From Pseudobutyrivibrio sp. (lineage in GTDB: Bacteria; Bacillota; Clostridia; Lachnospirales; Lachnospiraceae), in NCBI GenBank assembly GCA_017557435.1, contig JAFYYR010000013.1, forward strand, positions 1 through 64,000: a stretch of 64,000 nt of DNA. The letters run 5' to 3'. Of this stretch, positions 1 through 64,000 are shown piece by piece; within the stretch, counting starts at the first letter, position 1; the number at the start of each line of letters is the position of its first letter. Under the pieces are notes generated by a model. The model was not told the DNA's origin. It ran no database searches and saw only the letters and a list, made by a program, of their open reading frames with translations. The position numbers and the translations under genes are program-made.

Positions 1-440
1 AAGAAAAATTAAAAAGCAGGTTTTGTATATATTTGCACCGTGGCACATTCGACATCGTGTCTCAGCGTGACCACTGCTGCCGCCGTCCTAGCGGCAGCTG
101 CAAATATATTACAAAACCTGCTTTATATTTTTCTAAGTTCATTCCAAAATCGCCCCAAACACCCTCAGAACCATTTTTAACTGCCATCTTAGAGTAGCGT
201 GTGTCCACACATAAGCTACTTTTTTGAAAACTGTAAAGGCTTGAGAAAGACACATGAACTGCCTGTTGCCAATTTGCGTGTAGAAAAACCAAATATTCAT
301 GCTGTGATACCACAGGTGCCTCTTTATGGATAGCTAGAGCTATATTTGGTAATTAAAGTAAGCGGGATGTGGGCCTGGGGCCGGTGGAAAAGGGTGGGTT
401 ATGAAGGGCAGGATGGTGGATTGAGAGGGATTTTGCCGGA
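1..440 (-). repeat. Giant palindrome repeat, copy A1 (left part outside window)
   Basis: This is the right half plus apex of a long inverted repeat. The apex stem pairs 14-37 with 99-123, and a GC hairpin (GCTGCCGC/GCGGCAGC) lies at 76-98. Bases 1-137 are identical to 15697-15833 of copy A2, and similarity continues to about 215. The GC-rich stretch near 360-435 resembles the outer arm of A2. Read on the minus strand it shows the family motif GGAATGAACTTAG (133-146). The right boundary is uncertain because the partner arm is not in the window. No credible gene lies inside. Whether it acts as RNA or DNA is unknown. Confidence 0.75.
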
Positions 441-493
441 TAGTTGGTATGTATTTCAACTGAAAGCGGCGGGTATGAAATGTCAGACAATTG

Positions 494-502
494 TGATATA
501 AT
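494..502 (+). promoter_or_regulatory. Extended -10 promoter for the antitoxin/Fic operon
   Basis: TGATATAAT gives a consensus TATAAT at 497-502 preceded by the TG extension. No good -35 is visible 17 bases upstream, as is usual for extended -10 promoters. It lies about 90 bases before the antitoxin start. Confidence 0.5.
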
Positions 503-591
503 GTAACTAAGTTTTTTTGAACCGTTGTTTAGCATTTCGACGTAAAAGGTGTTGAAGAATGGAATTTAAGTCGATATCTAAGGAGAGGCTA

Positions 592-756
592 ATGTCTACA
601 GATGAAAAAATTGCAAGCGTAAGAGCTTCCTTTGCTATGGAAGACATGATACTCACTCCTGAGGAGATAGAGCGTGGGAGAATGATTATCGAAAAAGAGG
701 TTGATGTGGAAGATGTAGTTCGACAGATTACATCCAGGTATGTTTCGGTAGGATAA
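592..756 (+). CDS. VbhA-like antitoxin of a Fic toxin-antitoxin pair
   Basis: A 54-residue protein that probably keeps the Fic protein encoded four bases downstream inactive. VbhA-type antitoxins insert a helix with the motif (S/T)xxxE(G/N) into the Fic active site, so that its glutamate blocks productive ATP binding. Here residues 13-18 read SFAMED, which keeps the Ser and Glu but has Asp at the last position. The following LTPEEIERG segment also looks like the family. I chose the ATG at 592 because AGGAGAGG (581-588) sits just upstream; an in-frame ATG at 559 would add 11 residues but has a poor ribosome-binding site. Family assignment rests on the motif, small size and gene order. Confidence 0.75.
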   Translation: MSTDEKIASVRASFAMEDMILTPEEIERGRMIIEKEVDVEDVVRQITSRYVSVG

Positions 757-760
757 GCCC

Positions 761-1378
761 ATGATGGATGAATATTACCGCTATGAGTATGAGGATAACG
801 GCCAGTACTGCTATCCACACACTCATGTACTCAAAAACAAACTGGATATTAAGGACAAGGACGAGCTATTCAAGGTGGAGCAGGAGCTTAGCTCTGCCAG
901 ATATTTTGAGATTAGCCAGCGTCCGATTCCAGGGGATTTTTCTTTAGAACATCTTTGTGCCATTCACAGGTACTTATTTCAGGATATATACGAGTGGGCG
1001 GGTCAGATTCGCACCGTAGATATTTCAAAGGGCACTATTTTCTGCCTGACTCAGTTTATAGAATTAGAATTTAAAAAGGTCCATGAGTGGATAATTCATA
1101 ATAATTATCTTAAGGATGTGGATAACAAAACAGAGATGGCCCATAAGCTTGCCTATCTGATTGGAGAGATTAATATGATCCATCCATTTAGGGAGGGCAA
1201 TGGCAGAGCCCAGCGAGTTTTTATTGAGTATATCTGCAAGAATAGTAACCATTTTGACATCGATTTTTCTAAGACTACGAAGAACGATATGATACTTGCC
1301 AGCAAGGAAAGTTCCGTGCTAAATTATGAGCCGTTTGAGGAACTTTTATATGGTTGCTTGGTGGAAATGAATCAGTAA
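761..1378 (+). CDS. Fic domain toxin (putative AMPylase)
   Basis: A 205-residue Fic protein. Fic enzymes usually transfer AMP from ATP to a hydroxyl on a target protein; class I members are toxins held by a separate small antitoxin. The full signature HPFREGNGRAQR is at residues 141-152, with the catalytic His141 and the phosphate-binding GNGR loop, so it looks active. The N-terminal part has the usual Fic segments (an EWAG(Q)IRT stretch near residue 85). The protein is a bare Fic domain without a C-terminal targeting module. The preceding gene is the likely antitoxin, which makes this a class I pair. The target is unknown. An alternative ATG follows immediately at 764. Confidence 0.9.
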   Translation: MMDEYYRYEYEDNGQYCYPHTHVLKNKLDIKDKDELFKVEQELSSARYFEISQRPIPGDFSLEHLCAIHRYLFQDIYEWAGQIRTVDISKGTIFCLTQFIELEFKKVHEWIIHNNYLKDVDNKTEMAHKLAYLIGEINMIHPFREGNGRAQRVFIEYICKNSNHFDIDFSKTTKNDMILASKESSVLNYEPFEELLYGCLVEMNQ

Positions 1379-1417
1379 GATAATACACATGTTTCGGTAA
1401 ATGTGCCAACATATTCT

Positions 1418-1442
1418 AAAGCCCCTGTTCTAGGGGCTTTTA
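1418..1442 (+). terminator. Intrinsic terminator after the Fic gene
   Basis: Stem AAAGCCCC / GGGGCTTT around a short loop, ending in a T tract, 40 bases after the Fic stop codon. It separates the toxin-antitoxin operon from the surface protein gene. Confidence 0.85.
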
Positions 1443-1584
1443 ACATATTAATTTCACATAAATTTCATAAGAAAAACTGCATTCATATATAAAATTAATA
1501 ATAGAATTTGCCGATATGGAAATCGTAGTGGTATATCTACGTCTATTTTTTGTATAAAAAAAAACAGAAAAAGAGGGTTGGCAC

Positions 1585-4500
1585 ATGAATAATAGCATGA
1601 ATATTTTAAGAAGATTAATGGCTTTCTTGCTAGCATTGTTGCTTGTAACAACAATGGTTGGAGATGACTTTTACACCAGGGCTGAAGGTGAAGTTATAGA
1701 AAGCACAGAAGAATCTGGGGGAGAGGAAAACGCTGCGGCTCCAGAAGAAGGTGGAGGTAGCGAGTATACAGCACCAGAGGGAGAAGCTCCGGTAGAAGAA
1801 GTTGTCCCAGCGGATGTGACTGGAGATATTACTGGAGAACCTGGAGTAGATGGAGAAGTTCCAGGCCAGGATAATACAGGTATTGATAATCCTGTAATAG
1901 TAGATGAAAACGGAAATATTATTACTCCAGAAAATGGAGATGGAGCCTCAAATCAAAATGAGGCTAATAATGATGCCAACACCCCTGAAACTATAGATAC
2001 ACCAAGTGATGAGACAAATACAAATAACGACAATATAGAAAAACCTAGCACATCTGATGAGAATGTTTCAGAAGAGAAAACTGAAACTCCAAAGGTGGAG
2101 GAAGAGAAAGAGTCCGAAAAAGAAGAGCTCGAAGAAAAGGACGAGAAAGAAGAGCTGGCAAAAGAGGACGAGAAGGATAAAGAGTGTAAACATCAGTGGG
2201 ATTATATTAGCAATGGCGACGGCACACATGAGAAGATTTGTGCTCTCTGTGGTGAGTCAGTGACAGAAGACTGCTCTATGGAAGATGGAGTATGTATTCA
2301 CTGTGGTTACACAGAAGAAAAAGAAGACGAATACGAATATAAATACGAGTACACACCAAATGGTGATGGAACTCATATTAAAAGAACAATAAAGCGCAAC
2401 AAGAAGACAGGCGAAGAAGAAATCTCAGATGAGACAGAAGACTGTGAGTTTGATGCTGACGGCGTATGTATCCACTGTGGATTCAAAATGGAAGACATGG
2501 GATACAAGCTTGTCTATACAAAAATTTCAAAGACAATCGATGGCGTAGAAATTACTGTAAAGGGTGAAATGCCAGAGAATGCAACTGTAGAGATTCAGCC
2601 AATCAGCCTTGATTACGCTGAGCAGATTTTGGACAATGCAGGAAAAGAAAACAACGAAGTATTTAGAGCTTACGATATCACAATTTACGATGCTGATGGA
2701 AACAAGTATCAACCACAGACTGATGGTGGCGCTGTTGAAATCACTGTAAGTGGTATTGGTGAGTTAAATGATGTAGATGATAGTGCAGTAGAGGTACACC
2801 GTGTAGAGGAAGGCAATGGAGTTACAAAGCTTGACTCTAGTGTAAGTGGTTCTGACGTAACATTTGAGTCAGAGCATTTCTCATACATTATTATTTCTGC
2901 AGAGGAGACTTTGCCAGAAGAATCATATACTGTCCAAGGTGGAACGAAACTGGCAACTAGTGCACAGGCTACTAAATATACAAGAGTAACTACTGCTTAC
3001 ATATATATTGAGCTTGAAGAAGAGGAGGATGCTCCAACACTTACAGCTACATTCTATGATAGTAATAGCACAACAAATGATAAGCCTGGAACTGGAAATG
3101 CAATAGCAACAGCAACATGTGCAGGAATCACTGCGACTAACCCAGGTTGGTACAAGGCGGAATTTAATTTCACCTATACAGCAGGTACTGATTCTTATGT
3201 AAATCCTGGGGATTATTATTCAATAGTAATTTCTGGTTTCGTGGGAAGAAATTATGAAGTGAAGATGGGGCTTAGCTCACATAACACTTATACAATGACG
3301 GGTTCGTCTGCGATGTTACAGCCTGGTGTACTTGGAACTATAGGACTTAGTCTTGAAGAAATAGATGCTCCAGATGATGTAACAGGAATTACTATAACAT
3401 CTCAGAACAAGACATTAGATGGTGACAAGATTTACTATTCAGTTGGTGAGACAGATAAGTTAATCGCCACACTGACACCTAATTATGCAAGATCAATTAA
3501 GTGGACATTAGATTCAGGAAGTTGTATCAGCCTTGGAAGTGATGGTAGCATCACAGCTAACTCTGCAGGTACGGCAGTAGTTCAGGCAAAATACAGTGAC
3601 ACTATATTTGCAAAGGTAACAATTACTGTATTTGCTATTTCACTTTCTGATACAACATCAGGTTCATATACAACAAATTATTCAGTAGAGTACAATGCTC
3701 AGCCACAGAAGCCTCATGTAAAGCTTTCTGATGGAACAACAAACTATGGCGAGGAGCAGCTTGGAAATATTAGCTACTCAAGCAACAAGGATGCTGGTAC
3801 AGCAACAGTAAATGTTCCATATACAAGCTCTGGTGGAGTGACTTATACATTTACAAAAGACTTTACTATTACTCCAAAGCTTTTGACATGGGATGCTAAT
3901 TTTGCAAGCGCTAATTTCGTAATCGACACATCAAAGAACACTGTATCATCAGTTACTGGAGCAACAAGCGGACTTGCAGATATTCCACTTACACTGGGTA
4001 CTGATTATACAGTGGCACTTTCTGATAAGACTACTGGCACATCAGGAATTAGCTATAAAGTTACCATTACAGGTAAGGGTAACTACAAGACAGAAGATGG
4101 TTCTAATTATGGAACTTATGTTGTAGATACTAGTGCAGATGATATTTCAAAGTACTTAGAGGTACATTGGGTAAATGATGAAGAGCCTTCATTTGAATAT
4201 ACAGGAAAGGCCATCACAACTCCTACAGATGATTGGGCAAATTACTTTATATTCTATGAGGCAGGCACAAAGAAAGTAGCAAGCTGGGTTGCACCAAAGA
4301 CATCAACAAGCGGTAATACAACTGCTACATATACAGATAATGAAAATGTAGGTGATGCTACAATTAGCTTTGCTGTAGATGGTTACAAGGGTACACTTAC
4401 ACTTAACTTTAATATTTATGAACTATCAATCAGCAATAACAGTAGTGTAGTAGCTACACTTGCTAAGTCAGAGTACACACGTACAGGCGAAGAAATAAGA

Positions 4501-7500
4501 CCTGAAAGCGATCTCACTGTTACATTTAAGGTAGATGAGTCTACTACAAAGACACTTGTAAAGGATACAGACTATGAGCTTACTTATGCTAATAACACAG
4601 CAGCAGGTATAGCTACAATTACAATAAAGGGTATTGGAAACTTTACAGGTCAGCAGACAAAATCATTTACAATTACTCCTAACTTTACGGATGATGCTGT
4701 AATCTGGGTAAATCAGAATGGTAATTATAAGGCATCTAGCAGTACAGGATGGAAGTCTGGATATTCGAGAGTTTATACTGGAAGCGTGATTCAACCAACT
4801 GCTCACTTATATTTGGGCGGTACTCGATTGACACAGACTCAGGTAAATAGTACAGCAGATGGTTATTATGTAGAGTGGGCTGATAGCGTTACCGCTGATA
4901 AGCACAAGGCATCTGAGCTTACAGCTAATGCAGGCACAAAGTATCTTGTCTGTGTTGGTACTGGTAAATATAATGGATTCTGCGCTGCAGCAGAGTATAC
5001 CGTTTCAAAGGTAAATATTGGAACAAATACAGATATTAGCTTTAACTTAAATACTACATCCTTTACTTATACAGCAGATCCAGTAGAGCTGAAGAGAACA
5101 GACTATACATTATCATTTAATGGAACAGACCTTGTAGAAGGCGCTGATAAGGACTTTACAATTGTTTACAACAACAATCACACAGATGTAACTAATTCAG
5201 CAAGCTTTACAATTAAGGCCTCTGAAAACAATTACACTGGTTCATTAAGTGGTACATTTGCAATTACACCAGCAACAATCAAGGATAGCAATATTACCCT
5301 TGAATACACTAGCATTGCTTACACTGGTGCGGAAAATAAGCCAGGTGTTACATTGACACTTGATAATGGCAACTTTGTAAGTGATAGCAATTACACACTT
5401 TCATACGCTAATAATATTGCAGCAGGCACAGCTACAGTTACTGTAACTGGTGTTAACAACCTTACTGGTGCAGTGCCTAAGTCATTTACAATTACATCCA
5501 GAAGTGCGGCTAATTTAACAATAAAGCTCAATGGATATCAGGTAACTGACAGCGAGTTTAGCCCAGCAAGTGGTTCAAGTGATTTATATAAGTACTGCTC
5601 AAGCTATAAGCCAAAATATACAGGCAAGAAGCTCAGACCTAGCGTAGAGGTATTTGATGGAGCAACACAGCTCAGCTATGATGACTTCACATATACATAC
5701 GTTAATAACGAAAATGTTGTTGAATATAATTCATCTAACGTATCTACATTAAAGGCAAGTTATGTAAAAATTAGTGGTCAAGGTAACTACTATGGAACAG
5801 GAGATATCTATGTCTTCTTCGAAATCCAGCCTAGAGACCTAAGCGCAAGCACAATAGATATAACAGTTGCTGCACCTGATTGGTCAGCAAGCCACACTGG
5901 CACATATAGCCCAGTGATTACAATTGTTGATAATGGCTCAGATTTGATATCAAGTAAGCGCGGAAAGGCTCTTGATCCAGCAACAGCCTATACTGTAACA
6001 GCTGACAGCACAGCAACAAAGGCTGGCTCAGGCTATACAGCTACTATTACAGGTAAGGGTAACTATACTGGAACAGTAGAAGAGACTTATGGCGTTGGTC
6101 ATGATATTTCAAATCCAACAACAGTTGTACTTAAGAATCCTTATGACACAACAGAGAATTATTCATTATCAGAAGGATGTTATCAGGTTGATTACATTGG
6201 CTCAGATAAGACTCCTTATGAAGTGCTTACAGTAGATGGTGCTACATTAAGTTCTTCTGAGACTAGTCCTTCAAATTATCAGTATCAGGTAGAAAGTAGA
6301 ACATCAGATGCTGGATATGACCTTTATAACTCACATGGTGATCAGAACATTATCACTGTAGTACTTAAGGGTAATGAGGATAAGGGTTACTACGGAACAT
6401 ATACATACAAATATAGAATCAAGAGAATTGATTTATCCGTAAATGGAAGCACTCCAAGCAATACTCATATTTCACTTAAGTGTGAAAATGATCCTGCTAC
6501 TAGAAAGTACACAGGAGAAGAGCTAAATCTTGCACATACTACACCTGATGATGGTGAGTTAACTATTACATATAAGGTGGGCTCATTCTCAGAAGAGCTT
6601 AAGTATGGTGCAGACAAGGATTACACAATGCTTCCAGAAACCATCGGACCAGATAAGGGTGTAACTACTGTCTATGTTTCTGCAACAGCAGATAGCAACT
6701 ACAAGAATGGATTCAATTACATCTATACAATTGGTGCTGGTGAGTTAAAGAAAATTGATATTGCAGAAGGTGGTCAGGTCTACAAAGACGACAGTGGTGT
6801 GTACTGGGTATACTACACAGGCTCTTCAATTAATATTGATTCAAATTTAACTGTATACAACTCTGGTAACAAGCCACTTACACAGGGCAGAGATTACACA
6901 TTAAACTATGATACAACAGGCCTTGTAAATGGAATTGGAACAATTACAATCACAGCAACAGGTACAGGTAACTATGCAACTACATCTACTGCAACAGCCA
7001 CATTTGAGGTACGTGCAATTGATGTAGGTGGCGATGATTTCAAGGTAATAGTAGGTTCGCCTTACTATGAATTTACAGGAAGTCAGATTAAGCCAGCAGA
7101 CATTACTGTATACTATGGAACAACTCTTCTTAGAGAAGATACAGACTATACATTAAGCTATGGTACAAATACAGTTCCTGGTAAGAACCTTAGCGATAAC
7201 TATGTTCAAGTAACAGGTAAGGGCAAGTACCAAGGAACGAAAAAAGAAAATATCAATATTTACATGATGCTTAGAAATATGAGCATCTCTAAGGAGGGAA
7301 ATAAGCTCGTTGCTAAGAACGGTCTCGTAAAGGTAGAGCTTGATAACACTACATTTACAGTAGGCGAGACACCTACAGCTTATCTTTACTACTCAACTGG
7401 AACAGACACATGGTCATCAGCAATTGACGCTTCTAACTACACTGTTACAGGTAGTCAGCGACCAGGAAATGGTTCTGTCACTGTTACAGGAGTTACAACT

Positions 7501-10500
7501 GGTACTAACTTTGTAAATGGAGCGATTACATTTGACAATGTTCCATTTAAGACACCTATAAACAGCGATGTTGCTAATGCAAGATTACTTCAGAGCGACT
7601 TTGCTTATACTGGTGGCGATATAAATGTTGATACATATATAGCACTTGCCTACGGTGAGAAGGATGTGGACTACACAGTTACATATCCAACAGATATCAA
7701 GTCAGTAGGTGCTAAGACAATTACACTTACAGCAAAGCCTGACTCAGCATTTTACACTGGTTCAGTTCAGCTTACATACAACATAAAATATGATTTAAAT
7801 GATGCTGAGATTTCTCTTTCTGGCACAGGTATTACTTATGGCGCCGATGGTGTATATCGCGCAGCATACACAGGCTCTGATATTTCATTTAGCGTGACTG
7901 TTGTGTGTGGAGGAAAGACAGTTCCTTCTGCTTCACTTGCAATCGACCCTAGTTCAAAGACAGTAAGAAATGTTGGAACTCACACTATTACAATCTCTAA
8001 GGGCGAGACAGCCACAGATGTAATGGGTGATCCTCAGACAATAGAGCTTGTGGTAAGTGGTATTGATATCACAGATTACTATAGAGCCTTTAAGCAGAGC
8101 AATGGCTCATATGCAGAATCATATACTGCAGAATTTACAGGCAATGATATTAAGCCTACTGTCTTAATTAAGCCTGAAGCAGATAGCGCTACTACACTTG
8201 TTAGAAATGTAGATTACACACTTGAGTATCACAACTGTATAAATGCTACTCAGACAGAGCGAAGCACATATGTAACAGTTACAGGTATGGGTGCTTACTC
8301 AGGTACATTTAATATGTACTATACAATTACACCAGTAGATTTATCTAAGTGTAATATAAGTGTAGATCAGGCAGTATATGCAGGCCCTGGTGTTCCAGTA
8401 AAGCCAGCTGTAAGAATTACTTATGGTACTCTTACACTTAAGCGTGGAACAGACTATCAGATTAATGATGAGACTGCGTACAAGAACAATGATATCGGCG
8501 CAACTGATTATCTTGAGGCTGAGGCCACCAGGATAGGTCAGCCATTTACTGCTTATCCATCAGTAACTATTACACCTGGTACAAATGGAAATTATGCAAT
8601 TGCAGGTGGTGCTTTAAATGCTGACTTTAGAATTAATAAGTTAGATTTACGTAGCACAACAGTAACTATTGGAAAGACAAGTGCCGAATACACAGGAGAT
8701 CCTGTGCCACTTGACAGCAGCATGTTAAGTCTTGAGGTAAATGGTCAAACACTTGAATACAATAGTGACTATGAATTGACAATCCTTAATTCAAATAATT
8801 CTCCTGTATCTGAAATAGTAGATAAGGGAGAATATACAATCACAATTACTGGTATTAGAAGTTGTGATCAGTCTATAACAAAGAGATTTACTGTAACAGA
8901 CAGATCAATTCCTGCAAACTATGTAAATGGTACAGGAAGCATCTCTATTACAGTAGGTGATGTATCTACAATTGGTGGTACACCAACAGTTGTTATTAAG
9001 GACGCAGGTGTGGCTGGAGCATCAGTAGATAATCCAGTTACATTGAACGATGGTTCAGATTCTACAAAGCCAACAGACTATACAATTACTGTAGTTGGAA
9101 ATGATAAATCAGGTGAAGGTGGATGGGATACTTCAAAGACACAGGATTCTTATGGAAACTATGATGTAAAAGAAGGCTCACCATACGTGGTTATCACAGG
9201 TACAGGAAACTATAGTGGAGAGCAATTTAAGGTACCATTTAGCGTTGGTAAGTCACTTCCTGATCTTGCAGCAGAAGGCAAGTTCTCTTACCACAAGGAT
9301 GGCACTTACATCCAAGAGTTTACATACGATGGAGTAAGTCATTTACCTAAGCTTACAGAAGTATATGTTGTAGAGGATGATGGAACACACACAACTCTTA
9401 CAGAGGGTACAGACTTTGAAATCCAGGTAGTAAATGATTCTGGAGATGTTGATACAGTAAACGCAGGAGTTAAGACTGTAAACATTATCGGTAAGGGTAG
9501 ATACTACGGTACAGTAACTGATTCTTACAAGATAAATACAAGAATTCTTGAAGGTGAGGTTACATGGAAGAATAGTTATACTCGCGATACAAGCGGTGTA
9601 AATATTGATAAGGTTACTCTTAAGTTAGAGGGACCAGATCTTACTACACTTACAGCTGCTAAGTCATCTGAGATATTTGGTGATGCTTCATTTGCAGGTT
9701 ACTATTATCAGGAATATGATGGTAAGCCAATCACACCTACAATCACAATTACTGATGGTGGTCTTGCAAGCGGCTCTACAGCACAGATACTTAGAGAAAA
9801 TGTTGACTACACAGTAAGATATGATGACAACAATAAGTACTACGACCCAACAGTTCCTGATGCTAAGATGGCATGTGTAACAGTTACATTCCCAACAGAT
9901 TCAGGCAACTATGCTGGTTCAACAACAACTATTAAGGCATACTTCATAATAGGTCAGAGCTCAATCGGAGATGGTAAGTTCAAGGTACAGTTTGAACGCG
10001 AAGATGAGTTGCAGCTATTAGATTATGCATTTGACTACACAGGTACATATATAACTCCAGCAGTTGTAGTATCTAACACAGCTGACGCTAAGCTTAAGGA
10101 AGGCACAGATTACAAGGTTTACTACACAACAGAGTTGTTGGAAGACACTTCAACTGAAAGCCTAGTTGAGGCTAACAAGAAGCAACCTAGAGACCCTGGT
10201 AAGGGATATGTATATGTAGAGGGTATAGGAAGCTACAAGGGTGTGCTCTACAGAGAGTACAAGATCATGGCTAACATGGATCAGTGTACATTTGTAGGCT
10301 ACAAGCCAGACGGTGTAACAATTGATACATCTGTTGAAGGCATTCCAGATCAGTTCCTTACAGGTCAGGAGATTGACCCAATATTTGCGGTAATCCTCTA
10401 CAGATCAGATGGAACATACATGACTCTTACAAAGAATACTGATTATACAGTAGTGGTATCTTCTGATGATAACTATACCTCAACAGGTAAGGTTACAATC

Positions 10501-11655
10501 ACAGCTAAGAGTGCATACTTCAGAGGAGAAAAGGTAGGTAACTTCAATATTGCTCTTGATAAGAGCCTTATTAAGATTATCAACTTCAACGAAGAGTACA
10601 TGTACACAGGCCGTGCTATTAAGCCTGACTTTGAGACAAATTATCCTAATATTTTAGTAGATGATAGTCTCACAGAATACTTTAGAAGAACTTACAATTC
10701 AAACGGTTCATACACTGATGTACCAGTTACTTCAGATGATGACCTTAAGAATGTAGGAACTATAGCAGCTACAGTTCATTGGTTCGTAGAGAGTGATCCT
10801 ACTCAGACTGGTGAGCAGACAGTAGAGTACAAGATTATAGAGCGTCCAATCGACGATTGTAAGGTAGTACTTGCTAAGACCCAGAGATACACTGGCAAGC
10901 CACAGACTCCAAGCTTTACAATATTCCTTAAGGTTGAGGATATTGATGGTAAATCAAGAGTGTATACTCTTAAGGATTCTGACTACACTGTTACATACGG
11001 TGGAGAGGTAAGCGGCACAGGTACAATTACAATTAAGGGTACTGGCAACTTCTCAGGCACAAGACTTGATAACTTTGAAATTGCTCTCTGGCCAATAGTT
11101 AATCTACATGTTACAGCATATACTCAGGATAGTATTTCAGTAGCATGGGCAAGAGATATGTATTCAGAGGGAACAGAGCTTGATATTGAGAACCTTGGAA
11201 CAGGCGCTATCCAGACAGTCAGAGTGGAAGGCAAGGCAACAAGCTACACATTCAAGAACCTTACAGGTAGCACAAAGTACAGAATTTCTGCACGTGCTTA
11301 CGTTGGAACTGGAATATTTAGCTCTAAGGATGTAAGCATAGACCAGGCAACTGAGATTTCAACAGCAGCATTTAGAGTTGCAAGCAACTCAGCTGGTTCA
11401 ATGACAATTACATGTACAAATTCATCAAGCGTAACCATGTACTACATCTACCGCGATGACAACACAACATCAAAGGCAGACGATACACTTATAGCAGTAA
11501 TTCCTAAGTCATCTGGTGCAGAGACAAGCTACACCAACTCAGGATTGACTAGCGGAAAGACCTACTATTACTACGTACAAGGCTACTATCTTGACAGCAA
11601 TAAAGACTTAGAGCTTGTATCAGAATCTGATTACGTAAGTGCAACAGCAAAATAA
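1585..11655 (+). CDS. Giant secreted repeat protein (3356 residues), putative adhesin
   Basis: Residues 1-35 form a signal peptide (Arg-Arg, then a Leu-rich core). Residues 36-200 are an acidic Glu/Pro/Asn/Thr-rich linker. At about 202-242 and 286-304 lie CxxC-containing, zinc-ribbon-like segments of the C..H.W...GDGTH...C..CG type. A group-2 bacterial Ig-like domain spans about 595-690. From about 700 to 3170 there are some 25-30 diverged units of roughly 75-100 residues, recognisable by YTG, GTDYT, YxNN, GTATVTITGKGNYTG and a closing FxI strand. Two fibronectin-III-like domains (about 3170-3260 and 3262-3356) end the protein. There is no C-terminal sorting signal or membrane segment. The repeats are similar in protein but not in DNA, so they are old. 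The next genes are a sortase and a sortase substrate, so a surface role is likely; the ligand is unknown. Confidence 0.85.
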   Translation: MNNSMNILRRLMAFLLALLLVTTMVGDDFYTRAEGEVIESTEESGGEENAAAPEEGGGSEYTAPEGEAPVEEVVPADVTGDITGEPGVDGEVPGQDNTGIDNPVIVDENGNIITPENGDGASNQNEANNDANTPETIDTPSDETNTNNDNIEKPSTSDENVSEEKTETPKVEEEKESEKEELEEKDEKEELAKEDEKDKECKHQWDYISNGDGTHEKICALCGESVTEDCSMEDGVCIHCGYTEEKEDEYEYKYEYTPNGDGTHIKRTIKRNKKTGEEEISDETEDCEFDADGVCIHCGFKMEDMGYKLVYTKISKTIDGVEITVKGEMPENATVEIQPISLDYAEQILDNAGKENNEVFRAYDITIYDADGNKYQPQTDGGAVEITVSGIGELNDVDDSAVEVHRVEEGNGVTKLDSSVSGSDVTFESEHFSYIIISAEETLPEESYTVQGGTKLATSAQATKYTRVTTAYIYIELEEEEDAPTLTATFYDSNSTTNDKPGTGNAIATATCAGITATNPGWYKAEFNFTYTAGTDSYVNPGDYYSIVISGFVGRNYEVKMGLSSHNTYTMTGSSAMLQPGVLGTIGLSLEEIDAPDDVTGITITSQNKTLDGDKIYYSVGETDKLIATLTPNYARSIKWTLDSGSCISLGSDGSITANSAGTAVVQAKYSDTIFAKVTITVFAISLSDTTSGSYTTNYSVEYNAQPQKPHVKLSDGTTNYGEEQLGNISYSSNKDAGTATVNVPYTSSGGVTYTFTKDFTITPKLLTWDANFASANFVIDTSKNTVSSVTGATSGLADIPLTLGTDYTVALSDKTTGTSGISYKVTITGKGNYKTEDGSNYGTYVVDTSADDISKYLEVHWVNDEEPSFEYTGKAITTPTDDWANYFIFYEAGTKKVASWVAPKTSTSGNTTATYTDNENVGDATISFAVDGYKGTLTLNFNIYELSISNNSSVVATLAKSEYTRTGEEIRPESDLTVTFKVDESTTKTLVKDTDYELTYANNTAAGIATITIKGIGNFTGQQTKSFTITPNFTDDAVIWVNQNGNYKASSSTGWKSGYSRVYTGSVIQPTAHLYLGGTRLTQTQVNSTADGYYVEWADSVTADKHKASELTANAGTKYLVCVGTGKYNGFCAAAEYTVSKVNIGTNTDISFNLNTTSFTYTADPVELKRTDYTLSFNGTDLVEGADKDFTIVYNNNHTDVTNSASFTIKASENNYTGSLSGTFAITPATIKDSNITLEYTSIAYTGAENKPGVTLTLDNGNFVSDSNYTLSYANNIAAGTATVTVTGVNNLTGAVPKSFTITSRSAANLTIKLNGYQVTDSEFSPASGSSDLYKYCSSYKPKYTGKKLRPSVEVFDGATQLSYDDFTYTYVNNENVVEYNSSNVSTLKASYVKISGQGNYYGTGDIYVFFEIQPRDLSASTIDITVAAPDWSASHTGTYSPVITIVDNGSDLISSKRGKALDPATAYTVTADSTATKAGSGYTATITGKGNYTGTVEETYGVGHDISNPTTVVLKNPYDTTENYSLSEGCYQVDYIGSDKTPYEVLTVDGATLSSSETSPSNYQYQVESRTSDAGYDLYNSHGDQNIITVVLKGNEDKGYYGTYTYKYRIKRIDLSVNGSTPSNTHISLKCENDPATRKYTGEELNLAHTTPDDGELTITYKVGSFSEELKYGADKDYTMLPETIGPDKGVTTVYVSATADSNYKNGFNYIYTIGAGELKKIDIAEGGQVYKDDSGVYWVYYTGSSINIDSNLTVYNSGNKPLTQGRDYTLNYDTTGLVNGIGTITITATGTGNYATTSTATATFEVRAIDVGGDDFKVIVGSPYYEFTGSQIKPADITVYYGTTLLREDTDYTLSYGTNTVPGKNLSDNYVQVTGKGKYQGTKKENINIYMMLRNMSISKEGNKLVAKNGLVKVELDNTTFTVGETPTAYLYYSTGTDTWSSAIDASNYTVTGSQRPGNGSVTVTGVTTGTNFVNGAITFDNVPFKTPINSDVANARLLQSDFAYTGGDINVDTYIALAYGEKDVDYTVTYPTDIKSVGAKTITLTAKPDSAFYTGSVQLTYNIKYDLNDAEISLSGTGITYGADGVYRAAYTGSDISFSVTVVCGGKTVPSASLAIDPSSKTVRNVGTHTITISKGETATDVMGDPQTIELVVSGIDITDYYRAFKQSNGSYAESYTAEFTGNDIKPTVLIKPEADSATTLVRNVDYTLEYHNCINATQTERSTYVTVTGMGAYSGTFNMYYTITPVDLSKCNISVDQAVYAGPGVPVKPAVRITYGTLTLKRGTDYQINDETAYKNNDIGATDYLEAEATRIGQPFTAYPSVTITPGTNGNYAIAGGALNADFRINKLDLRSTTVTIGKTSAEYTGDPVPLDSSMLSLEVNGQTLEYNSDYELTILNSNNSPVSEIVDKGEYTITITGIRSCDQSITKRFTVTDRSIPANYVNGTGSISITVGDVSTIGGTPTVVIKDAGVAGASVDNPVTLNDGSDSTKPTDYTITVVGNDKSGEGGWDTSKTQDSYGNYDVKEGSPYVVITGTGNYSGEQFKVPFSVGKSLPDLAAEGKFSYHKDGTYIQEFTYDGVSHLPKLTEVYVVEDDGTHTTLTEGTDFEIQVVNDSGDVDTVNAGVKTVNIIGKGRYYGTVTDSYKINTRILEGEVTWKNSYTRDTSGVNIDKVTLKLEGPDLTTLTAAKSSEIFGDASFAGYYYQEYDGKPITPTITITDGGLASGSTAQILRENVDYTVRYDDNNKYYDPTVPDAKMACVTVTFPTDSGNYAGSTTTIKAYFIIGQSSIGDGKFKVQFEREDELQLLDYAFDYTGTYITPAVVVSNTADAKLKEGTDYKVYYTTELLEDTSTESLVEANKKQPRDPGKGYVYVEGIGSYKGVLYREYKIMANMDQCTFVGYKPDGVTIDTSVEGIPDQFLTGQEIDPIFAVILYRSDGTYMTLTKNTDYTVVVSSDDNYTSTGKVTITAKSAYFRGEKVGNFNIALDKSLIKIINFNEEYMYTGRAIKPDFETNYPNILVDDSLTEYFRRTYNSNGSYTDVPVTSDDDLKNVGTIAATVHWFVESDPTQTGEQTVEYKIIERPIDDCKVVLAKTQRYTGKPQTPSFTIFLKVEDIDGKSRVYTLKDSDYTVTYGGEVSGTGTITIKGTGNFSGTRLDNFEIALWPIVNLHVTAYTQDSISVAWARDMYSEGTELDIENLGTGAIQTVRVEGKATSYTFKNLTGSTKYRISARAYVGTGIFSSKDVSIDQATEISTAAFRVASNSAGSMTITCTNSSSVTMYYIYRDDNTTSKADDTLIAVIPKSSGAETSYTNSGLTSGKTYYYYVQGYYLDSNKDLELVSESDYVSATAK

Positions 11656-11666
11656 GTAAAATTGAG

Positions 11667-11696
11667 ACAGCCTCATCTTCGGATGGGGCTGTTTTT
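11667..11696 (+). terminator. Intrinsic terminator after the giant surface protein gene
   Basis: Stem ACAGCCTCATC / GATGGGGCTGT closed by a TTCG tetraloop and followed by TTTTT, 11 bases after the stop codon. Confidence 0.9.
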
Positions 11697-11720
11697 GCGT
11701 TAATAAAAACAAGAAAAGTA

Positions 11721-11749
11721 TTGTATGAACAGACGTTTTTCTATACAAT
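11721..11749 (+). promoter_or_regulatory. Promoter for the sortase operon
   Basis: TTGTAT (11721-11726) and TACAAT (11744-11749) are separated by 17 bases, just after the terminator of the giant gene. The spacing and match make it the likely start of the sortase/LRR protein/YhhN transcript. Confidence 0.55.
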
Positions 11750-11782
11750 TTAAGTATCTATTGATATTAGGATAGGGAAGGT

Positions 11783-12970
11783 ATGTCTGAAAGAAAAAAG
11801 TTCATCATAGGCGGCTTCGAATTTGAGACCTACTATGAGTACCGAGGAGCCCAGGAGGACGTTAGAAAAATAGAGTGCATCAATCAGGAACTTGATATTC
11901 AAGACCCTGAGGTGGCCTTGCGCCTTTATAATGATATACGTGACGGTATTATTACTTTTAACAGTCCAATCGGACAGCAGTACGCAGAGCATGTGGCAGA
12001 TATAGTTGCCAAGAAATCAGCCGGCCTTCTAGATGATAGAGAGATTATCGAGGAAGCAGCTGGTAGAGCCAAGAGTACTAAGGCTTTGGGATATGTGTTT
12101 GTAGGCCTTGCAGTGGTGCTTATCGGAGTGTTTGCCAGTGTGGAGATCAAGGAAATCATACACACTAGAAAGTTGGCGAAGCTTAACGAGCAGGTAGAGA
12201 GTGCCGCAAATGCCACAGGAAACACTAATAATTCACAAAATAATGTTAATAATAGTAATGTAATTGACGATATACATTCTGTAGAGAACCAAAATGGGGG
12301 TGAATCAGGAAATACTGCACCTGCAAATGAAATTGATGATGATTTTATCCATAGTCAGTGGGATACAAATTATGCAGCAGGGGAGAGAACAATCCTTCCT
12401 GAAATGAATGAATTATACTCTCAAAATCAGGATTTTGTGGGAGTTCTTACAGTAGTAGATACAGATATCAACTATCCGGTTGTTCAGACACCTAGCGATC
12501 CAGAATATTATCTGAGACGTGATTTTTACGGTGAGAGCAGCACAGCAGGGACTTTATTCGTGGATTACAGGTGTGACATAGTTAATCCAACCACTAATAC
12601 AATTATCTACGGACATAACATGCGCTCAGGCACCATGTTTGGTGGCCTCAAGAGATATCTTGATTATGATTATTATCAGGCGCATAAGACTATAATTTTT
12701 AAAACTCTATATGAGGAGCAGACTTACCAGGTGGTAGGCGTGGGACTTTCTGAAGTAGGTTACGACGATGACGACACCTACAAGTACTACGATTTCATAG
12801 ACGCCCTTACAGGTGAGGAGCTTCAGGAGTTTATAGATAATATCCAAAGTTTATCGGTATTTGACGAGACTATTGATATTACTAGCGAGGACAAATTATT
12901 AACTCTAAGCACATGCAACACATACACCGAAAATGGCAGAATGTTTGTGGTGGCTAAGAGGGTAAAATAA
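11783..12970 (+). CDS. Class-B-like sortase
   Basis: A 395-residue membrane transpeptidase that should cleave C-terminal sorting signals and join surface proteins to peptidoglycan. Residues 1-95 are predicted cytoplasmic, one membrane helix lies at about 97-118, then an Asn/Ser-rich linker and the sortase domain from about 185. Catalytic residues are visible: His278 in IIYGHNM, Cys378 in TLSTC, and Arg386 in GRMFVV. The TLSTC form and sequence around the His are typical of class B. The cytoplasmic N-terminal region is long for a sortase. The start has a good site (GGGAAGG). The downstream gene encodes a protein with a PKTAD sorting signal, the likely substrate; the upstream giant protein has no such signal. 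Confidence 0.9.
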   Translation: MSERKKFIIGGFEFETYYEYRGAQEDVRKIECINQELDIQDPEVALRLYNDIRDGIITFNSPIGQQYAEHVADIVAKKSAGLLDDREIIEEAAGRAKSTKALGYVFVGLAVVLIGVFASVEIKEIIHTRKLAKLNEQVESAANATGNTNNSQNNVNNSNVIDDIHSVENQNGGESGNTAPANEIDDDFIHSQWDTNYAAGERTILPEMNELYSQNQDFVGVLTVVDTDINYPVVQTPSDPEYYLRRDFYGESSTAGTLFVDYRCDIVNPTTNTIIYGHNMRSGTMFGGLKRYLDYDYYQAHKTIIFKTLYEEQTYQVVGVGLSEVGYDDDDTYKYYDFIDALTGEELQEFIDNIQSLSVFDETIDITSEDKLLTLSTCNTYTENGRMFVVAKRVK

Positions 12971-13016
12971 ATAAAACTATAATCTTTAAACATTTGGATT
13001 TAGGGATGGGAATGCT

Positions 13017-14783
13017 ATGGCTAAGATGAAAAAGGGATTTTTGAAAAAACTAGGATGTATTCTTATTAGCGCATCTATTATTCTGACGGGCTTTACTTTC
13101 TTTGGCTCGACCACTTCAGAAGCAGAGGGTACATGGGAAGGCAGTACCTACGTAGTTACAGATGGACATATCGAGCTAGGAGAGCTTATGGGATACGAGG
13201 ATACCCTCACAGGAATTACTGGTGATGGCAATTTGACTATCGATGACAGTGCTCTATCAGGATTCAATTCACTTTCAACAATAAAAGTAAATGGAAATCT
13301 TAATCTAGGTTATGGCTCACTTAAGGGTGACGCAGCATTAAGCAGTGTTTCGTGCGAGAGCATGTCAGGCGCAGATGCAACTACATTCCTTGGCTGTACT
13401 AACATAGCATTTAGTATTTCTGGCGGTGATTATTATATCCACAACAAGGGACTTTATACTGGATCAAAGCTTATATATGTGCCAAGTAAGGCCGTATCAG
13501 ACAACAAGTACATCATAAAGGAAGGCACAACAGTTATTGGTGATTATGCACTTGATGATACATCAATCACTAATCTTTCATTCCAGAATAACAGTGCTTC
13601 TAGCATCCAGACTATTGGAACACACAATAACTGGCCTACAGATGGAACACACATTAATATTACAGGCGCAGGACCTACAAGTCCTATAGTTGAGTATTTC
13701 TCACACAATTATCCAAACGTAATCTTAGATGGTGCATCAACAACATACACAATTACAGTTAATGCTGTATGCGATGGCACTACATTTGATACATACACAA
13801 CTTTTAAGACAGAGGGCATCGAGCTCACTGTCAATGCAAAGTCTTACGATGGCTATACAATTAGCGGAGATTCATCTAAGACAATTACAGCTGATGCTGA
13901 TGACACAATTAGTTTTACTTACACTAAGGAGTCTCCAGGACCTACACCAGGACCAGGACCAGAACCTACTCCTACAACTAAGTACAATGTTACTGTTGTA
14001 GAGAAGGCAGCAGACGGCACAGTATTTAAGAATGAAACAAATCAATATGAGGCTGGAGCAACAATTAGCGCAACACCTCATGATGGATATACAGCACAGG
14101 CTCCTACAACTTACACAGTAGTAGAAGCAGATAACCAGTCAGTTACATTTACCTACACTAAGAATAGTGGCGGTGGTGGCTCAGGCGGAGGAAGTTCCGG
14201 CGGTGGCTCATCTAGTGAGAGCAGCGCACCTGCACCAGTTGTAATACCAGGTACTGTATCGACAGAGGCTCAGACAACAAACAAGTATCACATTACAGAG
14301 GGTGCTAACCAGACAGTTGTAGCAGGCTCAGGTCCAGTGCGCATCGTATGTGATGGCCCAGTTGATAAATTTGTTTATTTATTAATAGATGGCAATCAGG
14401 TAGACAAAGCCAACTACACAATGGAGTCTGGCTCTACAATCATTACTCTTACAAAAGAGTACGTAGCCAATCTTGCAAATGGTGACCATGCAGTCCAGTT
14501 CCAGTACACAGATGGTTATGCATTTACAACACTGAAAATTACAGGCGGTACAGCAGCTGCAACAACTGCTGGCAAGACAACTACCACCGTTACTTACAAG
14601 GTAAGTTCCGACGGCTCTATTTCTTCAGGTCATACACAGGATAGCACTCCTAAGACAGCCGACGGATTTGATAACAGATATCTTCTTTGCCTTGCAATAT
14701 TCTTACTTGGAGCAGGCGCAATTCTCTTCAGTCGCCAGAAGAAGTTAGAAGCAATACTTGAAAGTCAGAGAGATGAGTATTAA
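13017..14783 (+). CDS. Sortase-anchored BspA-type leucine-rich-repeat surface protein
   Basis: A 588-residue cell-wall protein. A signal peptide occupies about residues 1-40. BspA-type leucine-rich repeats follow (about 45-210). Two InlB-B/MucBP-like beta units, each ending in a TFTYTK-type strand, lie at about 240-310 and 325-385, separated by a Pro/Gly linker. Then come a Gly/Ser-rich hinge (about 385-405), a further beta domain and the sorting signal: TPKTAD at 544-549, a hydrophobic helix at about 553-573 and a positive tail starting RQKK. PKTAD differs from classical LPXTG and fits the P-X-T-type signals of clostridial class B sortases, such as the one encoded directly upstream. The ligand is unknown. 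Confidence 0.85.
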   Translation: MAKMKKGFLKKLGCILISASIILTGFTFFGSTTSEAEGTWEGSTYVVTDGHIELGELMGYEDTLTGITGDGNLTIDDSALSGFNSLSTIKVNGNLNLGYGSLKGDAALSSVSCESMSGADATTFLGCTNIAFSISGGDYYIHNKGLYTGSKLIYVPSKAVSDNKYIIKEGTTVIGDYALDDTSITNLSFQNNSASSIQTIGTHNNWPTDGTHINITGAGPTSPIVEYFSHNYPNVILDGASTTYTITVNAVCDGTTFDTYTTFKTEGIELTVNAKSYDGYTISGDSSKTITADADDTISFTYTKESPGPTPGPGPEPTPTTKYNVTVVEKAADGTVFKNETNQYEAGATISATPHDGYTAQAPTTYTVVEADNQSVTFTYTKNSGGGGSGGGSSGGGSSSESSAPAPVVIPGTVSTEAQTTNKYHITEGANQTVVAGSGPVRIVCDGPVDKFVYLLIDGNQVDKANYTMESGSTIITLTKEYVANLANGDHAVQFQYTDGYAFTTLKITGGTAAATTAGKTTTTVTYKVSSDGSISSGHTQDSTPKTADGFDNRYLLCLAIFLLGAGAILFSRQKKLEAILESQRDEY

Positions 14784-14795
14784 ACAGGTGGAAAT

Positions 14796-15443
14796 ATGAT
14801 TATTCAAACTATTATTTATGTGGCATTAATAATTGGATTATTTATGGTATGTGATAATAGCTTATCAAGGAGGTACTATGTCCCATTAAAGGTGGTATGT
14901 AGTGCCTCCTTTTTGGCTATTTTATTCCTAAACCATTACTTCTCTGAGAAACTCACAATGATGATGTGGGCCTTATTTGCATGCTTCGTCGGAGATATCC
15001 TAATGGGTCTCTACAATACCTACACCCGCAAGGAGTTTATGATACTAGGCATTATAGCCTTTATGATAGGTCACGTAGGTCTTCTCAACTATATGTGTCG
15101 AATCACAGACAGGACTAGCCTGTTAATCTATATCCTGCCATGTGCATCCTGCGTACTACTGGCATGGCTGAGAAGCCACTTCCGACTCCATATGGGACGT
15201 TTATTCGTGCCATGCCTAATATACTGCTATTTCATCACTACAATGACTCTAAAGGCCATAGAATGCGGAACACAGGGTATGCCATGGCTAGCCCTAGCCG
15301 GTATCCTCTTCTGGATCAGCGACTTCACCATCATATTCCTCTACTTCTACCACTACCGAAGCAAGACCATCAAGCGAGTGGTACACTTCATAAATCTAGC
15401 CACATACTACCTGGCCATCCAGGTCTTTATATTTAGCCTATAA
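14796..15443 (+). CDS. YhhN family membrane protein (lysoplasmalogenase-like)
   Basis: A 215-residue integral membrane protein with about eight hydrophobic helices. It shows the YhhN/TMEM86 pattern: LKVV near residue 28, a GDILMG segment near residue 68 with its Asp in a helix, FMIGH near residue 88, an LAGILFWISD segment near residue 170, and a final YYLAIQ helix. Characterised eukaryotic TMEM86B members hydrolyse lysoplasmalogens; bacterial function is mostly inferred. It starts 12 bases after the LRR protein gene and is probably cotranscribed. Plasmalogens are common in anaerobic clostridia, so a lipid role is reasonable. The gene ends exactly where palindrome A2 begins. Confidence 0.7.
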   Translation: MIIQTIIYVALIIGLFMVCDNSLSRRYYVPLKVVCSASFLAILFLNHYFSEKLTMMMWALFACFVGDILMGLYNTYTRKEFMILGIIAFMIGHVGLLNYMCRITDRTSLLIYILPCASCVLLAWLRSHFRLHMGRLFVPCLIYCYFITTMTLKAIECGTQGMPWLALAGILFWISDFTIIFLYFYHYRSKTIKRVVHFINLATYYLAIQVFIFSL

Positions 15444-16070
15444 CCCTTTCATCCACAGCGCCAAGTAAGCTAAAGGCCACGCCCTCGCCCTGCCCGGGCC
15501 CGCCACCGGGGTGTGGAAACAATTTTGCGAATATTATAGTTTTTCAATATGCAAAGAGTGAACATCTGCATGTGTCTTTTTAAGAATAAACCGTTTTTAA
15601 AAATGTAGCTGACCTGTGTGGACACCTATTTGGTATCAATGGCAGTTTTACAAAATGATTCTTAAGAGGGTGTTTTGGGCTCATAATACATTCACTAAGA
15701 AAAATTAAAAAGCAGGTTTTGTATATATTTGCACCGTGGCACATTCGACATCGTGTCTCAGCGTGACCACTGCTGCCGCCGTCCTAGCGGCAGCTGCAAA
15801 TATATTACAAAACCTGCTTTATATTTTTCTAAGCTCATTCCAAAATCGCCCATAACACCCTCAGAATCATTTTTTAACTGCCATCTTAGTGTACAGTGTG
15901 TCCGCGCAGAAGCTACATTTTTGAAAACTGTGGAGGCTTGAAAAAGACACATGCCTATAAAAGATGTGAACTTTGCATATATGAAAAACATAATATTCTT
16001 GCAAAGTTACACCCTAGGGGTGGCGGGCGGGGCCAGGGGCAGGGCGCGGCTTAGCCAGTAGAAAAGGGCA
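15444..16070 (-). repeat. Giant palindrome repeat, copy A2 (complete)
   Basis: This imperfect inverted repeat of about 627 bases fills the gap between two convergent genes. The apex stem pairs 15710-15733 with 15795-15819 and contains a GC hairpin (15772-15794) and a side stem. Further pairing continues outward on both sides: the conserved CTAAG blocks near 15697 and 15831; GAGGGTGTTTTGGGC with GCCCATAACACCCTC; ATGTGTCTTTTT with AAAAAGACACAT; a segment around ATGCAAAG with CTTTGCAT. It ends in GC-rich arms (about 15476-15520 with 16007-16050). Family sense is the minus strand, from comparison with A3 and A4. I see no gene inside. Confidence 0.85.
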
Positions 16071-16072
16071 GC

Positions 16073-16097
16073 AAAAAAGCCCCGGCCAAGCGGGGCT
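16073..16097 (-). terminator. Intrinsic terminator of the SGNH hydrolase gene
   Basis: On the minus strand AGCCCCG / CGGGGCT forms a stem followed by TTTTTT, directly after the stop codon of the hydrolase. It is distinct from the adjacent palindrome A2. Confidence 0.85.
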
Positions 16098-16102
16098 GAA
16101 TT

Positions 16103-17170
16103 TTAGAGTACTGCGATGAGGTGCTGGGCGATGGCGGCGTAGCCGGCGTCGTTAGGGTGACCGGCCAAGAAGGAGCCGATGGTGTATACGCGGCCGTCAG
16201 GGGTGACATATTCCTGACCTTCCTGAAGCTGGTAGTCGGCAACCCCCTGGATGTCAGAGAGGCTGACGTAGGTGCAGCCTGTGGCAGAAGCTACGGACTT
16301 TTTGGTGCTGATGATGCTTGAGTATGCCCAGAAGTTGTCAAGCATTACGATGCGTGCGTTAGGGTTGTAGCTTCTGATGTATTTGATCATATCGGTGAGA
16401 TCCTCGGAAAAGTGGGTCTCGTGATTTTTTACGTTTTCACCAAGTTCGATGACGATGGTGCCATACTGGTAGTTGGTGATGTATGGGTCAAGGTCGTCAA
16501 GTTCCTTGTTTCTGGTGTTGGAAAATTCCCATGCTCTAAGTGACATGTAGTCGTAGGATGAGTAACCCTTTGCGGCTACTGTAAGGTGTACGTAGTCATT
16601 GGCTGCGGTGGAAGCTCCACAACCCCAGCCTGAGCCCCACCAGTCGCTGGTGGCAGGATACATGGTAATTGAATTTCCAATGAATAAAATGTCTTTTGTG
16701 GCAGTTGGTACTGGCTTTGATGTGGATGGGAGAGGAATGTCTATATATTCCTCTGATACATCCTCAAATGAAACGTAGCCGAAGTCGTCGCTGACTTTTA
16801 TTTTGTAGTAGTCGGTCTGGTCACAGGTGGCTACGATGGAAACTCTCTGGTCAATTGAAAGAGTGCCGATTATTTCAGCGGTGTCGTATGGCTCTTCTCT
16901 GACAGTGGCGTCAGCAACTGCAAAGTATGTAGCCTCAAAATCAGTGAAGGTGTATTCATCTTCTTCCTCGGCTGCAGCGGCAGCAGCTTCAGCTGCTTCC
17001 TTTTCTGCTTTTTCAGCTTCAAGTCTAGCTTGCTCCTGCTGGGCCTCGATGCGTTCTTTTTCAGCCGCTTCCTTAGCAGCTTTTTTATTTTGGATTACCA
17101 CAAGGGAACCGAAAGCGATAATCAGAATAACAAGTGAAATCCAAAGAGTTATAACAATTTTCTTTCTCAA
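16103..17170 (-). CDS. Membrane-anchored SGNH/GDSL hydrolase with SH3-like domain
   Basis: A 355-residue extracytoplasmic protein. An N-terminal membrane helix (about residues 6-26) is followed by an Ala/Glu/Lys-rich coiled-coil stalk (28-70), a bacterial SH3-like domain (about 74-143) and an SGNH hydrolase domain (about 158-355). The nucleophile motif is GNSIT at 165-169, with Ser167 in place of the usual GDS context; the C-terminal catalytic motif is HPND at 338-341 read as an HxxD variant. Substrates of such enzymes include acetylated glycans and lipids, and the SH3 domain suggests binding to cell wall. The start is TTG at 17168-17170 with AGGAG upstream. It is divergent from nnr and sits alone. 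Confidence 0.8.
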   Translation of the reverse strand: MRKKIVITLWISLVILIIAFGSLVVIQNKKAAKEAAEKERIEAQQEQARLEAEKAEKEAAEAAAAAAEEEDEYTFTDFEATYFAVADATVREEPYDTAEIIGTLSIDQRVSIVATCDQTDYYKIKVSDDFGYVSFEDVSEEYIDIPLPSTSKPVPTATKDILFIGNSITMYPATSDWWGSGWGCGASTAANDYVHLTVAAKGYSSYDYMSLRAWEFSNTRNKELDDLDPYITNYQYGTIVIELGENVKNHETHFSEDLTDMIKYIRSYNPNARIVMLDNFWAYSSIISTKKSVASATGCTYVSLSDIQGVADYQLQEGQEYVTPDGRVYTIGSFLAGHPNDAGYAAIAQHLIAVL

Positions 17171-17248
17171 AATAATTCTCCTGTCTTACAATAAGTATTA
17201 TAATTACAGTATTATAGCACTTTGGAAGTTGTTTGAGGAAAGAATAAT

Positions 17249-18739
17249 ATGAAACCAATACTTTCAGCAGAGGAAATGAGGGCCTGTGACCAGGCTACTA
17301 TTGAAAAACATAAGGTACCATCTCTGGTTCTAATGGAAAGAGCGGCAGGGGCCGTGGCGGATTTTATCATGGATAAATATCCTGAGAATAATCAGATATG
17401 TGTGTTGTGTGGACCAGGTAATAATGGAGGAGACGGAGTGGCTATAGCAAGACTTCTGTTTCTTTCGGGACGACAGGTGACAACTGTTTTGATGTCAGAA
17501 AAGGACAAATTTTCTCAGCAGCTTAAGGAAGAAGTGGAGATTGCTGAAAGCTATGGCATGGACTTTGTCTGCGGATTTAGTGCAGAAAAAATACAATCAG
17601 CTGATTTGTATGTGGATGCCATGTTTGGAATAGGCCTTACCAGAGGGCTTTCTGGAGACTATCTTGAGGCAGCAAAAACGATAAATGAGTCAGGTAAGCC
17701 AGTGGTGGCTGTTGATATTCCATCGGGTTACCATACTGATTGTGGAAAACTTTTGGGAGAGGACGGCGTGATTGCAAGCCATACCATTACATTTGCCTAC
17801 ATGAAAAAGGGACTTATGCTGGGAGAGTGTAAGGAGGCTGCGGGCGAAGTTCATGTGGCGGACGTAGGCATTTATCTAGATGATACTGTAGATAAGGCTA
17901 TGATTTTGGAAGAGGCAGATTTGAAGATTCTTCCAAAGCGTAAGTCTACAGCCAATAAGGGTTCCTGCGGCAAGATTTTGATTATCGGAGGAAGTGAAAA
18001 TATTTACGGTGCCCTTTATCTTTCAGCAAAGGCGGCACTTACCTCAGGGGCAGGACTTACCAAGATATTTACCCATAAGAACAATTTAGAATCTATTAGA
18101 CAGGCCCTTCCTGAGGCTATGTTCTATGGATATGACAGCTTTGAAGAGGAGAAGCTGATAGAATCTATTAATTGGGCTGATGTGATTTTAATGGGACCAG
18201 GACTTTCCACTTCAGAAATTTCCAGAGGAATAGTGACAACTGTCCTTGAAAAGGCCAGTGTACCACTTATCATAGATGCAGATGGAATCAATATTTGTGC
18301 CAATGAAAAAGAGGCTTTGATCAATTATGCCAAAGACAATCCAGTTATTATTACCCCTCATTTAAAGGAGATGGAAAGAATAACTGAGGTTCCTGTGAAA
18401 GAGATAAATTATAACATGGAATCCATTGCCCATAACTTTTCCCTTAAAACTGGAATAACTGTAGTTTTGAAAAATTTCACAACTGTTATTTCTTCAAAAG
18501 AAAATATTTTTTATTCTGCAAGTGGAAATGAGGCTCTTGCAACTCCAGGGTCAGGAGATGTGTTGGCAGGCATTATTACTTCACTAGTAGCCCAGGGCTT
18601 GCCAGTGGCGGATTCGGCGGCTATCGGTGCATTTTTTCACGGCCTAAGTGGGAATTATATTTCTAGGGAAGTAGGGGTAAAAAGTGTGCTAGCCTCAGAC
18701 ATAATTGAGGGAATAAAAAAAATAAATGTATTGACATAA
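17249..18739 (+). CDS. nnr: Bifunctional NAD(P)H-hydrate epimerase / ADP-dependent dehydratase
   Basis: A 496-residue repair enzyme that returns damaged NAD(P)H hydrates to usable cofactor. The N-terminal YjeF_N epimerase domain (about 1-215) has GPGNNGGDG at 55-63. The C-terminal ribokinase-like dehydratase domain (about 225-495) has GSGDVLAG at 434-441, with Asp437 as the likely catalytic base. Length and domain order match fused Nnr proteins. The next genes downstream are a Nudix protein and nadE, so this end of the window holds an NAD maintenance cluster. The TTGACA box of the next promoter overlaps the last codons of this gene. Confidence 0.93.
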   Translation: MKPILSAEEMRACDQATIEKHKVPSLVLMERAAGAVADFIMDKYPENNQICVLCGPGNNGGDGVAIARLLFLSGRQVTTVLMSEKDKFSQQLKEEVEIAESYGMDFVCGFSAEKIQSADLYVDAMFGIGLTRGLSGDYLEAAKTINESGKPVVAVDIPSGYHTDCGKLLGEDGVIASHTITFAYMKKGLMLGECKEAAGEVHVADVGIYLDDTVDKAMILEEADLKILPKRKSTANKGSCGKILIIGGSENIYGALYLSAKAALTSGAGLTKIFTHKNNLESIRQALPEAMFYGYDSFEEEKLIESINWADVILMGPGLSTSEISRGIVTTVLEKASVPLIIDADGINICANEKEALINYAKDNPVIITPHLKEMERITEVPVKEINYNMESIAHNFSLKTGITVVLKNFTTVISSKENIFYSASGNEALATPGSGDVLAGIITSLVAQGLPVADSAAIGAFFHGLSGNYISREVGVKSVLASDIIEGIKKINVLT

Positions 18740-18759
18740 TTTGAAAATAGTAATAAATT
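18731..18759 (+). promoter_or_regulatory. Promoter of the Nudix-nadE operon
   Basis: TTGACA (18731-18736) and TAAATT (18754-18759) are 17 bases apart. The -35 box overlaps the end of nnr, so the Nudix gene has its own transcription start. Confidence 0.65.
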
Positions 18760-18763
18760 ACTA
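18748..18763. promoter_or_regulatory. Candidate operator: perfect 16-bp dyad over the -10 box
   Basis: TAGTAATAAATTACTA is a perfect inverted repeat with 7-bp arms and a 2-bp centre, and it covers the -10 element of the Nudix gene promoter. Such a place and symmetry are typical of a dimeric repressor site. The downstream gene encodes a Nudix plus winged-helix protein of NrtR type, which is an obvious candidate for autoregulation. Confidence 0.5.
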
Positions 18764-18794
18764 CTGTATGGTATTTTGCACATAGGAGGACAAT

Positions 18795-19625
18795 ATGGCA
18801 TTAACAACAGCAAAAGGATTAAGAGATCAGAACGGTTTAACAGAAGAAGAATTCTTAGCCCAATATGATCCAGGGGATTATGAGAGACCATCGGTAACAG
18901 TTGATATGTTACTCATTGGACCAAAGAAAGATTTGTCAGGACTTAGAATCCTACTTATTAAGCGTGGTGGACACCCATACCTTAATTGCTGGGCTTTACC
19001 AGGAGGCTTTGTTCATCCAGATGAGACTTGTTACGAGGCAGCAAAGAGAGAACTTAGTGAGGAAGCAGGTGTTAAGGACGTGTTCCTTGAGCAGGTTTAT
19101 ACTTTTTCTAAGCCAGATCGTGACCCTAGAACAAGGGTAATCAGTGTTGCATATATAGCACTTACTAGCAAAACTGTACCAGTACGTGGCGGAGATGATG
19201 CTCTTGAAGCAGCATGGTTTGATTTTGAGTATACAGACTCACAGATCCATATCTTCAACGAGGACATCGGAGTAGATATTGTATATGAGCTTTCTACAAA
19301 GAGATTTAAGAATGGTCATATTAAATATCCAAACCTCACACCAACTCTTAAGAGCAAGACAAGACTTGCATTTGATCACGTTGAGATTATTATCGAGGCA
19401 ATGAAGAAAATCAGAAAAGAAATCGAGTACACTGATTTGCCATTTAGTATGGCACCTGTTAAGTTTACATTGCCAGATTTACAGGTAATCTACGAATTAC
19501 TTCTCGGACATAAGCTTTACAAGGCTAACTTCAGAATCATGGTTGCCGATAGAATTGAGGCACTTGGTGAGAAGACTAAGTCAATTGTAGGACGTAGAAT
19601 GTCTGAGGTATACATGCTTAAGTAG
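18795..19625 (+). CDS. Nudix hydrolase with NrtR-type winged-helix C-terminus
   Basis: A 276-residue protein. Residues about 35-170 form a Nudix domain with an intact Nudix box (Gly71 to Gly93, with the RELSEEAG core), so hydrolysis of ADP-ribose or a related nucleotide is possible. Residues about 210-276 match the winged-helix region of NrtR regulators (PVKFTLPDLQ, then a KANFRI segment). NrtR proteins repress NAD genes and sense ADP-ribose; some keep hydrolase activity. The setting between nnr and nadE and the dyad over its promoter support a regulatory role. It could instead be a plain ADP-ribose pyrophosphatase of COG1051. RBS AGGAGG at 18783-18788. Confidence 0.82.
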   Translation: MALTTAKGLRDQNGLTEEEFLAQYDPGDYERPSVTVDMLLIGPKKDLSGLRILLIKRGGHPYLNCWALPGGFVHPDETCYEAAKRELSEEAGVKDVFLEQVYTFSKPDRDPRTRVISVAYIALTSKTVPVRGGDDALEAAWFDFEYTDSQIHIFNEDIGVDIVYELSTKRFKNGHIKYPNLTPTLKSKTRLAFDHVEIIIEAMKKIRKEIEYTDLPFSMAPVKFTLPDLQVIYELLLGHKLYKANFRIMVADRIEALGEKTKSIVGRRMSEVYMLK

Positions 19626-19639
19626 GAGACACAAGGATA

Positions 19640-20389
19640 ATGAGAGAGTTTAATGTTAAGGACCAGACAGAGAAATTAATCCAGTACACTAGAGATTGGT
19701 TTAATAAGTTTGGTGACAATTCTAAAGCAATCATAGGTATATCCGGCGGCAAGGATTCCTCTGTTACAGCTGCAGTATTAAAGGCAGCCCTAGGAGCAGA
19801 CAGAGTTCTTGGAATCATCATGCCAAATGGGCAGATGGTAGACCTAGATGATGCAAAGCTTCTCGTTAATCATCTTGAGATTCCTTATGAGATAGTTCCA
19901 ATCACAGATTATTACAATGCAGCTATAGCCACATTTGAAAAGGCACAGACATTTAAGGTGACTAAGGATTTAAAAATCAATCTTGCACCTCGTCTTCGTA
20001 TGTCTACTCTTTATGCTGTAGCACAGGGACAGGATGTTACATCATTCGTTGTTAATACTTGTAATGCATCTGAGGATTATGTGGGATATTCAACTAAATA
20101 TGGAGATGCGGCTGGTGACGTTTCACTTCTTCAGGATTTCACAGTGACAGAGGTTCTTCAGATTGGAGAATACTTAGGACTTCCAAATGAGCTAGTGCAC
20201 AAGGTGCCTTCTGATGGATTGTCAGGTATGTCCGATGAGGAGAAATTGGGATTTACATACAATATGCTTGATGAGTATATTTCCGATTCAAATGCAGATA
20301 TCCCAGCAGACACTAGAGAATTAATTGATAAAAAGCATGTTGCTAACTTGCACAAGCTTCAATTAATGCCTGCATATAAAAGACATTAG
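19640..20389 (+). CDS. nadE: Ammonia-dependent NAD+ synthetase
   Basis: A 249-residue enzyme that amidates deamido-NAD+ with ATP in the last step of NAD synthesis. The PP-loop SGGKDSS is at residues 35-41. A glutaminase domain is absent, so ammonia is the likely nitrogen donor. It follows the Nudix gene by 14 bases in the same operon and complements the nadABC operon about 6 kb downstream. Confidence 0.95.
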   Translation: MREFNVKDQTEKLIQYTRDWFNKFGDNSKAIIGISGGKDSSVTAAVLKAALGADRVLGIIMPNGQMVDLDDAKLLVNHLEIPYEIVPITDYYNAAIATFEKAQTFKVTKDLKINLAPRLRMSTLYAVAQGQDVTSFVVNTCNASEDYVGYSTKYGDAAGDVSLLQDFTVTEVLQIGEYLGLPNELVHKVPSDGLSGMSDEEKLGFTYNMLDEYISDSNADIPADTRELIDKKHVANLHKLQLMPAYKRH

Positions 20390-20414
20390 TTAAATGTAAT
20401 TGGGAGGATATTAT

Positions 20415-20834
20415 ATGTCTTTTGAAGTAAGAAAAATATTTGAGGATTTATCGCATCTTAGCAAGGTTCATACTAAAAAAGAGTATGCAGCAGCTATGGA
20501 TATGTTTAGAGCAGATAGATTCTCTCTGTTAAGTGATTTGACAGAATCAGGGGATTATGCAGCTAAGGGTCTTGAGTTATGTCAGGACGTTCAGGAAGAA
20601 TTTAAGAAATTCGGTAAGGTACGAGCTGCAGAGCTTATGAATCTCAATTATTTCATGATTTACTACATTTTCCCATCTATTCTTTTAGAAAAGGAAAATG
20701 GTACTGAGATTTGCGATACCCTTAGAGATACATGGAATGACTTCTTTAAGGCAAATATCAATTATACAGATTATGAATCATTGATGAGCGGTTTCCAGAC
20801 CAAAATTTTTGGAATTCCAATCGGAAAGAACTAG
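20415..20834 (+). CDS. Uncharacterised protein
   Basis: A 139-residue soluble, mostly helical protein that I do not recognise. It has no signal peptide, membrane helix or cysteine motif. The start at the ATG at 20415 is supported by GGGAGG (20402-20407); a TTG at 20400 is in frame but would place that site inside the gene. The gene lies between nadE and ansA in the same direction and touches ansA (1-base gap), so it is probably translated with both. No function is proposed. Confidence 0.75.
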   Translation: MSFEVRKIFEDLSHLSKVHTKKEYAAAMDMFRADRFSLLSDLTESGDYAAKGLELCQDVQEEFKKFGKVRAAELMNLNYFMIYYIFPSILLEKENGTEICDTLRDTWNDFFKANINYTDYESLMSGFQTKIFGIPIGKN

Positions 20835-20835
20835 C

Positions 20836-21840
20836 ATGAAAAAGATTTTAATGATAGGCACAGGAGGTACAATCGCCTCAAAGCAGACAGAAGCTGGTCT
20901 TACACCAGGACTTACTGCTGAGGATGTTTTATCGTACATTCCTGCCGTGGAGCATGTTTGTCAGGTAGAGACCATACAGGTTCTTAATCTTGATAGCACT
21001 AACATGACTCCAGAACACTGGAAAGTGATTGTTAAGGCTATAGAGGATAATTATGCTAGCTATGATGGCTTTGTTGTGTGCCATGGTACAGATACCCTAG
21101 GATACACAGCGGCAGCCCTTAGCTACATGATTCAAAACTCTGCTAAGCCTATTGTAGTTACAGGCTCGCAGAAGCCAATTAGTCGAGATATCACAGATGC
21201 TAAGACTAATCTTTTAGATTCATTTATCTATGCCGCTGACGATGCATCACAAAATGTGAGCATTGTATTTGATGGCAAGGTCATCTGCGGTACTAGAGCT
21301 AAAAAGGAAAGAGCTAAAAGCTACAATGCATTTTCTAGTATTAACTTTCCATACCTTGCAGTAATTCAGGATGGAGTAATAGTTAGATATATTCCAGAGG
21401 TACCAGTTCGTGGCATCCCAAGCTTTTACTATGAGATGTCTGATAAGGTAACACTCTTGAAGTTATATCCAGGGATGAAGGCAGATATTTTATCATTCCT
21501 GTTTGAAAACTACGATATTGTAGTTATCGAGAGCTTTGGTGTAGGCGGTATGCCTAATTCTCTCATGGATACATTCTATGATGAGATGGAAAAATGGAAG
21601 GGTACCGACAAGCTTGCAGTTATGACCACTCAGGTAGCCAATGAGGGCAGCAATATGACAGTCTACGAGGTAGGCCGTCAGATTAAGGCTGATTTCCACA
21701 TGATTGAGGCCTACGACATGACACTTGAGGCTACCATTACAAAGCTTATGTGGCTTCGTGGTATGAACTACAGCAACACCCGCCTTAGAGAGGCATTCTA
21801 CACTGAGATTAATAGAGATATTCTATTTAAAAAACATTAA
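20836..21840 (+). CDS. ansA: L-asparaginase, cytoplasmic type I
   Basis: A 334-residue enzyme that hydrolyses asparagine to aspartate and ammonia. The first catalytic threonine is in GTGGTIAS (residues 8-15), and the second signature CHGTDTLG lies at about 84-91. No signal peptide is present, so it acts in the cytoplasm. Both products feed the neighbouring pathways: aspartate is the substrate of NadB and ammonia of NadE, an inference from context. The ATG at 20836 is preferred over in-frame upstream codons because they overlap the previous gene and lack a ribosome-binding site. Confidence 0.93.
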   Translation: MKKILMIGTGGTIASKQTEAGLTPGLTAEDVLSYIPAVEHVCQVETIQVLNLDSTNMTPEHWKVIVKAIEDNYASYDGFVVCHGTDTLGYTAAALSYMIQNSAKPIVVTGSQKPISRDITDAKTNLLDSFIYAADDASQNVSIVFDGKVICGTRAKKERAKSYNAFSSINFPYLAVIQDGVIVRYIPEVPVRGIPSFYYEMSDKVTLLKLYPGMKADILSFLFENYDIVVIESFGVGGMPNSLMDTFYDEMEKWKGTDKLAVMTTQVANEGSNMTVYEVGRQIKADFHMIEAYDMTLEATITKLMWLRGMNYSNTRLREAFYTEINRDILFKKH

Positions 21841-21844
21841 GCAC

Positions 21845-21880
21845 AAAGGCTTTTGCTAAAACGGCAAGGGCCTTTATTTG
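21845..21880 (+). terminator. Weak terminator-like hairpin after ansA
   Basis: AAAGGC and TTGC pair with GCAA and GCCTTT around a short loop, followed by ATTTG. The T tract is poor, so it may only attenuate read-through into the AlaX gene. Confidence 0.4.
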
Positions 21881-21894
21881 GATTAGGAGAGAAT

Positions 21895-23052
21895 ATGAAG
21901 ACGATTCCACTGTATGACAGAGAGCCATTTGCAAAAGAATTTTCAGCAAGGGTTATTTCATGCCAAGAGGAAATTACGGGGGAGAAAAAGCTGTACAAGG
22001 TTGTCTTAGATCAGACCATGTTTTTCCCAGAGCAGGGCGGTCAGTCTAGTGACAAGGGTACGCTGGATTCAGCAGCTGTTTTGGATGTGCAGATTGAGGA
22101 TGAGGTGATTTACCACTATTGCAGTAGCGGCTTCTTAAGCGGCGAGGTAGTTCACGGCCAGATAGATTGGGATCATAGATTTAACAATATGCAGCAGCAT
22201 ACGGGAGAACACATTTTTACAGGATTGGCTCACAATACTTATGGAGCAGAAAATGTGGGATTTCACTTAAGTGACAACACAGTCACCTTGGATTTAAATA
22301 TCGAGATGACAGAGGATCAGGTGAGGGAAATCGAGTACAAGGCCAATCAGGTAATAGCAAGGGATTTACAGGTTAGAGCCTATTATCCTGAGACAGCTTT
22401 GCTTCCTGCAATTAATTATAGGAGCAAAAAGGAGATAAATGGCCCAGTTCGTCTTGTGGAGATAGATGGCATAGATATATGTGCCTGCTGTGCACCACAT
22501 GTGAAGACCACAGGTCAGGTGGGACTTTTGAAGGTGGTTTCCTGGGAGAAATACAAGGGCGGCGTAAGAGTTTATATCTTGTGCGGACTTCGTGCTCTTG
22601 AGGATTACAATCGCAGGATTAATATTTTATCAAGCACCTACCAGACTCTTAACTGTACTGAGGAGGAGCTGCCAAACAGAGTGGCAGGCCTTTTACAGGA
22701 CAACAAGGATTTGAAATTTAGAATTAGTGAAATCAAGTCAAAGGCACTTATGGAGCAAATTGAAAAATATCCATCAGATATAAGTGATGTGACTATTTTC
22801 ACTGAGGATTTAGATATTAAGAATATGCGTGATGGTGTAAACGCTCTTATGGAGCATCACAGCGGACTTTGCTGCATATTCTCAGGTGATGATGAAAGTG
22901 GCTATGACTTTGTCATTGGCAGCACAACCCGTGACTGTGGCGCTATTGCTGCAGGACTTCGAGAGTTGCTTGGAGCCAAGGGTGGCGGTAATAAGCAGAT
23001 GGCTCAGGGCAATATAAATGCCACAAGAAGTGCTATAGAAAACACGTTGTAA
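21895..23052 (+). CDS. AlaX-type alanyl-tRNA editing protein with DHHA1 domain
   Basis: A 385-residue relative of the editing half of alanyl-tRNA synthetase that probably removes Ser or Gly from mischarged tRNA-Ala. The zinc site is complete: HTGEH at residues 102-106, and CACCAPH with Cys198 or Cys199 and His202. The C-terminus (about 300-385) is a DHHA1 domain with a GAKGGGNKQMAQG stretch. No catalytic synthetase core is present, so it is a free-standing trans-editing factor of the long AlaX class. The start at ATG 21895 has AGGAG upstream. Confidence 0.88.
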   Translation: MKTIPLYDREPFAKEFSARVISCQEEITGEKKLYKVVLDQTMFFPEQGGQSSDKGTLDSAAVLDVQIEDEVIYHYCSSGFLSGEVVHGQIDWDHRFNNMQQHTGEHIFTGLAHNTYGAENVGFHLSDNTVTLDLNIEMTEDQVREIEYKANQVIARDLQVRAYYPETALLPAINYRSKKEINGPVRLVEIDGIDICACCAPHVKTTGQVGLLKVVSWEKYKGGVRVYILCGLRALEDYNRRINILSSTYQTLNCTEEELPNRVAGLLQDNKDLKFRISEIKSKALMEQIEKYPSDISDVTIFTEDLDIKNMRDGVNALMEHHSGLCCIFSGDDESGYDFVIGSTTRDCGAIAAGLRELLGAKGGGNKQMAQGNINATRSAIENTL

Positions 23053-23089
23053 CAAAACTGTAATAAACATCAACAAAACGTAACAATTG

Positions 23090-23098
23090 TGTTATACT
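23090..23098 (+). promoter_or_regulatory. Extended -10 promoter of the YARHG protein gene
   Basis: TGTTATACT places TATACT at 23093-23098 with a TG extension. No clear -35 is seen. It is 44 bases upstream of the start codon. Confidence 0.45.
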
Positions 23099-23141
23099 GT
23101 ATAAAAGTACAGAATAACTGGAGAAAAGGGAAGAGAAGTGT

Positions 23142-23879
23142 ATGAAAGATATTAGAGATTCAAAAAAAGTTGTGGAGACTTTTAGTTCTGTAAAGGAGTT
23201 TTTCGCTGGTTTATGGGCTAAGCCTAATGTAAGAAGATGGACAATTGAAGGACTGGTTTCAATTGCAGTAGGTATACTTGCTGCATTCCTCACATATCAC
23301 ACATTGAATAAGCCTAAATCCCTTGAGGTAAGCAAGAAGGGCGCTGAGGCACCGATAGTTGAAGGTGAGGCAGAAGTTAATGGTGAGGGACTCCCAGCAG
23401 ACGACCCTGATGCAGATGTTGTAATTGAGGTTGTTGAGGATGTGGGAGATGCACCAGCCGAATTTACAGACGTGGCTGAGGAGGTAGCAGGCTGGTCAAA
23501 TGAAGAAATAGATGCGGCTATTTCAGAGCGCAGTGAGTACATTTCAAACACCAAATATGCATCAGTTGTAAACAGCTTCTGGGAATCAAAAAGAGGTGTA
23601 ACAGATGTGGCATGGCAGTCAATGCACATGTTTGACACTGATGCAAAGCTATATACTGCAGCAGACTTCGAGGGCATGAGCCCAGAGGCTATTCATGCAG
23701 CTAAAAATGAAATCTATGCAAGACATGGATATTCATTTAAGGATCAGGACCTTTACAATTATTTCATGTGCTACATTTGGTATAATCCATCAGTTATGCC
23801 GGCTGATTTTTCTGAAAGCGTGTTTAATGAAACTGAGGTAAAAAACCTCGACTTATTAAATGAGCTAGATACTATGTAA
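23142..23879 (+). CDS. Membrane-anchored YARHG domain protein
   Basis: A 245-residue protein with a short cytoplasmic N-terminus, one membrane helix at about residues 33-50, an acidic linker rich in Glu, Asp, Ala and Pro (about 60-125) and a C-terminal YARHG domain (about 180-240) with the hallmark IYARHGYSF. YARHG domains are extracellular and of unknown function, usually in surface proteins of Firmicutes. The gene is monocistronic, bounded by its own promoter and a strong terminator. Confidence 0.85.
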   Translation: MKDIRDSKKVVETFSSVKEFFAGLWAKPNVRRWTIEGLVSIAVGILAAFLTYHTLNKPKSLEVSKKGAEAPIVEGEAEVNGEGLPADDPDADVVIEVVEDVGDAPAEFTDVAEEVAGWSNEEIDAAISERSEYISNTKYASVVNSFWESKRGVTDVAWQSMHMFDTDAKLYTAADFEGMSPEAIHAAKNEIYARHGYSFKDQDLYNYFMCYIWYNPSVMPADFSESVFNETEVKNLDLLNELDTM

Positions 23880-23896
23880 GATAATGTGTTTTGTCT

Positions 23897-23926
23897 AAGG
23901 ACTGGCTTATAAGCTAGTCCTTTTTG
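23897..23926 (+). terminator. Intrinsic terminator after the YARHG gene
   Basis: AAGGACTGGCTT / AAGCTAGTCCTT stem followed by TTTTTG, 18 bases after the stop codon. Confidence 0.9.
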
Positions 23927-23996
23927 TTATGAATTAACATAGGATTTTTTAGGCGTAGTATGTATAATTGTAGAGGATTTTTTGTAAGGAGAAATT

Positions 23997-25148
23997 ATGG
24001 AAAATAAAAGCGGACGTCAGTCTAATATAGAACTACTCAGAATCATAGCTATGCTTATGATTATCTGTTATCACATTATCATTCACTGCGTTAACATTCA
24101 GATAAGCAACACAGCATCAATAGAAAGACTTCAGAATGGCTGGTTTAGCACTCCTGATTTCTATGACCAGCTACTTTTACTAGCACTTATGATGCCACTT
24201 GGACTTGTGGGCAATGCAATATTCATCATGATATCAGGATACTTCCTGGCAGATAGAGAAATCGACATGCTTAAAGTATCTAAGAAGCTTATATCACAGC
24301 TGTTTTTTGCGGCAGTAACTCTAGTTCTTGCATCCTCATTTTTTATCTGGTATTCATGCAAGAGCCAGTTCCTATCTGAGAACATGATAAGCTACATCAA
24401 AATCCAGTACTTTAACAAGATGTCATGGTTTGTTGGCTACTATTTCATAATCATTCTCATTGCATTTATGTTTTTGAATAAATATCTTGCTAAACTTACT
24501 CAGAGACAGTATATAGGATTTTTACTTGCTATATTTGCTGTGACAGAACTAGGCTGGTCAGGCAAGCTCTTAGACGATTTGGCAAGCGGACTTAGAACAG
24601 TATTCATCGGCGTATTTTTATATGCTCTTGCTGGCTACATTAAAAAGTACGACCCATTCAAAAAGGTGAGAGCCTATGTGTTCATAATTCTCATAATACT
24701 TGCCAATGTAATAATAGGACTTTCCTATTACAACAACGTAATAGGCAAAATCGACACCTACTATGACACAATAGCTACCCAGAATCTTACAGAGTTAGAA
24801 TTCGTCCAGTCCATACCACGCTACGAGAATTTCAGCGTCATGGTAGTAATAATCGGCATATGTTTATTTGAATTAGCCCGCAGGATTAGAATCCCATCCA
24901 TAAGGCCAATCAACATGATAGCCCAGGCTACATTTATGATATATCTTATTCACGACAATGGACTTGCCTACAGTATCTGGCAGACACAGGATTGGCCAAC
25001 ACTTTTATACAATGACGTGTCAGGCTTCCTGGTTAAATTATTACTGTGGACACTTGGTGTATTTGCAGTAGGATTAGTGGCCTATATTGTATATACTATT
25101 CTTAAAAAGTTGATAATAAAATCAAAGTGGTTATTTATCAAAAAATAA
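23997..25148 (+). CDS. Acyltransferase 3 family membrane protein
   Basis: A 383-residue integral membrane protein with about ten helices. The N-terminus NIELLRIIAMLMIICYH has the family-typical Arg and His near and in the first helix. Members of this family (OafA, NodX and relatives) transfer acetyl or other acyl groups to sugars of cell-surface glycans. The substrate cannot be named from sequence. RBS AAGGAG is seen upstream. The following TSCPD gene begins 11 bases after its stop and is probably cotranscribed. Confidence 0.85.
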   Translation: MENKSGRQSNIELLRIIAMLMIICYHIIIHCVNIQISNTASIERLQNGWFSTPDFYDQLLLLALMMPLGLVGNAIFIMISGYFLADREIDMLKVSKKLISQLFFAAVTLVLASSFFIWYSCKSQFLSENMISYIKIQYFNKMSWFVGYYFIIILIAFMFLNKYLAKLTQRQYIGFLLAIFAVTELGWSGKLLDDLASGLRTVFIGVFLYALAGYIKKYDPFKKVRAYVFIILIILANVIIGLSYYNNVIGKIDTYYDTIATQNLTELEFVQSIPRYENFSVMVVIIGICLFELARRIRIPSIRPINMIAQATFMIYLIHDNGLAYSIWQTQDWPTLLYNDVSGFLVKLLLWTLGVFAVGLVAYIVYTILKKLIIKSKWLFIKK

Positions 25149-25159
25149 AAGGAGTAATA

Positions 25160-25411
25160 ATGGAAAAATTTTCTTTCGTACCAAAGGGCGTATGCGCACG
25201 CCAAATTGACTTCGAAATCGAAGATGGCAAGCTTCACAACGTAAAATTCACTGGCGGTTGTGACGGCAACACTAAGGCAATCAGCAAGCTTCTCGAGGGC
25301 GCTGACGCCGCTAACACCGTAGACATCCTCAAGGGTAACCTCTGCGGAATGAAGGGCACAAGCTGCGCTGACCAGCTAGCTAAGGGCATCGAACAGGCCA
25401 TGGCCCAGTAA
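25160..25411 (+). CDS. TSCPD domain protein (TIGR03905-like)
   Basis: An 83-residue protein of the TSCPD type, related to the C-terminal zinc-binding domain of some class II ribonucleotide reductases. Cysteines at residues 12, 28, 46 and 53 (GVCARQ, GGCDGN, NLCGMK, TSCADQ) could bind a metal. The stand-alone form is common in clostridia and has no proven function. The ATG at 25160 has GGAG upstream. Its stop codon touches the outer arm of palindrome A3. Confidence 0.82.
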   Translation: MEKFSFVPKGVCARQIDFEIEDGKLHNVKFTGGCDGNTKAISKLLEGADAANTVDILKGNLCGMKGTSCADQLAKGIEQAMAQ

Positions 25412-25412
25412 C

Positions 25413-26110
25413 ACAGTTGTAAACACACATCACAAAGAGAGCAGGCTCCGCCGGCTCTCTTTTTTTATAAATTGAGCCCCTTCACTGATAGCCCCTCCAT
25501 GCACCTGCCACCGGGCCCTGGGATATACTCTCAAAGAATCTCTGTTTTCTAAAACGCCAACAACGCTTTTTTATTAGAGTGTGTTCGTTCCAAGTTTTAC
25601 AATTCTGCCGAAAATGATTACCCATGACGGACATTATTTATATTTTAGTTATCTGTTTTTACAATCTAGATTTGCAGTAATTCCGCTTCTTTGGAATGAA
25701 CCTAGTAAAACAGAAACAGGTTTTGTTTAACATAAGCACGAGGCGCCACGGACGGCGCCGAGAGCCTGACAGTGAAACGGACTGAACTTGAAGGCGGTGC
25801 ATATGTTTACAAAACCTGTTTCGTAGTTTTACTTGGAGAATGTATCAGAAGAGGAATTATGCAAATTCTAGATGTAAAAACAGATATAAGATTCTCAAAA
25901 ATGTTCGTCATGGGTAAAGCATTTTCTTCGAATAGTAAAAGCTTGAAAGGACACACTCAAAAGCTTTTGTTGGCATTTTGAAAACAGGGGATTCTCCTCG
26001 AATTGTATATCCCAGGGCCCGGTGGCCGGTGCAGGGGCATCAGTGAAGGGGCCAGAATAGGGATTTGGGAGCCGGCGGAGGCTGCTGTAAATAAATGTGT
26101 TTACAACTGT
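25413..26110 (+). repeat. Giant palindrome repeat, copy A3 (complete)
   Basis: An imperfect inverted repeat of about 698 bases. Outer pairs: 25413-25427 with 26096-26110 (15 of 15), 25441-25457 with 26069-26085 (16 of 17), 25476-25528 with 26005-26052 (mostly paired, including GGGCCC blocks). The apex (25714-25821) pairs AAACAGGTTTTGT with ACAAAACCTGTTT and holds the hairpin GGCGCC-ACGGAC-GGCGCC (25742-25759) and a side stem. Family motifs lie at 25690-25705 and 25832-25849. Its left arm contains the terminator of the TSCPD gene and its right arm abuts the nadA promoter. No gene inside is credible. Confidence 0.88.
25436..25467 (+). terminator. Intrinsic terminator after the TSCPD gene
   Basis: AGAGAGC / GCTCTCT stem with a GC-rich loop and seven T residues. 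The loop and 3' arm also pair with 26069-26085 in the giant palindrome, so two folds compete. Confidence 0.85.
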
Positions 26111-26122
26111 CTTGTCAGTAGA
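26103..26122. promoter_or_regulatory. Candidate NiaR operator of the nadABC operon
   Basis: ACAACTGTCTTGTCAGTAGA carries the imperfect dyad CTGTCTTGTCAG. It resembles, from memory, the TGTCnTGACA core described for NiaR/YrxA sites in Firmicutes. It covers the -35 box of the nadA promoter, and the operon itself encodes NiaR. Confidence 0.5.
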
Positions 26123-26140
26123 CTTTACATGTGCTAGAAT
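26112..26140 (+). promoter_or_regulatory. nadA promoter
   Basis: TTGTCA (26112-26117), a 17-base spacer and TAGAAT (26135-26140) with a TG extension at 26132-26133. It lies immediately outside the right arm of palindrome A3. Confidence 0.65.
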
Positions 26141-26177
26141 GTGTTAAATATTTTATAGATGTAAAGGGAGAAGTCCA

Positions 26178-27086
26178 ATGAACGAACTTGTACAAGAGAT
26201 AGAGAAGTTAAAGAAAGAGAAGAACGCGGTGGTGCTGGCACACTACTATGTTAATGATGAGGTGCAGGCTATTGCAGATTATATTGGCGATAGCTATTAT
26301 CTGGCAAAGGTTGCAGTGGGGCTTCAGGAGAGCACTATTGTGTTTGCTGGTGTTAAGTTTATGGGAGAGTCGGCAAAGATTTTAAATCCTGAGAAGACAG
26401 TGCTTATGCCTGATCCTAAGGCTGATTGTCCTATGGCTCATATGGCGGAGATTGAGCGCATCGAGGAAGTTCGCAAGGAGTATGATGATGTGGCTGTTGT
26501 TTGCTATATCAATTCTACTGCGGAGCTTAAGATGCATTCTGATGTGTGCGTTACATCTGCTAATGCTATGAAGATTGTTAAGGCGTTGCCTAATAAAAAC
26601 ATTTTCTTTATTCCTGATGAGAATCTTGGAAGATATATTGCTGAGAAGGTGCCTGAGAAGAACTTCATTTTCAATGATGGATTCTGTCATGTGCATAAGG
26701 CAGTTACAGCTGATATGGTTAGCCGTGCTAAGGAGGCACATCCTGAGGCTGAGGTGCTTATCCATCCAGAGTGTACATTAGATGTTCTTGAGCTTGCTGA
26801 TTACATTGGCAGTACTTCGGGAATCATCGATTATGCTACTAAGTCAGATAAAAAAGAGTTCATTATTTCGACAGAGCTTGGTGTACTTTACCAGCTTAAG
26901 AAGAACAATCCTGACAAGACATTCTTCTCCGCAGGTGGAGTTCAGATTTGTCCTAATATGAAAAAGGTAACACTTGAGAAGGTAAGAGATTGTCTTAGAG
27001 ATAACACAGGTGTTGTGGAAGTTAGTGATGAGAAGAGAGAGAAGTCACTTAAGCCACTTGCTCGTATGTTAGAGCTTGCTAAATAA
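26178..27086 (+). CDS. nadA: Quinolinate synthase
   Basis: A 302-residue iron-sulfur enzyme that condenses iminoaspartate from NadB with dihydroxyacetone phosphate to give quinolinate. Typical segments are AHYYVNDEVQ near the N-terminus, CYINSTAELK, PDENLGRYIA, HPEC and CPNMKK; cysteines in these stretches supply the 4Fe-4S ligands. Length fits the compact bacterial form. It is the first gene of nadA-nadB-nadC-niaR and has AGGGAG upstream of the ATG. Confidence 0.96.
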   Translation: MNELVQEIEKLKKEKNAVVLAHYYVNDEVQAIADYIGDSYYLAKVAVGLQESTIVFAGVKFMGESAKILNPEKTVLMPDPKADCPMAHMAEIERIEEVRKEYDDVAVVCYINSTAELKMHSDVCVTSANAMKIVKALPNKNIFFIPDENLGRYIAEKVPEKNFIFNDGFCHVHKAVTADMVSRAKEAHPEAEVLIHPECTLDVLELADYIGSTSGIIDYATKSDKKEFIISTELGVLYQLKKNNPDKTFFSAGGVQICPNMKKVTLEKVRDCLRDNTGVVEVSDEKREKSLKPLARMLELAK

Positions 27087-27099
27087 AGGTAATAAAGAT

Positions 27100-28407
27100 A
27101 TGGATAAAAAATATGATGTAGTAATTGTTGGTAGCGGTGTGGCAGGACTGTTTTGTGCCCTTAGCTTACCAAGAGATAAAAAAATACTTTGCATTTCAAA
27201 GGATGCCCTTGAGGGATGTGATTCATTTTTAGCCCAGGGTGGTATCTGTATGCTGAGAGATGACGAGGACTATGATGCATACTTTGAGGATACCATGCGA
27301 GCAGGTCATTATGAGAATCGCAAGGAATCAGTTGAAATCATGATTAAGAGTTCCCAGGATGTAATTGGGGATTTGGTAGAGTTTGGAGTAGAGTTTGAGA
27401 AGAAGGACGGAGAGTTCGTATTTACGAAGGAAGGTGCCCATTCTAATAACAGAATTCTCTTCCATGCAGATATCACTGGCAAGGAAATCACTAGCAAGCT
27501 TTTAGCTAGAGCTAAGGAGCGTGAGAATATTACTCTTATGGCCCACACTACTATGGTAGATTGGGTTTGCCAGGATAATGTGTGCTACGGTATCGTAGTT
27601 GCAGATATGGACGGTAAGACCACTGCCATTCAGGCTGATGTGACAGTGTTGGCCTGTGGTGGACTTGGTGGCGTGTATCAGCATTCTACTAATTATAGAC
27701 ATATATCAGGAGATGCATTGGCACTTGCCATGTATCATAATGTTAGACTTGAGAACTGTGATTATGTGCAGATTCATCCTACTACACTTTATACTAAGCA
27801 GGGCGGACGTAGCTTCTTGATTTCCGAGTCTGTTAGAGGCGAGGGAGCTGTGCTTAGAGATAAGGACGGCAATAGATTTACAGATGAATTGCAGCCTAGA
27901 GATGTGGTTAGTAAGGCCATTTTTGATAAGATGAAGGAACAGGGCACAGAGCATGTATGGCTTGATTTCTCCCCTATTCCAAAGGAAGAGATACTTAACC
28001 ATTTTCCTAACATCTATCAGAGATGTAAGGAGGCAGGCTATGACCCACTTACTGACTATGTGCCGGTAGTCCCAGCTCAGCATTATTTCATGGGCGGCAT
28101 ATACGTAGACAAGGATTCTAAGACTACAATGGAACAGCTCTATGCAGTAGGTGAGACCAGCTGCAATGGAGTACATGGTCGAAATAGACTTGCCAGCAAT
28201 TCACTTTTGGAGAGTCTTGTGTTTGCAAAGAGGGCAGCACATGATATCGCAAATACGGATTCCTTTAAAAAGCCAGCAGATTTTGATAATCTAGTAAATA
28301 TGGATGGCTACGAGGATTTGCCATCTATCATGGAATACTATCATGCCATGGTAATGGGAGAGATTGAAAAAGAAGAAAAATTAAGAGCCGCAAAGGAGGC
28401 AATATAA
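27100..28407 (+). CDS. nadB: L-aspartate oxidase
   Basis: A 435-residue FAD enzyme that oxidises aspartate to iminoaspartate. The FAD-binding GSGVAG lies near the N-terminus; LAQGG, an HSNNRILFHADITG segment, SVRGEGA, HYFMGGIYVD and GRNRLASNSLLE are family signatures. It is about 100 residues shorter at the C-terminus than the E. coli enzyme, which I believe is common in clostridia. The ATG at 27100 is preferred to an upstream codon at 27076 that overlaps nadA. The last base of its stop codon is the first base of nadC. Confidence 0.94.
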   Translation: MDKKYDVVIVGSGVAGLFCALSLPRDKKILCISKDALEGCDSFLAQGGICMLRDDEDYDAYFEDTMRAGHYENRKESVEIMIKSSQDVIGDLVEFGVEFEKKDGEFVFTKEGAHSNNRILFHADITGKEITSKLLARAKERENITLMAHTTMVDWVCQDNVCYGIVVADMDGKTTAIQADVTVLACGGLGGVYQHSTNYRHISGDALALAMYHNVRLENCDYVQIHPTTLYTKQGGRSFLISESVRGEGAVLRDKDGNRFTDELQPRDVVSKAIFDKMKEQGTEHVWLDFSPIPKEEILNHFPNIYQRCKEAGYDPLTDYVPVVPAQHYFMGGIYVDKDSKTTMEQLYAVGETSCNGVHGRNRLASNSLLESLVFAKRAAHDIANTDSFKKPADFDNLVNMDGYEDLPSIMEYYHAMVMGEIEKEEKLRAAKEAI

Positions 28408-29258
28408 TGAACAACATAACAATGACACTTAACGCAGACGAGCTTATCAGAATGGCTCTTAAAGAAGATATTTCAAGCGAGGACGTTTCCACTAATTCAG
28501 TAATGCCAAGTGATCAGGCAGGAGAGGTAGACCTGATCTGCAAGGAAGACGGTATCATCTGTGGAATGGACGTATACGAGAGAGTATTCAAGATTTTAGA
28601 TGAGAGTACTATAGTTGAAAAATATGTTAATGATGGCGATGCTGTAAAAAAGGGCGAGCTTATGGCCAAGGTTAAGGGCGATATTAGAGTGCTTCTTTCA
28701 GGTGAGAGAGTTGCCCTTAATTATCTCCAGAGAATGAGTGGTATTGCTACATACACTAATCAGGTGGCTTCACTTCTCAAGGGAAGCAAGACAGTTCTTC
28801 TTGATACAAGAAAAACTACACCTAACATGAGAATTTTCGAGAAGTATGCTGTAAAGTGCGGCGGAGGTCAGAATCACCGTTACAATCTTTCAGATGGAAT
28901 TCTTTTAAAGGATAATCACATTGGTGCTGCAGGTTCAATCACTAAGGCTATTGAGATGGCAAAGGCATACGCACCATTTGTTAGAAAAATTGAGATTGAG
29001 ACTGAGACACTTGAGCAGGTTAAGGAAGCTGTTGAAGCTGGCGCAGATATTATCATGCTTGATAATATGGATGTAGAGACAATGAAGAAAGCCGTTGAGA
29101 TAATTGACGGCAGAGCTAAGACAGAGTGCTCAGGCAATGTAACAAAAGAAAATATCAAGAACATCATCGACAGTGGAGTTGATTATGTATCAAGCGGTGC
29201 GCTTACTCACTCAGCACCTATTCTTGATATTTCAATGAAGAACTTACACGCAGTATAG
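28407..29258 (+). CDS. nadC: Nicotinate-nucleotide pyrophosphorylase (carboxylating)
   Basis: A 283-residue enzyme that converts quinolinate and PRPP to nicotinate mononucleotide. The PRPP/quinolinate-binding segments DTRKTTPNMR, KCGGGQNHRYNLSDG and KDNHI are intact. The start overlaps the nadB stop (TAATGA), indicating translational coupling. A typical ribosome-binding site, AAAGGAGG, lies in the end of nadB. Confidence 0.96.
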   Translation: MNNITMTLNADELIRMALKEDISSEDVSTNSVMPSDQAGEVDLICKEDGIICGMDVYERVFKILDESTIVEKYVNDGDAVKKGELMAKVKGDIRVLLSGERVALNYLQRMSGIATYTNQVASLLKGSKTVLLDTRKTTPNMRIFEKYAVKCGGGQNHRYNLSDGILLKDNHIGAAGSITKAIEMAKAYAPFVRKIEIETETLEQVKEAVEAGADIIMLDNMDVETMKKAVEIIDGRAKTECSGNVTKENIKNIIDSGVDYVSSGALTHSAPILDISMKNLHAV

Positions 29259-29266
29259 GAGGCGTC

Positions 29267-29797
29267 ATGGACGGACAAACTCGAAGACAGAGATTAATAG
29301 AGCTGGTCAGCGAATCAGATAAGCCAGTATCAGGTACTGCTCTTGCTGCCAAGCTTAATGTCAGTCGTCAGGTGGTTGTGACAGATATTGCCTTAATTAG
29401 AGCCAATGGTATAGATATTATTTCTACTAATCGAGGCTATATCGTAAATACGGATAACAAAAAGTTTTCACGTGTGATAAAATGTCGTCATACTGATGAT
29501 GAGATTTTAGATGAGCTTTTTACAATTGTTGATAATGGAGGCTCAGCTGATAATATCATTATTAATCATAGATACTATAATCGTCTTGAGGCACCACTTA
29601 ATGTGCATTCTAGATTAGATGCCAAGGAATTTATGGAGGCTATCAAGTCCGGTAAGTCTAAATCCCTTAGCTCTGCCACCAGTGGATATCATTATCACAC
29701 TATCAGCGCAGACAGCGAAGAAGCCCTTGATATCATCGAACAGGAGCTTAAAGAAAAGGGCTACTGGTTGCCGCTTGATGATTGGATTTTAAAATAA
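29267..29797 (+). CDS. niaR: Niacin-responsive transcriptional repressor of NAD genes
   Basis: A 176-residue regulator with an N-terminal winged helix (HTH_11, about 5-58, including LNVSRQVVVTDIALIR) and a C-terminal 3H domain (about 70-170) that carries the conserved histidines (INHRYY, NVHSRL, YHYHTI). In Firmicutes this protein (NiaR, also called YrxA or NadR) binds niacin and represses de novo NAD genes. Encoded as the last gene of nadABC, it fits autoregulation through the candidate site at 26103-26122. Confidence 0.92.
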   Translation: MDGQTRRQRLIELVSESDKPVSGTALAAKLNVSRQVVVTDIALIRANGIDIISTNRGYIVNTDNKKFSRVIKCRHTDDEILDELFTIVDNGGSADNIIINHRYYNRLEAPLNVHSRLDAKEFMEAIKSGKSKSLSSATSGYHYHTISADSEEALDIIEQELKEKGYWLPLDDWILK

Positions 29798-29799
29798 CG

Positions 29800-29817
29800 T
29801 TTAGCCAAGGGGCTAAA
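29800..29817 (+). terminator. Short hairpin after niaR
   Basis: TTTAGCC-AAGG-GGCTAAA directly follows the niaR stop codon. There is no T tract, so it may be part of the structured region that follows rather than a classical terminator. Confidence 0.4.
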
Positions 29818-29833
29818 TTAAGCGAGTAATTAA

Positions 29834-29988
29834 GCAAGTAATTATCAAGCTCTTAGTGTTGCTGCAGCTTCTTAGCACAAGCATTCGCTTGTGTACACAC
29901 TAAAAGTCTACCTTACAGTCGACTTTTAGTATGATTTTGACGTGTTAGTCGACGAAAGCAACATCTAAGGCTTGAGAATGTAACTTGC
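29834..29988 (+). repeat. Structured repeat, copy B1 (bulged-stem family)
   Basis: The closing stem pairs GCAAGTTA-type ends (29834-29841 with 29981-29988), then CAAGCTCTTAG (29846-29856) with CTAAGGCTTG (29965-29974), leaving one unpaired T, then GTTGCT with AGCAAC. Inside are the hairpins CACAAGC/GCTTGTG (29876-29893) and ACTAAAAGTC/GACTTTTAGT (29899-29930). It fills the spacer between niaR and ung. Copies with the same bulged stem are at 42646 and 58246. Confidence 0.7.
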
Positions 29989-30003
29989 GTAGGGAGTCGA
30001 AAA

Positions 30004-30678
30004 TTGTCAGCGATAAGCAATGATTGGCTGGAGCCACTGGCTCCAGAATTTAAAAAGCCATATTACAAGGATTTATATTTAAAGGTAAAAAAGGAATATC
30101 ATGAGCAGACGGTTTACCCACCTGCTGATGATATTTTTAATGCATTTGATTTCACACCTCTATCAGAGGTTAAGGTGGTAATAATTGGTCAGGACCCATA
30201 TCATGAGCCGGGCCAGGCCCATGGACTTTGCTTTTCAGTAAAGCCAGGGGTGAAGACTCCACCATCACTTGTGAATATCTATAAGGAACTTCACGATGAT
30301 TTGGGATGCAGCATTCCTAATAATGGATACCTGGAAAAATGGGCGCGTCAGGGTGTTTTAATGCTTAACAATGTACTGACAGTGCGTGCTCATCAGGCAG
30401 CAAGCCATGCAGGTATTGGCTGGGAGCAGTTTACTGATGCTGCAATTGATGTGCTTAACAAGCAGGATAGACCTATAGTTTTCTTACTTTGGGGCTCACC
30501 AGCAGCTAAAAAGTGTGCCAAGCTTAACAACCCAAATCACTTGATTTTAAAGGCTCCTCATCCAAGCCCTCTTTCTGCTTATAGAGGCTTCTTTGGATGT
30601 AAGCATTTCAGTCAGGCTAATGAGTTTTTAAAGTCAAAGGGTCTTGAGCCAATCGATTGGCAGATAGATAACATCTAA
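30004..30678 (+). CDS. ung: Uracil-DNA glycosylase, family 1
   Basis: A 224-residue DNA repair enzyme that removes uracil from DNA. The water-activating motif GQDPYH is at 62-67 (Asp64), and the HPSPLSAYRGF segment holds the catalytic His (near 186). The TTG at 30004 is the start: AGGGAG lies seven bases upstream, no in-frame ATG precedes the conserved N-terminal region, and the first residues align with known Ung proteins. Confidence 0.95.
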   Translation: MSAISNDWLEPLAPEFKKPYYKDLYLKVKKEYHEQTVYPPADDIFNAFDFTPLSEVKVVIIGQDPYHEPGQAHGLCFSVKPGVKTPPSLVNIYKELHDDLGCSIPNNGYLEKWARQGVLMLNNVLTVRAHQAASHAGIGWEQFTDAAIDVLNKQDRPIVFLLWGSPAAKKCAKLNNPNHLILKAPHPSPLSAYRGFFGCKHFSQANEFLKSKGLEPIDWQIDNI

Positions 30679-30724
30679 AACACCAGAAATCACAGAAAAT
30701 TCATGGTTTAATCCGCTGAATTCC

Positions 30725-30753
30725 TTGTTATTTTAAGGGGTTTAAATTATAGT
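30725..30753 (+). promoter_or_regulatory. Promoter of the hybrid kinase operon
   Basis: TTGTTA (30725-30730) and TATAGT (30748-30753) are 17 bases apart, about 60 bases before the kinase start. Confidence 0.55.
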
Positions 30754-30811
30754 TAGTTTAGAGATTTACGCACATTATGATATGTGGAAATAATGATAGA
30801 GGCGGGTTAGT

Positions 30812-33256
30812 GTGAAGAAGTTAATCGAGATTAGCAAACGCTTTTTTGGACAGGATCTCCCCACCGAGTTAGTCCTCTTTAATATTATTACTATTGTAGG
30901 ATGCGCTGGTGGAGTTATTACTGTACCATTTAATATTGTAAATGGCCTTTCAGGCGTTCTTACAACAGTTATTGCGGTGGCTGTTGTAATTGATATTGTA
31001 TGCATTTATATGGCAAATCGCAGAAATCGACTGAAGAACAGTATGATTGCAGTTTGTTTCGTAGTGGCCATTGGTTTATTCCCTGTAATGTTCTTTGTTA
31101 CCGGCGGTATCAACTCTGGTATGGTCTGCTGGTTTTCAATGGGAATAATTTTCATATTCATGCTTTTGGATGGCATGGATTTTGTCTTTATGTTGTTGAC
31201 TGACATAGCGATTATCATAGGTTGCTATGTGGTTTCTTATTATCACCCTGAGTATGTAATAGAGTTAGATTCAAAAAAGAGTGTCTTCTTTGATACTATT
31301 CAGTCTCTTTTAGTTAGTTCTCTAGCAATAGGTGCCATTGTAAAATTCCAAAAGAGTGTATATGTTAAGCTTTACAAGCAGGCATCTATCAATAATGATG
31401 ACCTGTTAGAAAAGACTTTGCAGGCGAAAAAGGCTGAGAAAATGGCCCAGACGGCTACAGAGGCAAAGAGTAATTTCCTTGCAAATATGTCTCATGAAAT
31501 CAGAACCCCTATCAATACTATCATGGGTATGGATGAAATGATTCTAAGAGAGACATCTGAAAAGGTGGTTGAGGAATATGCTCTAGATATCAAGACAGCA
31601 TCCCAAAACCTGCTGTCGCTTATCAATGATATTTTGGATATTACTAAAATTGAATCTGGTAAGATGGGCATTGTTATGGGTGAATACGCATTTATGAGTA
31701 TGATGCATGACGTGCTTAACAATGTGACCTTAAGAGCAAAAGAGAAAAATCTGGAAATTCGCCTTAATATTTCTTCTGATATTCCATGTAATATGATTGG
31801 CGATGACATTAGAATTAAACAAATTTTAACAAATATAATTACAAATGCGGTAAAATATACACAAGATGGTTATATTTCTATTGCAGCCTATTGCGTAAAG
31901 GAAGAAACGGGGTTTGCGGACCTAACCTTTGAGATTAGCGATACAGGTATCGGAATCAAGCAAGAGGATATCAAGCGAATGTTTGATTCTTTCGAGAGAC
32001 TTGAGGTCAGCAGAAATAGAAATATTGAAGGTGCTGGACTTGGAATGACCATTACTCAAAATCTTCTAAAGATGATGGGTAGTACACTTCATGTTCAGAG
32101 TATATACGGGGAGGGTTCTACATTCTCATTTACCATTAGGCAGGAGATTATGGACCCTGAGCCAATAGGGGATTTTCAGCAGAAACTTAAGCAGATTACA
32201 GGCAACTACGAATATAGCACCAGCTTTGAAGCGCCAAATGCAAAGTTTCTTGTTGTTGATGATAACACAATGAACCGTAAGGTGTTTGTGGCATTGTTGA
32301 AGGACTCCAGAGTGCAGATTACTGAGGCCGACAGTGGAATGGAGTGCCTAAGACTTATTAGGGAAGAGCACTTTGATATGATTTTCCTTGACCACATGAT
32401 GCCGGGCATGGATGGTATAGAGACTTTCAGAGCTATGGCGACACTAGAAGGCAATAAATGTCTCGGCACTCCAGTTATAGCACTTACTGCAAATGCTATT
32501 GCAGGAGCCAAGGAAAGATATTTAACAACTGGTTTCCATGGATTCCTTCCAAAGCCAATTGTTCCAGCGCAGCTTGAGAAGATGATAAGGGATTTTCTTC
32601 CAGAACATCTGCTTGAGTACCATGAACAAAATGCCAAGGATGAGGCTAGAAAGAATCGTGTTAAAAAGATAGAATTACCTGATATCGAAGGAATCGATTG
32701 GGATTATGCACTGTTACATTTTCCTGATTCCAACATGGTATATCAGACAGCAGTTGATTACTATGACTCTATTGATTATGAACGGGACCAGATATTAAGC
32801 TATTATGATGGTATAGAAACGGGAGAGTCTCTTGAGGATTATAGAATCAAGGTCCATAGCGTAAAGAGTATGTCAAATACTATTGGTGCTGTGGGGCTAG
32901 GCGGACTTGCAAAGATGTGTGAGTTTGCAGCAAGAGATGGGGATATTGAACGAATTAAACTATTAACACCGGTGCTTTTAGAAGAACTTGATAATATGAA
33001 GGCAAGAATGGAAGTACTTGCATCAGAGACAGAAAAGCCGATGCTAGAAGACATAGATGATTTGTTTGCAATGCTTGAGATGCTTAAGATGTCTATTCGT
33101 TCTCACGATACAGAATCTGCTGATAACACCATGAAGCAGATAATGACATTCTCCTATGAGGAGGGGATACAAGAGAAAATCGATTCTCTAAATATCCATA
33201 TTTTAAATCTGGAGGATGATGAGGCATTAGAAGCTATCGATGAACTACAAAAGTAA
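30812..33256 (+). CDS. Hybrid sensor histidine kinase (HisKA-HATPase-REC-Hpt)
   Basis: An 814-residue membrane phosphorelay protein. Five or six membrane helices occupy about residues 15-180, without a large extracellular sensor. HisKA holds the phosphorylated His228 in MSHEIRTP. The ATPase domain shows NAVKYT, DTGIGI and GAGLGM boxes. A receiver domain (about 470-590) has Asp527 in FLDHMMPG, and an Hpt domain near the C-terminus has His682 in VHSVKSMSNTIG. All relay residues are present. The start is GTG with AGAGGCGGG upstream. The signal is unknown. The next gene, a double receiver protein, is probably its partner. Confidence 0.93.
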   Translation: MKKLIEISKRFFGQDLPTELVLFNIITIVGCAGGVITVPFNIVNGLSGVLTTVIAVAVVIDIVCIYMANRRNRLKNSMIAVCFVVAIGLFPVMFFVTGGINSGMVCWFSMGIIFIFMLLDGMDFVFMLLTDIAIIIGCYVVSYYHPEYVIELDSKKSVFFDTIQSLLVSSLAIGAIVKFQKSVYVKLYKQASINNDDLLEKTLQAKKAEKMAQTATEAKSNFLANMSHEIRTPINTIMGMDEMILRETSEKVVEEYALDIKTASQNLLSLINDILDITKIESGKMGIVMGEYAFMSMMHDVLNNVTLRAKEKNLEIRLNISSDIPCNMIGDDIRIKQILTNIITNAVKYTQDGYISIAAYCVKEETGFADLTFEISDTGIGIKQEDIKRMFDSFERLEVSRNRNIEGAGLGMTITQNLLKMMGSTLHVQSIYGEGSTFSFTIRQEIMDPEPIGDFQQKLKQITGNYEYSTSFEAPNAKFLVVDDNTMNRKVFVALLKDSRVQITEADSGMECLRLIREEHFDMIFLDHMMPGMDGIETFRAMATLEGNKCLGTPVIALTANAIAGAKERYLTTGFHGFLPKPIVPAQLEKMIRDFLPEHLLEYHEQNAKDEARKNRVKKIELPDIEGIDWDYALLHFPDSNMVYQTAVDYYDSIDYERDQILSYYDGIETGESLEDYRIKVHSVKSMSNTIGAVGLGGLAKMCEFAARDGDIERIKLLTPVLLEELDNMKARMEVLASETEKPMLEDIDDLFAMLEMLKMSIRSHDTESADNTMKQIMTFSYEEGIQEKIDSLNIHILNLEDDEALEAIDELQK

Positions 33257-33275
33257 TTGCTGAAGGAGAGGGCTC

Positions 33276-34040
33276 ATGCGAAAAATACTTATTGTTGGTG
33301 ATTTTACAAATGATACATCTGACGTAAATTCATTTTTATCACAGCATTTCCACACTCAGCTGTGTACTAATAGTGCAAAGATTGTAAAGAGCATGCTGAA
33401 ATTGTACACTCCTGATTTAGTTTTGATGGATTTGGATTGTTTTAATAATACTCATACTGAAATTTTTGAAGTGATACAGGAATATAGTGATGAGATACCG
33501 GTTATTACCTATGGCCGTGAGAAGAATAAGCAGATGTTTATCTCATATTACTATACAGGCCAGTGCAAGCATATTCCACAGGCAGATAGAGAATCTCTCA
33601 TAAGAGCTATCTGCAAGGAATTTAGCATGAGTGCAGATCCAATTTTAAATGCAGTAGTGGAGACTGATAAGCGTCATATAATTGTTGTGGATGACAATCC
33701 CGTTCTTCTTAGAAATATGAGAAATATGCTTCAGGATAAATATCGAGTTACACTTGCAACCTCTGCAGCTCAGTGCATGAAAGTATTAGGCCAGGATAGA
33801 CCGGATCTTGTGATACTTGATTATGAGATGCCTGTCGTGGACGGCAAGCAGACACTTGAGATGATTAGGGCTGAGGATGATTACAAGGACGTTCCTGTTA
33901 TTTTCCTTACTGGAATAGCAGACAAGGAACATGTAGATGCAGTTCTTGATTTGAAGCCGGCAGGATACTTTGTAAAGCCACCTATGCAGACTAAAATAAT
34001 AAATGCTATAGAAAATATTTTCTTAAAGCAAGCAGATTAA
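33276..34040 (+). CDS. Tandem receiver-domain response regulator without output domain
   Basis: A 254-residue protein made of two receiver-like domains. The C-terminal one (about 127-250) is canonical: acidic pair in VVDDN, Asp182 in ILDYEMP, Thr in LTG and Lys in VKPP. The N-terminal one (about 1-115) keeps Asp52 in LMDLD but lacks the acidic pair and the late Lys, so it may not be phosphorylated normally. No DNA-binding or enzymatic domain is attached. It follows the hybrid kinase by 19 bases and probably works in the same relay. Confidence 0.88.
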   Translation: MRKILIVGDFTNDTSDVNSFLSQHFHTQLCTNSAKIVKSMLKLYTPDLVLMDLDCFNNTHTEIFEVIQEYSDEIPVITYGREKNKQMFISYYYTGQCKHIPQADRESLIRAICKEFSMSADPILNAVVETDKRHIIVVDDNPVLLRNMRNMLQDKYRVTLATSAAQCMKVLGQDRPDLVILDYEMPVVDGKQTLEMIRAEDDYKDVPVIFLTGIADKEHVDAVLDLKPAGYFVKPPMQTKIINAIENIFLKQAD

Positions 34041-34052
34041 TAACTAGCTTAC

Positions 34053-34092
34053 AAGCGGGGTCACTTAAGTATATCTTAGGTGGTCTCGCTTT
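34053..34092 (+). terminator. Intrinsic terminator after the response regulator
   Basis: AAGCG...CACTTAAG pairs with CTTAGGTG...CGCTT around TATAT, followed by TATTATTT. Confidence 0.75.
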
Positions 34093-34147
34093 ATTATTTA
34101 TGATAAAATATTTCTAATTGAGGGGTGAATAAAGTTAGGGAGAACGT

Positions 34148-35230
34148 ATGCGAATTATTCATTGTGCAGACCTGCACTTAGATTCCAAAATGGAGAGCAA
34201 TTTAGATAAAGAACAGGCCTTACTCAGGCGCTCGGAGCTTATTGAGACATACGAGCGCATGGTGGAGTACGCTGTAGACAATCAGGTTAGAGCTATTCTC
34301 ATAGCCGGTGATTTGTTTGATAAGCAGCACATCCGCAAGGAGGTTAAAAGGCGAGTGGTGGAGCAGATTGTAGCTCATCCTGAGATTGATTTTTATTATC
34401 TCAAGGGCAACCACGATAGATGTGACTTTATGGAGGCTGGTATCGATGAGGTGCCTGCTAATTTTCATATGTTTACAGATGAGGGCTGGACTAGCTATAC
34501 ATGTGAGGATGTGGTAATTACAGGTATTGAGATTAACTCATCAAATGCCAATACTCTTTCTCAGAGTCTGGTGCTGGATTCGGCAAATACCAATATTGTT
34601 ATGCTTCATGGTCAGCAGTCAGATTATGACGGCAAGGATGGAGCAGAGATTGTAAATACTAATGCCTTAAAGGGCAAATTCATCGATTATCTGGCGCTTG
34701 GTCATATTCATAAGTATATTTTCCAGCAGCTAGATGATAGAGGCGTATATTGCTATCCAGGCTGCCTAGAGGGAAGAGGATTTGATGAGACAGGAGACAA
34801 GGGCTTTGTCCTTATGGAGGTTGAGGATGGTGTTATTACATCAGAATTTATCCCATTTGCCCTTAGACGTCTTCACGAGATTGAGGTGGCTGTCACAGCA
34901 GAGATGGATGTTCAGGCCGTCATAAGTAAGGCTAAGAGGCAGCTGGATGATGTGGATCCTCAGGATATGATTAAGTTTGTCATCACAGGAGAGCGTGAGC
35001 TTGAGGATGAGATAGATATCACTAGATTTGTTAGAGCATTTGAGAATAAATACTTCTTTGTAAAGTGCTATGACAGAACTAAGACTTTGATTGACTACGC
35101 TAGCTATCAGTACGATAAATCCCTTAAGGGGGAGTTTGTCAGACTGGTTCAGTCCCAGGATATGGATGAGGACGAAAAGGCTAAAATTATAGAGATAGGC
35201 ATAAAGGCCATAATGGGGGAGGATATATAG
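34148..35230 (+). CDS. SbcD/YhaO-like DNA repair metallophosphoesterase
   Basis: A 360-residue calcineurin-like phosphoesterase. Metal-binding motifs are in order: DLH (residues 8-10), GDLFD (about 57-61), GNHD (about 92-95), HGQQ (about 157) and GHIH (about 180). The pattern is that of Mre11/SbcD nucleases, closest by overall layout to B. subtilis YhaO. The next gene, one base downstream, encodes the SMC-like ATPase partner, so both probably form a nuclease complex that processes DNA ends. Confidence 0.88.
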   Translation: MRIIHCADLHLDSKMESNLDKEQALLRRSELIETYERMVEYAVDNQVRAILIAGDLFDKQHIRKEVKRRVVEQIVAHPEIDFYYLKGNHDRCDFMEAGIDEVPANFHMFTDEGWTSYTCEDVVITGIEINSSNANTLSQSLVLDSANTNIVMLHGQQSDYDGKDGAEIVNTNALKGKFIDYLALGHIHKYIFQQLDDRGVYCYPGCLEGRGFDETGDKGFVLMEVEDGVITSEFIPFALRRLHEIEVAVTAEMDVQAVISKAKRQLDDVDPQDMIKFVITGERELEDEIDITRFVRAFENKYFFVKCYDRTKTLIDYASYQYDKSLKGEFVRLVQSQDMDEDEKAKIIEIGIKAIMGEDI

Positions 35231-35231
35231 G

Positions 35232-37904
35232 ATGAAACTTATTTCTTGTTATATTGCCCATTTTGGCAAGATAAATGATTTTAAATATGATTTTAATGAT
35301 GGCTTCAATTCCATCCTTGAGGAGAATGGATGGGGTAAGACCACATTCTCTGTTTTTATTAAGGCTATGTTTTATGGCTTGGAGTACTCTCCAAACACCA
35401 AGAAAAAGCTTTTAGAGCGCAATCACTATCTTCCTTGGGATGGTAGTCTTTGTGGTGGCAATATTGTCTTTTCTACCAAAGAGGGCCAGTATCGAATCGA
35501 GAGGACCTTTGGTAAGACAGACAAGGAAGACACATTTGCAATTTATGACGATGTGACAGGCCTTGAGTGCACAGCCTATACAAGCAATGTGGGAGAAGAG
35601 ATTTTCAAGGTGGACAGAGATTCCTTTGAAAAGAGTGTATATATTCCACAGCTTTCACTGGGCACATCTATGACAGATTCTTTGAATGCTAAGATGGGTA
35701 ATCTTGCAGCAGCTAAGGACGACATCAGCAATTTCGATGTGGCCCTTAAGAGTGTCAAGGACGCAAGAACAGAGTACACCAGAAATAGTAAAATCAATCC
35801 AGGTAAGCTTGTTGCTGTTAAGCAAGAAATCAACAAATGCAAAGAAGAGTTTGAAAAGCTTCCTATTTTCGAAGAGAGCGTGGAGGCTATGAGTTGCCTT
35901 GTTGAGGAAAAGCAGGCTAATTTAGACGCTCTTGTTATGGAAAAAGCGAAACTCACTGAGACTATTCAGCAACAGAGTAAGAGAGAGCAGGAGCTTGGCG
36001 CATACAGAATTCAAAAGGAGAACCTCAATCAGGAGCTGGAAAAGGCCAGTGAATTTGAGACATTCTTTGCAACTGGTGTTCCAAATGATGATGAGATTGC
36101 AATGCTTGAGCAGACAGAGAGAGATTTGACTGTTCATGAGAGAGCACTTCATGGTCTCAAGGAGAATATTCAGCGCGAGAATCCAGTATTTGAGGCTCCA
36201 TTTAAGGAGAGAATACCAGATATTTCAGAGTTTGATCTGTGGAATAAGATGGCAGCTAATCTCTCAGAGCTTAGAGCAAAAGCAGAGCATTCCAAGCTTT
36301 CAGAGGAGTCTAATAAGCAGCTTACAGAGCTTAAGTTTTTCTTTGGCAAGCTAGTGCCTACAGATGAGCAGTTGGCAGAGGTTGAGCACGCCACAACTGT
36401 GATTACAGGATTAGAGGCCCAGTTGTCCCAGAGCAATGACAGACTTAAAAGTCTTACAGCTGAGCGAGACATAATGGAGAAGCTCAATAAAAAAAGAAAT
36501 ATCAAAATATGGCACATACTAGGCACAGTGCTCCTTGTGATATTTATTATTTTTGGAATTGTATTCAGTCAATATTTAGACGAGTATTTAGGCAGAATTG
36601 TTGAAACAGGAAGTATTGCAGCAATAGTAGTTGATTTACTTCTTCTTGTTATATCCGGCAGGAGAGCTCGCGTTAATAGAGTAAAAGAGGCCAAGGACTA
36701 CGAGGAGCGCATCCAAGAGGAGGAGGACTCTATCGAGATTACTAAGCTTGAGCTTAGAGAGTTACTGGAAAAATGTAATGAGTTCTTGTCTAATTATCTC
36801 TTAACCAGAGCGGATACCATGCAGGAAAATGTTTACGAGATTCGTCGTAAGCTAGACCAGTATAGACATCTATTAGATGAGGAGCAGTCTCGACATCAGG
36901 AGGCGGAAGGCACACTTGATGAATTGGCAGACCTGCAGCTTGAGCTTTACACTAAGATACAGCCATTTGCCGCACCATACGGTATTAATCTATACGAGAT
37001 GGGTGGAGAATACGAATTCTTGGCAAAGCTTAAAAAGGATGCAGATAGATATTCAGACTTCTTAGAGGAATCAGAAGAGATAGCTCGTCACGAGAATTCT
37101 ATAAAAACTATGACAACTGATATTAAAAATATCCTTGAGAAGTTCCCAGTGGATACAACTCTTGATAGAGCTGAGCAGATTCAATCCATAAGCGCTAAAA
37201 AGCGTGATTATTTTGCTATTAAGGAGCGTATAGAGAATCTTAAGTCAGAGATAGCTGCATTTGAAACTAAGCACGCCGTAGATGACAATGTACTGTCAGT
37301 AGATGACTTGCAGCGACAGCAGAATGCTCTTGATGAGCAGATGATGGAGATTAACAAGCAGCTTCTTCAGGAGAAGGATAATTTATCTGCAGCCCTTGAG
37401 GAAGTGGAGCGACTTACAGATGTTTCAGAGCAGATAGAGCGCCTTGAGGTTCAGGAAAAGGAATATAAAAAGAGCGCAGAGCTTTTAATTAAGACAGAAG
37501 ACTTTTTACAGAAGGCTCGTGAGAGCTTCCAGGCAAAATACATGCAGCCTTTGCAGAATGGTCTCCACAAGTATTTAAGCCTTATTGATGGACCTACAGG
37601 CACCCATTCAGGCTACTCTATAGAGGACTTTGAGCTGGATATGGACCTTAACATTAAGCTTTCCTACTCTGGTAGCACTAAGGGGGCAGAATACCTATCA
37701 CAAGGCTATCAGGACGTGGTTGCACTTTGTTCTCGTCTTGCTCTTGTAGATGTGCTCTATCCAGATGAGAAGCCTATTCTCATCTTAGACGATCCATTTA
37801 CCAACCTAGACGACAAAAAAATAAAGGAGTCACTTAAGCTCCTTAACCGCATAGCGAAGGATCGCCAAACCGTCTACTTCACATGCCACGAAAGCAGATT
37901 GTAA
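35232..37904 (+). CDS. SbcC/YhaN-like SMC-type ATPase with central membrane segments
   Basis: An 890-residue ATPase. Walker A is NGWGKTT (residues 32-38). Long coiled coils flank a centre with two hydrophobic helices (about 424-478), a feature of YhaN rather than of SbcC, which has a zinc hook there. The C-terminal head has LSQGYQD as ABC signature and ILILDDPFTNLD as Walker B. Together with the preceding phosphoesterase it should form a membrane-linked Mre11-Rad50-like complex. Its stop codon lies five bases before the first paired bases of palindrome A4. Confidence 0.88.
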   Translation: MKLISCYIAHFGKINDFKYDFNDGFNSILEENGWGKTTFSVFIKAMFYGLEYSPNTKKKLLERNHYLPWDGSLCGGNIVFSTKEGQYRIERTFGKTDKEDTFAIYDDVTGLECTAYTSNVGEEIFKVDRDSFEKSVYIPQLSLGTSMTDSLNAKMGNLAAAKDDISNFDVALKSVKDARTEYTRNSKINPGKLVAVKQEINKCKEEFEKLPIFEESVEAMSCLVEEKQANLDALVMEKAKLTETIQQQSKREQELGAYRIQKENLNQELEKASEFETFFATGVPNDDEIAMLEQTERDLTVHERALHGLKENIQRENPVFEAPFKERIPDISEFDLWNKMAANLSELRAKAEHSKLSEESNKQLTELKFFFGKLVPTDEQLAEVEHATTVITGLEAQLSQSNDRLKSLTAERDIMEKLNKKRNIKIWHILGTVLLVIFIIFGIVFSQYLDEYLGRIVETGSIAAIVVDLLLLVISGRRARVNRVKEAKDYEERIQEEEDSIEITKLELRELLEKCNEFLSNYLLTRADTMQENVYEIRRKLDQYRHLLDEEQSRHQEAEGTLDELADLQLELYTKIQPFAAPYGINLYEMGGEYEFLAKLKKDADRYSDFLEESEEIARHENSIKTMTTDIKNILEKFPVDTTLDRAEQIQSISAKKRDYFAIKERIENLKSEIAAFETKHAVDDNVLSVDDLQRQQNALDEQMMEINKQLLQEKDNLSAALEEVERLTDVSEQIERLEVQEKEYKKSAELLIKTEDFLQKARESFQAKYMQPLQNGLHKYLSLIDGPTGTHSGYSIEDFELDMDLNIKLSYSGSTKGAEYLSQGYQDVVALCSRLALVDVLYPDEKPILILDDPFTNLDDKKIKESLKLLNRIAKDRQTVYFTCHESRL

Positions 37905-37908
37905 AATA

Positions 37909-38556
37909 AACCTACACCACATGTAGGCCACCACCACAAAATAGATAGGCCCCGCACATAGGGCAGCACCTACGCCCCGCCGGGGGTCCCACACTTTGCC
38001 TTCAGATTATGATTTTCTAAGTGTGCAGGTGCGCTTCTTCTATGGTGGGCGTTCTTTCGATTATTTGCAATTCTGACGCTACAGTTCGTGGAAGACAGAC
38101 ACATTTATTTTTAAATATAGCTTCCAAGGCAAGCTTAGGAATAATTGCGTGATTTTGGAGTGAGCTTAGTGAAATAAAAAAGAGTTTTGCAATGTATTGG
38201 CACGAGCCGCCATGGACGGCGGCGAGAGTACGAAAGCAACACGACGTTGCATAAAGTACGGTGCCAATACATGCAAAACTCATTTTTTTAATTTCACTTA
38301 GCGAATGGATTATGAACGCAATTATCCTAAGTCTTGATTGGAAGCTATTTTATATTACGCTCATGTCTGTCTTCCACGTACAGCAGCTTCGAATAGCAAA
38401 ATCAGCGAAAGGACACCCACTAGAAGCTCCCTTTGCACACTAAGAAAATCTATAATCTTCGCAAAATTGTGTGGGACCCCCGGCGGGGCGTAGGTGCTGC
38501 CCTATGTGCGGGGCCTAATATAAAAGTTGTGTGGTGGCTAGAAGCGGTGTAGGTTT
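37909..38556 (+). repeat. Giant palindrome repeat, copy A4 (complete)
   Basis: This repeat of about 648 bases has a perfect 49-bp GC-rich outer stem (37946-37994 with 38469-38517). Weaker pairing extends outward (AACCTACACC near 37909 with GGTGTAGGTT near 38546). The apex stem pairs GAGTTTTGCA with TGCAAAACTC and GGCAC with GGTGCC. It contains the hairpin GCCGCC-ATGGAC-GGCGGC (38206-38223) and a side stem (GTAC/GTAC and GCAAC/GTTGC, 38228-38259). Family motifs are at 38154-38169 and 38297-38315. It lies between convergent genes, and its right end overlaps the last codons of the minus-strand gene. Confidence 0.9.
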
Positions 38557-38810
38557 TTGTATTCTAGGAGACCTTCCTCTACCCATTCATGGATGATGGA
38601 TTTGTCTATGCCAAATTCTTGGCATACTATCATTTCGTTTACATCATAGTTCTCGCTTATGAAGGCCTTTACTTTTGGAAAGAGTTCTTTTTTTATGCAT
38701 TCCTTACATTTGCCTTGAGGGGAGCTGATAGGTATTCTGCAGCCGCAGCTTTCACAATACCTAACAACTGGACCATTATTATTTAAAAAATCAAGAGCTG
38801 AATGTGTCAT
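38538..38810 (-). CDS. Small zinc-ribbon protein, flagellar-protein (TIGR03826/YvyF)-like
   Basis: A 90-residue protein with an N-terminal CxxC...CxxC zinc ribbon (CESC and CKEC) followed by a helical region resembling a small helix-turn-helix (EMIVCQEFGIDKSIIHEWVEEGLL). The layout resembles YvyF-type proteins of flagellar operons, but no other flagellar gene is in the window, so the name is tentative. The ATG at 38810 has GGAGG eight bases upstream. Its last codons form part of the outer arm of palindrome A4. Confidence 0.65.
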   Translation of the reverse strand: MTHSALDFLNNNGPVVRYCESCGCRIPISSPQGKCKECIKKELFPKVKAFISENYDVNEMIVCQEFGIDKSIIHEWVEEGLLEYKNLHRF

Positions 38811-38835
38811 AAACAAATCCTCCGAATGGGTGGAA

Positions 38836-40125
38836 TTAAAGTCCTACATATTCCTTAAAGAAATCACCGCGCTGTTCGAAGTTTTTAAATACTCCGTAGC
38901 TTGCTGAAGCAGGTGATAAAATTACCGCAGTACCCTTTGATGCATTTTCTTTGGCAAAAGCACATGCATCCTTTAGGTCTTCAATATAGTGAACCCTGCC
39001 CATAAACTCTGGTGATGCAGTAGCTTGAAGCTTTTCTAATATGACCTTGCCGCTGTCATACATAAGTATGATGTGCTCAAGTCTTGTGGTTGGAAGAAAC
39101 TCTACAAGTGGGTCGTAGTCGATGCCTCTGTCCATTCCTCCAAGAAGTATTGTGCCTGCATTTGGAATAGCTCTAACGGCACTAATAGCAGACTCGACAG
39201 TGGTGGAAATAGAGTCATCGTAATAATCTATCTCATCAAGCTTGCCAAGGTACTGAAGACGATGAGCAAGTGTCTTGAAGGTGGCAAGTGCTGATTTGAA
39301 ATCCTCATCAGAGATGTCATATCTGCGACATACATCATAGACGAATGCTGTATTGAACAGGTTGTGTGTACCTCTTAAAGTTACCCCAGGGATTTCCTCA
39401 AATGAATTAAAAGGAAGGTCCTGAGACTTAACCTTGATTACAGTTGCCTTGCATTCTCCTGTGGCAGGTAAAAAGTCAGGGTTACAGAATAGGAAATCAC
39501 AGTAGCCCTGATTTCTGTATATGTTTTTCTTGGCGTTCCAATATTTCTCAACTGTGCCATAGTGATCTAAATGGTCCTCGTAAAGGTTTAGAAGTATGGC
39601 TTTTGAAGGAGCAAATTTTGCATATTCAAGCTGATGGCAAGAAAGCTCAAAAACTATTATTGTACGTGGATGAATCTGGTCTGTAATATCAAAAATAGGA
39701 ATACCTATATTACCTCCGAAAAGCACATCCTTTCCGCATTCTTTAAGTATATGATATAAAAGTGAAGATGTTGTGGACTTGCCCTTGGTACCGGTGATTC
39801 CGATGGTCTGTGCACCATATACCTCCAGGAATAAATCGGCCTGACAGGTAATGCGGCAAGTGTATTCGCTAATGTCCTTTGGAAGGACGATTCCAGGGCT
39901 TTTGAATACCACATCATAATCATTTAAACAGTCCAGGTAGTTAGCACCAGTAATTACCTTGTGACTTGATGTAAGGTCAGAGCTTACTGCGTTGGCATCA
40001 GCTATATCAAGACAAGCGTAACCGCCTACTGAGCTGACCATACGAAAGCTTGATTGACCCTCACGGCCGTAGCCTAAAATTAATACTTTTTTATCTTTAA
40101 CTAAATTTCTAATTGTTTCCTTCAT
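38836..40125 (-). CDS. murD: UDP-N-acetylmuramoylalanine-glutamate ligase (MurD or MurD2)
   Basis: A 429-residue Mur ligase. The ATP-binding loop GTKGKST is at 112-118, and the centre and C-terminal domains show NLYEDHLDHYG and YDDSISTT, as in MurD. MurD normally adds D-glutamate to UDP-MurNAc-L-alanine. Here it overlaps a MurL-like gene by 17 bases; in Xanthomonas the adjacent pair MurD2-MurL adds L-glutamate and then epimerises it. Which isomer this enzyme uses cannot be read from sequence. The gene is second in a minus-strand operon that ends with the zinc-ribbon gene. Confidence 0.88.
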   Translation of the reverse strand: MKETIRNLVKDKKVLILGYGREGQSSFRMVSSVGGYACLDIADANAVSSDLTSSHKVITGANYLDCLNDYDVVFKSPGIVLPKDISEYTCRITCQADLFLEVYGAQTIGITGTKGKSTTSSLLYHILKECGKDVLFGGNIGIPIFDITDQIHPRTIIVFELSCHQLEYAKFAPSKAILLNLYEDHLDHYGTVEKYWNAKKNIYRNQGYCDFLFCNPDFLPATGECKATVIKVKSQDLPFNSFEEIPGVTLRGTHNLFNTAFVYDVCRRYDISDEDFKSALATFKTLAHRLQYLGKLDEIDYYDDSISTTVESAISAVRAIPNAGTILLGGMDRGIDYDPLVEFLPTTRLEHIILMYDSGKVILEKLQATASPEFMGRVHYIEDLKDACAFAKENASKGTAVILSPASASYGVFKNFEQRGDFFKEYVGL

Positions 40126-41503
40126 TTTTAAGTGCGTCCTTTATTATAGATTCGAAATAATCATTTAATGCATGCTCCTTGCTGTACTGCTTGATGTATT
40201 TATCAAAGGCGATACTTGGTACTACAGCAGCATCCTGATAGTGCATTAAAAGAGCTGGAAGCTGAATCTGCTTTGCAGCGTACTTGCTGATTGTTTCGGT
40301 GATAGAAGCGTTGACCTCGTCGCGGCTGCCAACACATTCAAATGGTTTTTCAGGTAGGATACCACAGAGCTTGTCAAAGTCCTCCATAAGTGTCTCATCC
40401 TCAAAAAGTCTCTTGCCAAAGATGGCATCCAATTCCTCAAGTGAAAGGAATGGAGAGAGGATGATATAAACAAAGAGACACTTTGGACAATGTCCACACC
40501 AGATATCCTGCTTGCTGCCTACATTGCAGCTTTTGAAAATACCATGATATTTTTTGAAACGTGAAAAGAGCATAGCAATCTGAAGCTCAGAAAGAGGACG
40601 CAGGAAGCTGAAATAAAATACTCCTGAGCCAATATAGTTCTTTTCATAGCTTCTGAAATCAGCCTCAAACTCAAAGCTCTTTGAGTACTGATGGTTAACA
40701 TAGCTGTCCAAAACAGTGGATTCGTTGGCACTTGATTCATTGGAAAGAGCCACATAATCCGAGTTATTTAAATAGCCTGCGATAATACTTGAAAAGGCAA
40801 CCAGGGCAGAAAATGGTGTGTGACCATTTAAAAATCCCTTGGCATTAAGATCTAGCATATTCTTATCAAGTGTACGCTTAGCGTAGATTGTCTTATCTGT
40901 AAGCTCTGCCACCTCTACTGTAGAGTCAGTGGCACCACGAGAATTAATTACATAGCAATTTACATCTGCCTTATCCTTAAGAAGCTCAATAGATACAACA
41001 GAGTCCTTGCCACCGCCAACAGGCACCATAACAGAAGGCTTTCTATTGCCTGTGAGTTTTGGAGTAGTCATAGGAGCAAAGCTTCTGGTAGCCTTAGAGC
41101 TATCGCAGTTGATAGTCATGAAGTCCTCGAATTCTTCGCTGATGCCATTGGTGTAGTAAAACTCTCCAAGGCCATTGAAATAAAGCTTTTTCCACCAGCC
41201 AATCTGCTCAGGGGTCAATGCCCTGTCCTTGATAATTACAGTAGGTGGGCAGGCGATTTTCCAGTAGCTGACAAGCTCCACCATTCCAAGGGAAAACACC
41301 ATGTCCTCAATAAGCTCAGTATTAATCTCATCAACTGGATTGATTCTTGGGATATACCAAGTAGGATGAAACTCTGACAGACCATCAATTGAAAAATCAA
41401 AAGTCATGCAAATGCCTGACTCATCTAAATTATAAGAGAAGCCCTGATAAGTAAAAGTAGGGTAGTCCTCTCTACATTTTTTATAAAAATCTTGTCTACT
41501 CAT
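40109..41503 (-). CDS. murL: MurL-like UDP-MurNAc-L-Ala-L-Glu epimerase
   Basis: A 464-residue cytoplasmic protein with a PP-loop-like ATP-binding motif GGGKDS at residues 163-168 and a CGHCPKC motif near 343-349. MurL of Xanthomonas oryzae converts the terminal L-Glu of UDP-MurNAc-L-Ala-L-Glu to D-Glu and uses ATP with release of AMP and pyrophosphate, which suits a PP-loop enzyme. I assign MurL from this fold, the length and the overlap with a MurD-type gene; I have no alignment. Without the context it would be called an uncharacterised ATP pyrophosphatase-like protein. Confidence 0.65.
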   Translation of the reverse strand: MSRQDFYKKCREDYPTFTYQGFSYNLDESGICMTFDFSIDGLSEFHPTWYIPRINPVDEINTELIEDMVFSLGMVELVSYWKIACPPTVIIKDRALTPEQIGWWKKLYFNGLGEFYYTNGISEEFEDFMTINCDSSKATRSFAPMTTPKLTGNRKPSVMVPVGGGKDSVVSIELLKDKADVNCYVINSRGATDSTVEVAELTDKTIYAKRTLDKNMLDLNAKGFLNGHTPFSALVAFSSIIAGYLNNSDYVALSNESSANESTVLDSYVNHQYSKSFEFEADFRSYEKNYIGSGVFYFSFLRPLSELQIAMLFSRFKKYHGIFKSCNVGSKQDIWCGHCPKCLFVYIILSPFLSLEELDAIFGKRLFEDETLMEDFDKLCGILPEKPFECVGSRDEVNASITETISKYAAKQIQLPALLMHYQDAAVVPSIAFDKYIKQYSKEHALNDYFESIIKDALKNEGNN

Positions 41504-41543
41504 ATATATGATAATTCCTTTATATTATTCAAATCTAATGTAG

Positions 41544-41602
41544 GTTATAATATAGAAAAAATATCCCTGCTAAGCAGGGCTTTCTTCGGGAGATATTATA
41601 AC
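41544..41602. promoter_or_regulatory. Palindromic intergenic region with two facing -10 boxes
   Basis: GTTATAATAT (41544-41553) and ATATTATAAC (41593-41602) are a perfect inverted repeat. Each contains TATAAT, one on each strand, directed toward each other and toward murL (minus) and the WYL gene (plus). Between them lies the hairpin CCCTGC-TAA-GCAGGG, which is followed by a T-rich stretch on either strand. -35 boxes are weak. Confidence 0.5.
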
Positions 41603-41642
41603 ATAAATTCGTACAAGTAAAAACATTAGGGAGAATGAGCCT

Positions 41643-42611
41643 ATGCCACACGTTGGAGGTCAAAAATTAAAGATAATAAATGAGTATCAGATTCTTATGG
41701 AAGAAAGCGATGAGCGCCATCCAATTAATGCCATTGAGATGACAAGACGCTTGGAAAAGCGCGGGATTCCTGCCGAGCGCAAGGGTGTCTACAAGGACAT
41801 GGAGACACTTATTGACGCAGGAGTTGATGTAATTAAGGGAACAAAGGGATACTACATTGGCTCCCGTACTTTCGAGTTGGCAGAGCTGAAGCTACTTGTG
41901 GATGCAGTGGGGGCATCAAAGTTCATATCTCAGAAAAAAACAAGGGAGCTTGTGGAAAAGATTACAAGTCTTGCTGGAGTAGACGATGCAGAGCAGCTTA
42001 GCCGCCAAGTGGTTGTGCCAGACAAGCCTAAGGCAGGAAATGAAAAGATATTCTATTCCATCGATGTTATTTACCAGTGCATTGATAACAATAAAAAGAT
42101 GTCCTTTAAATATCAGGAGTGGACCTTAAGTAAGGAAATGCAGCCTCGCCACGGTGGAAAAACATATGTAGTAAGCCCAGCATTTTTGCTTAGAAATGAC
42201 GAGAACTATTATCTTGTAGCCTTTGATGAGGGAAGCGGTGAGATTAGACATTATCGAGTAGATAAGATGACATCCACCTCTGAAATGGAAGAGGATAGAA
42301 GTGGACTTGAATTAATAAAAGAGCTTAATCCTCATGAGTATGCTAAGCAGCATATTAGCATGTTTGCAGGAGATGAGAAGGTTATTACAATCAGATTTGC
42401 CAAGCATTTGATTGGAGTAGTCCTTGATAAATTTGGAACAGAAATAGATGTGCGACCAGATGGAGCCGATTATGTAAAGGCCCGCATATCTGTAGCTGTA
42501 TCTCCTCAGCTCTACGGATGGCTTGTGGGCATCGGAGCCACAGTGGCCTTTCCAGAGGAGGAGGTTATAAACTACCGTAAATACCTGGAGGGTATATTAG
42601 AGATGAGCTAG
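41643..42611 (+). CDS. WYL domain transcriptional regulator
   Basis: A 322-residue protein with an N-terminal winged helix (about 8-70, with ERKGVYKDMETLIDAG) and a WYL domain (about 135-235) that senses a ligand, often a nucleotide or nucleic acid, followed by the WYL C-terminal extension (about 245-320). It is divergent from murL, and the two share a palindromic promoter region, so mutual regulation is possible. The ligand is unknown. Confidence 0.9.
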   Translation: MPHVGGQKLKIINEYQILMEESDERHPINAIEMTRRLEKRGIPAERKGVYKDMETLIDAGVDVIKGTKGYYIGSRTFELAELKLLVDAVGASKFISQKKTRELVEKITSLAGVDDAEQLSRQVVVPDKPKAGNEKIFYSIDVIYQCIDNNKKMSFKYQEWTLSKEMQPRHGGKTYVVSPAFLLRNDENYYLVAFDEGSGEIRHYRVDKMTSTSEMEEDRSGLELIKELNPHEYAKQHISMFAGDEKVITIRFAKHLIGVVLDKFGTEIDVRPDGADYVKARISVAVSPQLYGWLVGIGATVAFPEEEVINYRKYLEGILEMS

Positions 42612-42645
42612 TAGTAGACGAGACTTTATGTATTAAAAAATGTAA

Positions 42646-42730
42646 GCCAGTAGATAACAAGCTCTTAGCTCTCTCAAGGGAATCGTGTTAGATGACTGGA
42701 GAGAGTCTAAGGCTTGTTGTCGTAACTGGC
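42646..42730 (+). repeat. Structured repeat, copy B2 (bulged-stem family)
   Basis: GCCAGT (42646-42651) pairs with ACTGGC (42725-42730). CAAGCTCTTAG (42658-42668) pairs with CTAAGGCTTG (42707-42716) with one unpaired T, and CTCTCTC pairs with GAGAGAG. The loop is about 22 bases. It lies between the ends of two convergent genes and may terminate either transcript, though no T tract is present. Confidence 0.7.
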
Positions 42731-42754
42731 ATAGTTTTTATAAGTCCTCTAGTT

Positions 42755-43486
42755 TTAGATATACCCTCCATCTACGCCTATAATTTGCCCTGTCATATAT
42801 GATGGGGCATTTATTATGTTTAAAACTACCTGGGCTATTTCCTCAGGGGAGCAGAATTTGCCTGCAGGGATCTCATCGGCAAGTTCTGATTTTTCCTCAG
42901 GAGAAAGCTGAGAATTCATATCTGTGTCTACTACGCCGCAAGCGATGGCGTTTACAGCAATGCCATTTGGAGCAAGCTCCTTGGCAAGAGCCTTTGTAAA
43001 TGAATTAACACCACCCTTTGTGGCAGAGTATGCCACCTCACAGCTGGCACCTACAGTGCCCCACATAGAGCTGATGTTAATGATATTTCCCGATTTTTTG
43101 CTTACCATGTTTGGGACAATGACTTTTGATGTATAAAAAAGAGGAGAGAGATTGGTGCCGATCATGCTATCCCAATCCTCTACAGACATATCAGTAAGTA
43201 GTCCAATAGAAGCCTTACCTGCGTTATTTACAAGTACATCTACCTGGCCAAGCTTTGCTAGGGCATCCTCACAGGAAGCTATTGTAAAAGAGCTGTCAGC
43301 TATATCACCGCAGTAGGTGTATACCTGAACGTGATATTCATTTGAAAGCTCAGTGGCGAGAGCATTTAACATTTCTTTATTCTTATGGCAGAAAAGTGCA
43401 AGATGATATCCCTCTTTTGCAAGTGCCTCTGCGATAGCTTTTCCTATTCCTCTGCTGGCTCCAGTGATGATAGCTGTCTTTTTCAT
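42755..43486 (-). CDS. SDR family oxidoreductase, FabG-like
   Basis: A 243-residue short-chain dehydrogenase. The dinucleotide-binding motif TGASRGIG is at 8-15, NNAG at about 87-90, and the catalytic residues include Tyr153 and Lys157 in YSATK. It is closest in general form to 3-oxoacyl-ACP reductase (FabG), but no other fatty acid synthesis gene is nearby, so the substrate is uncertain. The ATG at 43486 has AAAGGAG upstream; a TTG 18 bases earlier is in frame but less likely. Confidence 0.87.
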   Translation of the reverse strand: MKKTAIITGASRGIGKAIAEALAKEGYHLALFCHKNKEMLNALATELSNEYHVQVYTYCGDIADSSFTIASCEDALAKLGQVDVLVNNAGKASIGLLTDMSVEDWDSMIGTNLSPLFYTSKVIVPNMVSKKSGNIINISSMWGTVGASCEVAYSATKGGVNSFTKALAKELAPNGIAVNAIACGVVDTDMNSQLSPEEKSELADEIPAGKFCSPEEIAQVVLNIINAPSYMTGQIIGVDGGYI

Positions 43487-43577
43487 TGAATTCTCCTTTG
43501 TCAATGGCTAATAGCGTATACAATTTATAAAATAAATATTAATAATCTGATAAATGCCTTGTGGTTTTACCATGCAA

Positions 43578-43659
43578 TTGATATACTATTTACATGATAT
43601 ACCAATTCAAAAGTATCACATCTAATTGATACCTCTAGTATATCAAATCCACATGTAAA
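43578..43659. promoter_or_regulatory. hpf/SDR intergenic region with inverted extended -10 boxes
   Basis: TGATATACT (43579-43587) is an extended -10 for hpf, 17 bases after a weak TTGTGG (43559-43564). The inverted copy AGTATATCA (43637-43645) reads as an extended -10 on the minus strand toward the SDR gene. TTTACATG (43589-43596) and CATGTAAA (43652-43659) form a second, interleaved inverted pair, the latter reaching the ribosome-binding site of hpf. Confidence 0.5.
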
Positions 43660-43672
43660 GGGGTACGACATC

Positions 43673-44206
43673 ATGAAAACAACAATCACAGGAAAGAACA
43701 TCGAATTAACCCAAGGTCTCAAGGACGCTGTGGAGGAGCGTTTCAAAAAACTAGACAAGTATTTTAACAAGGATACGGAAGCAATAGTAACATTGGACGT
43801 GGAGAAAGGACGTCAGAAAATAGAAGTTACAATCCCTATGAAGGGAAGTTACTTGAGAGCCGAAGAAGTTACATCTGACATGTATGCATCTATCGAGGCA
43901 GTTACTAACACACTTGAAGCGCAGCTTAAGAAACACAGAAACAAAATTATCGACAGAAAGCAATCAGATTCTCGTGTGATTTTCGCACAGGATTTCATTG
44001 AAGAGAAAGTAGGCGAGGAGGAATCAATTCAGATTATCCGTAAAAAGACATTTGATATGAAACCAATGTATGCTGAGGATGCATGCCTTGAAATGGAGAT
44101 GCTAGGACATGACTTCTTCATGTTTAGAAATGCCGATACAGACGAGATTAACGTAGTTTACAAGAGAAAAAATGGAGCTTATGGTCTTATAGAGCCAGAG
44201 TTCTAG
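43673..44206 (+). CDS. hpf: Ribosome hibernation promoting factor, long form
   Basis: A 177-residue protein that dimerises 70S ribosomes in stationary phase. The N-terminal RaiA/HPF domain (about 1-100) shows the usual VEERFKKLDKYF and KVEV-type strands; the C-terminal HPF_C domain (about 120-177) has KTFDMKPMYAEDACLEMEMLGHDFFMFRN, the dimerisation module. Length fits the long form of Firmicutes. It has an AAAGGGG ribosome-binding site. The next gene is an XRE regulator whose ribosome-binding site is held in a hairpin. Confidence 0.95.
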   Translation: MKTTITGKNIELTQGLKDAVEERFKKLDKYFNKDTEAIVTLDVEKGRQKIEVTIPMKGSYLRAEEVTSDMYASIEAVTNTLEAQLKKHRNKIIDRKQSDSRVIFAQDFIEEKVGEEESIQIIRKKTFDMKPMYAEDACLEMEMLGHDFFMFRNADTDEINVVYKRKNGAYGLIEPEF

Positions 44207-44244
44207 TGTTCAAATTTTTATAAAGAAAATTTCAAAGAATTTTA

Positions 44245-44296
44245 ACCTCCTAATGATAGAATTGGAACTCGGTTCTGTGTTTTATCTTTAGGAGGT
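44245..44296 (+). promoter_or_regulatory. Hairpin that sequesters the ribosome-binding site of the XRE gene
   Basis: ACCTCCTAA (44245-44253) pairs with TTAGGAGGT (44288-44296), which is the entire Shine-Dalgarno sequence of the next gene. GATA pairs with TATC inside it, and GGAAC pairs with GTTCT at the tip. TATTTTT follows, so it might also stop transcription from hpf. Confidence 0.65.
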
Positions 44297-44302
44297 ATTT
44301 TT

Positions 44303-45175
44303 ATGAATAAAACTGTATTCGGTTTTCAGTTGGCCTACTTCAGACGAGCGGCAAATCTTACTCAAGAAGAACTAGCATTGAAAGCAGGATGCGCAACATC
44401 TACCATTTCTCGAATTGAATGTGGATTGGAATTCCCAAGACTTGAACTTTTTGCAAGATTAGATTCCATATTTGAACAATTTGGATTTACCTATGAAGAA
44501 TTGCCTATGAATGAGATTTATGATTTTCATAAGGCAAAGGATGAGCTTTTGGCAGCCATCCATGACGGAAGAGAAGAAATACTAGAACGAAAGCTAAACA
44601 GATTTGAAGAACTAATGATAAAAGACAATGTAGAACACCAACAATACTATGCCCTAGGCTATCTTATTTGCATGAGAAAAAGGGGCATGGGCATTGAAGA
44701 ATATATAGATAGATGTATTGAACTTTTTGAAAAGGGGAGAAAAATACCAAAGATAGAAGATTTGCATATGCTTCATCTCACAAGGATAGAGCATATGATT
44801 ATTTTTGAATATGCCAAGGGACACTATGAATTAGGTGAGCTGGAATTTGCAGAGAAGCTTATGTCAGCGCTAATGAAATATAGTTTAAATAGAAATACGG
44901 ATTATCATATCCAAAGATGCAAGGTTATATCTGCCACATTTGCAAAGGTTCTTATTACTAAAAAGGATTATTGCAAGGCTCAAAAATGTATCAATTATTT
45001 ATTGGGGAAAATTGCGGAGGCACTGGACTCTAGGATTTTGTATCATGGACTACAGATCCAAAGGGAATTGTTTAACGCGGCCAATGATGAAGAAGGAGCT
45101 TTAGTTATAGACGAGTTTATCCTAGCATCTCAGAGGATGGTTAACTATCTTCATAATTATAGAAAGGCTGGATGA
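44303..45175 (+). CDS. XRE family regulator with TPR-like C-terminal region
   Basis: A 290-residue protein with an N-terminal Cro/C1-type helix-turn-helix (about 8-62, with LTQEELALKAGCATSTISRIE) and a long all-helical region that looks like the TPR part of Rgg/PlcR-type regulators. Such proteins often respond to a peptide or to growth state. No peptide gene is recognisable next to it. The AGGAGG at 44290-44295 is locked in a 52-base hairpin, which points to translational control. Confidence 0.82.
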   Translation: MNKTVFGFQLAYFRRAANLTQEELALKAGCATSTISRIECGLEFPRLELFARLDSIFEQFGFTYEELPMNEIYDFHKAKDELLAAIHDGREEILERKLNRFEELMIKDNVEHQQYYALGYLICMRKRGMGIEEYIDRCIELFEKGRKIPKIEDLHMLHLTRIEHMIIFEYAKGHYELGELEFAEKLMSALMKYSLNRNTDYHIQRCKVISATFAKVLITKKDYCKAQKCINYLLGKIAEALDSRILYHGLQIQRELFNAANDEEGALVIDEFILASQRMVNYLHNYRKAG

Positions 45176-45176
45176 C

Positions 45177-45205
45177 TTGTTTTTTTTACCCCAAAATACT
45201 ATATT
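45177..45205 (+). promoter_or_regulatory. Probable promoter of ddl-murF
   Basis: TTGTTT (45177-45182) and TATATT (45200-45205) are 17 bases apart. The -35 overlaps the stop region of the XRE gene. Confidence 0.4.
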
Positions 45206-45249
45206 AATCGAGGAGAAAAGCTTTAAATAATTTAAAGAGGTATAAATAA

Positions 45250-46293
45250 ATGGATATAGTAGTTTTAGCTGGCGGACTTAGCTCAGAGAGAGATGTATCA
45301 TTTAAATCAGGCACAATGGTTGCAAAGGCCCTTAGAAATAGAGGACATAGAGCGTTGGTGCTTGATGTTTTTATGGGATATTCTGATGCAGAGTGTGATG
45401 TCACTGACATATTTGAGAACAGTGAAGCAAACTCTGTAAAGGTGGCTGATATCCCTACAGAAGCACCAGATATTGATGCTATTATTGCAAGTCGTGCAGA
45501 CAAGAGCCCAAGCTTCTTTGGACCAAATGTAATTAAGATTTGTCAGATGGCAGATATTGTTTTCATGGCCCTTCACGGCGGCGATGGCGAGAGCGGTAAA
45601 GTTCAGGCAGCTTTTGACTTATATGGAATCAAATACACTGGAAATGATTATGTTTCTAGTGCTATTTCTATGAGCAAGCAGCTTACCAAAAATGTATTTG
45701 AAAGAGTTGGCGTGCCAACACCTGCAGGTACTTCTCTTAAAAAAGAGGATAGAGCAGGATTTACATTTGAAAAATATCCTTGCATTGTAAAGCCAAACTG
45801 TGGCGGCTCATCAATTGGAGTTACTATTGTTGAGAATCCTACAGAGCTTGATGCAGCACTTGATGCAGCATTTCAGTGGGAAGATGAGGTTGTTATCGAG
45901 CAGTTTATCAAGGGAAGAGAGTTCTCTGATGGTGTTATCGAGGGCAAGGCACTTCCAGTAATCGAGATTGCTCCAAAGCAGGGCTTCTATGATTACAAGA
46001 ATAAATATGCAGCAGGCTCAGCAGTTGAGACATGTCCTGCTGAGATTAGCCCAGAGGCAACTGCTCAGATGCAGAAGTTTGCAGAGATGGCATTTACTTC
46101 ACTTGGACTTACAACTTACGCCCGCATGGATTTCATGATGGATGAGGATGGAAATATGTACTGCCTTGAGGCAAATACACTTCCTGGTATGACACCAACC
46201 AGTCTCCTTCCACAGGAGGCAGCTCAGGTAGGCATGGATTTTGAAGACCTTTGCGAGCATTTAATTCAGGTTTCACTGAAAAAATATAGATAA
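45250..46293 (+). CDS. ddl: D-alanine-D-alanine ligase
   Basis: A 347-residue ATP-grasp enzyme that makes the D-Ala-D-Ala dipeptide for peptidoglycan. HGGDGESGKVQ near residue 100, KPNCGGSSIGV near 180, and the Mg/ATP-binding LEANTLPGMTPTSL near 305 are intact. It is followed 26 bases later by murF, which uses its product, so the two form a functional pair. Confidence 0.95.
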   Translation: MDIVVLAGGLSSERDVSFKSGTMVAKALRNRGHRALVLDVFMGYSDAECDVTDIFENSEANSVKVADIPTEAPDIDAIIASRADKSPSFFGPNVIKICQMADIVFMALHGGDGESGKVQAAFDLYGIKYTGNDYVSSAISMSKQLTKNVFERVGVPTPAGTSLKKEDRAGFTFEKYPCIVKPNCGGSSIGVTIVENPTELDAALDAAFQWEDEVVIEQFIKGREFSDGVIEGKALPVIEIAPKQGFYDYKNKYAAGSAVETCPAEISPEATAQMQKFAEMAFTSLGLTTYARMDFMMDEDGNMYCLEANTLPGMTPTSLLPQEAAQVGMDFEDLCEHLIQVSLKKYR

Positions 46294-46319
46294 GAGATAG
46301 AAGTAGAGAGACGTAGTAT

Positions 46320-47699
46320 ATGAAGAATATGACATTGGCTTATGTTGCTCAGGTTGTTAATGGGCAGCTGAATATTCCTGAGGGTATGGAGGCCCTTAAG
46401 GATAAGGAGATTCAGGGTGCGGTTAATGATAACCGTAAAATAGAAGAGGGTTTTCTTTTTATTCCAATGGTTGGCGCTAGGGTTGACGGACATGATTTCA
46501 TTGAGGATGCTTTTTCTAAGGGGGCACTTGCATCTCTTTCAGAGCGTCATCTTAACAATCCATCAGGTCCTTACATTATTGTAGAAGATACAAAGGTAGC
46601 ACTTAAGCAGATTGCAACAGCATACAGAATGCAGCTTACAATTCCTGTAATTGGTGTTATTGGTAGCGTTGGTAAGACTAGTACAAAAGAAATGATTACA
46701 TCTGTTCTTGAGACAAGGTTTAATGTACTCAAGACAGAAGGTAACTTTAATAACGAGATTGGACTTCCACTTACAATCTGCCGTATTAAGCCTGAGCATC
46801 AGGTGGCAGTTGTAGAGATGGGTATTTCCGATTTTGGCGAGATGCATCGCCTTGGAGATATAGCAAAGCCTGACTATGTGGTAATGACTAATATTGGCCA
46901 GTGCCATCTTGAGTTTTTGAAGGATAGAGACGGAATCCTTAGAGCCAAGACAGAGGTATTTGAGCACATGCCTGCAAATGGTGTTGTTATCTTAAATGGT
47001 GATGATGACAAGTTGATTGGTGCTGAGACCTTTGGACAAAAGAAAATATTCTATGGCCTTAATGGTCAGGAAATCAGTGCCACTGATGTGGAGGCTGATG
47101 GAATTACAGGTACTAAGGCTGTAGTTAGTATCGGTTCAGATTCATTTGAAGTGACAATTCCTCTTCCAGGAACTCACAATGTAATGAATGGACTTGCAGC
47201 GGCTGCAGTTGGAAGAGAGCTTGGACTTTCTGTTTCAGATATAAAAAGAGGACTTGAAAATGCAGGCACTATCGCAGGCCGTAACAATATAATTAAGGTT
47301 CGTGAAGTAACAATCATCGATGATTGCTACAATGCTAACCCAGTTTCAATGAAGGCATCTATTCAGGTGCTTGGCAAGGCATCTGGCAGAACTATAGCAG
47401 TACTTGGTGATATGGGAGAGCTTGGCAGTGACGAGCGCAAGCTTCACTATGAGATTGGCCAGTCACTTGAGGAGAATCATATCGGATATGTTTTCACAGT
47501 GGGAGAGCTTTCTGAGGAAATCAACAAATCCCTCAGCCAGAAGAACAGCTCTTGCATGGCTCACCACTACAAGACAGTAGAGGGAATGCTTGAGGATTTG
47601 ATTCCTATCATCAGAAGCGGCGACACAATCCTTGTGAAGGCATCGCACTTTATGAATTTCTCAGCTGTTGTTGAGGCTATTAAGACAAAATTAGGGTAA
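46320..47699 (+). CDS. murF: UDP-N-acetylmuramoyl-tripeptide-D-alanyl-D-alanine ligase
   Basis: A 459-residue Mur ligase that adds D-Ala-D-Ala to the UDP-MurNAc tripeptide in the cytoplasm. The ATP loop is GSVGKTSTK (115-123); EGNFNNEIG and DDCYNANPVSMKAS are MurF signatures. Its dipeptide substrate comes from the upstream Ddl. The small TTG-start gene that follows begins five bases after the stop and is probably cotranscribed. Confidence 0.96.
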   Translation: MKNMTLAYVAQVVNGQLNIPEGMEALKDKEIQGAVNDNRKIEEGFLFIPMVGARVDGHDFIEDAFSKGALASLSERHLNNPSGPYIIVEDTKVALKQIATAYRMQLTIPVIGVIGSVGKTSTKEMITSVLETRFNVLKTEGNFNNEIGLPLTICRIKPEHQVAVVEMGISDFGEMHRLGDIAKPDYVVMTNIGQCHLEFLKDRDGILRAKTEVFEHMPANGVVILNGDDDKLIGAETFGQKKIFYGLNGQEISATDVEADGITGTKAVVSIGSDSFEVTIPLPGTHNVMNGLAAAAVGRELGLSVSDIKRGLENAGTIAGRNNIIKVREVTIIDDCYNANPVSMKASIQVLGKASGRTIAVLGDMGELGSDERKLHYEIGQSLEENHIGYVFTVGELSEEINKSLSQKNSSCMAHHYKTVEGMLEDLIPIIRSGDTILVKASHFMNFSAVVEAIKTKLG

Positions 47700-47704
47700 A
47701 TAAA

Positions 47705-47977
47705 TTGCAGGAATTATATAATAAAATGCTAGAGGTACATGAAAGTGTTGATAAGATTTTCAAGACTGTTGAAGTGCCTTCTATGCTTAAGAACGAATAT
47801 AATAACAAGGTATCACAATACGAGAATATGTATGAGTCTGTGGAGACTATGAAGTCTATGGCTCAGACTGAGGAGGCAAAAGAGTCCCTTATTAATCAGC
47901 AGATTGAGATACTTAATGTCCGCATAAAATGCGAGGTAGAGCTAGCCAAAAAGGCAGCAGCCTATAAGCATTCTTAG
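47705..47977 (+). CDS. Small coiled-coil protein of unknown function
   Basis: A 90-residue, highly helical, charged protein without membrane helix or known motif. The TTG at 47705 is chosen because AGGG lies eight bases upstream; an internal ATG at 47726 is the alternative. It is the last gene of the ddl-murF group. Its stop region overlaps the end of the convergent transglutaminase gene by four bases, and I see no terminator between them. Confidence 0.65.
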   Translation: MQELYNKMLEVHESVDKIFKTVEVPSMLKNEYNNKVSQYENMYESVETMKSMAQTEEAKESLINQQIEILNVRIKCEVELAKKAAAYKHS

Positions 47978-49977
47978 GACTTTTTACCGTATTTTACGTT
48001 ATAGTACAAATCAAACATTCTAATGGCATCATCCTGAATATAGGATGGTGCTTTTTTTACATAATCAGATAATAATCCCCTGTCGTAAATATCTTCATCA
48101 GTATATTTTTGAATGGTCTTTTTAATTTGCTCCACATCTAGCTCCAGCTTTCGCTCTGGGGTGGCAAAAATGTATCGTAACTTGTAAAAGATTTTAAGAC
48201 CCAAAAGAACCAATACTAATAAGCCTATTAGGATAGCAAAAACTATAGCTATGATTTTAATTATGTGCAGAGTTGTAAATGATTTCTGTTGATTCTCATC
48301 AGAAAGACTATCTGGAATGTCAGGGACTTCTGGGATGGTGACGGTATCTAAATCGCCTTCAAGCTGCCTTCTCCATGAGCGATACTCTGCAGGTATAAAC
48401 TGACTGGTTGGCTCAAAAGGAACCCAACCTACGTTTTTAATATAGGCCTCTGGCCAGGTGTGAGCACAGGCGGCAGACACATTGTAGCTGCTGGACTCAT
48501 CCAGAGGGAACTGGTAATGAAATCCACTGACGGCTCTAGCAGGAATTCCTGACAGACGAAGTAGCATTACCATTGAAGAGGTATAGTGGACGCAGTAGCC
48601 CTCTCCAGTTTCAAAGAGGAAGTTGTCCGCAAGGAGGCTCATGCCTTTGGCTTCATTCATATCTGCCTCAACTGCGTCATCATCTAAGTCAGTTGAGTAG
48701 GTGTATTGACGTAAATAGTTTTCGATGGCCTTACATTTATCAAAATCATTATTGTAGTCACTAGTGAGAGTGGTGGCTAGAGATGTCATTCTATCTGTGA
48801 CGCCGTCTGTATCTAAATAATCTTCACTAGAGCTCCCCATTTTTTCTACTGTGGCATCGTAGGTTTCCTTAGAAATCATCTTGGAAAAATCTGTACCATA
48901 GAGGGACTTCAGGTATGTCATACAGTCCTCATAATTCATAAAGGTACTAGAAGACGGATTTCTATAAAGCTCCATAAGATATGGGCTTCCGTAGTCGATT
49001 TCCAAATAGCTGGCATTTAGCATGTAGCCCTTTTGATGCTTTTTATCATCCTCCTTAAGTGGTTTGCCATCCTCATCGGTGAGATTGATGGCATTTATTG
49101 GAGCGATTTCATCACTTGTGGTGAGAAATGAATATTCTAGAGACAATTTGGAAACAGATGAGAAAAGGTTGGCAGTTGCCTTGTCTACATTGTTATTTGA
49201 TAGGAGATTGGCAAATTCAATGAAGCCTGTAATATCAGAATTTTCGGTTCCAGTAAGATACAGAGTCTTTGCCTGCTTCATTCTCTTTGAGGTGGTCTCA
49301 TCGAAGAATATAAAGTAAGGTGCATCATTAGTGGTGATAATAAGCTGTGTTGTGTCTGAAAGCTTGATTTTATTGCCAGACTGGCTAAGAGTGCTATAGC
49401 CGGTGGTGTATTTATCAGTGCCAAAAACATTAGAAAAATAGTAGGACACATTGCTTATGACCACATTTGCTTTTTCTGTTATAGGAGTCCAGTTGATTGG
49501 CTCCTGCCTAACTGGGATAAGATAAATAATAAGCCCAAGTAGGATGAAGTAATAAAAGGAAAACTTCTTAGGCTGGATAACACTGAGAGAAAGTGCTACA
49601 AGGCATATTAAAAGAACTGTGTTTATAGGACTTTTTTCCCAAAAACTTCCAAAGGCAAGGAAGAGGCAGATAGCAATAACAGCAAGGAAAATGCCAGCAT
49701 AGTCCATGACTATTTTCAAGCGTCTTAAGAGATGTAGAATGATGCGAATTACAATAATAGAAAAGATGATGACTTTAGTATGAGAAAAAAGAGCATCAAA
49801 AATAAAGGAGCCAGCAGAGAAATCCTCGCCGTATCCTTTGTAAATCCTATACATTTCCACAGAGATAATTAGCAGGCAGTACCCAAACATTATCAGCTTG
49901 AGCTCATCCAATAATGCTGCAGAAATCTTTTTTGTCTCTACTATCTTCCTTAATGAGAATGCACGTGTTTTTGTCAT
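47974..49977 (-). CDS. TgpA-like membrane transglutaminase
   Basis: A 667-residue membrane protein. About five or six helices lie in residues 25-165, an extracytoplasmic region follows, and the transglutaminase-like core is at about 430-540: Cys462 in GEGYCVHYT, His in CAHTWPEAY, and GWVPFEPT in place of the more usual DPT. A further helix at about 575-600 precedes a cytoplasmic tail. It is the last gene of a MoxR-DUF58-transglutaminase operon, a common bacterial arrangement of unsettled function. Its start lies 74 bases inside the DUF58 gene; a downstream ATG at 49890 is possible. Confidence 0.88.
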   Translation of the reverse strand: MTKTRAFSLRKIVETKKISAALLDELKLIMFGYCLLIISVEMYRIYKGYGEDFSAGSFIFDALFSHTKVIIFSIIVIRIILHLLRRLKIVMDYAGIFLAVIAICLFLAFGSFWEKSPINTVLLICLVALSLSVIQPKKFSFYYFILLGLIIYLIPVRQEPINWTPITEKANVVISNVSYYFSNVFGTDKYTTGYSTLSQSGNKIKLSDTTQLIITTNDAPYFIFFDETTSKRMKQAKTLYLTGTENSDITGFIEFANLLSNNNVDKATANLFSSVSKLSLEYSFLTTSDEIAPINAINLTDEDGKPLKEDDKKHQKGYMLNASYLEIDYGSPYLMELYRNPSSSTFMNYEDCMTYLKSLYGTDFSKMISKETYDATVEKMGSSSEDYLDTDGVTDRMTSLATTLTSDYNNDFDKCKAIENYLRQYTYSTDLDDDAVEADMNEAKGMSLLADNFLFETGEGYCVHYTSSMVMLLRLSGIPARAVSGFHYQFPLDESSSYNVSAACAHTWPEAYIKNVGWVPFEPTSQFIPAEYRSWRRQLEGDLDTVTIPEVPDIPDSLSDENQQKSFTTLHIIKIIAIVFAILIGLLVLVLLGLKIFYKLRYIFATPERKLELDVEQIKKTIQKYTDEDIYDRGLLSDYVKKAPSYIQDDAIRMFDLYYNVKYGKKS

Positions 49978-50971
49978 AGTCTACACTCTTTTCTTGTATA
50001 AGGGACTGAAGTTCTTTTTTTACTGCATCTGATCTATAGAAAACTCCATCAGCAATTTCATTGTAGAATTCCATAAAACTTTCGTAGGAATTAACTGTGG
50101 AAATTTTGATGTCACCGGATGGATATATGATTTCAAGAGGGACACTTTGCTGGCCGAAATTCCAGGCTGCAGAGACTACAAATTCTAAAAAGAAATCTCG
50201 CATTTTCAGGTAGTCTAAGTTCTGCTTGCTATCCTGCCAATTGGCGGCGTCCATTATTAGGGTGACGCTGCGCTTTTCCATAGGATTTGGAAGTCTCACC
50301 ATAAGCTCTGAAAATTTAGCTGACACCTTCCAATTGATGGAAGATAGGCTGTCTCCTGCCTGGTAAGCTCTCATATCATTTCCTGGAATATCCTCCACCT
50401 GCTTGATGCTTTTAAATCCAGAGTTATTTACAAGATTTTCAAAATCAAGGGCAGCATTTGCAATGTTAGTGATTTTTGGGCGAACCACCGCCTTGAATGT
50501 GTAAAGTACATTTAAATCAACAGAGAAAATATTAAAGGGGTCTGTAAATGTAAGGCTTTTTGCACCTACATCATAGGCTCCAGCGTATTTGCAGCTAATG
50601 TTAGAGAGAAGCTCTATTTTTTCTCTTACATCAAGTGATATTAGCTGTCCGTCTGTAATTTCAAGCAGATCACATCTATCGGAATAGGTAGATAGAGCCA
50701 TGTTGTGGATTGGAAGGATTCCTGAGTTTTCAAGGAGAATTCTGTATCTGTGGATTTCTCCCTTTGAAACCTTGTGAATCTCTATTTCCTGATACAGGGA
50801 CAGGAATTTGTAATTAAGTGCTATGTAAAGAATAGATACTGGAATTAGAAGGGCCATGGCATATAGCCATACAAAGGCAACCGGCCCCCCGAAGAAGCTG
50901 GCAAAAACAATGCTTAGGATTAGCATTACAATATAGATTGCAAAGTTTTTGAAGTGAATTGAAATTCTCAT
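49904..50971 (-). CDS. DUF58 domain membrane protein
   Basis: A 355-residue protein with two membrane helices near the N-terminus (about 8-28 and 32-52) and a DUF58 region recognised by PGNDMRAYQAGDSLSSINWKVSAK, around residue 200. The DUF58 domain resembles a von Willebrand A fold and is almost always encoded beside a MoxR ATPase. Start and stop overlap the neighbouring genes on both sides (four bases with moxR), indicating tight coupling. Confidence 0.88.
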   Translation of the reverse strand: MRISIHFKNFAIYIVMLILSIVFASFFGGPVAFVWLYAMALLIPVSILYIALNYKFLSLYQEIEIHKVSKGEIHRYRILLENSGILPIHNMALSTYSDRCDLLEITDGQLISLDVREKIELLSNISCKYAGAYDVGAKSLTFTDPFNIFSVDLNVLYTFKAVVRPKITNIANAALDFENLVNNSGFKSIKQVEDIPGNDMRAYQAGDSLSSINWKVSAKFSELMVRLPNPMEKRSVTLIMDAANWQDSKQNLDYLKMRDFFLEFVVSAAWNFGQQSVPLEIIYPSGDIKISTVNSYESFMEFYNEIADGVFYRSDAVKKELQSLIQEKSVDYDKNTCILIKEDSRDKKDFCSIIG

Positions 50972-51891
50972 GACACTTTGACCTTATGAAGTATCTGTTC
51001 AATCATGAATTCCTTTGTGGTCTTAGAAAGCTTAGCCTCGGTGGTAAGCATGATTCTATGAGGCAGAGTATAGGATGCCGCCTCCGAAATATCCTCAGGG
51101 ATGCAATAGTCTCTATCAGCTATATAGGCAATTGCCTGAGAATATCTAAAGAGGGCAAGAAGTCCGCGGGGAGAAGCACCGCAGGAAATCTCTGGGGTGT
51201 GCCTTGTCTCTTCAACGATTTTTACTCCGTAACTACGTAGCTCTTCATGAATGGTAACGGCATTAACTGCCTTTCTCATTTCTATAATATCTGCTCCAGT
51301 TAGGACAGGTGCTGTCTTCTCGTGAAGTGTTCCCTCCAGGAATCTATTGGCCATATCCTCTGATGCTTTGGTGTCGGGATAGCCTACACTTAGCTTTATC
51401 ATAAAGCGGTCCATCTGGGATTCTGGGATAGGATAGGTGCCAGCCATTTCAGTAGGATTTTGGGTGGCAATTACCATAAAAGGCTCTGGAACCAAGCGCT
51501 TTTTACCATCAATAGTTACAGTATGCTCCTCCATTACTTCCAGAAGGGCAGCCTGAGTCTTAGGTGAGGTTCTGTTAAGCTCATCTGCAAGAATGATATT
51601 GTTCATGACAGGTCCATCTATTACTTTGAAATCACCGTTTTTCTGGTCGTACATAGAAAAACCAGTGATATCTGATGGTGTAGTGTCTGGTGTACATTGG
51701 ATTCTTGAAAAAGAAAGGTCAATAGAATCTGACAGTGCCTTGACGATAGAGGTCTTACCTACTCCTGGAACATCCTCTAGAAGTACGTGGCCGTCGGCTA
51801 AAAGGCAAGCTATGATTTTATCTAGAACAGGACCCTTGCCTACAATGCGCTGTTCCATGTTAGATTTGAGTTTTTGAATTTTCTCCCCCAT
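50968..51891 (-). CDS. MoxR family AAA+ ATPase
   Basis: A 307-residue AAA+ ATPase. Walker A is GVGKTS (43-48) in LLEDVPGVGKTS, Walker B is in ILADELNRT, and sensor 1 lies in ATQNPTE. MoxR proteins are thought to act as chaperones that assemble metal- or VWA-domain proteins, here presumably the DUF58 protein. First gene of the operon, with a spacer containing the plsC terminator upstream. Confidence 0.93.
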   Translation of the reverse strand: MGEKIQKLKSNMEQRIVGKGPVLDKIIACLLADGHVLLEDVPGVGKTSIVKALSDSIDLSFSRIQCTPDTTPSDITGFSMYDQKNGDFKVIDGPVMNNIILADELNRTSPKTQAALLEVMEEHTVTIDGKKRLVPEPFMVIATQNPTEMAGTYPIPESQMDRFMIKLSVGYPDTKASEDMANRFLEGTLHEKTAPVLTGADIIEMRKAVNAVTIHEELRSYGVKIVEETRHTPEISCGASPRGLLALFRYSQAIAYIADRDYCIPEDISEAASYTLPHRIMLTTEAKLSKTTKEFMIEQILHKVKVS

Positions 51892-51925
51892 TATTATTCC
51901 CCTTAGTTTTAAATATTAGTGTATT

Positions 51926-51957
51926 AAAAAAGAGCGCTTTAATTAAGCGCTCTTTAA
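51926..51957 (-). terminator. Intrinsic terminator of plsC
   Basis: On the minus strand AAAGAGCGCTT / AAGCGCTCTTT forms a strong stem followed by a T tract, directly after the plsC stop and before the MoxR gene. Confidence 0.85.
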
Positions 51958-51958
51958 A

Positions 51959-52690
51959 CTACAAGAGTTTAGCATCTGCCTCAAGCTGTGCAGCTATTAA
52001 ACTGCGTACATAAGCTCCTGGACGTTTTTTGTTGTCCCCTTCCAATGTGGCAAAGTCAACTGGTGGAAGGAAAGTGATAATAACTTTTGTCTTTTTAATA
52101 CGAGGTGCGTGTGCCTCAAGGACGTTTCTAGTATTTGTGAAACATACAGGAACGATAGGTGCTCCTGTTTTAGTGGCAATTTTAATAGATGCCTCATGGA
52201 ACTCAGCCATCTCGCCAGTCTTAGAACGTGTGCCCTCAGGAAATACGAACATATTGATGCCGGCTTTGATATATTCCTGAGCCTTGATGATAAGCTTTAA
52301 ATCTGTACGTGGATCTGTTCTTGTAAGGAAGAGACAGTAGTTCATGTACATCCAAACATTTAAAAGAGGTATCTTCTCAAATGTCTTCTTTGAAAGGAAA
52401 CCTGTAACTGCAGGACAAATATGATATCCAAGGATTACATCGAAGAAACTCTGATGGTTACCAACGAAGAGAACTGACTTATCCTTTGGAATATTGTCAT
52501 ATCCATTAACCTGATAATTAACACCTGAAATAAAAGCGATAACTCCAAAAGCCCAGGCAACACATTTATATCCGATGACGTCCTTAGCTCTTTTGCTGAA
52601 TAATCCAACTATGAATAAAATTACCCAAATAGGAATACTTACGATTAAGAAAAGTGTTACGAATGTAATTGCAAGAATGGTTCTTAGCAT
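51959..52690 (-). CDS. plsC: 1-acyl-sn-glycerol-3-phosphate acyltransferase
   Basis: A 243-residue membrane acyltransferase that makes phosphatidic acid from lysophosphatidate. The catalytic NHQSFFD (NHxxxxD) lies near residue 75 and FPEGTRS near residue 150. One or two hydrophobic helices are at the N-terminus. The ATG at 52690 has GGAGG five bases upstream. The gene is a single transcription unit with its own terminator, divergent from veg. Confidence 0.93.
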   Translation of the reverse strand: MLRTILAITFVTLFLIVSIPIWVILFIVGLFSKRAKDVIGYKCVAWAFGVIAFISGVNYQVNGYDNIPKDKSVLFVGNHQSFFDVILGYHICPAVTGFLSKKTFEKIPLLNVWMYMNYCLFLTRTDPRTDLKLIIKAQEYIKAGINMFVFPEGTRSKTGEMAEFHEASIKIATKTGAPIVPVCFTNTRNVLEAHAPRIKKTKVIITFLPPVDFATLEGDNKKRPGAYVRSLIAAQLEADAKLL

Positions 52691-52805
52691 TTTGACCTCC
52701 AAATTATGTTTATGAATACATTATAAAATAGAGGACAAAATTTAGCAATTGTGGGCTTTGAGAGGGGATAATTATAATAAATATTCAAAAAAATGAATAT
52801 AAATT

Positions 52806-52834
52806 TTGACAAAATAACCAAAAAGTGATACAAT
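52806..52834 (+). promoter_or_regulatory. Strong veg promoter
   Basis: TTGACA (52806-52811), a 17-base spacer and TACAAT (52829-52834) with a TG extension: close to the sigma-A consensus. The veg promoter is strong in other Firmicutes. Confidence 0.85.
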
Positions 52835-52896
52835 ATCGCAAACCACATAAGAATGCTGATTAAAGTATTCAAATGCTAGAAAAGGGGGAGGACATC

Positions 52897-53136
52897 ATGG
52901 AACGCGAAGACTTCGACAAGGTGCGAGAATCAGTCAGAGCGCAATGCGGTAGTAGAGTTGTTATTCAGTTAGACAAGGGTCGTAACAAAGTTGACATTCA
53001 GCAAGGTGTTATTCAAGAGGCTTACCCAAGTGTATTTACTATATTAGTTGACGACACTGAGACATGTCCATCACAGTTACTTTCCTTTAGCTATACAGAC
53101 ATCATTACTAAAGAAATACGCATGAAACTTTGCTAG
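52897..53136 (+). CDS. veg: Veg family protein
   Basis: A 79-residue protein of the Veg family, widespread in Firmicutes. In B. subtilis it is abundant and linked to biofilm matrix gene control. The Veg pattern is clear: SVRAQCGSRVVIQLDKGRNK, then GVIQEAYPSVFTI and FSYTDIITK. The ATG at 52897 is preferred because GGGGGAGG precedes it; an in-frame ATG at 52873 lacks a site. A near-consensus promoter and an intrinsic terminator bracket it. Confidence 0.93.
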   Translation: MEREDFDKVRESVRAQCGSRVVIQLDKGRNKVDIQQGVIQEAYPSVFTILVDDTETCPSQLLSFSYTDIITKEIRMKLC

Positions 53137-53173
53137 AGTTTGATTACTAGTTACAATTAAATAATGAAGAATT

Positions 53174-53204
53174 GAGCCGTTGATTTAAATCAGCGGCTCT
53201 TTTT
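53174..53204 (+). terminator. Intrinsic terminator after veg
   Basis: GAGCCGTTGAT / ATCAGCGGCTC stem around TTAA, followed by TTTTT. Confidence 0.9.
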
Positions 53205-53234
53205 AGTTGATGTTAATAGAGTCTTATAAATAAA

Positions 53235-53430
53235 AAGTTACTATTCACAGTTCCTCCCCTACATTCATAATGGAAGTCTTTCAGACTTCTTTCTCAGTGC
53301 TAAAGCACTTAACATTATTCATGTAGGAGGAGTCACTGATTCCAGTTTATAAATATTTAATGATAATTTTCTTACAAGCAAGCTTGACGAAAATTGAACA
53401 TTAAATATTTATAACTGTGAATAGTAACTT
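53235..53430. ncRNA. Structured noncoding element C (candidate RNA)
   Basis: A 196-base element closed by a perfect 18-bp stem (53235-53252 with 53413-53430). Arm one pairs CCTACAT-type bases (53254-53272 with 53313-53332) and contains two perfect hairpins, GAAGTCT-TTC-AGACTTC (53273-53289) and AGTGC-TAAA-GCACT (53296-53309). Arm two pairs TATAAATATTTAATG (53348-53362) with CATTAAATATTTATA (53399-53413), then AATTTTC with GAAAATT. It lies after the veg terminator and before the NlpC/P60 gene. Strand is not determined. No gene inside. I do not recognise the family. Confidence 0.6.
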
Positions 53431-53512
53431 GAAAAGCCACACTACAACTTGTATCATAATATTGAGAGATTATGAGAATTTGCACTAGATATAGAAGGAT
53501 AGATATAGTGTT

Positions 53513-54616
53513 ATGAAATACAAGAAAATTGCTAAGGTAGCATGCTGCTTTGGGTTAATAGCATGCATTATTGGATCAGATTCCACTGTTTCGTTTGCCA
53601 CTCGTACTGTTTCAGAGATTGAGGCAGAGCAGGAGGCCTTACAGGATGAGATTGATGCAATAGATTCGGATATTTATGCAGTCGTTAGTCAGATTGCTGA
53701 GATACAGGCAGAGATAGATGATACAGAAGCGGAGATTGCTGAGACGGAGGAGGCTCTTCAGTCAGCAGAGGCTGCCCGTGATGAGCAGTATGAGGCTATG
53801 AAGCTTCGTATAAAATATATGTATGAGACTCCAGACCCTAGTGTCTTTGAGATGCTTATGGAGTCAGGTAGTATCAGCCAGTTCCTTAACAGACTGGACT
53901 ATGCCAATAGCGTACATGAATATGACGATGAAAAGCTCAATCAGTTCATTGCTACAATAGCAGAAATTGAAGAGCTTGCAGCAGCTTTGGATATTCAAAA
54001 GCAGGAGCTTGAATCAGCTAAGTCCGAACTGGCAGCTCAGGAGGTTGAGCTTGAGGCTGTAGCTGATGAAAAGCGTGGACATATGGATGATCTTGATGCT
54101 GAGTTAAAAGAAGCTAAGGAGATTGCAGCTCGTGAGGCAGCTCTTAGAGCAGCCCGTGAGGCAGCGGCTCGTGCTCAGAATCAGGGTAATGCCACAGCTA
54201 GTGTTTCAGCTGGCTATTCTGGCTACAATGTTAATGGAGACTTAAACCCGGGTTACAGAACAGGTGTTAGTGGTGGAAGCGTTGTTTCTTTCGCTAATCA
54301 ATATGTAGGCTGTCCTTATGTATGGGGTGGTAATTCCCTCAGCAATGGATGTGACTGCTCAGGTTTTGTACAGGGTGTACTTGCCAACTTTGGTATTACC
54401 TATGGTGGCCGTATGACATCTGGTACATTTAGAAATGTTGGCCAGGAGGTTAGCTACAATTACATGCAGCCAGGTGACATTGTTTGTTACCCAGGTCACG
54501 TGGCAATTTACCAGGGCGGCGGCACAATTGTTGAGGCCCAGAGTACAGCAACAGGTATTACCAATTACCGTTCAGTTAACTGTCACTCAATCATTACAAT
54601 TAGAAGAGTACTATGA
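53513..54616 (+). CDS. Secreted coiled-coil NlpC/P60 peptidoglycan hydrolase
   Basis: A 367-residue secreted enzyme that should cleave peptide bonds in peptidoglycan stems. A signal peptide (about 1-30) is followed by long coiled coils (about 32-215), a Gly/Asn/Ser linker and a C-terminal NlpC/P60 domain (about 250-367) with Cys282 in DCSGF and His329 in GHVAIY. The domain order is that of CwlO/PcsB-like hydrolases, which are activated through the coiled coil by FtsEX. Structured element C occupies the spacer upstream. Confidence 0.92.
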   Translation: MKYKKIAKVACCFGLIACIIGSDSTVSFATRTVSEIEAEQEALQDEIDAIDSDIYAVVSQIAEIQAEIDDTEAEIAETEEALQSAEAARDEQYEAMKLRIKYMYETPDPSVFEMLMESGSISQFLNRLDYANSVHEYDDEKLNQFIATIAEIEELAAALDIQKQELESAKSELAAQEVELEAVADEKRGHMDDLDAELKEAKEIAAREAALRAAREAAARAQNQGNATASVSAGYSGYNVNGDLNPGYRTGVSGGSVVSFANQYVGCPYVWGGNSLSNGCDCSGFVQGVLANFGITYGGRMTSGTFRNVGQEVSYNYMQPGDIVCYPGHVAIYQGGGTIVEAQSTATGITNYRSVNCHSIITIRRVL

Positions 54617-55329
54617 CAAAACAAAAGCTTATTAAATCAATAGTCTTATTAGTATGCGTAGCTGTAGTAGGCTACGTATTACTTAATGTAAACTTTAATA
54701 GAGACAAGCTTGATTATAATGAGCATTTATCTGATGTTGCAGTTACAATTGACGGAGAAAAGGTAACCTACCAGGATTTGGCTTTTTACATTCTCTTTGA
54801 GGAGAGAAAGGTGGAGGAGCAGGCTAGAATATACAATCCAGATTCTCCAAAGGATTATTGGAATCTCCACACCAATGACACCTTCATTCAGGAAGAGGCC
54901 AAAAATGTTGTGATGGAGATGGCTATTCACGACCATCTTTTCTATCAGCTTGCTGTGGAGGACGGTATGGATACTCTAACAGCCGACGAGGAAAAAGACT
55001 TAGAATTTGCCATTACAGATTTCTGGGAAGACTTATATGATGAGCAGTGGGAGAAGCTGCCATGCGACCAGGATACCATCAATGAGCAGATTAGACTTGC
55101 TGCTGTGGCAGAGAAGTTCCAAAATTACCTTGCTGAGAATAAGGGACCGAGCCAAGCTGCATACAAATACGACGGCTACTATTATGAGCAGATTAGAAGT
55201 GAGCATTCCATTAAAATTAATGACAAGCTCTGGAATAGATTTGTTCTTGGAGATGTTACACTGACACATACTCATTTAAATTACATTAATGGTTTAAATA
55301 ATGAGAACAAGAAAAAGAAAGAAGATTAG
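54613..55329 (+). CDS. Membrane-anchored SurA-N/PrsA-N-like protein without PPIase domain
   Basis: A 238-residue protein with an N-terminal membrane helix (about 7-26) and an extracytoplasmic helical part. The stretch VAVTIDGEKVTYQDLAFYIL (about 42-61) resembles the start of the SurA/PrsA chaperone N-domain, but no parvulin domain follows. The Lys-rich end is short. It overlaps the hydrolase gene by four bases (ATGA), so it may help that secreted enzyme fold. This is an inference from context; the family is only loosely recognised. Confidence 0.7.
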   Translation: MTKQKLIKSIVLLVCVAVVGYVLLNVNFNRDKLDYNEHLSDVAVTIDGEKVTYQDLAFYILFEERKVEEQARIYNPDSPKDYWNLHTNDTFIQEEAKNVVMEMAIHDHLFYQLAVEDGMDTLTADEEKDLEFAITDFWEDLYDEQWEKLPCDQDTINEQIRLAAVAEKFQNYLAENKGPSQAAYKYDGYYYEQIRSEHSIKINDKLWNRFVLGDVTLTHTHLNYINGLNNENKKKKED

Positions 55330-55342
55330 AAAGGCAATAACA

Positions 55343-56215
55343 ATGAGTAAGTTAAATAGAAACGACCCTTGCTGGTGCGGCAGTGGTCGTAAATACAAGC
55401 AGTGCCATGAGGCCTTCGATAGAAAAATCGAAAGCTTTGCGGTTAAGGGACACAAGGTTCCTACTCACGATCTGATTAAGACACCGGAACAGATTGAGAA
55501 AATTAGACAGTCAGCAGTTATTAACATGGCATGCCTTGATGCTGTTGCTGAGGCAATTCACGAGGGCATGGCAACATCAGAAATCGATAAGATTGTCTAC
55601 GAGACAACTACTAAAATGGGAGGTATCCCTGCACCACTTAATTACGAGGGCTTCCCATACAGCGTATGTACATCAGTAAATGACCAGGTATGTCACGGTT
55701 ATCCTTCTGATGATGTTATCCTTAAAAGTGGTGACATAGTAAATGTAGATTGTTCCACAATTTTAGATGGATATTTTTCAGATTCATCTAGAATGTTCAT
55801 GATAGGCGATGTTGACCCAGAGACAAGAAAGCTTGTTGAGGTCACAAAGGAGTGCTGTGATTTAGGACTAGAGCAGGTTAAGCCATGGGGATTTTTAGGC
55901 GATGTTGGAGCAGCTATCTGCAAGCACGCTCACGCTAATGGTTATCAGGTGGTTAGAGAAATCGGTGGTCATGGAGTGGGACTTGAGTTCCACGAGGAGC
56001 CATGGGTTGGCTATAATACACTTCCTGGCACAGAGATGTTACTTGTTCCAGGATTTATGTTTACAATTGAGCCTATGATTAACATGGGCACACAGAAAAT
56101 AAAGACAGACCCTAACAATGGCTGGGAAGTTTCCACACTTGATGGCAAGCCATCAGCCCAGTGGGAATATCAGGTACTTGTTACAGAGACTGGATACGAG
56201 GTAATTTCATATTGA
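55343..56215 (+). CDS. map: Methionine aminopeptidase type I with SEC-C zinc motif
   Basis: A 290-residue metalloprotease that removes the initiator methionine. Residues 1-25 are a SEC-C motif (PCWCGSGRKYKQCH; Cys10, Cys12, Cys21 and His22), as in the MetAP-SEC-C forms of clostridia. The catalytic domain has VDCSTILDGYFSDSSRM, GGHGVGLEFHEEP, FTIEPM and EYQVLVTETG, supplying the Asp, His and Glu metal ligands. The ATG at 55343 has AAAGG upstream; the longer frame back to 55301 overlaps the previous gene and lacks a site. TGATG couples it to rsuA. Confidence 0.93.
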   Translation: MSKLNRNDPCWCGSGRKYKQCHEAFDRKIESFAVKGHKVPTHDLIKTPEQIEKIRQSAVINMACLDAVAEAIHEGMATSEIDKIVYETTTKMGGIPAPLNYEGFPYSVCTSVNDQVCHGYPSDDVILKSGDIVNVDCSTILDGYFSDSSRMFMIGDVDPETRKLVEVTKECCDLGLEQVKPWGFLGDVGAAICKHAHANGYQVVREIGGHGVGLEFHEEPWVGYNTLPGTEMLLVPGFMFTIEPMINMGTQKIKTDPNNGWEVSTLDGKPSAQWEYQVLVTETGYEVISY

Positions 56216-56910
56216 TGCGATTAGACAAGCTTTTGGTAGAATTAAATATCGGAACAAGGTCTGAGGTTAAGGCTCTTCTTAAGAAGGGCCTTATTTTTGT
56301 AGACGGACAAAAGGCCATAAAGCCTGAGACAAAGGTAGATGAAAACTCAGTGGTGATTTCATATCAGGGTAAGGAATACACATACCAGCAATTTTCTTAT
56401 TATGTGATGAACAAGCCTAAGGGATTGATAACTGCCACAGAGGATGCTCACGATAGGACGGTTATGGATTTGTTTTATGAGAAATGTCCAGACGCCCCAA
56501 AGGGATTGTCACCAGTGGGAAGACTTGATAAGGACACAACAGGACTTCTTCTCATAACAAATGATGGAAAGCTGGCACATGAGCTTTTATCTCCTAAGAA
56601 ACACGTGGATAAAACATATTTTGTTACGCTAGATGGAGAGTTGTCAGATGAGGATATCGCTGCCTTAGAATCTGGAGTACGAATCGGTGAGGGAGATCTT
56701 ACGGCTCCAGCTACAGTTAAATATGAAGGAGGCAATACCTGTTACATTACAATCCATGAAGGTAAGTTCCATCAGGTGAAGAGAATGTTCTTTGCAGTAG
56801 GCAGGGAAGTCCTTGAATTAAAGCGAACTTCTTTTGGACAACTTACCCTAGATGAGGAAGATTTACCTGTTGGGCACATTAACAAACTAAAGTGTGAAAG
56901 TTTTTATTGA
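56215..56910 (+). CDS. rsuA: 16S rRNA pseudouridine synthase RsuA family
   Basis: A 231-residue enzyme that converts a uridine in 16S rRNA to pseudouridine. An S4 RNA-binding domain (about 1-60, MRLDKLLVELNIGTRSEV) precedes the synthase domain, which has the catalytic Asp in GRLDKDTTGLLLITNDG and the late KRMFFAVGREV. The start ATG overlaps the map stop (TGATG), so they are translationally coupled. It could be a closely related RluB/RluE-type enzyme. Confidence 0.9.
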   Translation: MRLDKLLVELNIGTRSEVKALLKKGLIFVDGQKAIKPETKVDENSVVISYQGKEYTYQQFSYYVMNKPKGLITATEDAHDRTVMDLFYEKCPDAPKGLSPVGRLDKDTTGLLLITNDGKLAHELLSPKKHVDKTYFVTLDGELSDEDIAALESGVRIGEGDLTAPATVKYEGGNTCYITIHEGKFHQVKRMFFAVGREVLELKRTSFGQLTLDEEDLPVGHINKLKCESFY

Positions 56911-56935
56911 CGATTTAACAAACAAGTTTTATCAT
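56907..56935 (+). promoter_or_regulatory. Promoter of the liv operon
   Basis: TTGACG (56907-56912) and TATCAT (56930-56935) are 17 bases apart. The -35 overlaps the stop codon of rsuA. A dyad TGAAAATC / GATTTTCA (56982-56989 with 57004-57011) lies in the leader. Confidence 0.6.
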
Positions 56936-57030
56936 AGTCTAATCGAGGGGTTTTAGAATTTAAAGCGATAAAGCGAAAAAGTGAAAATCTGATTGGGGAA
57001 TGGGATTTTCAAGTACAGGAGGAAATAGAT

Positions 57031-58212
57031 ATGAAGAAGTTTCTTAGTCTTGCGCTTAGCGCATCAATGGCGACTGCTTTACTCGTAGGCTGTGGTAATA
57101 GCGGTAATTCTACAGGATCAGATAATGTAGATACTTCAGGAGAACTTGTTTGGAAGATTGGTGGCATCGGCCCTGTAACAGGTGGTGCTGCTCAGTATGG
57201 ACAGGGAGTTGAGAATGCAATTCAGCTTGCTGTTGATGAGATAAATGCAGAGGGCGGTATCAATGGATACCAGATAGCTTTTAATTTCCAGGATGATGAG
57301 GCAGATGCTCAGAAGGCTGTTAATGCTTACAACACACTTAAGGATTGGGGCATGCAGATTCTCGAGGGTACAGTTACATCTGGTGCCTGCGCAGCTGTTT
57401 CAGCAGAGACATACAATGACAGAATTTTCCAGCTTACACCATCAGCTTCATCTACTAGTGTAACAGAGGGAAATGACAATACATTCCAGATCTGCTTCTC
57501 AGATCCTAACCAGGGTACTGTTTCAGCAGACTATATTGCAGATAACAATCTTGGAACTAAAATCGGTGTAATCTTTGATAGCTCTGATCCATACTCTTCA
57601 GGTGTATATCAGAACTTCGCAGCAGAGGCACAGGCTAAGGGCCTTGAGATTGTTGCTACAGAGTCATTTACACAGGATAACAAGACAGACTTTACAACAC
57701 AGCTTAACAAGTGTAAGGACGCAGGTGCAGACCTTTTATTCCTTCCATTCTACTATCAGGAGGGTTCGGTAGTACTTACACAGGCTAACCAGATTGGATA
57801 TGATCCAGTAATGTTTGGTGTAGATGGTTTCGACGGATTACTTGGTGTTGAGAACTTCGATGTTAGCCTTGCAGAGGGTGTATATCTTCTTACACCATTC
57901 GCAGCAGATGCAACAGATGATGCTACAAAGTCATTCGTAGCAAGCTACGAGGAGAAATTTGGTGGCACACCTAACCAGTTCGCAGCAGATGCTTACGACG
58001 GAGTTTACATCTTAAAGGAAGCTATCGAGGCAGAAGGCCTTACACCAGATGCTTCTAACGAGGAAATCTGTGATGCACTTATTGCACAGATTCAGCAGGT
58101 TAACTACAACGGACTTACAGGTGAGAATATGACATGGAATGATGCCGGCGAAGTATCAAAGGCACCAAAGGCTGTCATCATCAAAGATGGCGGTTACGTA
58201 TCAGCAGAATAA
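57031..58212 (+). CDS. livK: Branched-chain amino-acid ABC transporter, substrate-binding lipoprotein
   Basis: A 393-residue lipoprotein of the periplasmic-binding-protein type I fold. The lipobox LLVGC places the lipidated Cys at 21. IGGIGPVTGGAAQYGQG near residue 48 is typical of LivJ/LivK. It captures leucine, isoleucine or valine (or a related amino acid) outside the membrane and passes it to LivH-LivM. A 315-base spacer with repeat B3 separates it from livH, unlike the tight spacing of the other liv genes. Confidence 0.92.
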   Translation: MKKFLSLALSASMATALLVGCGNSGNSTGSDNVDTSGELVWKIGGIGPVTGGAAQYGQGVENAIQLAVDEINAEGGINGYQIAFNFQDDEADAQKAVNAYNTLKDWGMQILEGTVTSGACAAVSAETYNDRIFQLTPSASSTSVTEGNDNTFQICFSDPNQGTVSADYIADNNLGTKIGVIFDSSDPYSSGVYQNFAAEAQAKGLEIVATESFTQDNKTDFTTQLNKCKDAGADLLFLPFYYQEGSVVLTQANQIGYDPVMFGVDGFDGLLGVENFDVSLAEGVYLLTPFAADATDDATKSFVASYEEKFGGTPNQFAADAYDGVYILKEAIEAEGLTPDASNEEICDALIAQIQQVNYNGLTGENMTWNDAGEVSKAPKAVIIKDGGYVSAE

Positions 58213-58245
58213 CCAAGTAGGTCGGTTACGTTCACAAATATAATT

Positions 58246-58400
58246 ATTCCGTTACGCTCTCAAGCCTAAGATATTAGCGGGAAAGCAGCACCCATTTAAT
58301 AATCGCTTCGCGATGGGTGCGCTGTTGCAAACAGGTTTTCCCACTTACGTGGGATAGCCTATTTGCTCTCAACACTTAGAGCTTGATAGCTACGGATAGG
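58246..58400 (-). repeat. Structured repeat, copy B3 (bulged-stem family, inverted)
   Basis: The stem pairs CAAGCCTAAG (58261-58270) with CTTAGAGCTTG (58375-58385). Read on the minus strand it is CAAGCTCTAAG with CTTAGGCTTG, the same bulged T as in B1 and B2 but with one base pair inverted, a compensatory change. Inside are GCACCCAT / ATGGGTGC (58288-58320), GGGAAA with TTTCCC and CCCAC-TTAC-GTGGG (58340-58353). It fills the livK-livH spacer. Confidence 0.65.
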
Positions 58401-58527
58401 GATAAAGTTTGTTATCTACTGCCGGATTTATCATTACTGAATATAGATACATCAATGACGATGTGGGGAAATCCATCTGCGATTTCTTTGCATCGTATTT
58501 AATTTTTTTTGAAAGGAAGTTTAGGTT

Positions 58528-59409
58528 ATGGGATTTTTAACCTATTTGATTAACGGCTTAAGCTTAGGAAGTGTATACGCGATAATCGCCTTGGGATATA
58601 CCATGGTTTATGGTATTGCTAAGATGCTTAACTTTGCCCACGGTGATGTAATCATGATTGGCGCATATTTGGTGTTCATGACAATGACAGGTTCAGGAAT
58701 GCCAGTTGTGGTCTCAATAGTGATTTCAATCATTTGCTGTACAGCTCTTGGAATGCTTATAGAAAAGGTGGCATACAAGCCCCTTAGAAAGGCAACAAAC
58801 CTTGCGGTACTGATTACAGCTATCGGCGTCAGCTACTTCTTGCAGAATATGGCGCTGTTGATTTTTGGCTCTAATCCTATTTCGTTTACTTCAGTAATCA
58901 CTTGGCAGGGCATCACACTTGCAGGTGGACAGCTTAAAATCAATGGTGTAACAATCATTACTATTATTACATGTTTAATTATCATGGTAGCTTTGATGTG
59001 GTTTGTTAAGCACACTAAGCCAGGGCAGGCTATGAGAGCTGTATCTGAGGATAGAGATGCAGCCACACTTATGGGAATCAATGTAAACGGAACTATTTCC
59101 CTTACATTTGCAATTGGTTCAGGACTTGCAGCAATCGCTGGTGCATTGCTTTGCAGTTCTTATCCAGTTCTTACACCATACACAGGCTCTATGCCAGGTA
59201 TCAAGGCATTTACTGCTGCGGTATTTGGAGGAATCGGTTCTATTCCTGGAGCATTAATTGGTGGACTTTTACTTGGTATTATCGAAAATCTTGCAAAGGC
59301 GTACATCTCAAGCCAGCTTGCAGATGCTATCGTATTTGCAGTACTTATTATTGTGTTGCTTGTTAAACCTACAGGAATTCTTGGCAAGCAGACAAAAGAG
59401 AAAGTGTAG
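58528..59409 (+). CDS. livH: Branched-chain amino-acid ABC transporter permease LivH
   Basis: A 293-residue integral membrane permease with about eight helices. GSVYAIIALGYTMVYGI at the N-terminus and an AFTAAVFGGIGSIPGALIGG stretch near residue 235 are typical of LivH. It forms the membrane channel with LivM. RBS AAAGGAAG precedes the ATG. Confidence 0.94.
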   Translation: MGFLTYLINGLSLGSVYAIIALGYTMVYGIAKMLNFAHGDVIMIGAYLVFMTMTGSGMPVVVSIVISIICCTALGMLIEKVAYKPLRKATNLAVLITAIGVSYFLQNMALLIFGSNPISFTSVITWQGITLAGGQLKINGVTIITIITCLIIMVALMWFVKHTKPGQAMRAVSEDRDAATLMGINVNGTISLTFAIGSGLAAIAGALLCSSYPVLTPYTGSMPGIKAFTAAVFGGIGSIPGALIGGLLLGIIENLAKAYISSQLADAIVFAVLIIVLLVKPTGILGKQTKEKV

Positions 59410-59418
59410 GTGGCAGCT

Positions 59419-60495
59419 ATGAAAAATCTTAATAAATCTACACAGAAATTACTTACAACTATCGGACTAATCGTTGTTTTATATTTAGTGGTTACAATCA
59501 TGGAGGCAACAGGTAATCTCAGCTCTCTTATGGGTGGTCTTATGGTACCTGTATGTGCATTCTCTCTTGTTGCAGTAGGACTTAACCTCTGCGTTGGATA
59601 TCTTGGAGAGTTATCACTTGGACATGCTGGATTCATGTGCGTTGGTGCATTTACATCAGCATTTTTCTCAAAGGTATTTATGAATACTATTCCAGATGTA
59701 CCACGTTTTATATTGGCATTTATCATTGGTACAGCTATGGCAGCATTGTTTGGATTCCTTATTGCTATTCCAGTTCTTAGACTTAGTGGAGATTACCTTG
59801 CAATCGTAACACTTGCCTTCGGCGAGATTATTAAAAATGTAATCAACACTCTTTACGTAGGAATTGATGGAAATGGAGTTCATGTTTCAATCAAGGATAT
59901 GCTTTCACTTGGCATGGAGCCAGGAGGACAGGTAATTGTAAATGGCGCTCAGGGTATCACAGGTACACCTCGCCAGTCTACATTCCTTATCTCCGTGGTA
60001 CTCCTTATTATAGTTCTTATTCTTACTTACAATTTTGTACATTCGAGAACAGGACGTGCAGTGCAGGCTATCCGTGATAATCAGATTGCAGCTGAGACAG
60101 TTGGACTTCCAATTACAAAATATAAGCTGATTGCATTTACATTATCAGCAGGTATTGCCGGAGTGGGCGGTGTGCTTTTTGCTCACAATATCAGCTCAAT
60201 TCAGGCTACAACTAATACTTTTGGTTACAACATGTCTATCATGATTTTGGTTTATGTTGTACTTGGTGGCATCGGTAACTTCAGAGGCTCTATCATTGCA
60301 ACAGCAGTGCTTTATTTGCTTCCAGAGCTTTTAAGAGGCATGCAGAATTACCGTATGCTCATCTACTCTATAGTACTTATTGTACTTATGTTATTTAACT
60401 GGGCACCAGGTATTTTAAAATGGAGAGAGAAGCACGGATTTACAGCCGCAGCTCTTTCACAGAAATTTGGTAAAAAGAAAAAGGAGGTGCAGTAA
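59419..60495 (+). CDS. livM: Branched-chain amino-acid ABC transporter permease LivM
   Basis: A 358-residue integral membrane permease. NLCVGYLGELSLGHAGFMCVGA near residue 60 and VYVVLGGIGNFRGSIIATAVL near residue 280 are LivM signatures. The ATG at 59419 fits AGGTGG six bases upstream better than a GTG at 59410. It overlaps livG by one base. Confidence 0.93.
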   Translation: MKNLNKSTQKLLTTIGLIVVLYLVVTIMEATGNLSSLMGGLMVPVCAFSLVAVGLNLCVGYLGELSLGHAGFMCVGAFTSAFFSKVFMNTIPDVPRFILAFIIGTAMAALFGFLIAIPVLRLSGDYLAIVTLAFGEIIKNVINTLYVGIDGNGVHVSIKDMLSLGMEPGGQVIVNGAQGITGTPRQSTFLISVVLLIIVLILTYNFVHSRTGRAVQAIRDNQIAAETVGLPITKYKLIAFTLSAGIAGVGGVLFAHNISSIQATTNTFGYNMSIMILVYVVLGGIGNFRGSIIATAVLYLLPELLRGMQNYRMLIYSIVLIVLMLFNWAPGILKWREKHGFTAAALSQKFGKKKKEVQ

Positions 60496-61253
60496 TGAGT
60501 TTACTTGAAGTATCATCTCTTGGCATTTCCTTTGGTGGACTTAGAGCAGTTGATGAATTTAATCTTAAAATCGAAAAGGGCGAATTATACGGTCTGATTG
60601 GACCAAATGGAGCTGGTAAGACTACAGTTTTCAATATGCTTACTGGAATCTATAAGCCTACAGACGGCAAGATTTTCCTTGATGGCAAGGATATTACAGG
60701 CAAGAAGACAGCTGACATTAATAAGGCAGGTATCGCCAGAACTTTCCAGAATATTAGACTTTTTGGAGATCAGTCAGTTCTTGATAATGTAAAAATTGGA
60801 CTTCACAATTCCTTTGACTACAGTACAGCTACAGGAATCTTTAGACTTCCAAAGTACTTTTCGGTAGAAAAGGATATGGACAAGAAGGCTCTTGAGATTT
60901 TATCTGTATTTGGACTTGATAAGGAGGCTGATGTACTTGCTTCTAATCTTCCTTATGGAAAGCAGCGTCAGCTTGAGATTGCAAGAGCACTTGCAACTAA
61001 TCCATCACTTCTTCTTTTGGATGAGCCAGCTGCTGGTATGAATCCAAATGAGACAAAGGATTTGATGGATACAATAGCTCTTATTAGAAAAGAGTTTGGT
61101 GTAACAATTCTTTTGATTGAGCATGATATGAAACTTGTATCTGGTATATGTGAGAAGCTTACAGTGCTTAATTTTGGACGTGTACTTTCACAGGGAGAGA
61201 CATCAACAGTACTTAATGATCCAGAGGTTATTAAGGCTTATCTTGGAGAATAA
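60495..61253 (+). CDS. livG: Branched-chain amino-acid ABC transporter ATP-binding protein LivG
   Basis: A 252-residue ATPase. Walker A is GPNGAGKTT (about 34-42), an N-terminal GISFGGLRAVDEF and ARTFQNIRLF are LivG-typical, the ABC signature is LPYGKQRQLEIARAL and Walker B is LLLLDEPAAGMNP. The start overlaps the livM stop (TAATGA), so translation is coupled. Confidence 0.95.
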   Translation: MSLLEVSSLGISFGGLRAVDEFNLKIEKGELYGLIGPNGAGKTTVFNMLTGIYKPTDGKIFLDGKDITGKKTADINKAGIARTFQNIRLFGDQSVLDNVKIGLHNSFDYSTATGIFRLPKYFSVEKDMDKKALEILSVFGLDKEADVLASNLPYGKQRQLEIARALATNPSLLLLDEPAAGMNPNETKDLMDTIALIRKEFGVTILLIEHDMKLVSGICEKLTVLNFGRVLSQGETSTVLNDPEVIKAYLGE

Positions 61254-61273
61254 TACAAACAGAGGATTTAGAA

Positions 61274-61978
61274 ATGTTAAAGGTTGAGAACTTAGTAGTT
61301 AATTATGGAGTTATTCAGGCTCTTAAAGGCATAAGTTTTGAAGTAAATGAAGGCGAAGTTATTGCCCTTATCGGTGCCAATGGCGCAGGTAAGACAACTA
61401 CCCTTCAGACTATTTCTGGAATGCTTTCTCCTAACTCAGGTAGTGTACTGTTAAATGGCGTTGATATTACTACAATTCCAGGCCATAAAATAGTGTCTAT
61501 GGGTATGGCTCATGTACCTGAAGGACGTAGAGTTTTCCCTGGATTAACAGTGCTTGAAAACTTGAAAATGGGAGCTTATACTAGAAGTAACAAGACAGAA
61601 ATAGCTAATACATTAGAGAGGGTTTACGAGAGTTTCCCACGACTTAAGGAGAGACAGAATCAGCTAGCTGGTACACTTTCAGGTGGCGAGCAGCAGATGC
61701 TTGCAATGGGGCGTGCCCTTATGAGTAATCCTAAAATCGTACTTATGGATGAGCCATCAATGGGACTTTCACCTATCTATGTAGATGAGATTTTTAAAAT
61801 CATTCAGTCTATTTCTGACGCAGGCACCACAGTACTTCTTGTAGAGCAGAATGCTAAGAAGGCACTTGCAATAGCAGATAGAGCATACGTACTTGAGACA
61901 GGTAATGTGGTTCTTTCTGGTGATGCTAAGGACCTACTTAATGATGATTCTATCAAGAAGGCATACTTGGGCGAGTAG
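61274..61978 (+). CDS. livF: Branched-chain amino-acid ABC transporter ATP-binding protein LivF
   Basis: A 234-residue ATPase. Walker A is GANGAGKTT (about 33-41), VPEGRRVFPGLTVLENL is characteristic of LivF, the signature is LSGGEQQMLAMGRAL and Walker B is IVLMDEPSMGLSP. It is the last gene of the livKHMGF operon and pairs with LivG. Confidence 0.95.
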   Translation: MLKVENLVVNYGVIQALKGISFEVNEGEVIALIGANGAGKTTTLQTISGMLSPNSGSVLLNGVDITTIPGHKIVSMGMAHVPEGRRVFPGLTVLENLKMGAYTRSNKTEIANTLERVYESFPRLKERQNQLAGTLSGGEQQMLAMGRALMSNPKIVLMDEPSMGLSPIYVDEIFKIIQSISDAGTTVLLVEQNAKKALAIADRAYVLETGNVVLSGDAKDLLNDDSIKKAYLGE

Positions 61979-62072
61979 AATATGCAGTTCTATGTGGAGA
62001 TTTCTTAGGGGCTGTTAGACCGTTGTTACTAGGACTTTTCTTATAGGATTGCAAATAATAAGGGGGGCTAGT

Positions 62073-62696
62073 ATGGAGGAGAAGAAGCTAGTTATTTCTA
62101 TTGCACGTAGTTACGGATCTGGTGGTTTAACCCTTGCTAAGAAACTGTCGAAGGAATTGGGGATTCCAGTATACGACAGAGAGATTCTACGAATGGCCTC
62201 GGACCAGAGTGGAATCAACGAAGAGTTATTTGGTCAGGTGGATGAGACGGTTAGGAAGATTTTCCTTTCCACTAAGGGCAAGTACAAAGGCATGCCACTG
62301 ACACCTGAGTACGCAGCATTTACTTCTGATGACAATCTATTTGAGCTTCAGGCTGATGTTATCAAGAGGATTGCCAACACACAGAGTTGTATTTTTGTAG
62401 GTCGCTGCGCTGATTATATCCTTAGGGATAGACCTTATGTGCTTTCGCTTTTCTTCTATGCATCTGAAGAGGATTGCTTAGCGAGACTTAGAAAGCAGGT
62501 TAGCGGAACTGACGAGGAGCTTATTAAGAGGATGCATGCCATCGACAAGCATCGTGCAGATTACTATAAGTACTACACGGGCCGTGATTGGAATGATGCA
62601 AGGAACTATGACTTCTGCTTAGACACAGGAGTGATGGATTACGATAAGCTAATCGAAGTAGTTAAGGCCTACATAGACATAAAAAATAGAGAATAG
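62073..62696 (+). CDS. Cytidylate kinase-like protein
   Basis: A 207-residue P-loop kinase of the cytidylate-kinase-like family. ISIARSYGSGGLTLAKKLSKEL near the N-terminus is the nucleotide-binding loop, in a GSGG form, and YDREIL follows. VGRCADYIL near residue 110 and the late YYKYYTGRDWNDARNYDFCLDT are typical of this family, whose substrate is not established. The ATG at 62073 has AGGGGGG upstream. It has its own terminator. Confidence 0.85.
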   Translation: MEEKKLVISIARSYGSGGLTLAKKLSKELGIPVYDREILRMASDQSGINEELFGQVDETVRKIFLSTKGKYKGMPLTPEYAAFTSDDNLFELQADVIKRIANTQSCIFVGRCADYILRDRPYVLSLFFYASEEDCLARLRKQVSGTDEELIKRMHAIDKHRADYYKYYTGRDWNDARNYDFCLDTGVMDYDKLIEVVKAYIDIKNRE

Positions 62697-62717
62697 CTAT
62701 ATTGAACAAGTGATTTT

Positions 62718-62747
62718 AGGAAGCAGCTTACGGCTGCTTCCTTTATT
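62718..62747 (+). terminator. Intrinsic terminator after the kinase-like gene
   Basis: AGGAAGCAGC / GCTGCTTCCT stem around TTACG, followed by TTATTTG. Confidence 0.85.
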
Positions 62748-62872
62748 TGTTGGCAGTAATGTAAAATAAGCTGTAATAATGAAATATAAGGCATAAAAGT
62801 AGAATTTTATTTGATAATATATATAATGAAATAAGGTCAGATAGAGAAAGATTTTATTGAAAGGTAATTTAT

Positions 62873-64000
62873 ATGAATCTTAAAGTTTTAAAAACACTTG
62901 AATATGACAAGATAGTGGCGAGACTTTCTGAGAAGGCTACCTGCGAGGCAGGAAGGCTCAGATGTCAGCAGCTTCTTCCTATAAATGATATAGAAGAGAT
63001 AAAGGTAATGCAGTCGGAGACTGCCAGCGCTTTTAATAGACTTATTAAGGTGGGAGATGTAAGTGCCAGTGGAACAACTGATTTGCGTCCATCTCTTGCA
63101 AGGCTTGAGCTGGGCTCATCTCTTACAATAGAAGAGATTCTAGCTGTAGCTAATGTGCTAGAGGTGACAAAGCGTGTATCTGCCTACGGCAAGCAGCTTG
63201 AAGGGGAAGATGCCCTTAGCTTCTACTTTAATGGGCTTTCTCCAGAGGTGGCAATATTAAATGAAATTCGCCGCTGCATTATAGATGAAGAGACAATAGC
63301 AGATGATGCCAGCACAGCTCTTTTTGATATAAGAAAGGGCATGCAGCGCACAAATGACAAGATAAAGAGTGTAATGAACTCTCTGCTTAATAATTCAACT
63401 ACAAGAGGCTATCTCCAGGAGCCAGTAGTTACAATGCGTCAGGGCAGATATTGTCTTCCAGTGCGCTCAGATTATAAATCAAGAGTTCCAGGTATGGTTC
63501 ATGATCAGTCATCTACAGGTTCTACATTCTTTATTGAGCCAATGCAGGCTGTTGATTTGAACAATGAGATGCGAGAGCTTCAGGTTAGAGAGCAGGATGA
63601 GATAGAAAGAATCCTTGCAACACTTTCAAATAGAATTGCAGAGGCTTCAGAGGGAATCATCAGAAACTTCGAGCTTCTTACAGAGATAGATTTCAACCTA
63701 GCTAAGGGTCGTTATGCAGTAGAGCTTAATGCCTGCAGCCCAGAGTTTAATGAAGATGGAATCATTAATTTACGTGGAGCACGCCATCCACTTTTGGACC
63801 CAAAGAAAGTAGTGGCAACTGATATTAAATTAGGTGATGATTACAATCTTCTTTTGGTTACAGGTCCAAATACCGGTGGTAAGACAGTATCCCTTAAGAC
63901 CTGTGGATTGCTTACACTTATGGCCCAGGCAGGACTTCATATTCCAGTTAAGGATAGAAGCCAGGTAGCGGTATTTGATGACGTATATGCAGATATAGGT
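62873..64000 (+). CDS. mutS2: MutS2 family DNA/ribosome-associated ATPase (partial, cut by window end)
   Basis: The first 376 codons of a MutS2-type protein; the frame is open to the last base. It begins MNLKVLKTLEYDKIVARLSE, which is typical of MutS2, lacks the mismatch-recognition domain of MutS, and reaches the Walker A GPNTGGKTVS at residues 331-340. The rest of the ATPase and any C-terminal Smr nuclease lie outside the window. MutS2 suppresses recombination or, in B. subtilis, rescues collided ribosomes. AAAGG lies upstream of the ATG. Confidence 0.93.
   Translation, partial: MNLKVLKTLEYDKIVARLSEKATCEAGRLRCQQLLPINDIEEIKVMQSETASAFNRLIKVGDVSASGTTDLRPSLARLELGSSLTIEEILAVANVLEVTKRVSAYGKQLEGEDALSFYFNGLSPEVAILNEIRRCIIDEETIADDASTALFDIRKGMQRTNDKIKSVMNSLLNNSTTRGYLQEPVVTMRQGRYCLPVRSDYKSRVPGMVHDQSSTGSTFFIEPMQAVDLNNEMRELQVREQDEIERILATLSNRIAEASEGIIRNFELLTEIDFNLAKGRYAVELNACSPEFNEDGIINLRGARHPLLDPKKVVATDIKLGDDYNLLLVTGPNTGGKTVSLKTCGLLTLMAQAGLHIPVKDRSQVAVFDDVYADIG

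Follow-up and report, generated by a model that had tools for sequence, protein, structure and literature searches.

The analysed window, a 64-kb stretch of DNA from Pseudobutyrivibrio sp., contains four long palindromes, A1–A4 (Table 1), and sequence analysis revealed inverted repeats at all four places. The arm score exceeds its own shuffled maximum in 34 of 34 loci (10 shuffles each), with values of 35 vs. 12 at the lowest locus, 130 vs. 15 for A3 and 132 vs. 14 for A4. The four giant palindromes of the original prediction are therefore real, and their general anatomy, with a shared three-way junction, was described correctly, as was their position at the ends of transcription units. In a rough tally of 89 elements, two of which were too short, the neighboring genes are codirectional (51), convergent (26), divergent (6) or undetermined (4).

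Table 1. Coordinates of the palindromes and their component features within the window.
Feature	Position	Strand	Description
A1	1..440	-	Partial element; core (about 1-265) followed by the right outer arm
A2	15444..16070	-	Hybrid element: left half of element X and right half of element Y
TwoAYGGAY apex of A2	15684..15844	-	58.8 bits
A3	25469..26095	+	627 nt of DNA missing from the orthologous site of G013
TwoAYGGAY apex of A3	25690..25847	+	48.4 bits
A3 left outer arm	25497..25528	+	C-rich, copy-specific; partner 26005-26036
A3 right outer arm	26005..26036	+	G-rich
Terminator stem of the gene upstream of A3	25440..25457	+	Mirrored at 26069-26086
Inverted copy of the A3 upstream terminator stem	26069..26086	+	Missing from the empty site of G013
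A4	37907..38536	+	630 nt missing from the orthologous G013 site; inside an intrinsic terminator hairpin
TwoAYGGAY apex of A4	38153..38313	+	64.4 bits
A4 left outer arm	37946..37994	+	49 nt, 100% complementary to 38469-38517
A4 right outer arm	38469..38517	+	Partner of 37946-37994
Left half of the A4 split terminator stem and adjoining bases	37908..37926	+	AAACCTACACC...
Right half of the A4 split terminator stem	38538..38556	+	...CGGTGTAGGTTT

The total length of the palindromes is some 600 to 850 letters. Arm spans were taken from a strict alignment and not from a lenient gapped one. The outer arms of A3 (32 nt) are 94% complementary and those of A2 (15476-15507/16019-16050; 32 nt) 81%, while A4 has inner and outer helices beside its 49-nt arms. 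The folding energies calculated with RNAfold are -309 (A2), -371 (A3) and -379 (A4) kcal/mol for the sense strand and -307, -368 and -382 kcal/mol, respectively, for the other strand.

Palindrome A1 is incomplete, being cut off where the contig starts at base 1; the flank it lacks matches the sequence at the end of contig C1. The corresponding site of G013, the closest relative, is occupied, and the core is inverted relative to its flanks. In the hybrid A2, the left arm forms a perfect pairing of 25 bases with the end of contig C14 and the right arm a perfect pairing of 32 bases with the start of contig C3. The pairing of the two A2 arms with each other is 76% over 90 columns. The hybrid arose either by joining during assembly or by genuine recombination. 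A further copy lies just beyond the window (C8:65594), and about a dozen element sites, many of them at contig ends, were counted in the source genome, which bears out the guess of many copies per genome.

The shared apex of the palindromes is the TwoAYGGAY motif (Rfam RF01731). The covariance model was scored on A2, A3 and A4, all of which exceed the gathering score of 43 (Table 1), and the DNA of A1 is 94% identical to that of A2 over 257 nt. The assumption that no named RNA has this plan was thus wrong, and the proposed new RNA class, against which a match to a known Rfam family was to count, therefore fails. RF01731 covers 168 nt and includes neither the giant arms nor mobility nor arm copying; the palindrome surrounding the apex lies outside what this family describes. 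In the 2010 listing, TwoAYGGAY is marked as a probable RNA that is neither cis-regulatory nor a switch (Weinberg et al., 2010; PMC2864571), and a second report predicts that its loops bind CsrA (PMC4333381). The first apex loop contains GGAC in A1, A2, A3 and A4, and both AYGGAY loops were read in most of the 31 copies from other genera. In line with the predicted CsrA-binding sRNAs of the second report, csrA is present in 28 of the 29 motif-bearing genomes. The apex differs from them in that csrA also occurs in 23 of 32 motif-free genomes, and in that the second GGA loop, read as ACGGAC in A3, is apparently missing in A1, A2 and A4. The apex itself probably still works as RNA, its CsrA-binding role being a published prediction.

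In Pseudobutyrivibrio, the motif is placed at the tip of a core of ~480 nt within a centered palindrome of 500 nt or more. Palindromes of this size were found in 25 of 31 loci of the genus (20 of 23 in one genome) and in 0 of the 31 loci from other genera that could be tested; L112 was omitted from the latter count, which would otherwise comprise 32 loci, because it starts at a contig end, and L092 was recentered (palindrome about 210 nt). Genome G002 carries 23 copies with a common, sharply edged core, many pairs of which agree at 85-98%, and no terminal repeat common to these copies was detected outside the core.

G013 has empty sites in place of A3 and A4. The gene end next to A4 has no apex within 1,400 nt in 23 of 24 relatives, the gene to the right of A2 none within 900 nt in 23 of 26 loci, and a gene on C23 none within 1,000 nt in 25 of 27 loci; these junction checks omit the minor matches L257-L260 and L288-L289, and the far-side gene is not the same in every genome. 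The occurrence of the same sequence at different places, combined with empty orthologous sites, is characteristic of a mobile element and suggests that the core moves as such. Alternatively, the empty sites may have arisen by precise loss. At the junction to the right of A2, G013 has a C-rich stretch, similar to the left arm and lacking a core, which could be an element remnant. The C23 site is flanked on both sides by TAGCA in two species, and no clear target duplication was found at A3 or A4.

As predicted, the arms differ between copies while staying complementary. Own arms score on average 35.9, vs. 7.8 with the arm of another copy (435 pairings, cross maximum 16; 36.2 vs. 8.0 in a first run, n = 86), and the own-arm score lies above every cross-pairing in 77 of 87 elements. 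The other 10 (L041, L043, L058, L060, L064, L117, L119, L165, L166 and L193) score 5-15 with their own arms, which does not surpass the cross-pairings. Across seven orthologous pairs, the changes at 41 columns affect both arms and preserve complementarity, compared with a larger number of columns, 89, that changed in one arm only, within windows including unpaired ends; three of these pairs contain no compensated column. The left arms of L055 and L057 agree at 37% between species and at 68% with their own right arms, and in both L164 and L204 the same indel occurs in the two arms. In the pair L047/L053 the core agrees at only 63-72% and the flanks at 83-89%, and the core is therefore not always the slower part.

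Several arms contain inverted copies of the adjacent chromosomal DNA. The inverted copy of the terminator stem upstream of A3 has a score of 16 (null maximum 15), reached by 0 of 1000 shuffles. The arms of L169 and L183 include an inverted copy of the 3' end of a coding sequence together with the adjoining downstream bases (0 of 1000 shuffles each), and the two copied words occur in none of 25 empty-site loci. For the L169 site, this result was obtained with 25 nt past the stop codon, cheaper gap extension and simple shuffles; the test on the coding part alone is weak, its score being reached by 23 of 1000 shuffles (187 of 1000 for G013). At L068 both convergent gene ends are copied in inverted form (0 of 1000 shuffles). 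A wider scan for mirrored gene ends, covering 119 of 178 gene ends, placed 28 above the control maximum; it was contaminated by open frames running into the arms, and only hand-checked cases were used. The core is inverted in three of the seven orthologous pairs, as at A1.

We consider it probable that the palindromes are non-autonomous mobile elements with an RNA apex, whose arms are made by template switching. The imperfectly palindromic core of ~480 nt, with TwoAYGGAY at its tip, would enter gene ends, in the cases seen within or beside intrinsic terminators. Its strong hairpin would fold the replicating strand back at the core edge, and DNA polymerase would copy one flank inverted onto the other side before returning to its template. 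Repeated switching may then make and refresh the copy-specific outer arms, incorporate terminators and gene ends in the palindrome, and turn the core around. Two reports describe template switching between repeat arms as a process that homogenizes the arms and inverts the spacer (PMC8604942, PMC8794818). Arms changed together in blocks, an inverted spacer and inverted flank copies are all present here, and we infer that replication template switching was the copying process. The left outer arm of A4 has no genuine counterpart elsewhere in the genome (a single 14-nt hit, E 2.3); since no source DNA for the C-rich arms of A4 was found in the genome, template switching accounts for the pairing of these arms, though not for how they first arose. 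A further-reaching and rather doubtful version is a self-building palindrome, in which the core would be a mobile seed and fold-back at the fork would copy the chromosome into a hairpin that grows and keeps changing, with gene ends becoming duplicated in inverted form. Such an element might do without its own transposase and spread by template switches between terminator hairpins and its C-rich/G-rich arms of low complexity.

Compensatory changes are usually taken as proof that an RNA stem is functional. One giant structured RNA, 600-850 nt long, whose arms stay paired through selection acting on the transcript, would fit the compensatory changes between species, the very low folding energy and an apex that is a curated RNA family with an excess of G-U pairs. 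We nevertheless judge it quite improbable, and it is already weakened by the wobble test. Among 37 non-redundant elements, the ratio of G-U to A-C is 27:9 in the apex stem (p 0.004), 107:95 in the core arm and 83:79 in the outer arm. The G-U excess is thus limited to the apex stem and absent from the 150 nt of the core arm and from the outer arms, in contrast to the one-stranded wobble-tolerant pairing over the whole structure expected of large RNAs such as ROOL and GOLLD. Both strands fold equally well, identical indels occur in both arms, the arms hold copies of terminators and coding ends, and in other genera the apex is retained and giant arms are absent, all of which speaks against the earlier suggestion of one large RNA. 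A plain G-U vs. A-C count hence separates the RNA-like apex stem from the non-RNA-like rest, and the long arms show compensatory change for an apparently different reason, DNA copying. The cruciform-forming DNA repeat, also suggested originally, comes nearest to the evidence, to which the mobility of the repeat and the evolution of its arms through mutual copying must be added.

The remaining alternatives concern the origin of the arms. Insertion into pre-existing long hairpins, the outer arms being the split target, is suggested by the position of A4 inside a terminator hairpin and by core-free long hairpins at site 5 of G013 and at L227, L245 and L247. This is unlikely, as 12-mers of the 49-nt arm of A4, an arm found nowhere else in the genome, occur in 0 of 24 orthologous junctions, the right copies of the terminator and the coding end are missing from empty sites, and orthologous arms differ between species and are still paired. 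Homogenization of the arms of the same element by RecA-type gene conversion or arm recombination, instead of polymerase template switching, would also produce concerted arms and inverted cores; it does not generate inverted copies anew from unpaired flanks, such as the A3 terminator and the L169 coding end, and is an unlikely explanation. An assembly or library artefact derived from fold-back reads would suit the hybrid A2 and the many contigs of G000 that end at these elements. It is extremely improbable, given that the same structure is present in other genomes, including G012 (2 contigs) and G003 (3 contigs; locus L047), and that orthologous copies occupy the same junctions. Assemblies of these rumen bacteria can, for their part, break and cross-join at the elements.

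ERIC, BIME/REP and MITEs are intergenic palindromic repeats with arms common to the family. They resemble the elements described here in being non-coding, repeated, palindromic and located at transcription-unit ends, and differ in that every copy of the latter has arms of its own. Mutations by template switching at inverted repeats, as described in PMC8604942 and PMC8794818, share arm homogenization, spacer inversion and stems extended by inverted copies; the yeast spacer inversions given there span 2-5 bp, compared with a core of about 450-500 nt here, in a mobile unit that is repeated and whose arms extend to hundreds of nt. The long coding palindromes of nematomorph mitochondria are likewise long perfect inverted repeats reaching into genes, and the part of that report used here does not mention repeated elements that have a core in common (PMC6649704). 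Relative to RF01731, the giant palindrome, its mobility, the copy-specific arms, the core inversion and the apex-limited wobble asymmetry are new. Judged by titles, none of the palindrome literature on Pseudobutyrivibrio found in our limited searches, on which the claim of novelty rests, concerns such an element. The palindromes may represent a new class of bacterial mobile element, built around an RNA motif to which the 2010 listing assigned no function, and they provide a natural system for following template switching, arm homogenization and ~500-nt inversions between close species.

The arms also have a compositional polarity: the 5' arm is C-rich in 80 of 87 elements and the 3' arm G-rich. 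This orientation rule stands, and a coupling of the C-rich left arm to the orientation of the apex was rejected, since a palindrome shows the same on both strands. The C-rich 5' arm was counted against template switching, as PMC8794818 discusses a bias towards G-C pairs with G first in RNA stems. In two copy groups of G002, the apex at first seemed to be flipped against the inner arms; this proved to be an artefact of loci without strand orientation. Finally, a scan for a second hairpin family yielded three exact cases only.

The four giant palindromes of the original prediction were confirmed as inverted repeats at all four places, and their shared three-way-junction apex, read there as belonging to an unnamed RNA or DNA element, corresponds to Rfam family RF01731 (TwoAYGGAY). 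The window covers the first 64 kb of contig C8; the genome (G000, 2.8 Mb) is incomplete. Element A1, which starts at the contig end and has no RF01731 score of its own, shares 94% DNA identity over 257 nt with A2. A protein encoded beside A4 has its best match (93%) in P. xylanivorans MZ8; identity is 63-93% at 23 of 24 loci (Pseudobutyrivibrio records and one of Butyrivibrio fibrisolvens 16/4) and 38% at the other, from an uncultured Lachnospiraceae.

Coordinates of the elements and of other features, with RF01731 scores
Feature	Position	Strand	RF01731 score (bits)	Description
A1	1-440	-		Palindromic element
A2	15444-16070	-	58.8 (721 bases, laxer filters; unlisted in whole-window scan)	Palindromic element
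A3	25469-26095	+	48.4 (whole-window scan)	Palindromic element
A4	37907-38536	+	64.4 (whole-window scan)	Palindromic element
Open frame	1585-11655			3356 aa, no NCBIfam match
Genes directly upstream of A4	34148-37904			Calcineurin-like phosphoesterase, then 890-aa protein with weak SMC/Rad50-like matches
L034 (G036, another genus)	C47: 139778 and 140187			Oppositely oriented pair of TwoAYGGAY copies, spaced by about 240 nt

In a search of relatives, RF01731 matches were found in 29 of 61 genomes (27 of the 29 within the genus, the window's own included), with up to 38 copies per genome, and a phylum-wide sample gave matches in 51 of 398 genomes, 34 of these above the cut-off. Within the genus, the apex is enclosed by a centred palindrome of at least 500 nt at 25 of 31 loci, the exceptions being L041, L042, L043, L046, L058 and L060 (L042 and L046 near contig ends). 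The same holds for 20 of the 23 apex copies of genome G002, where L062, L064 and L074 are the exceptions (L062 and L074 at contig ends). Such a centred palindrome surrounds none of the 31 apex loci of other genera, a set of 3 + 27 loci plus the recentred L092, with L112 left out and off-centre matches uncounted. Contig C33 of G036 carries a second pair of copies similar to L034.

Each element is composed of a core and of arms particular to that copy. Many of the 23 G002 copies align over approximately 480 nt at 85-98% identity and others at 72-80%; these alignments mostly end at common edges, further out the sequences are unrelated, and the outer arms of most copies show near-perfect complementarity over 40-50 nt, often with more helices. 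Local complementarity, scored in windows 235-300 nt from the apex, averaged 35.9 between the own arms of 87 elements versus 7.8 (maximum 16; 435 pairings) with another copy's right arm, the own-arm score exceeding that maximum in 77 elements and not in the other 10; an earlier run with 86 elements gave 36.2 versus 8.0. A search of its own genome with the A4 left arm returned only that arm's mirror and one chance match of 14 nt. Of the 87 elements, 80 combine a C-rich 5' arm with a G-rich 3' arm. Additional insertions occur in one arm of the core of L064 (where they look like a row of small hairpins) and L185, while L193 (G012) is a 350-nt version symmetrically missing the outer part of both arms, the full element being present at the same junction in G019 (L201).

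Comparison of orthologous junctions indicates that the element is mobile. The closest relative, G013 (88-92% DNA identity here), lacks A3 and A4, with 627 and 630 nt missing, respectively; at the unoccupied A4 site it has an intrinsic terminator, AAAACCTACACCG-CTAAAAA-CGGTGTAGGTTTTT, within whose hairpin A4 lies in the window. The far-side gene at the compared junctions differs among some genomes; with gene ends as anchors, the apex is absent within 1,400 nt on the A4 side in 23 of 24 relatives (the sole exception, L218, is presumably an independent insertion), is present within 900 nt of the A2 right-hand gene at 3 of 26 loci (G000, G002 and G014), and is present within 1,000 nt of a gene on contig C23 at 2 of 27 (G000 and G013), being absent at 25. 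Both species have TAGCA on either side of the element at the C23 site, which may be a target duplication.

Mutual copying between the two arms of an element is suggested by an arm-by-arm alignment of seven orthologous occupied pairs, selected from a larger set of hits without the more distant ones and without L193/L201 (L193 is truncated). The alignment yielded 262 unchanged columns, 41 altered in both arms yet still complementary (none in three pairs), 89 altered in one arm and 133 otherwise, the last two classes including unpaired ends. The clearest case is L055/L057, whose left arms are 37% identical between species versus 68% with their own right arms, the flanks being 82-86% and the cores 91% identical. 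Bases are missing at matching places in both arms of L164, and additional in both arms of L204. In three of the seven pairs (L039/L040, L196/L204 and L197/L205) the core is reversed relative to the flanks, identity being 93-98% after inverting it and 66-74% without; the core at A1 is likewise reversed in comparison with G013. The core of L047/L053 is just 63-72% identical (flanks 83-89%), the arms being conserved, as would result from replacement of the core.

The outer arms also contain inverted copies of neighbouring DNA. The A3 right arm carries the inverted terminator stem of the upstream gene (0 of 1000 shuffles equal, by a one-point margin), which the unoccupied site lacks. In the right arm of the C23 element, the last codons and post-stop bases of the upstream gene (by eye, for a sugar-binding protein) are found inverted in G000 and G013 alike (0 of 1000 shuffles); restricted to coding bases, the test lost strength, 23 and 187 of 1000 shuffles doing as well, and the two copied words of this arm occur at none of 25 unoccupied loci. 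At L068 two open frames converge, and the palindrome spans the end of each (0 of 1000 shuffles).

A2 is two elements joined, through assembly or recombination: the left arm is fully complementary over 25 bases to the end of contig C14 and the right arm over 32 bases to the start of contig C3, compared with 76% pairing across 90 columns between the two arms themselves, and its flanks lie on separate contigs in G013. The G000 assembly breaks or joins at elements at A2 and on contigs C1, C2, C3, C5, C14, C18, C19 and C26, and orthologous halves in G013 matched up several of these ends as belonging together.

The elements fit a known mutation process, DNA-polymerase template switching. At inverted repeats it is described as homogenising arms, lengthening stems by inverted copies and inverting spacers (PMC8604942; PMC8794818); the yeast inversions described there have spacers of 2-5 bp, whereas the inverted core of the present elements measures about 450-500 nt. 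The newly made strand would fold back on itself and copying would then run outward from the core edge, sparing the imperfect core and perfecting the outer arms only, which agrees with the observed pattern. None of the 12-mers of the A4 arm occurs in the 24 orthologous junctions beside A4.

On its own strand, a stem of RNA can accommodate G-U but not A-C. Both mismatches were counted in a strand-symmetric alignment of 37 non-redundant elements, giving G-U:A-C ratios of 27:9 in the apex stem (p 0.004, a guide only, since the elements are related to one another), 107:95 in the core arms and 83:79 in the outer arms; across all full-arm elements they were 61:25, 208:207 and 181:199, respectively. 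Because the G-U excess is confined to the apex stem, the apex, unlike the remainder, looks like an RNA whose sense strand is that of TwoAYGGAY. TwoAYGGAY is tabulated as a probable RNA that is not cis-regulatory (PMC2864571), and CsrA binding has been predicted for it (PMC4333381). Of 29 genomes carrying the motif, 28 have CsrA genes, versus 23 of 32 lacking it, which is compatible with this prediction and not a proof of it.

By sequence similarity, the phosphoesterase and the 890-aa protein encoded upstream of A4 may be an SbcD/SbcC-like pair; SbcCD cuts hairpins. A second type of long hairpin, of about 60-140 nt and without the core, was observed inside terminators (L227, L245, L247, L189 near 10290-10430, and L207). 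By reading, several share two variable stems separated by an internal loop, AGT / ACGTA, and a scan returned three exact cases.
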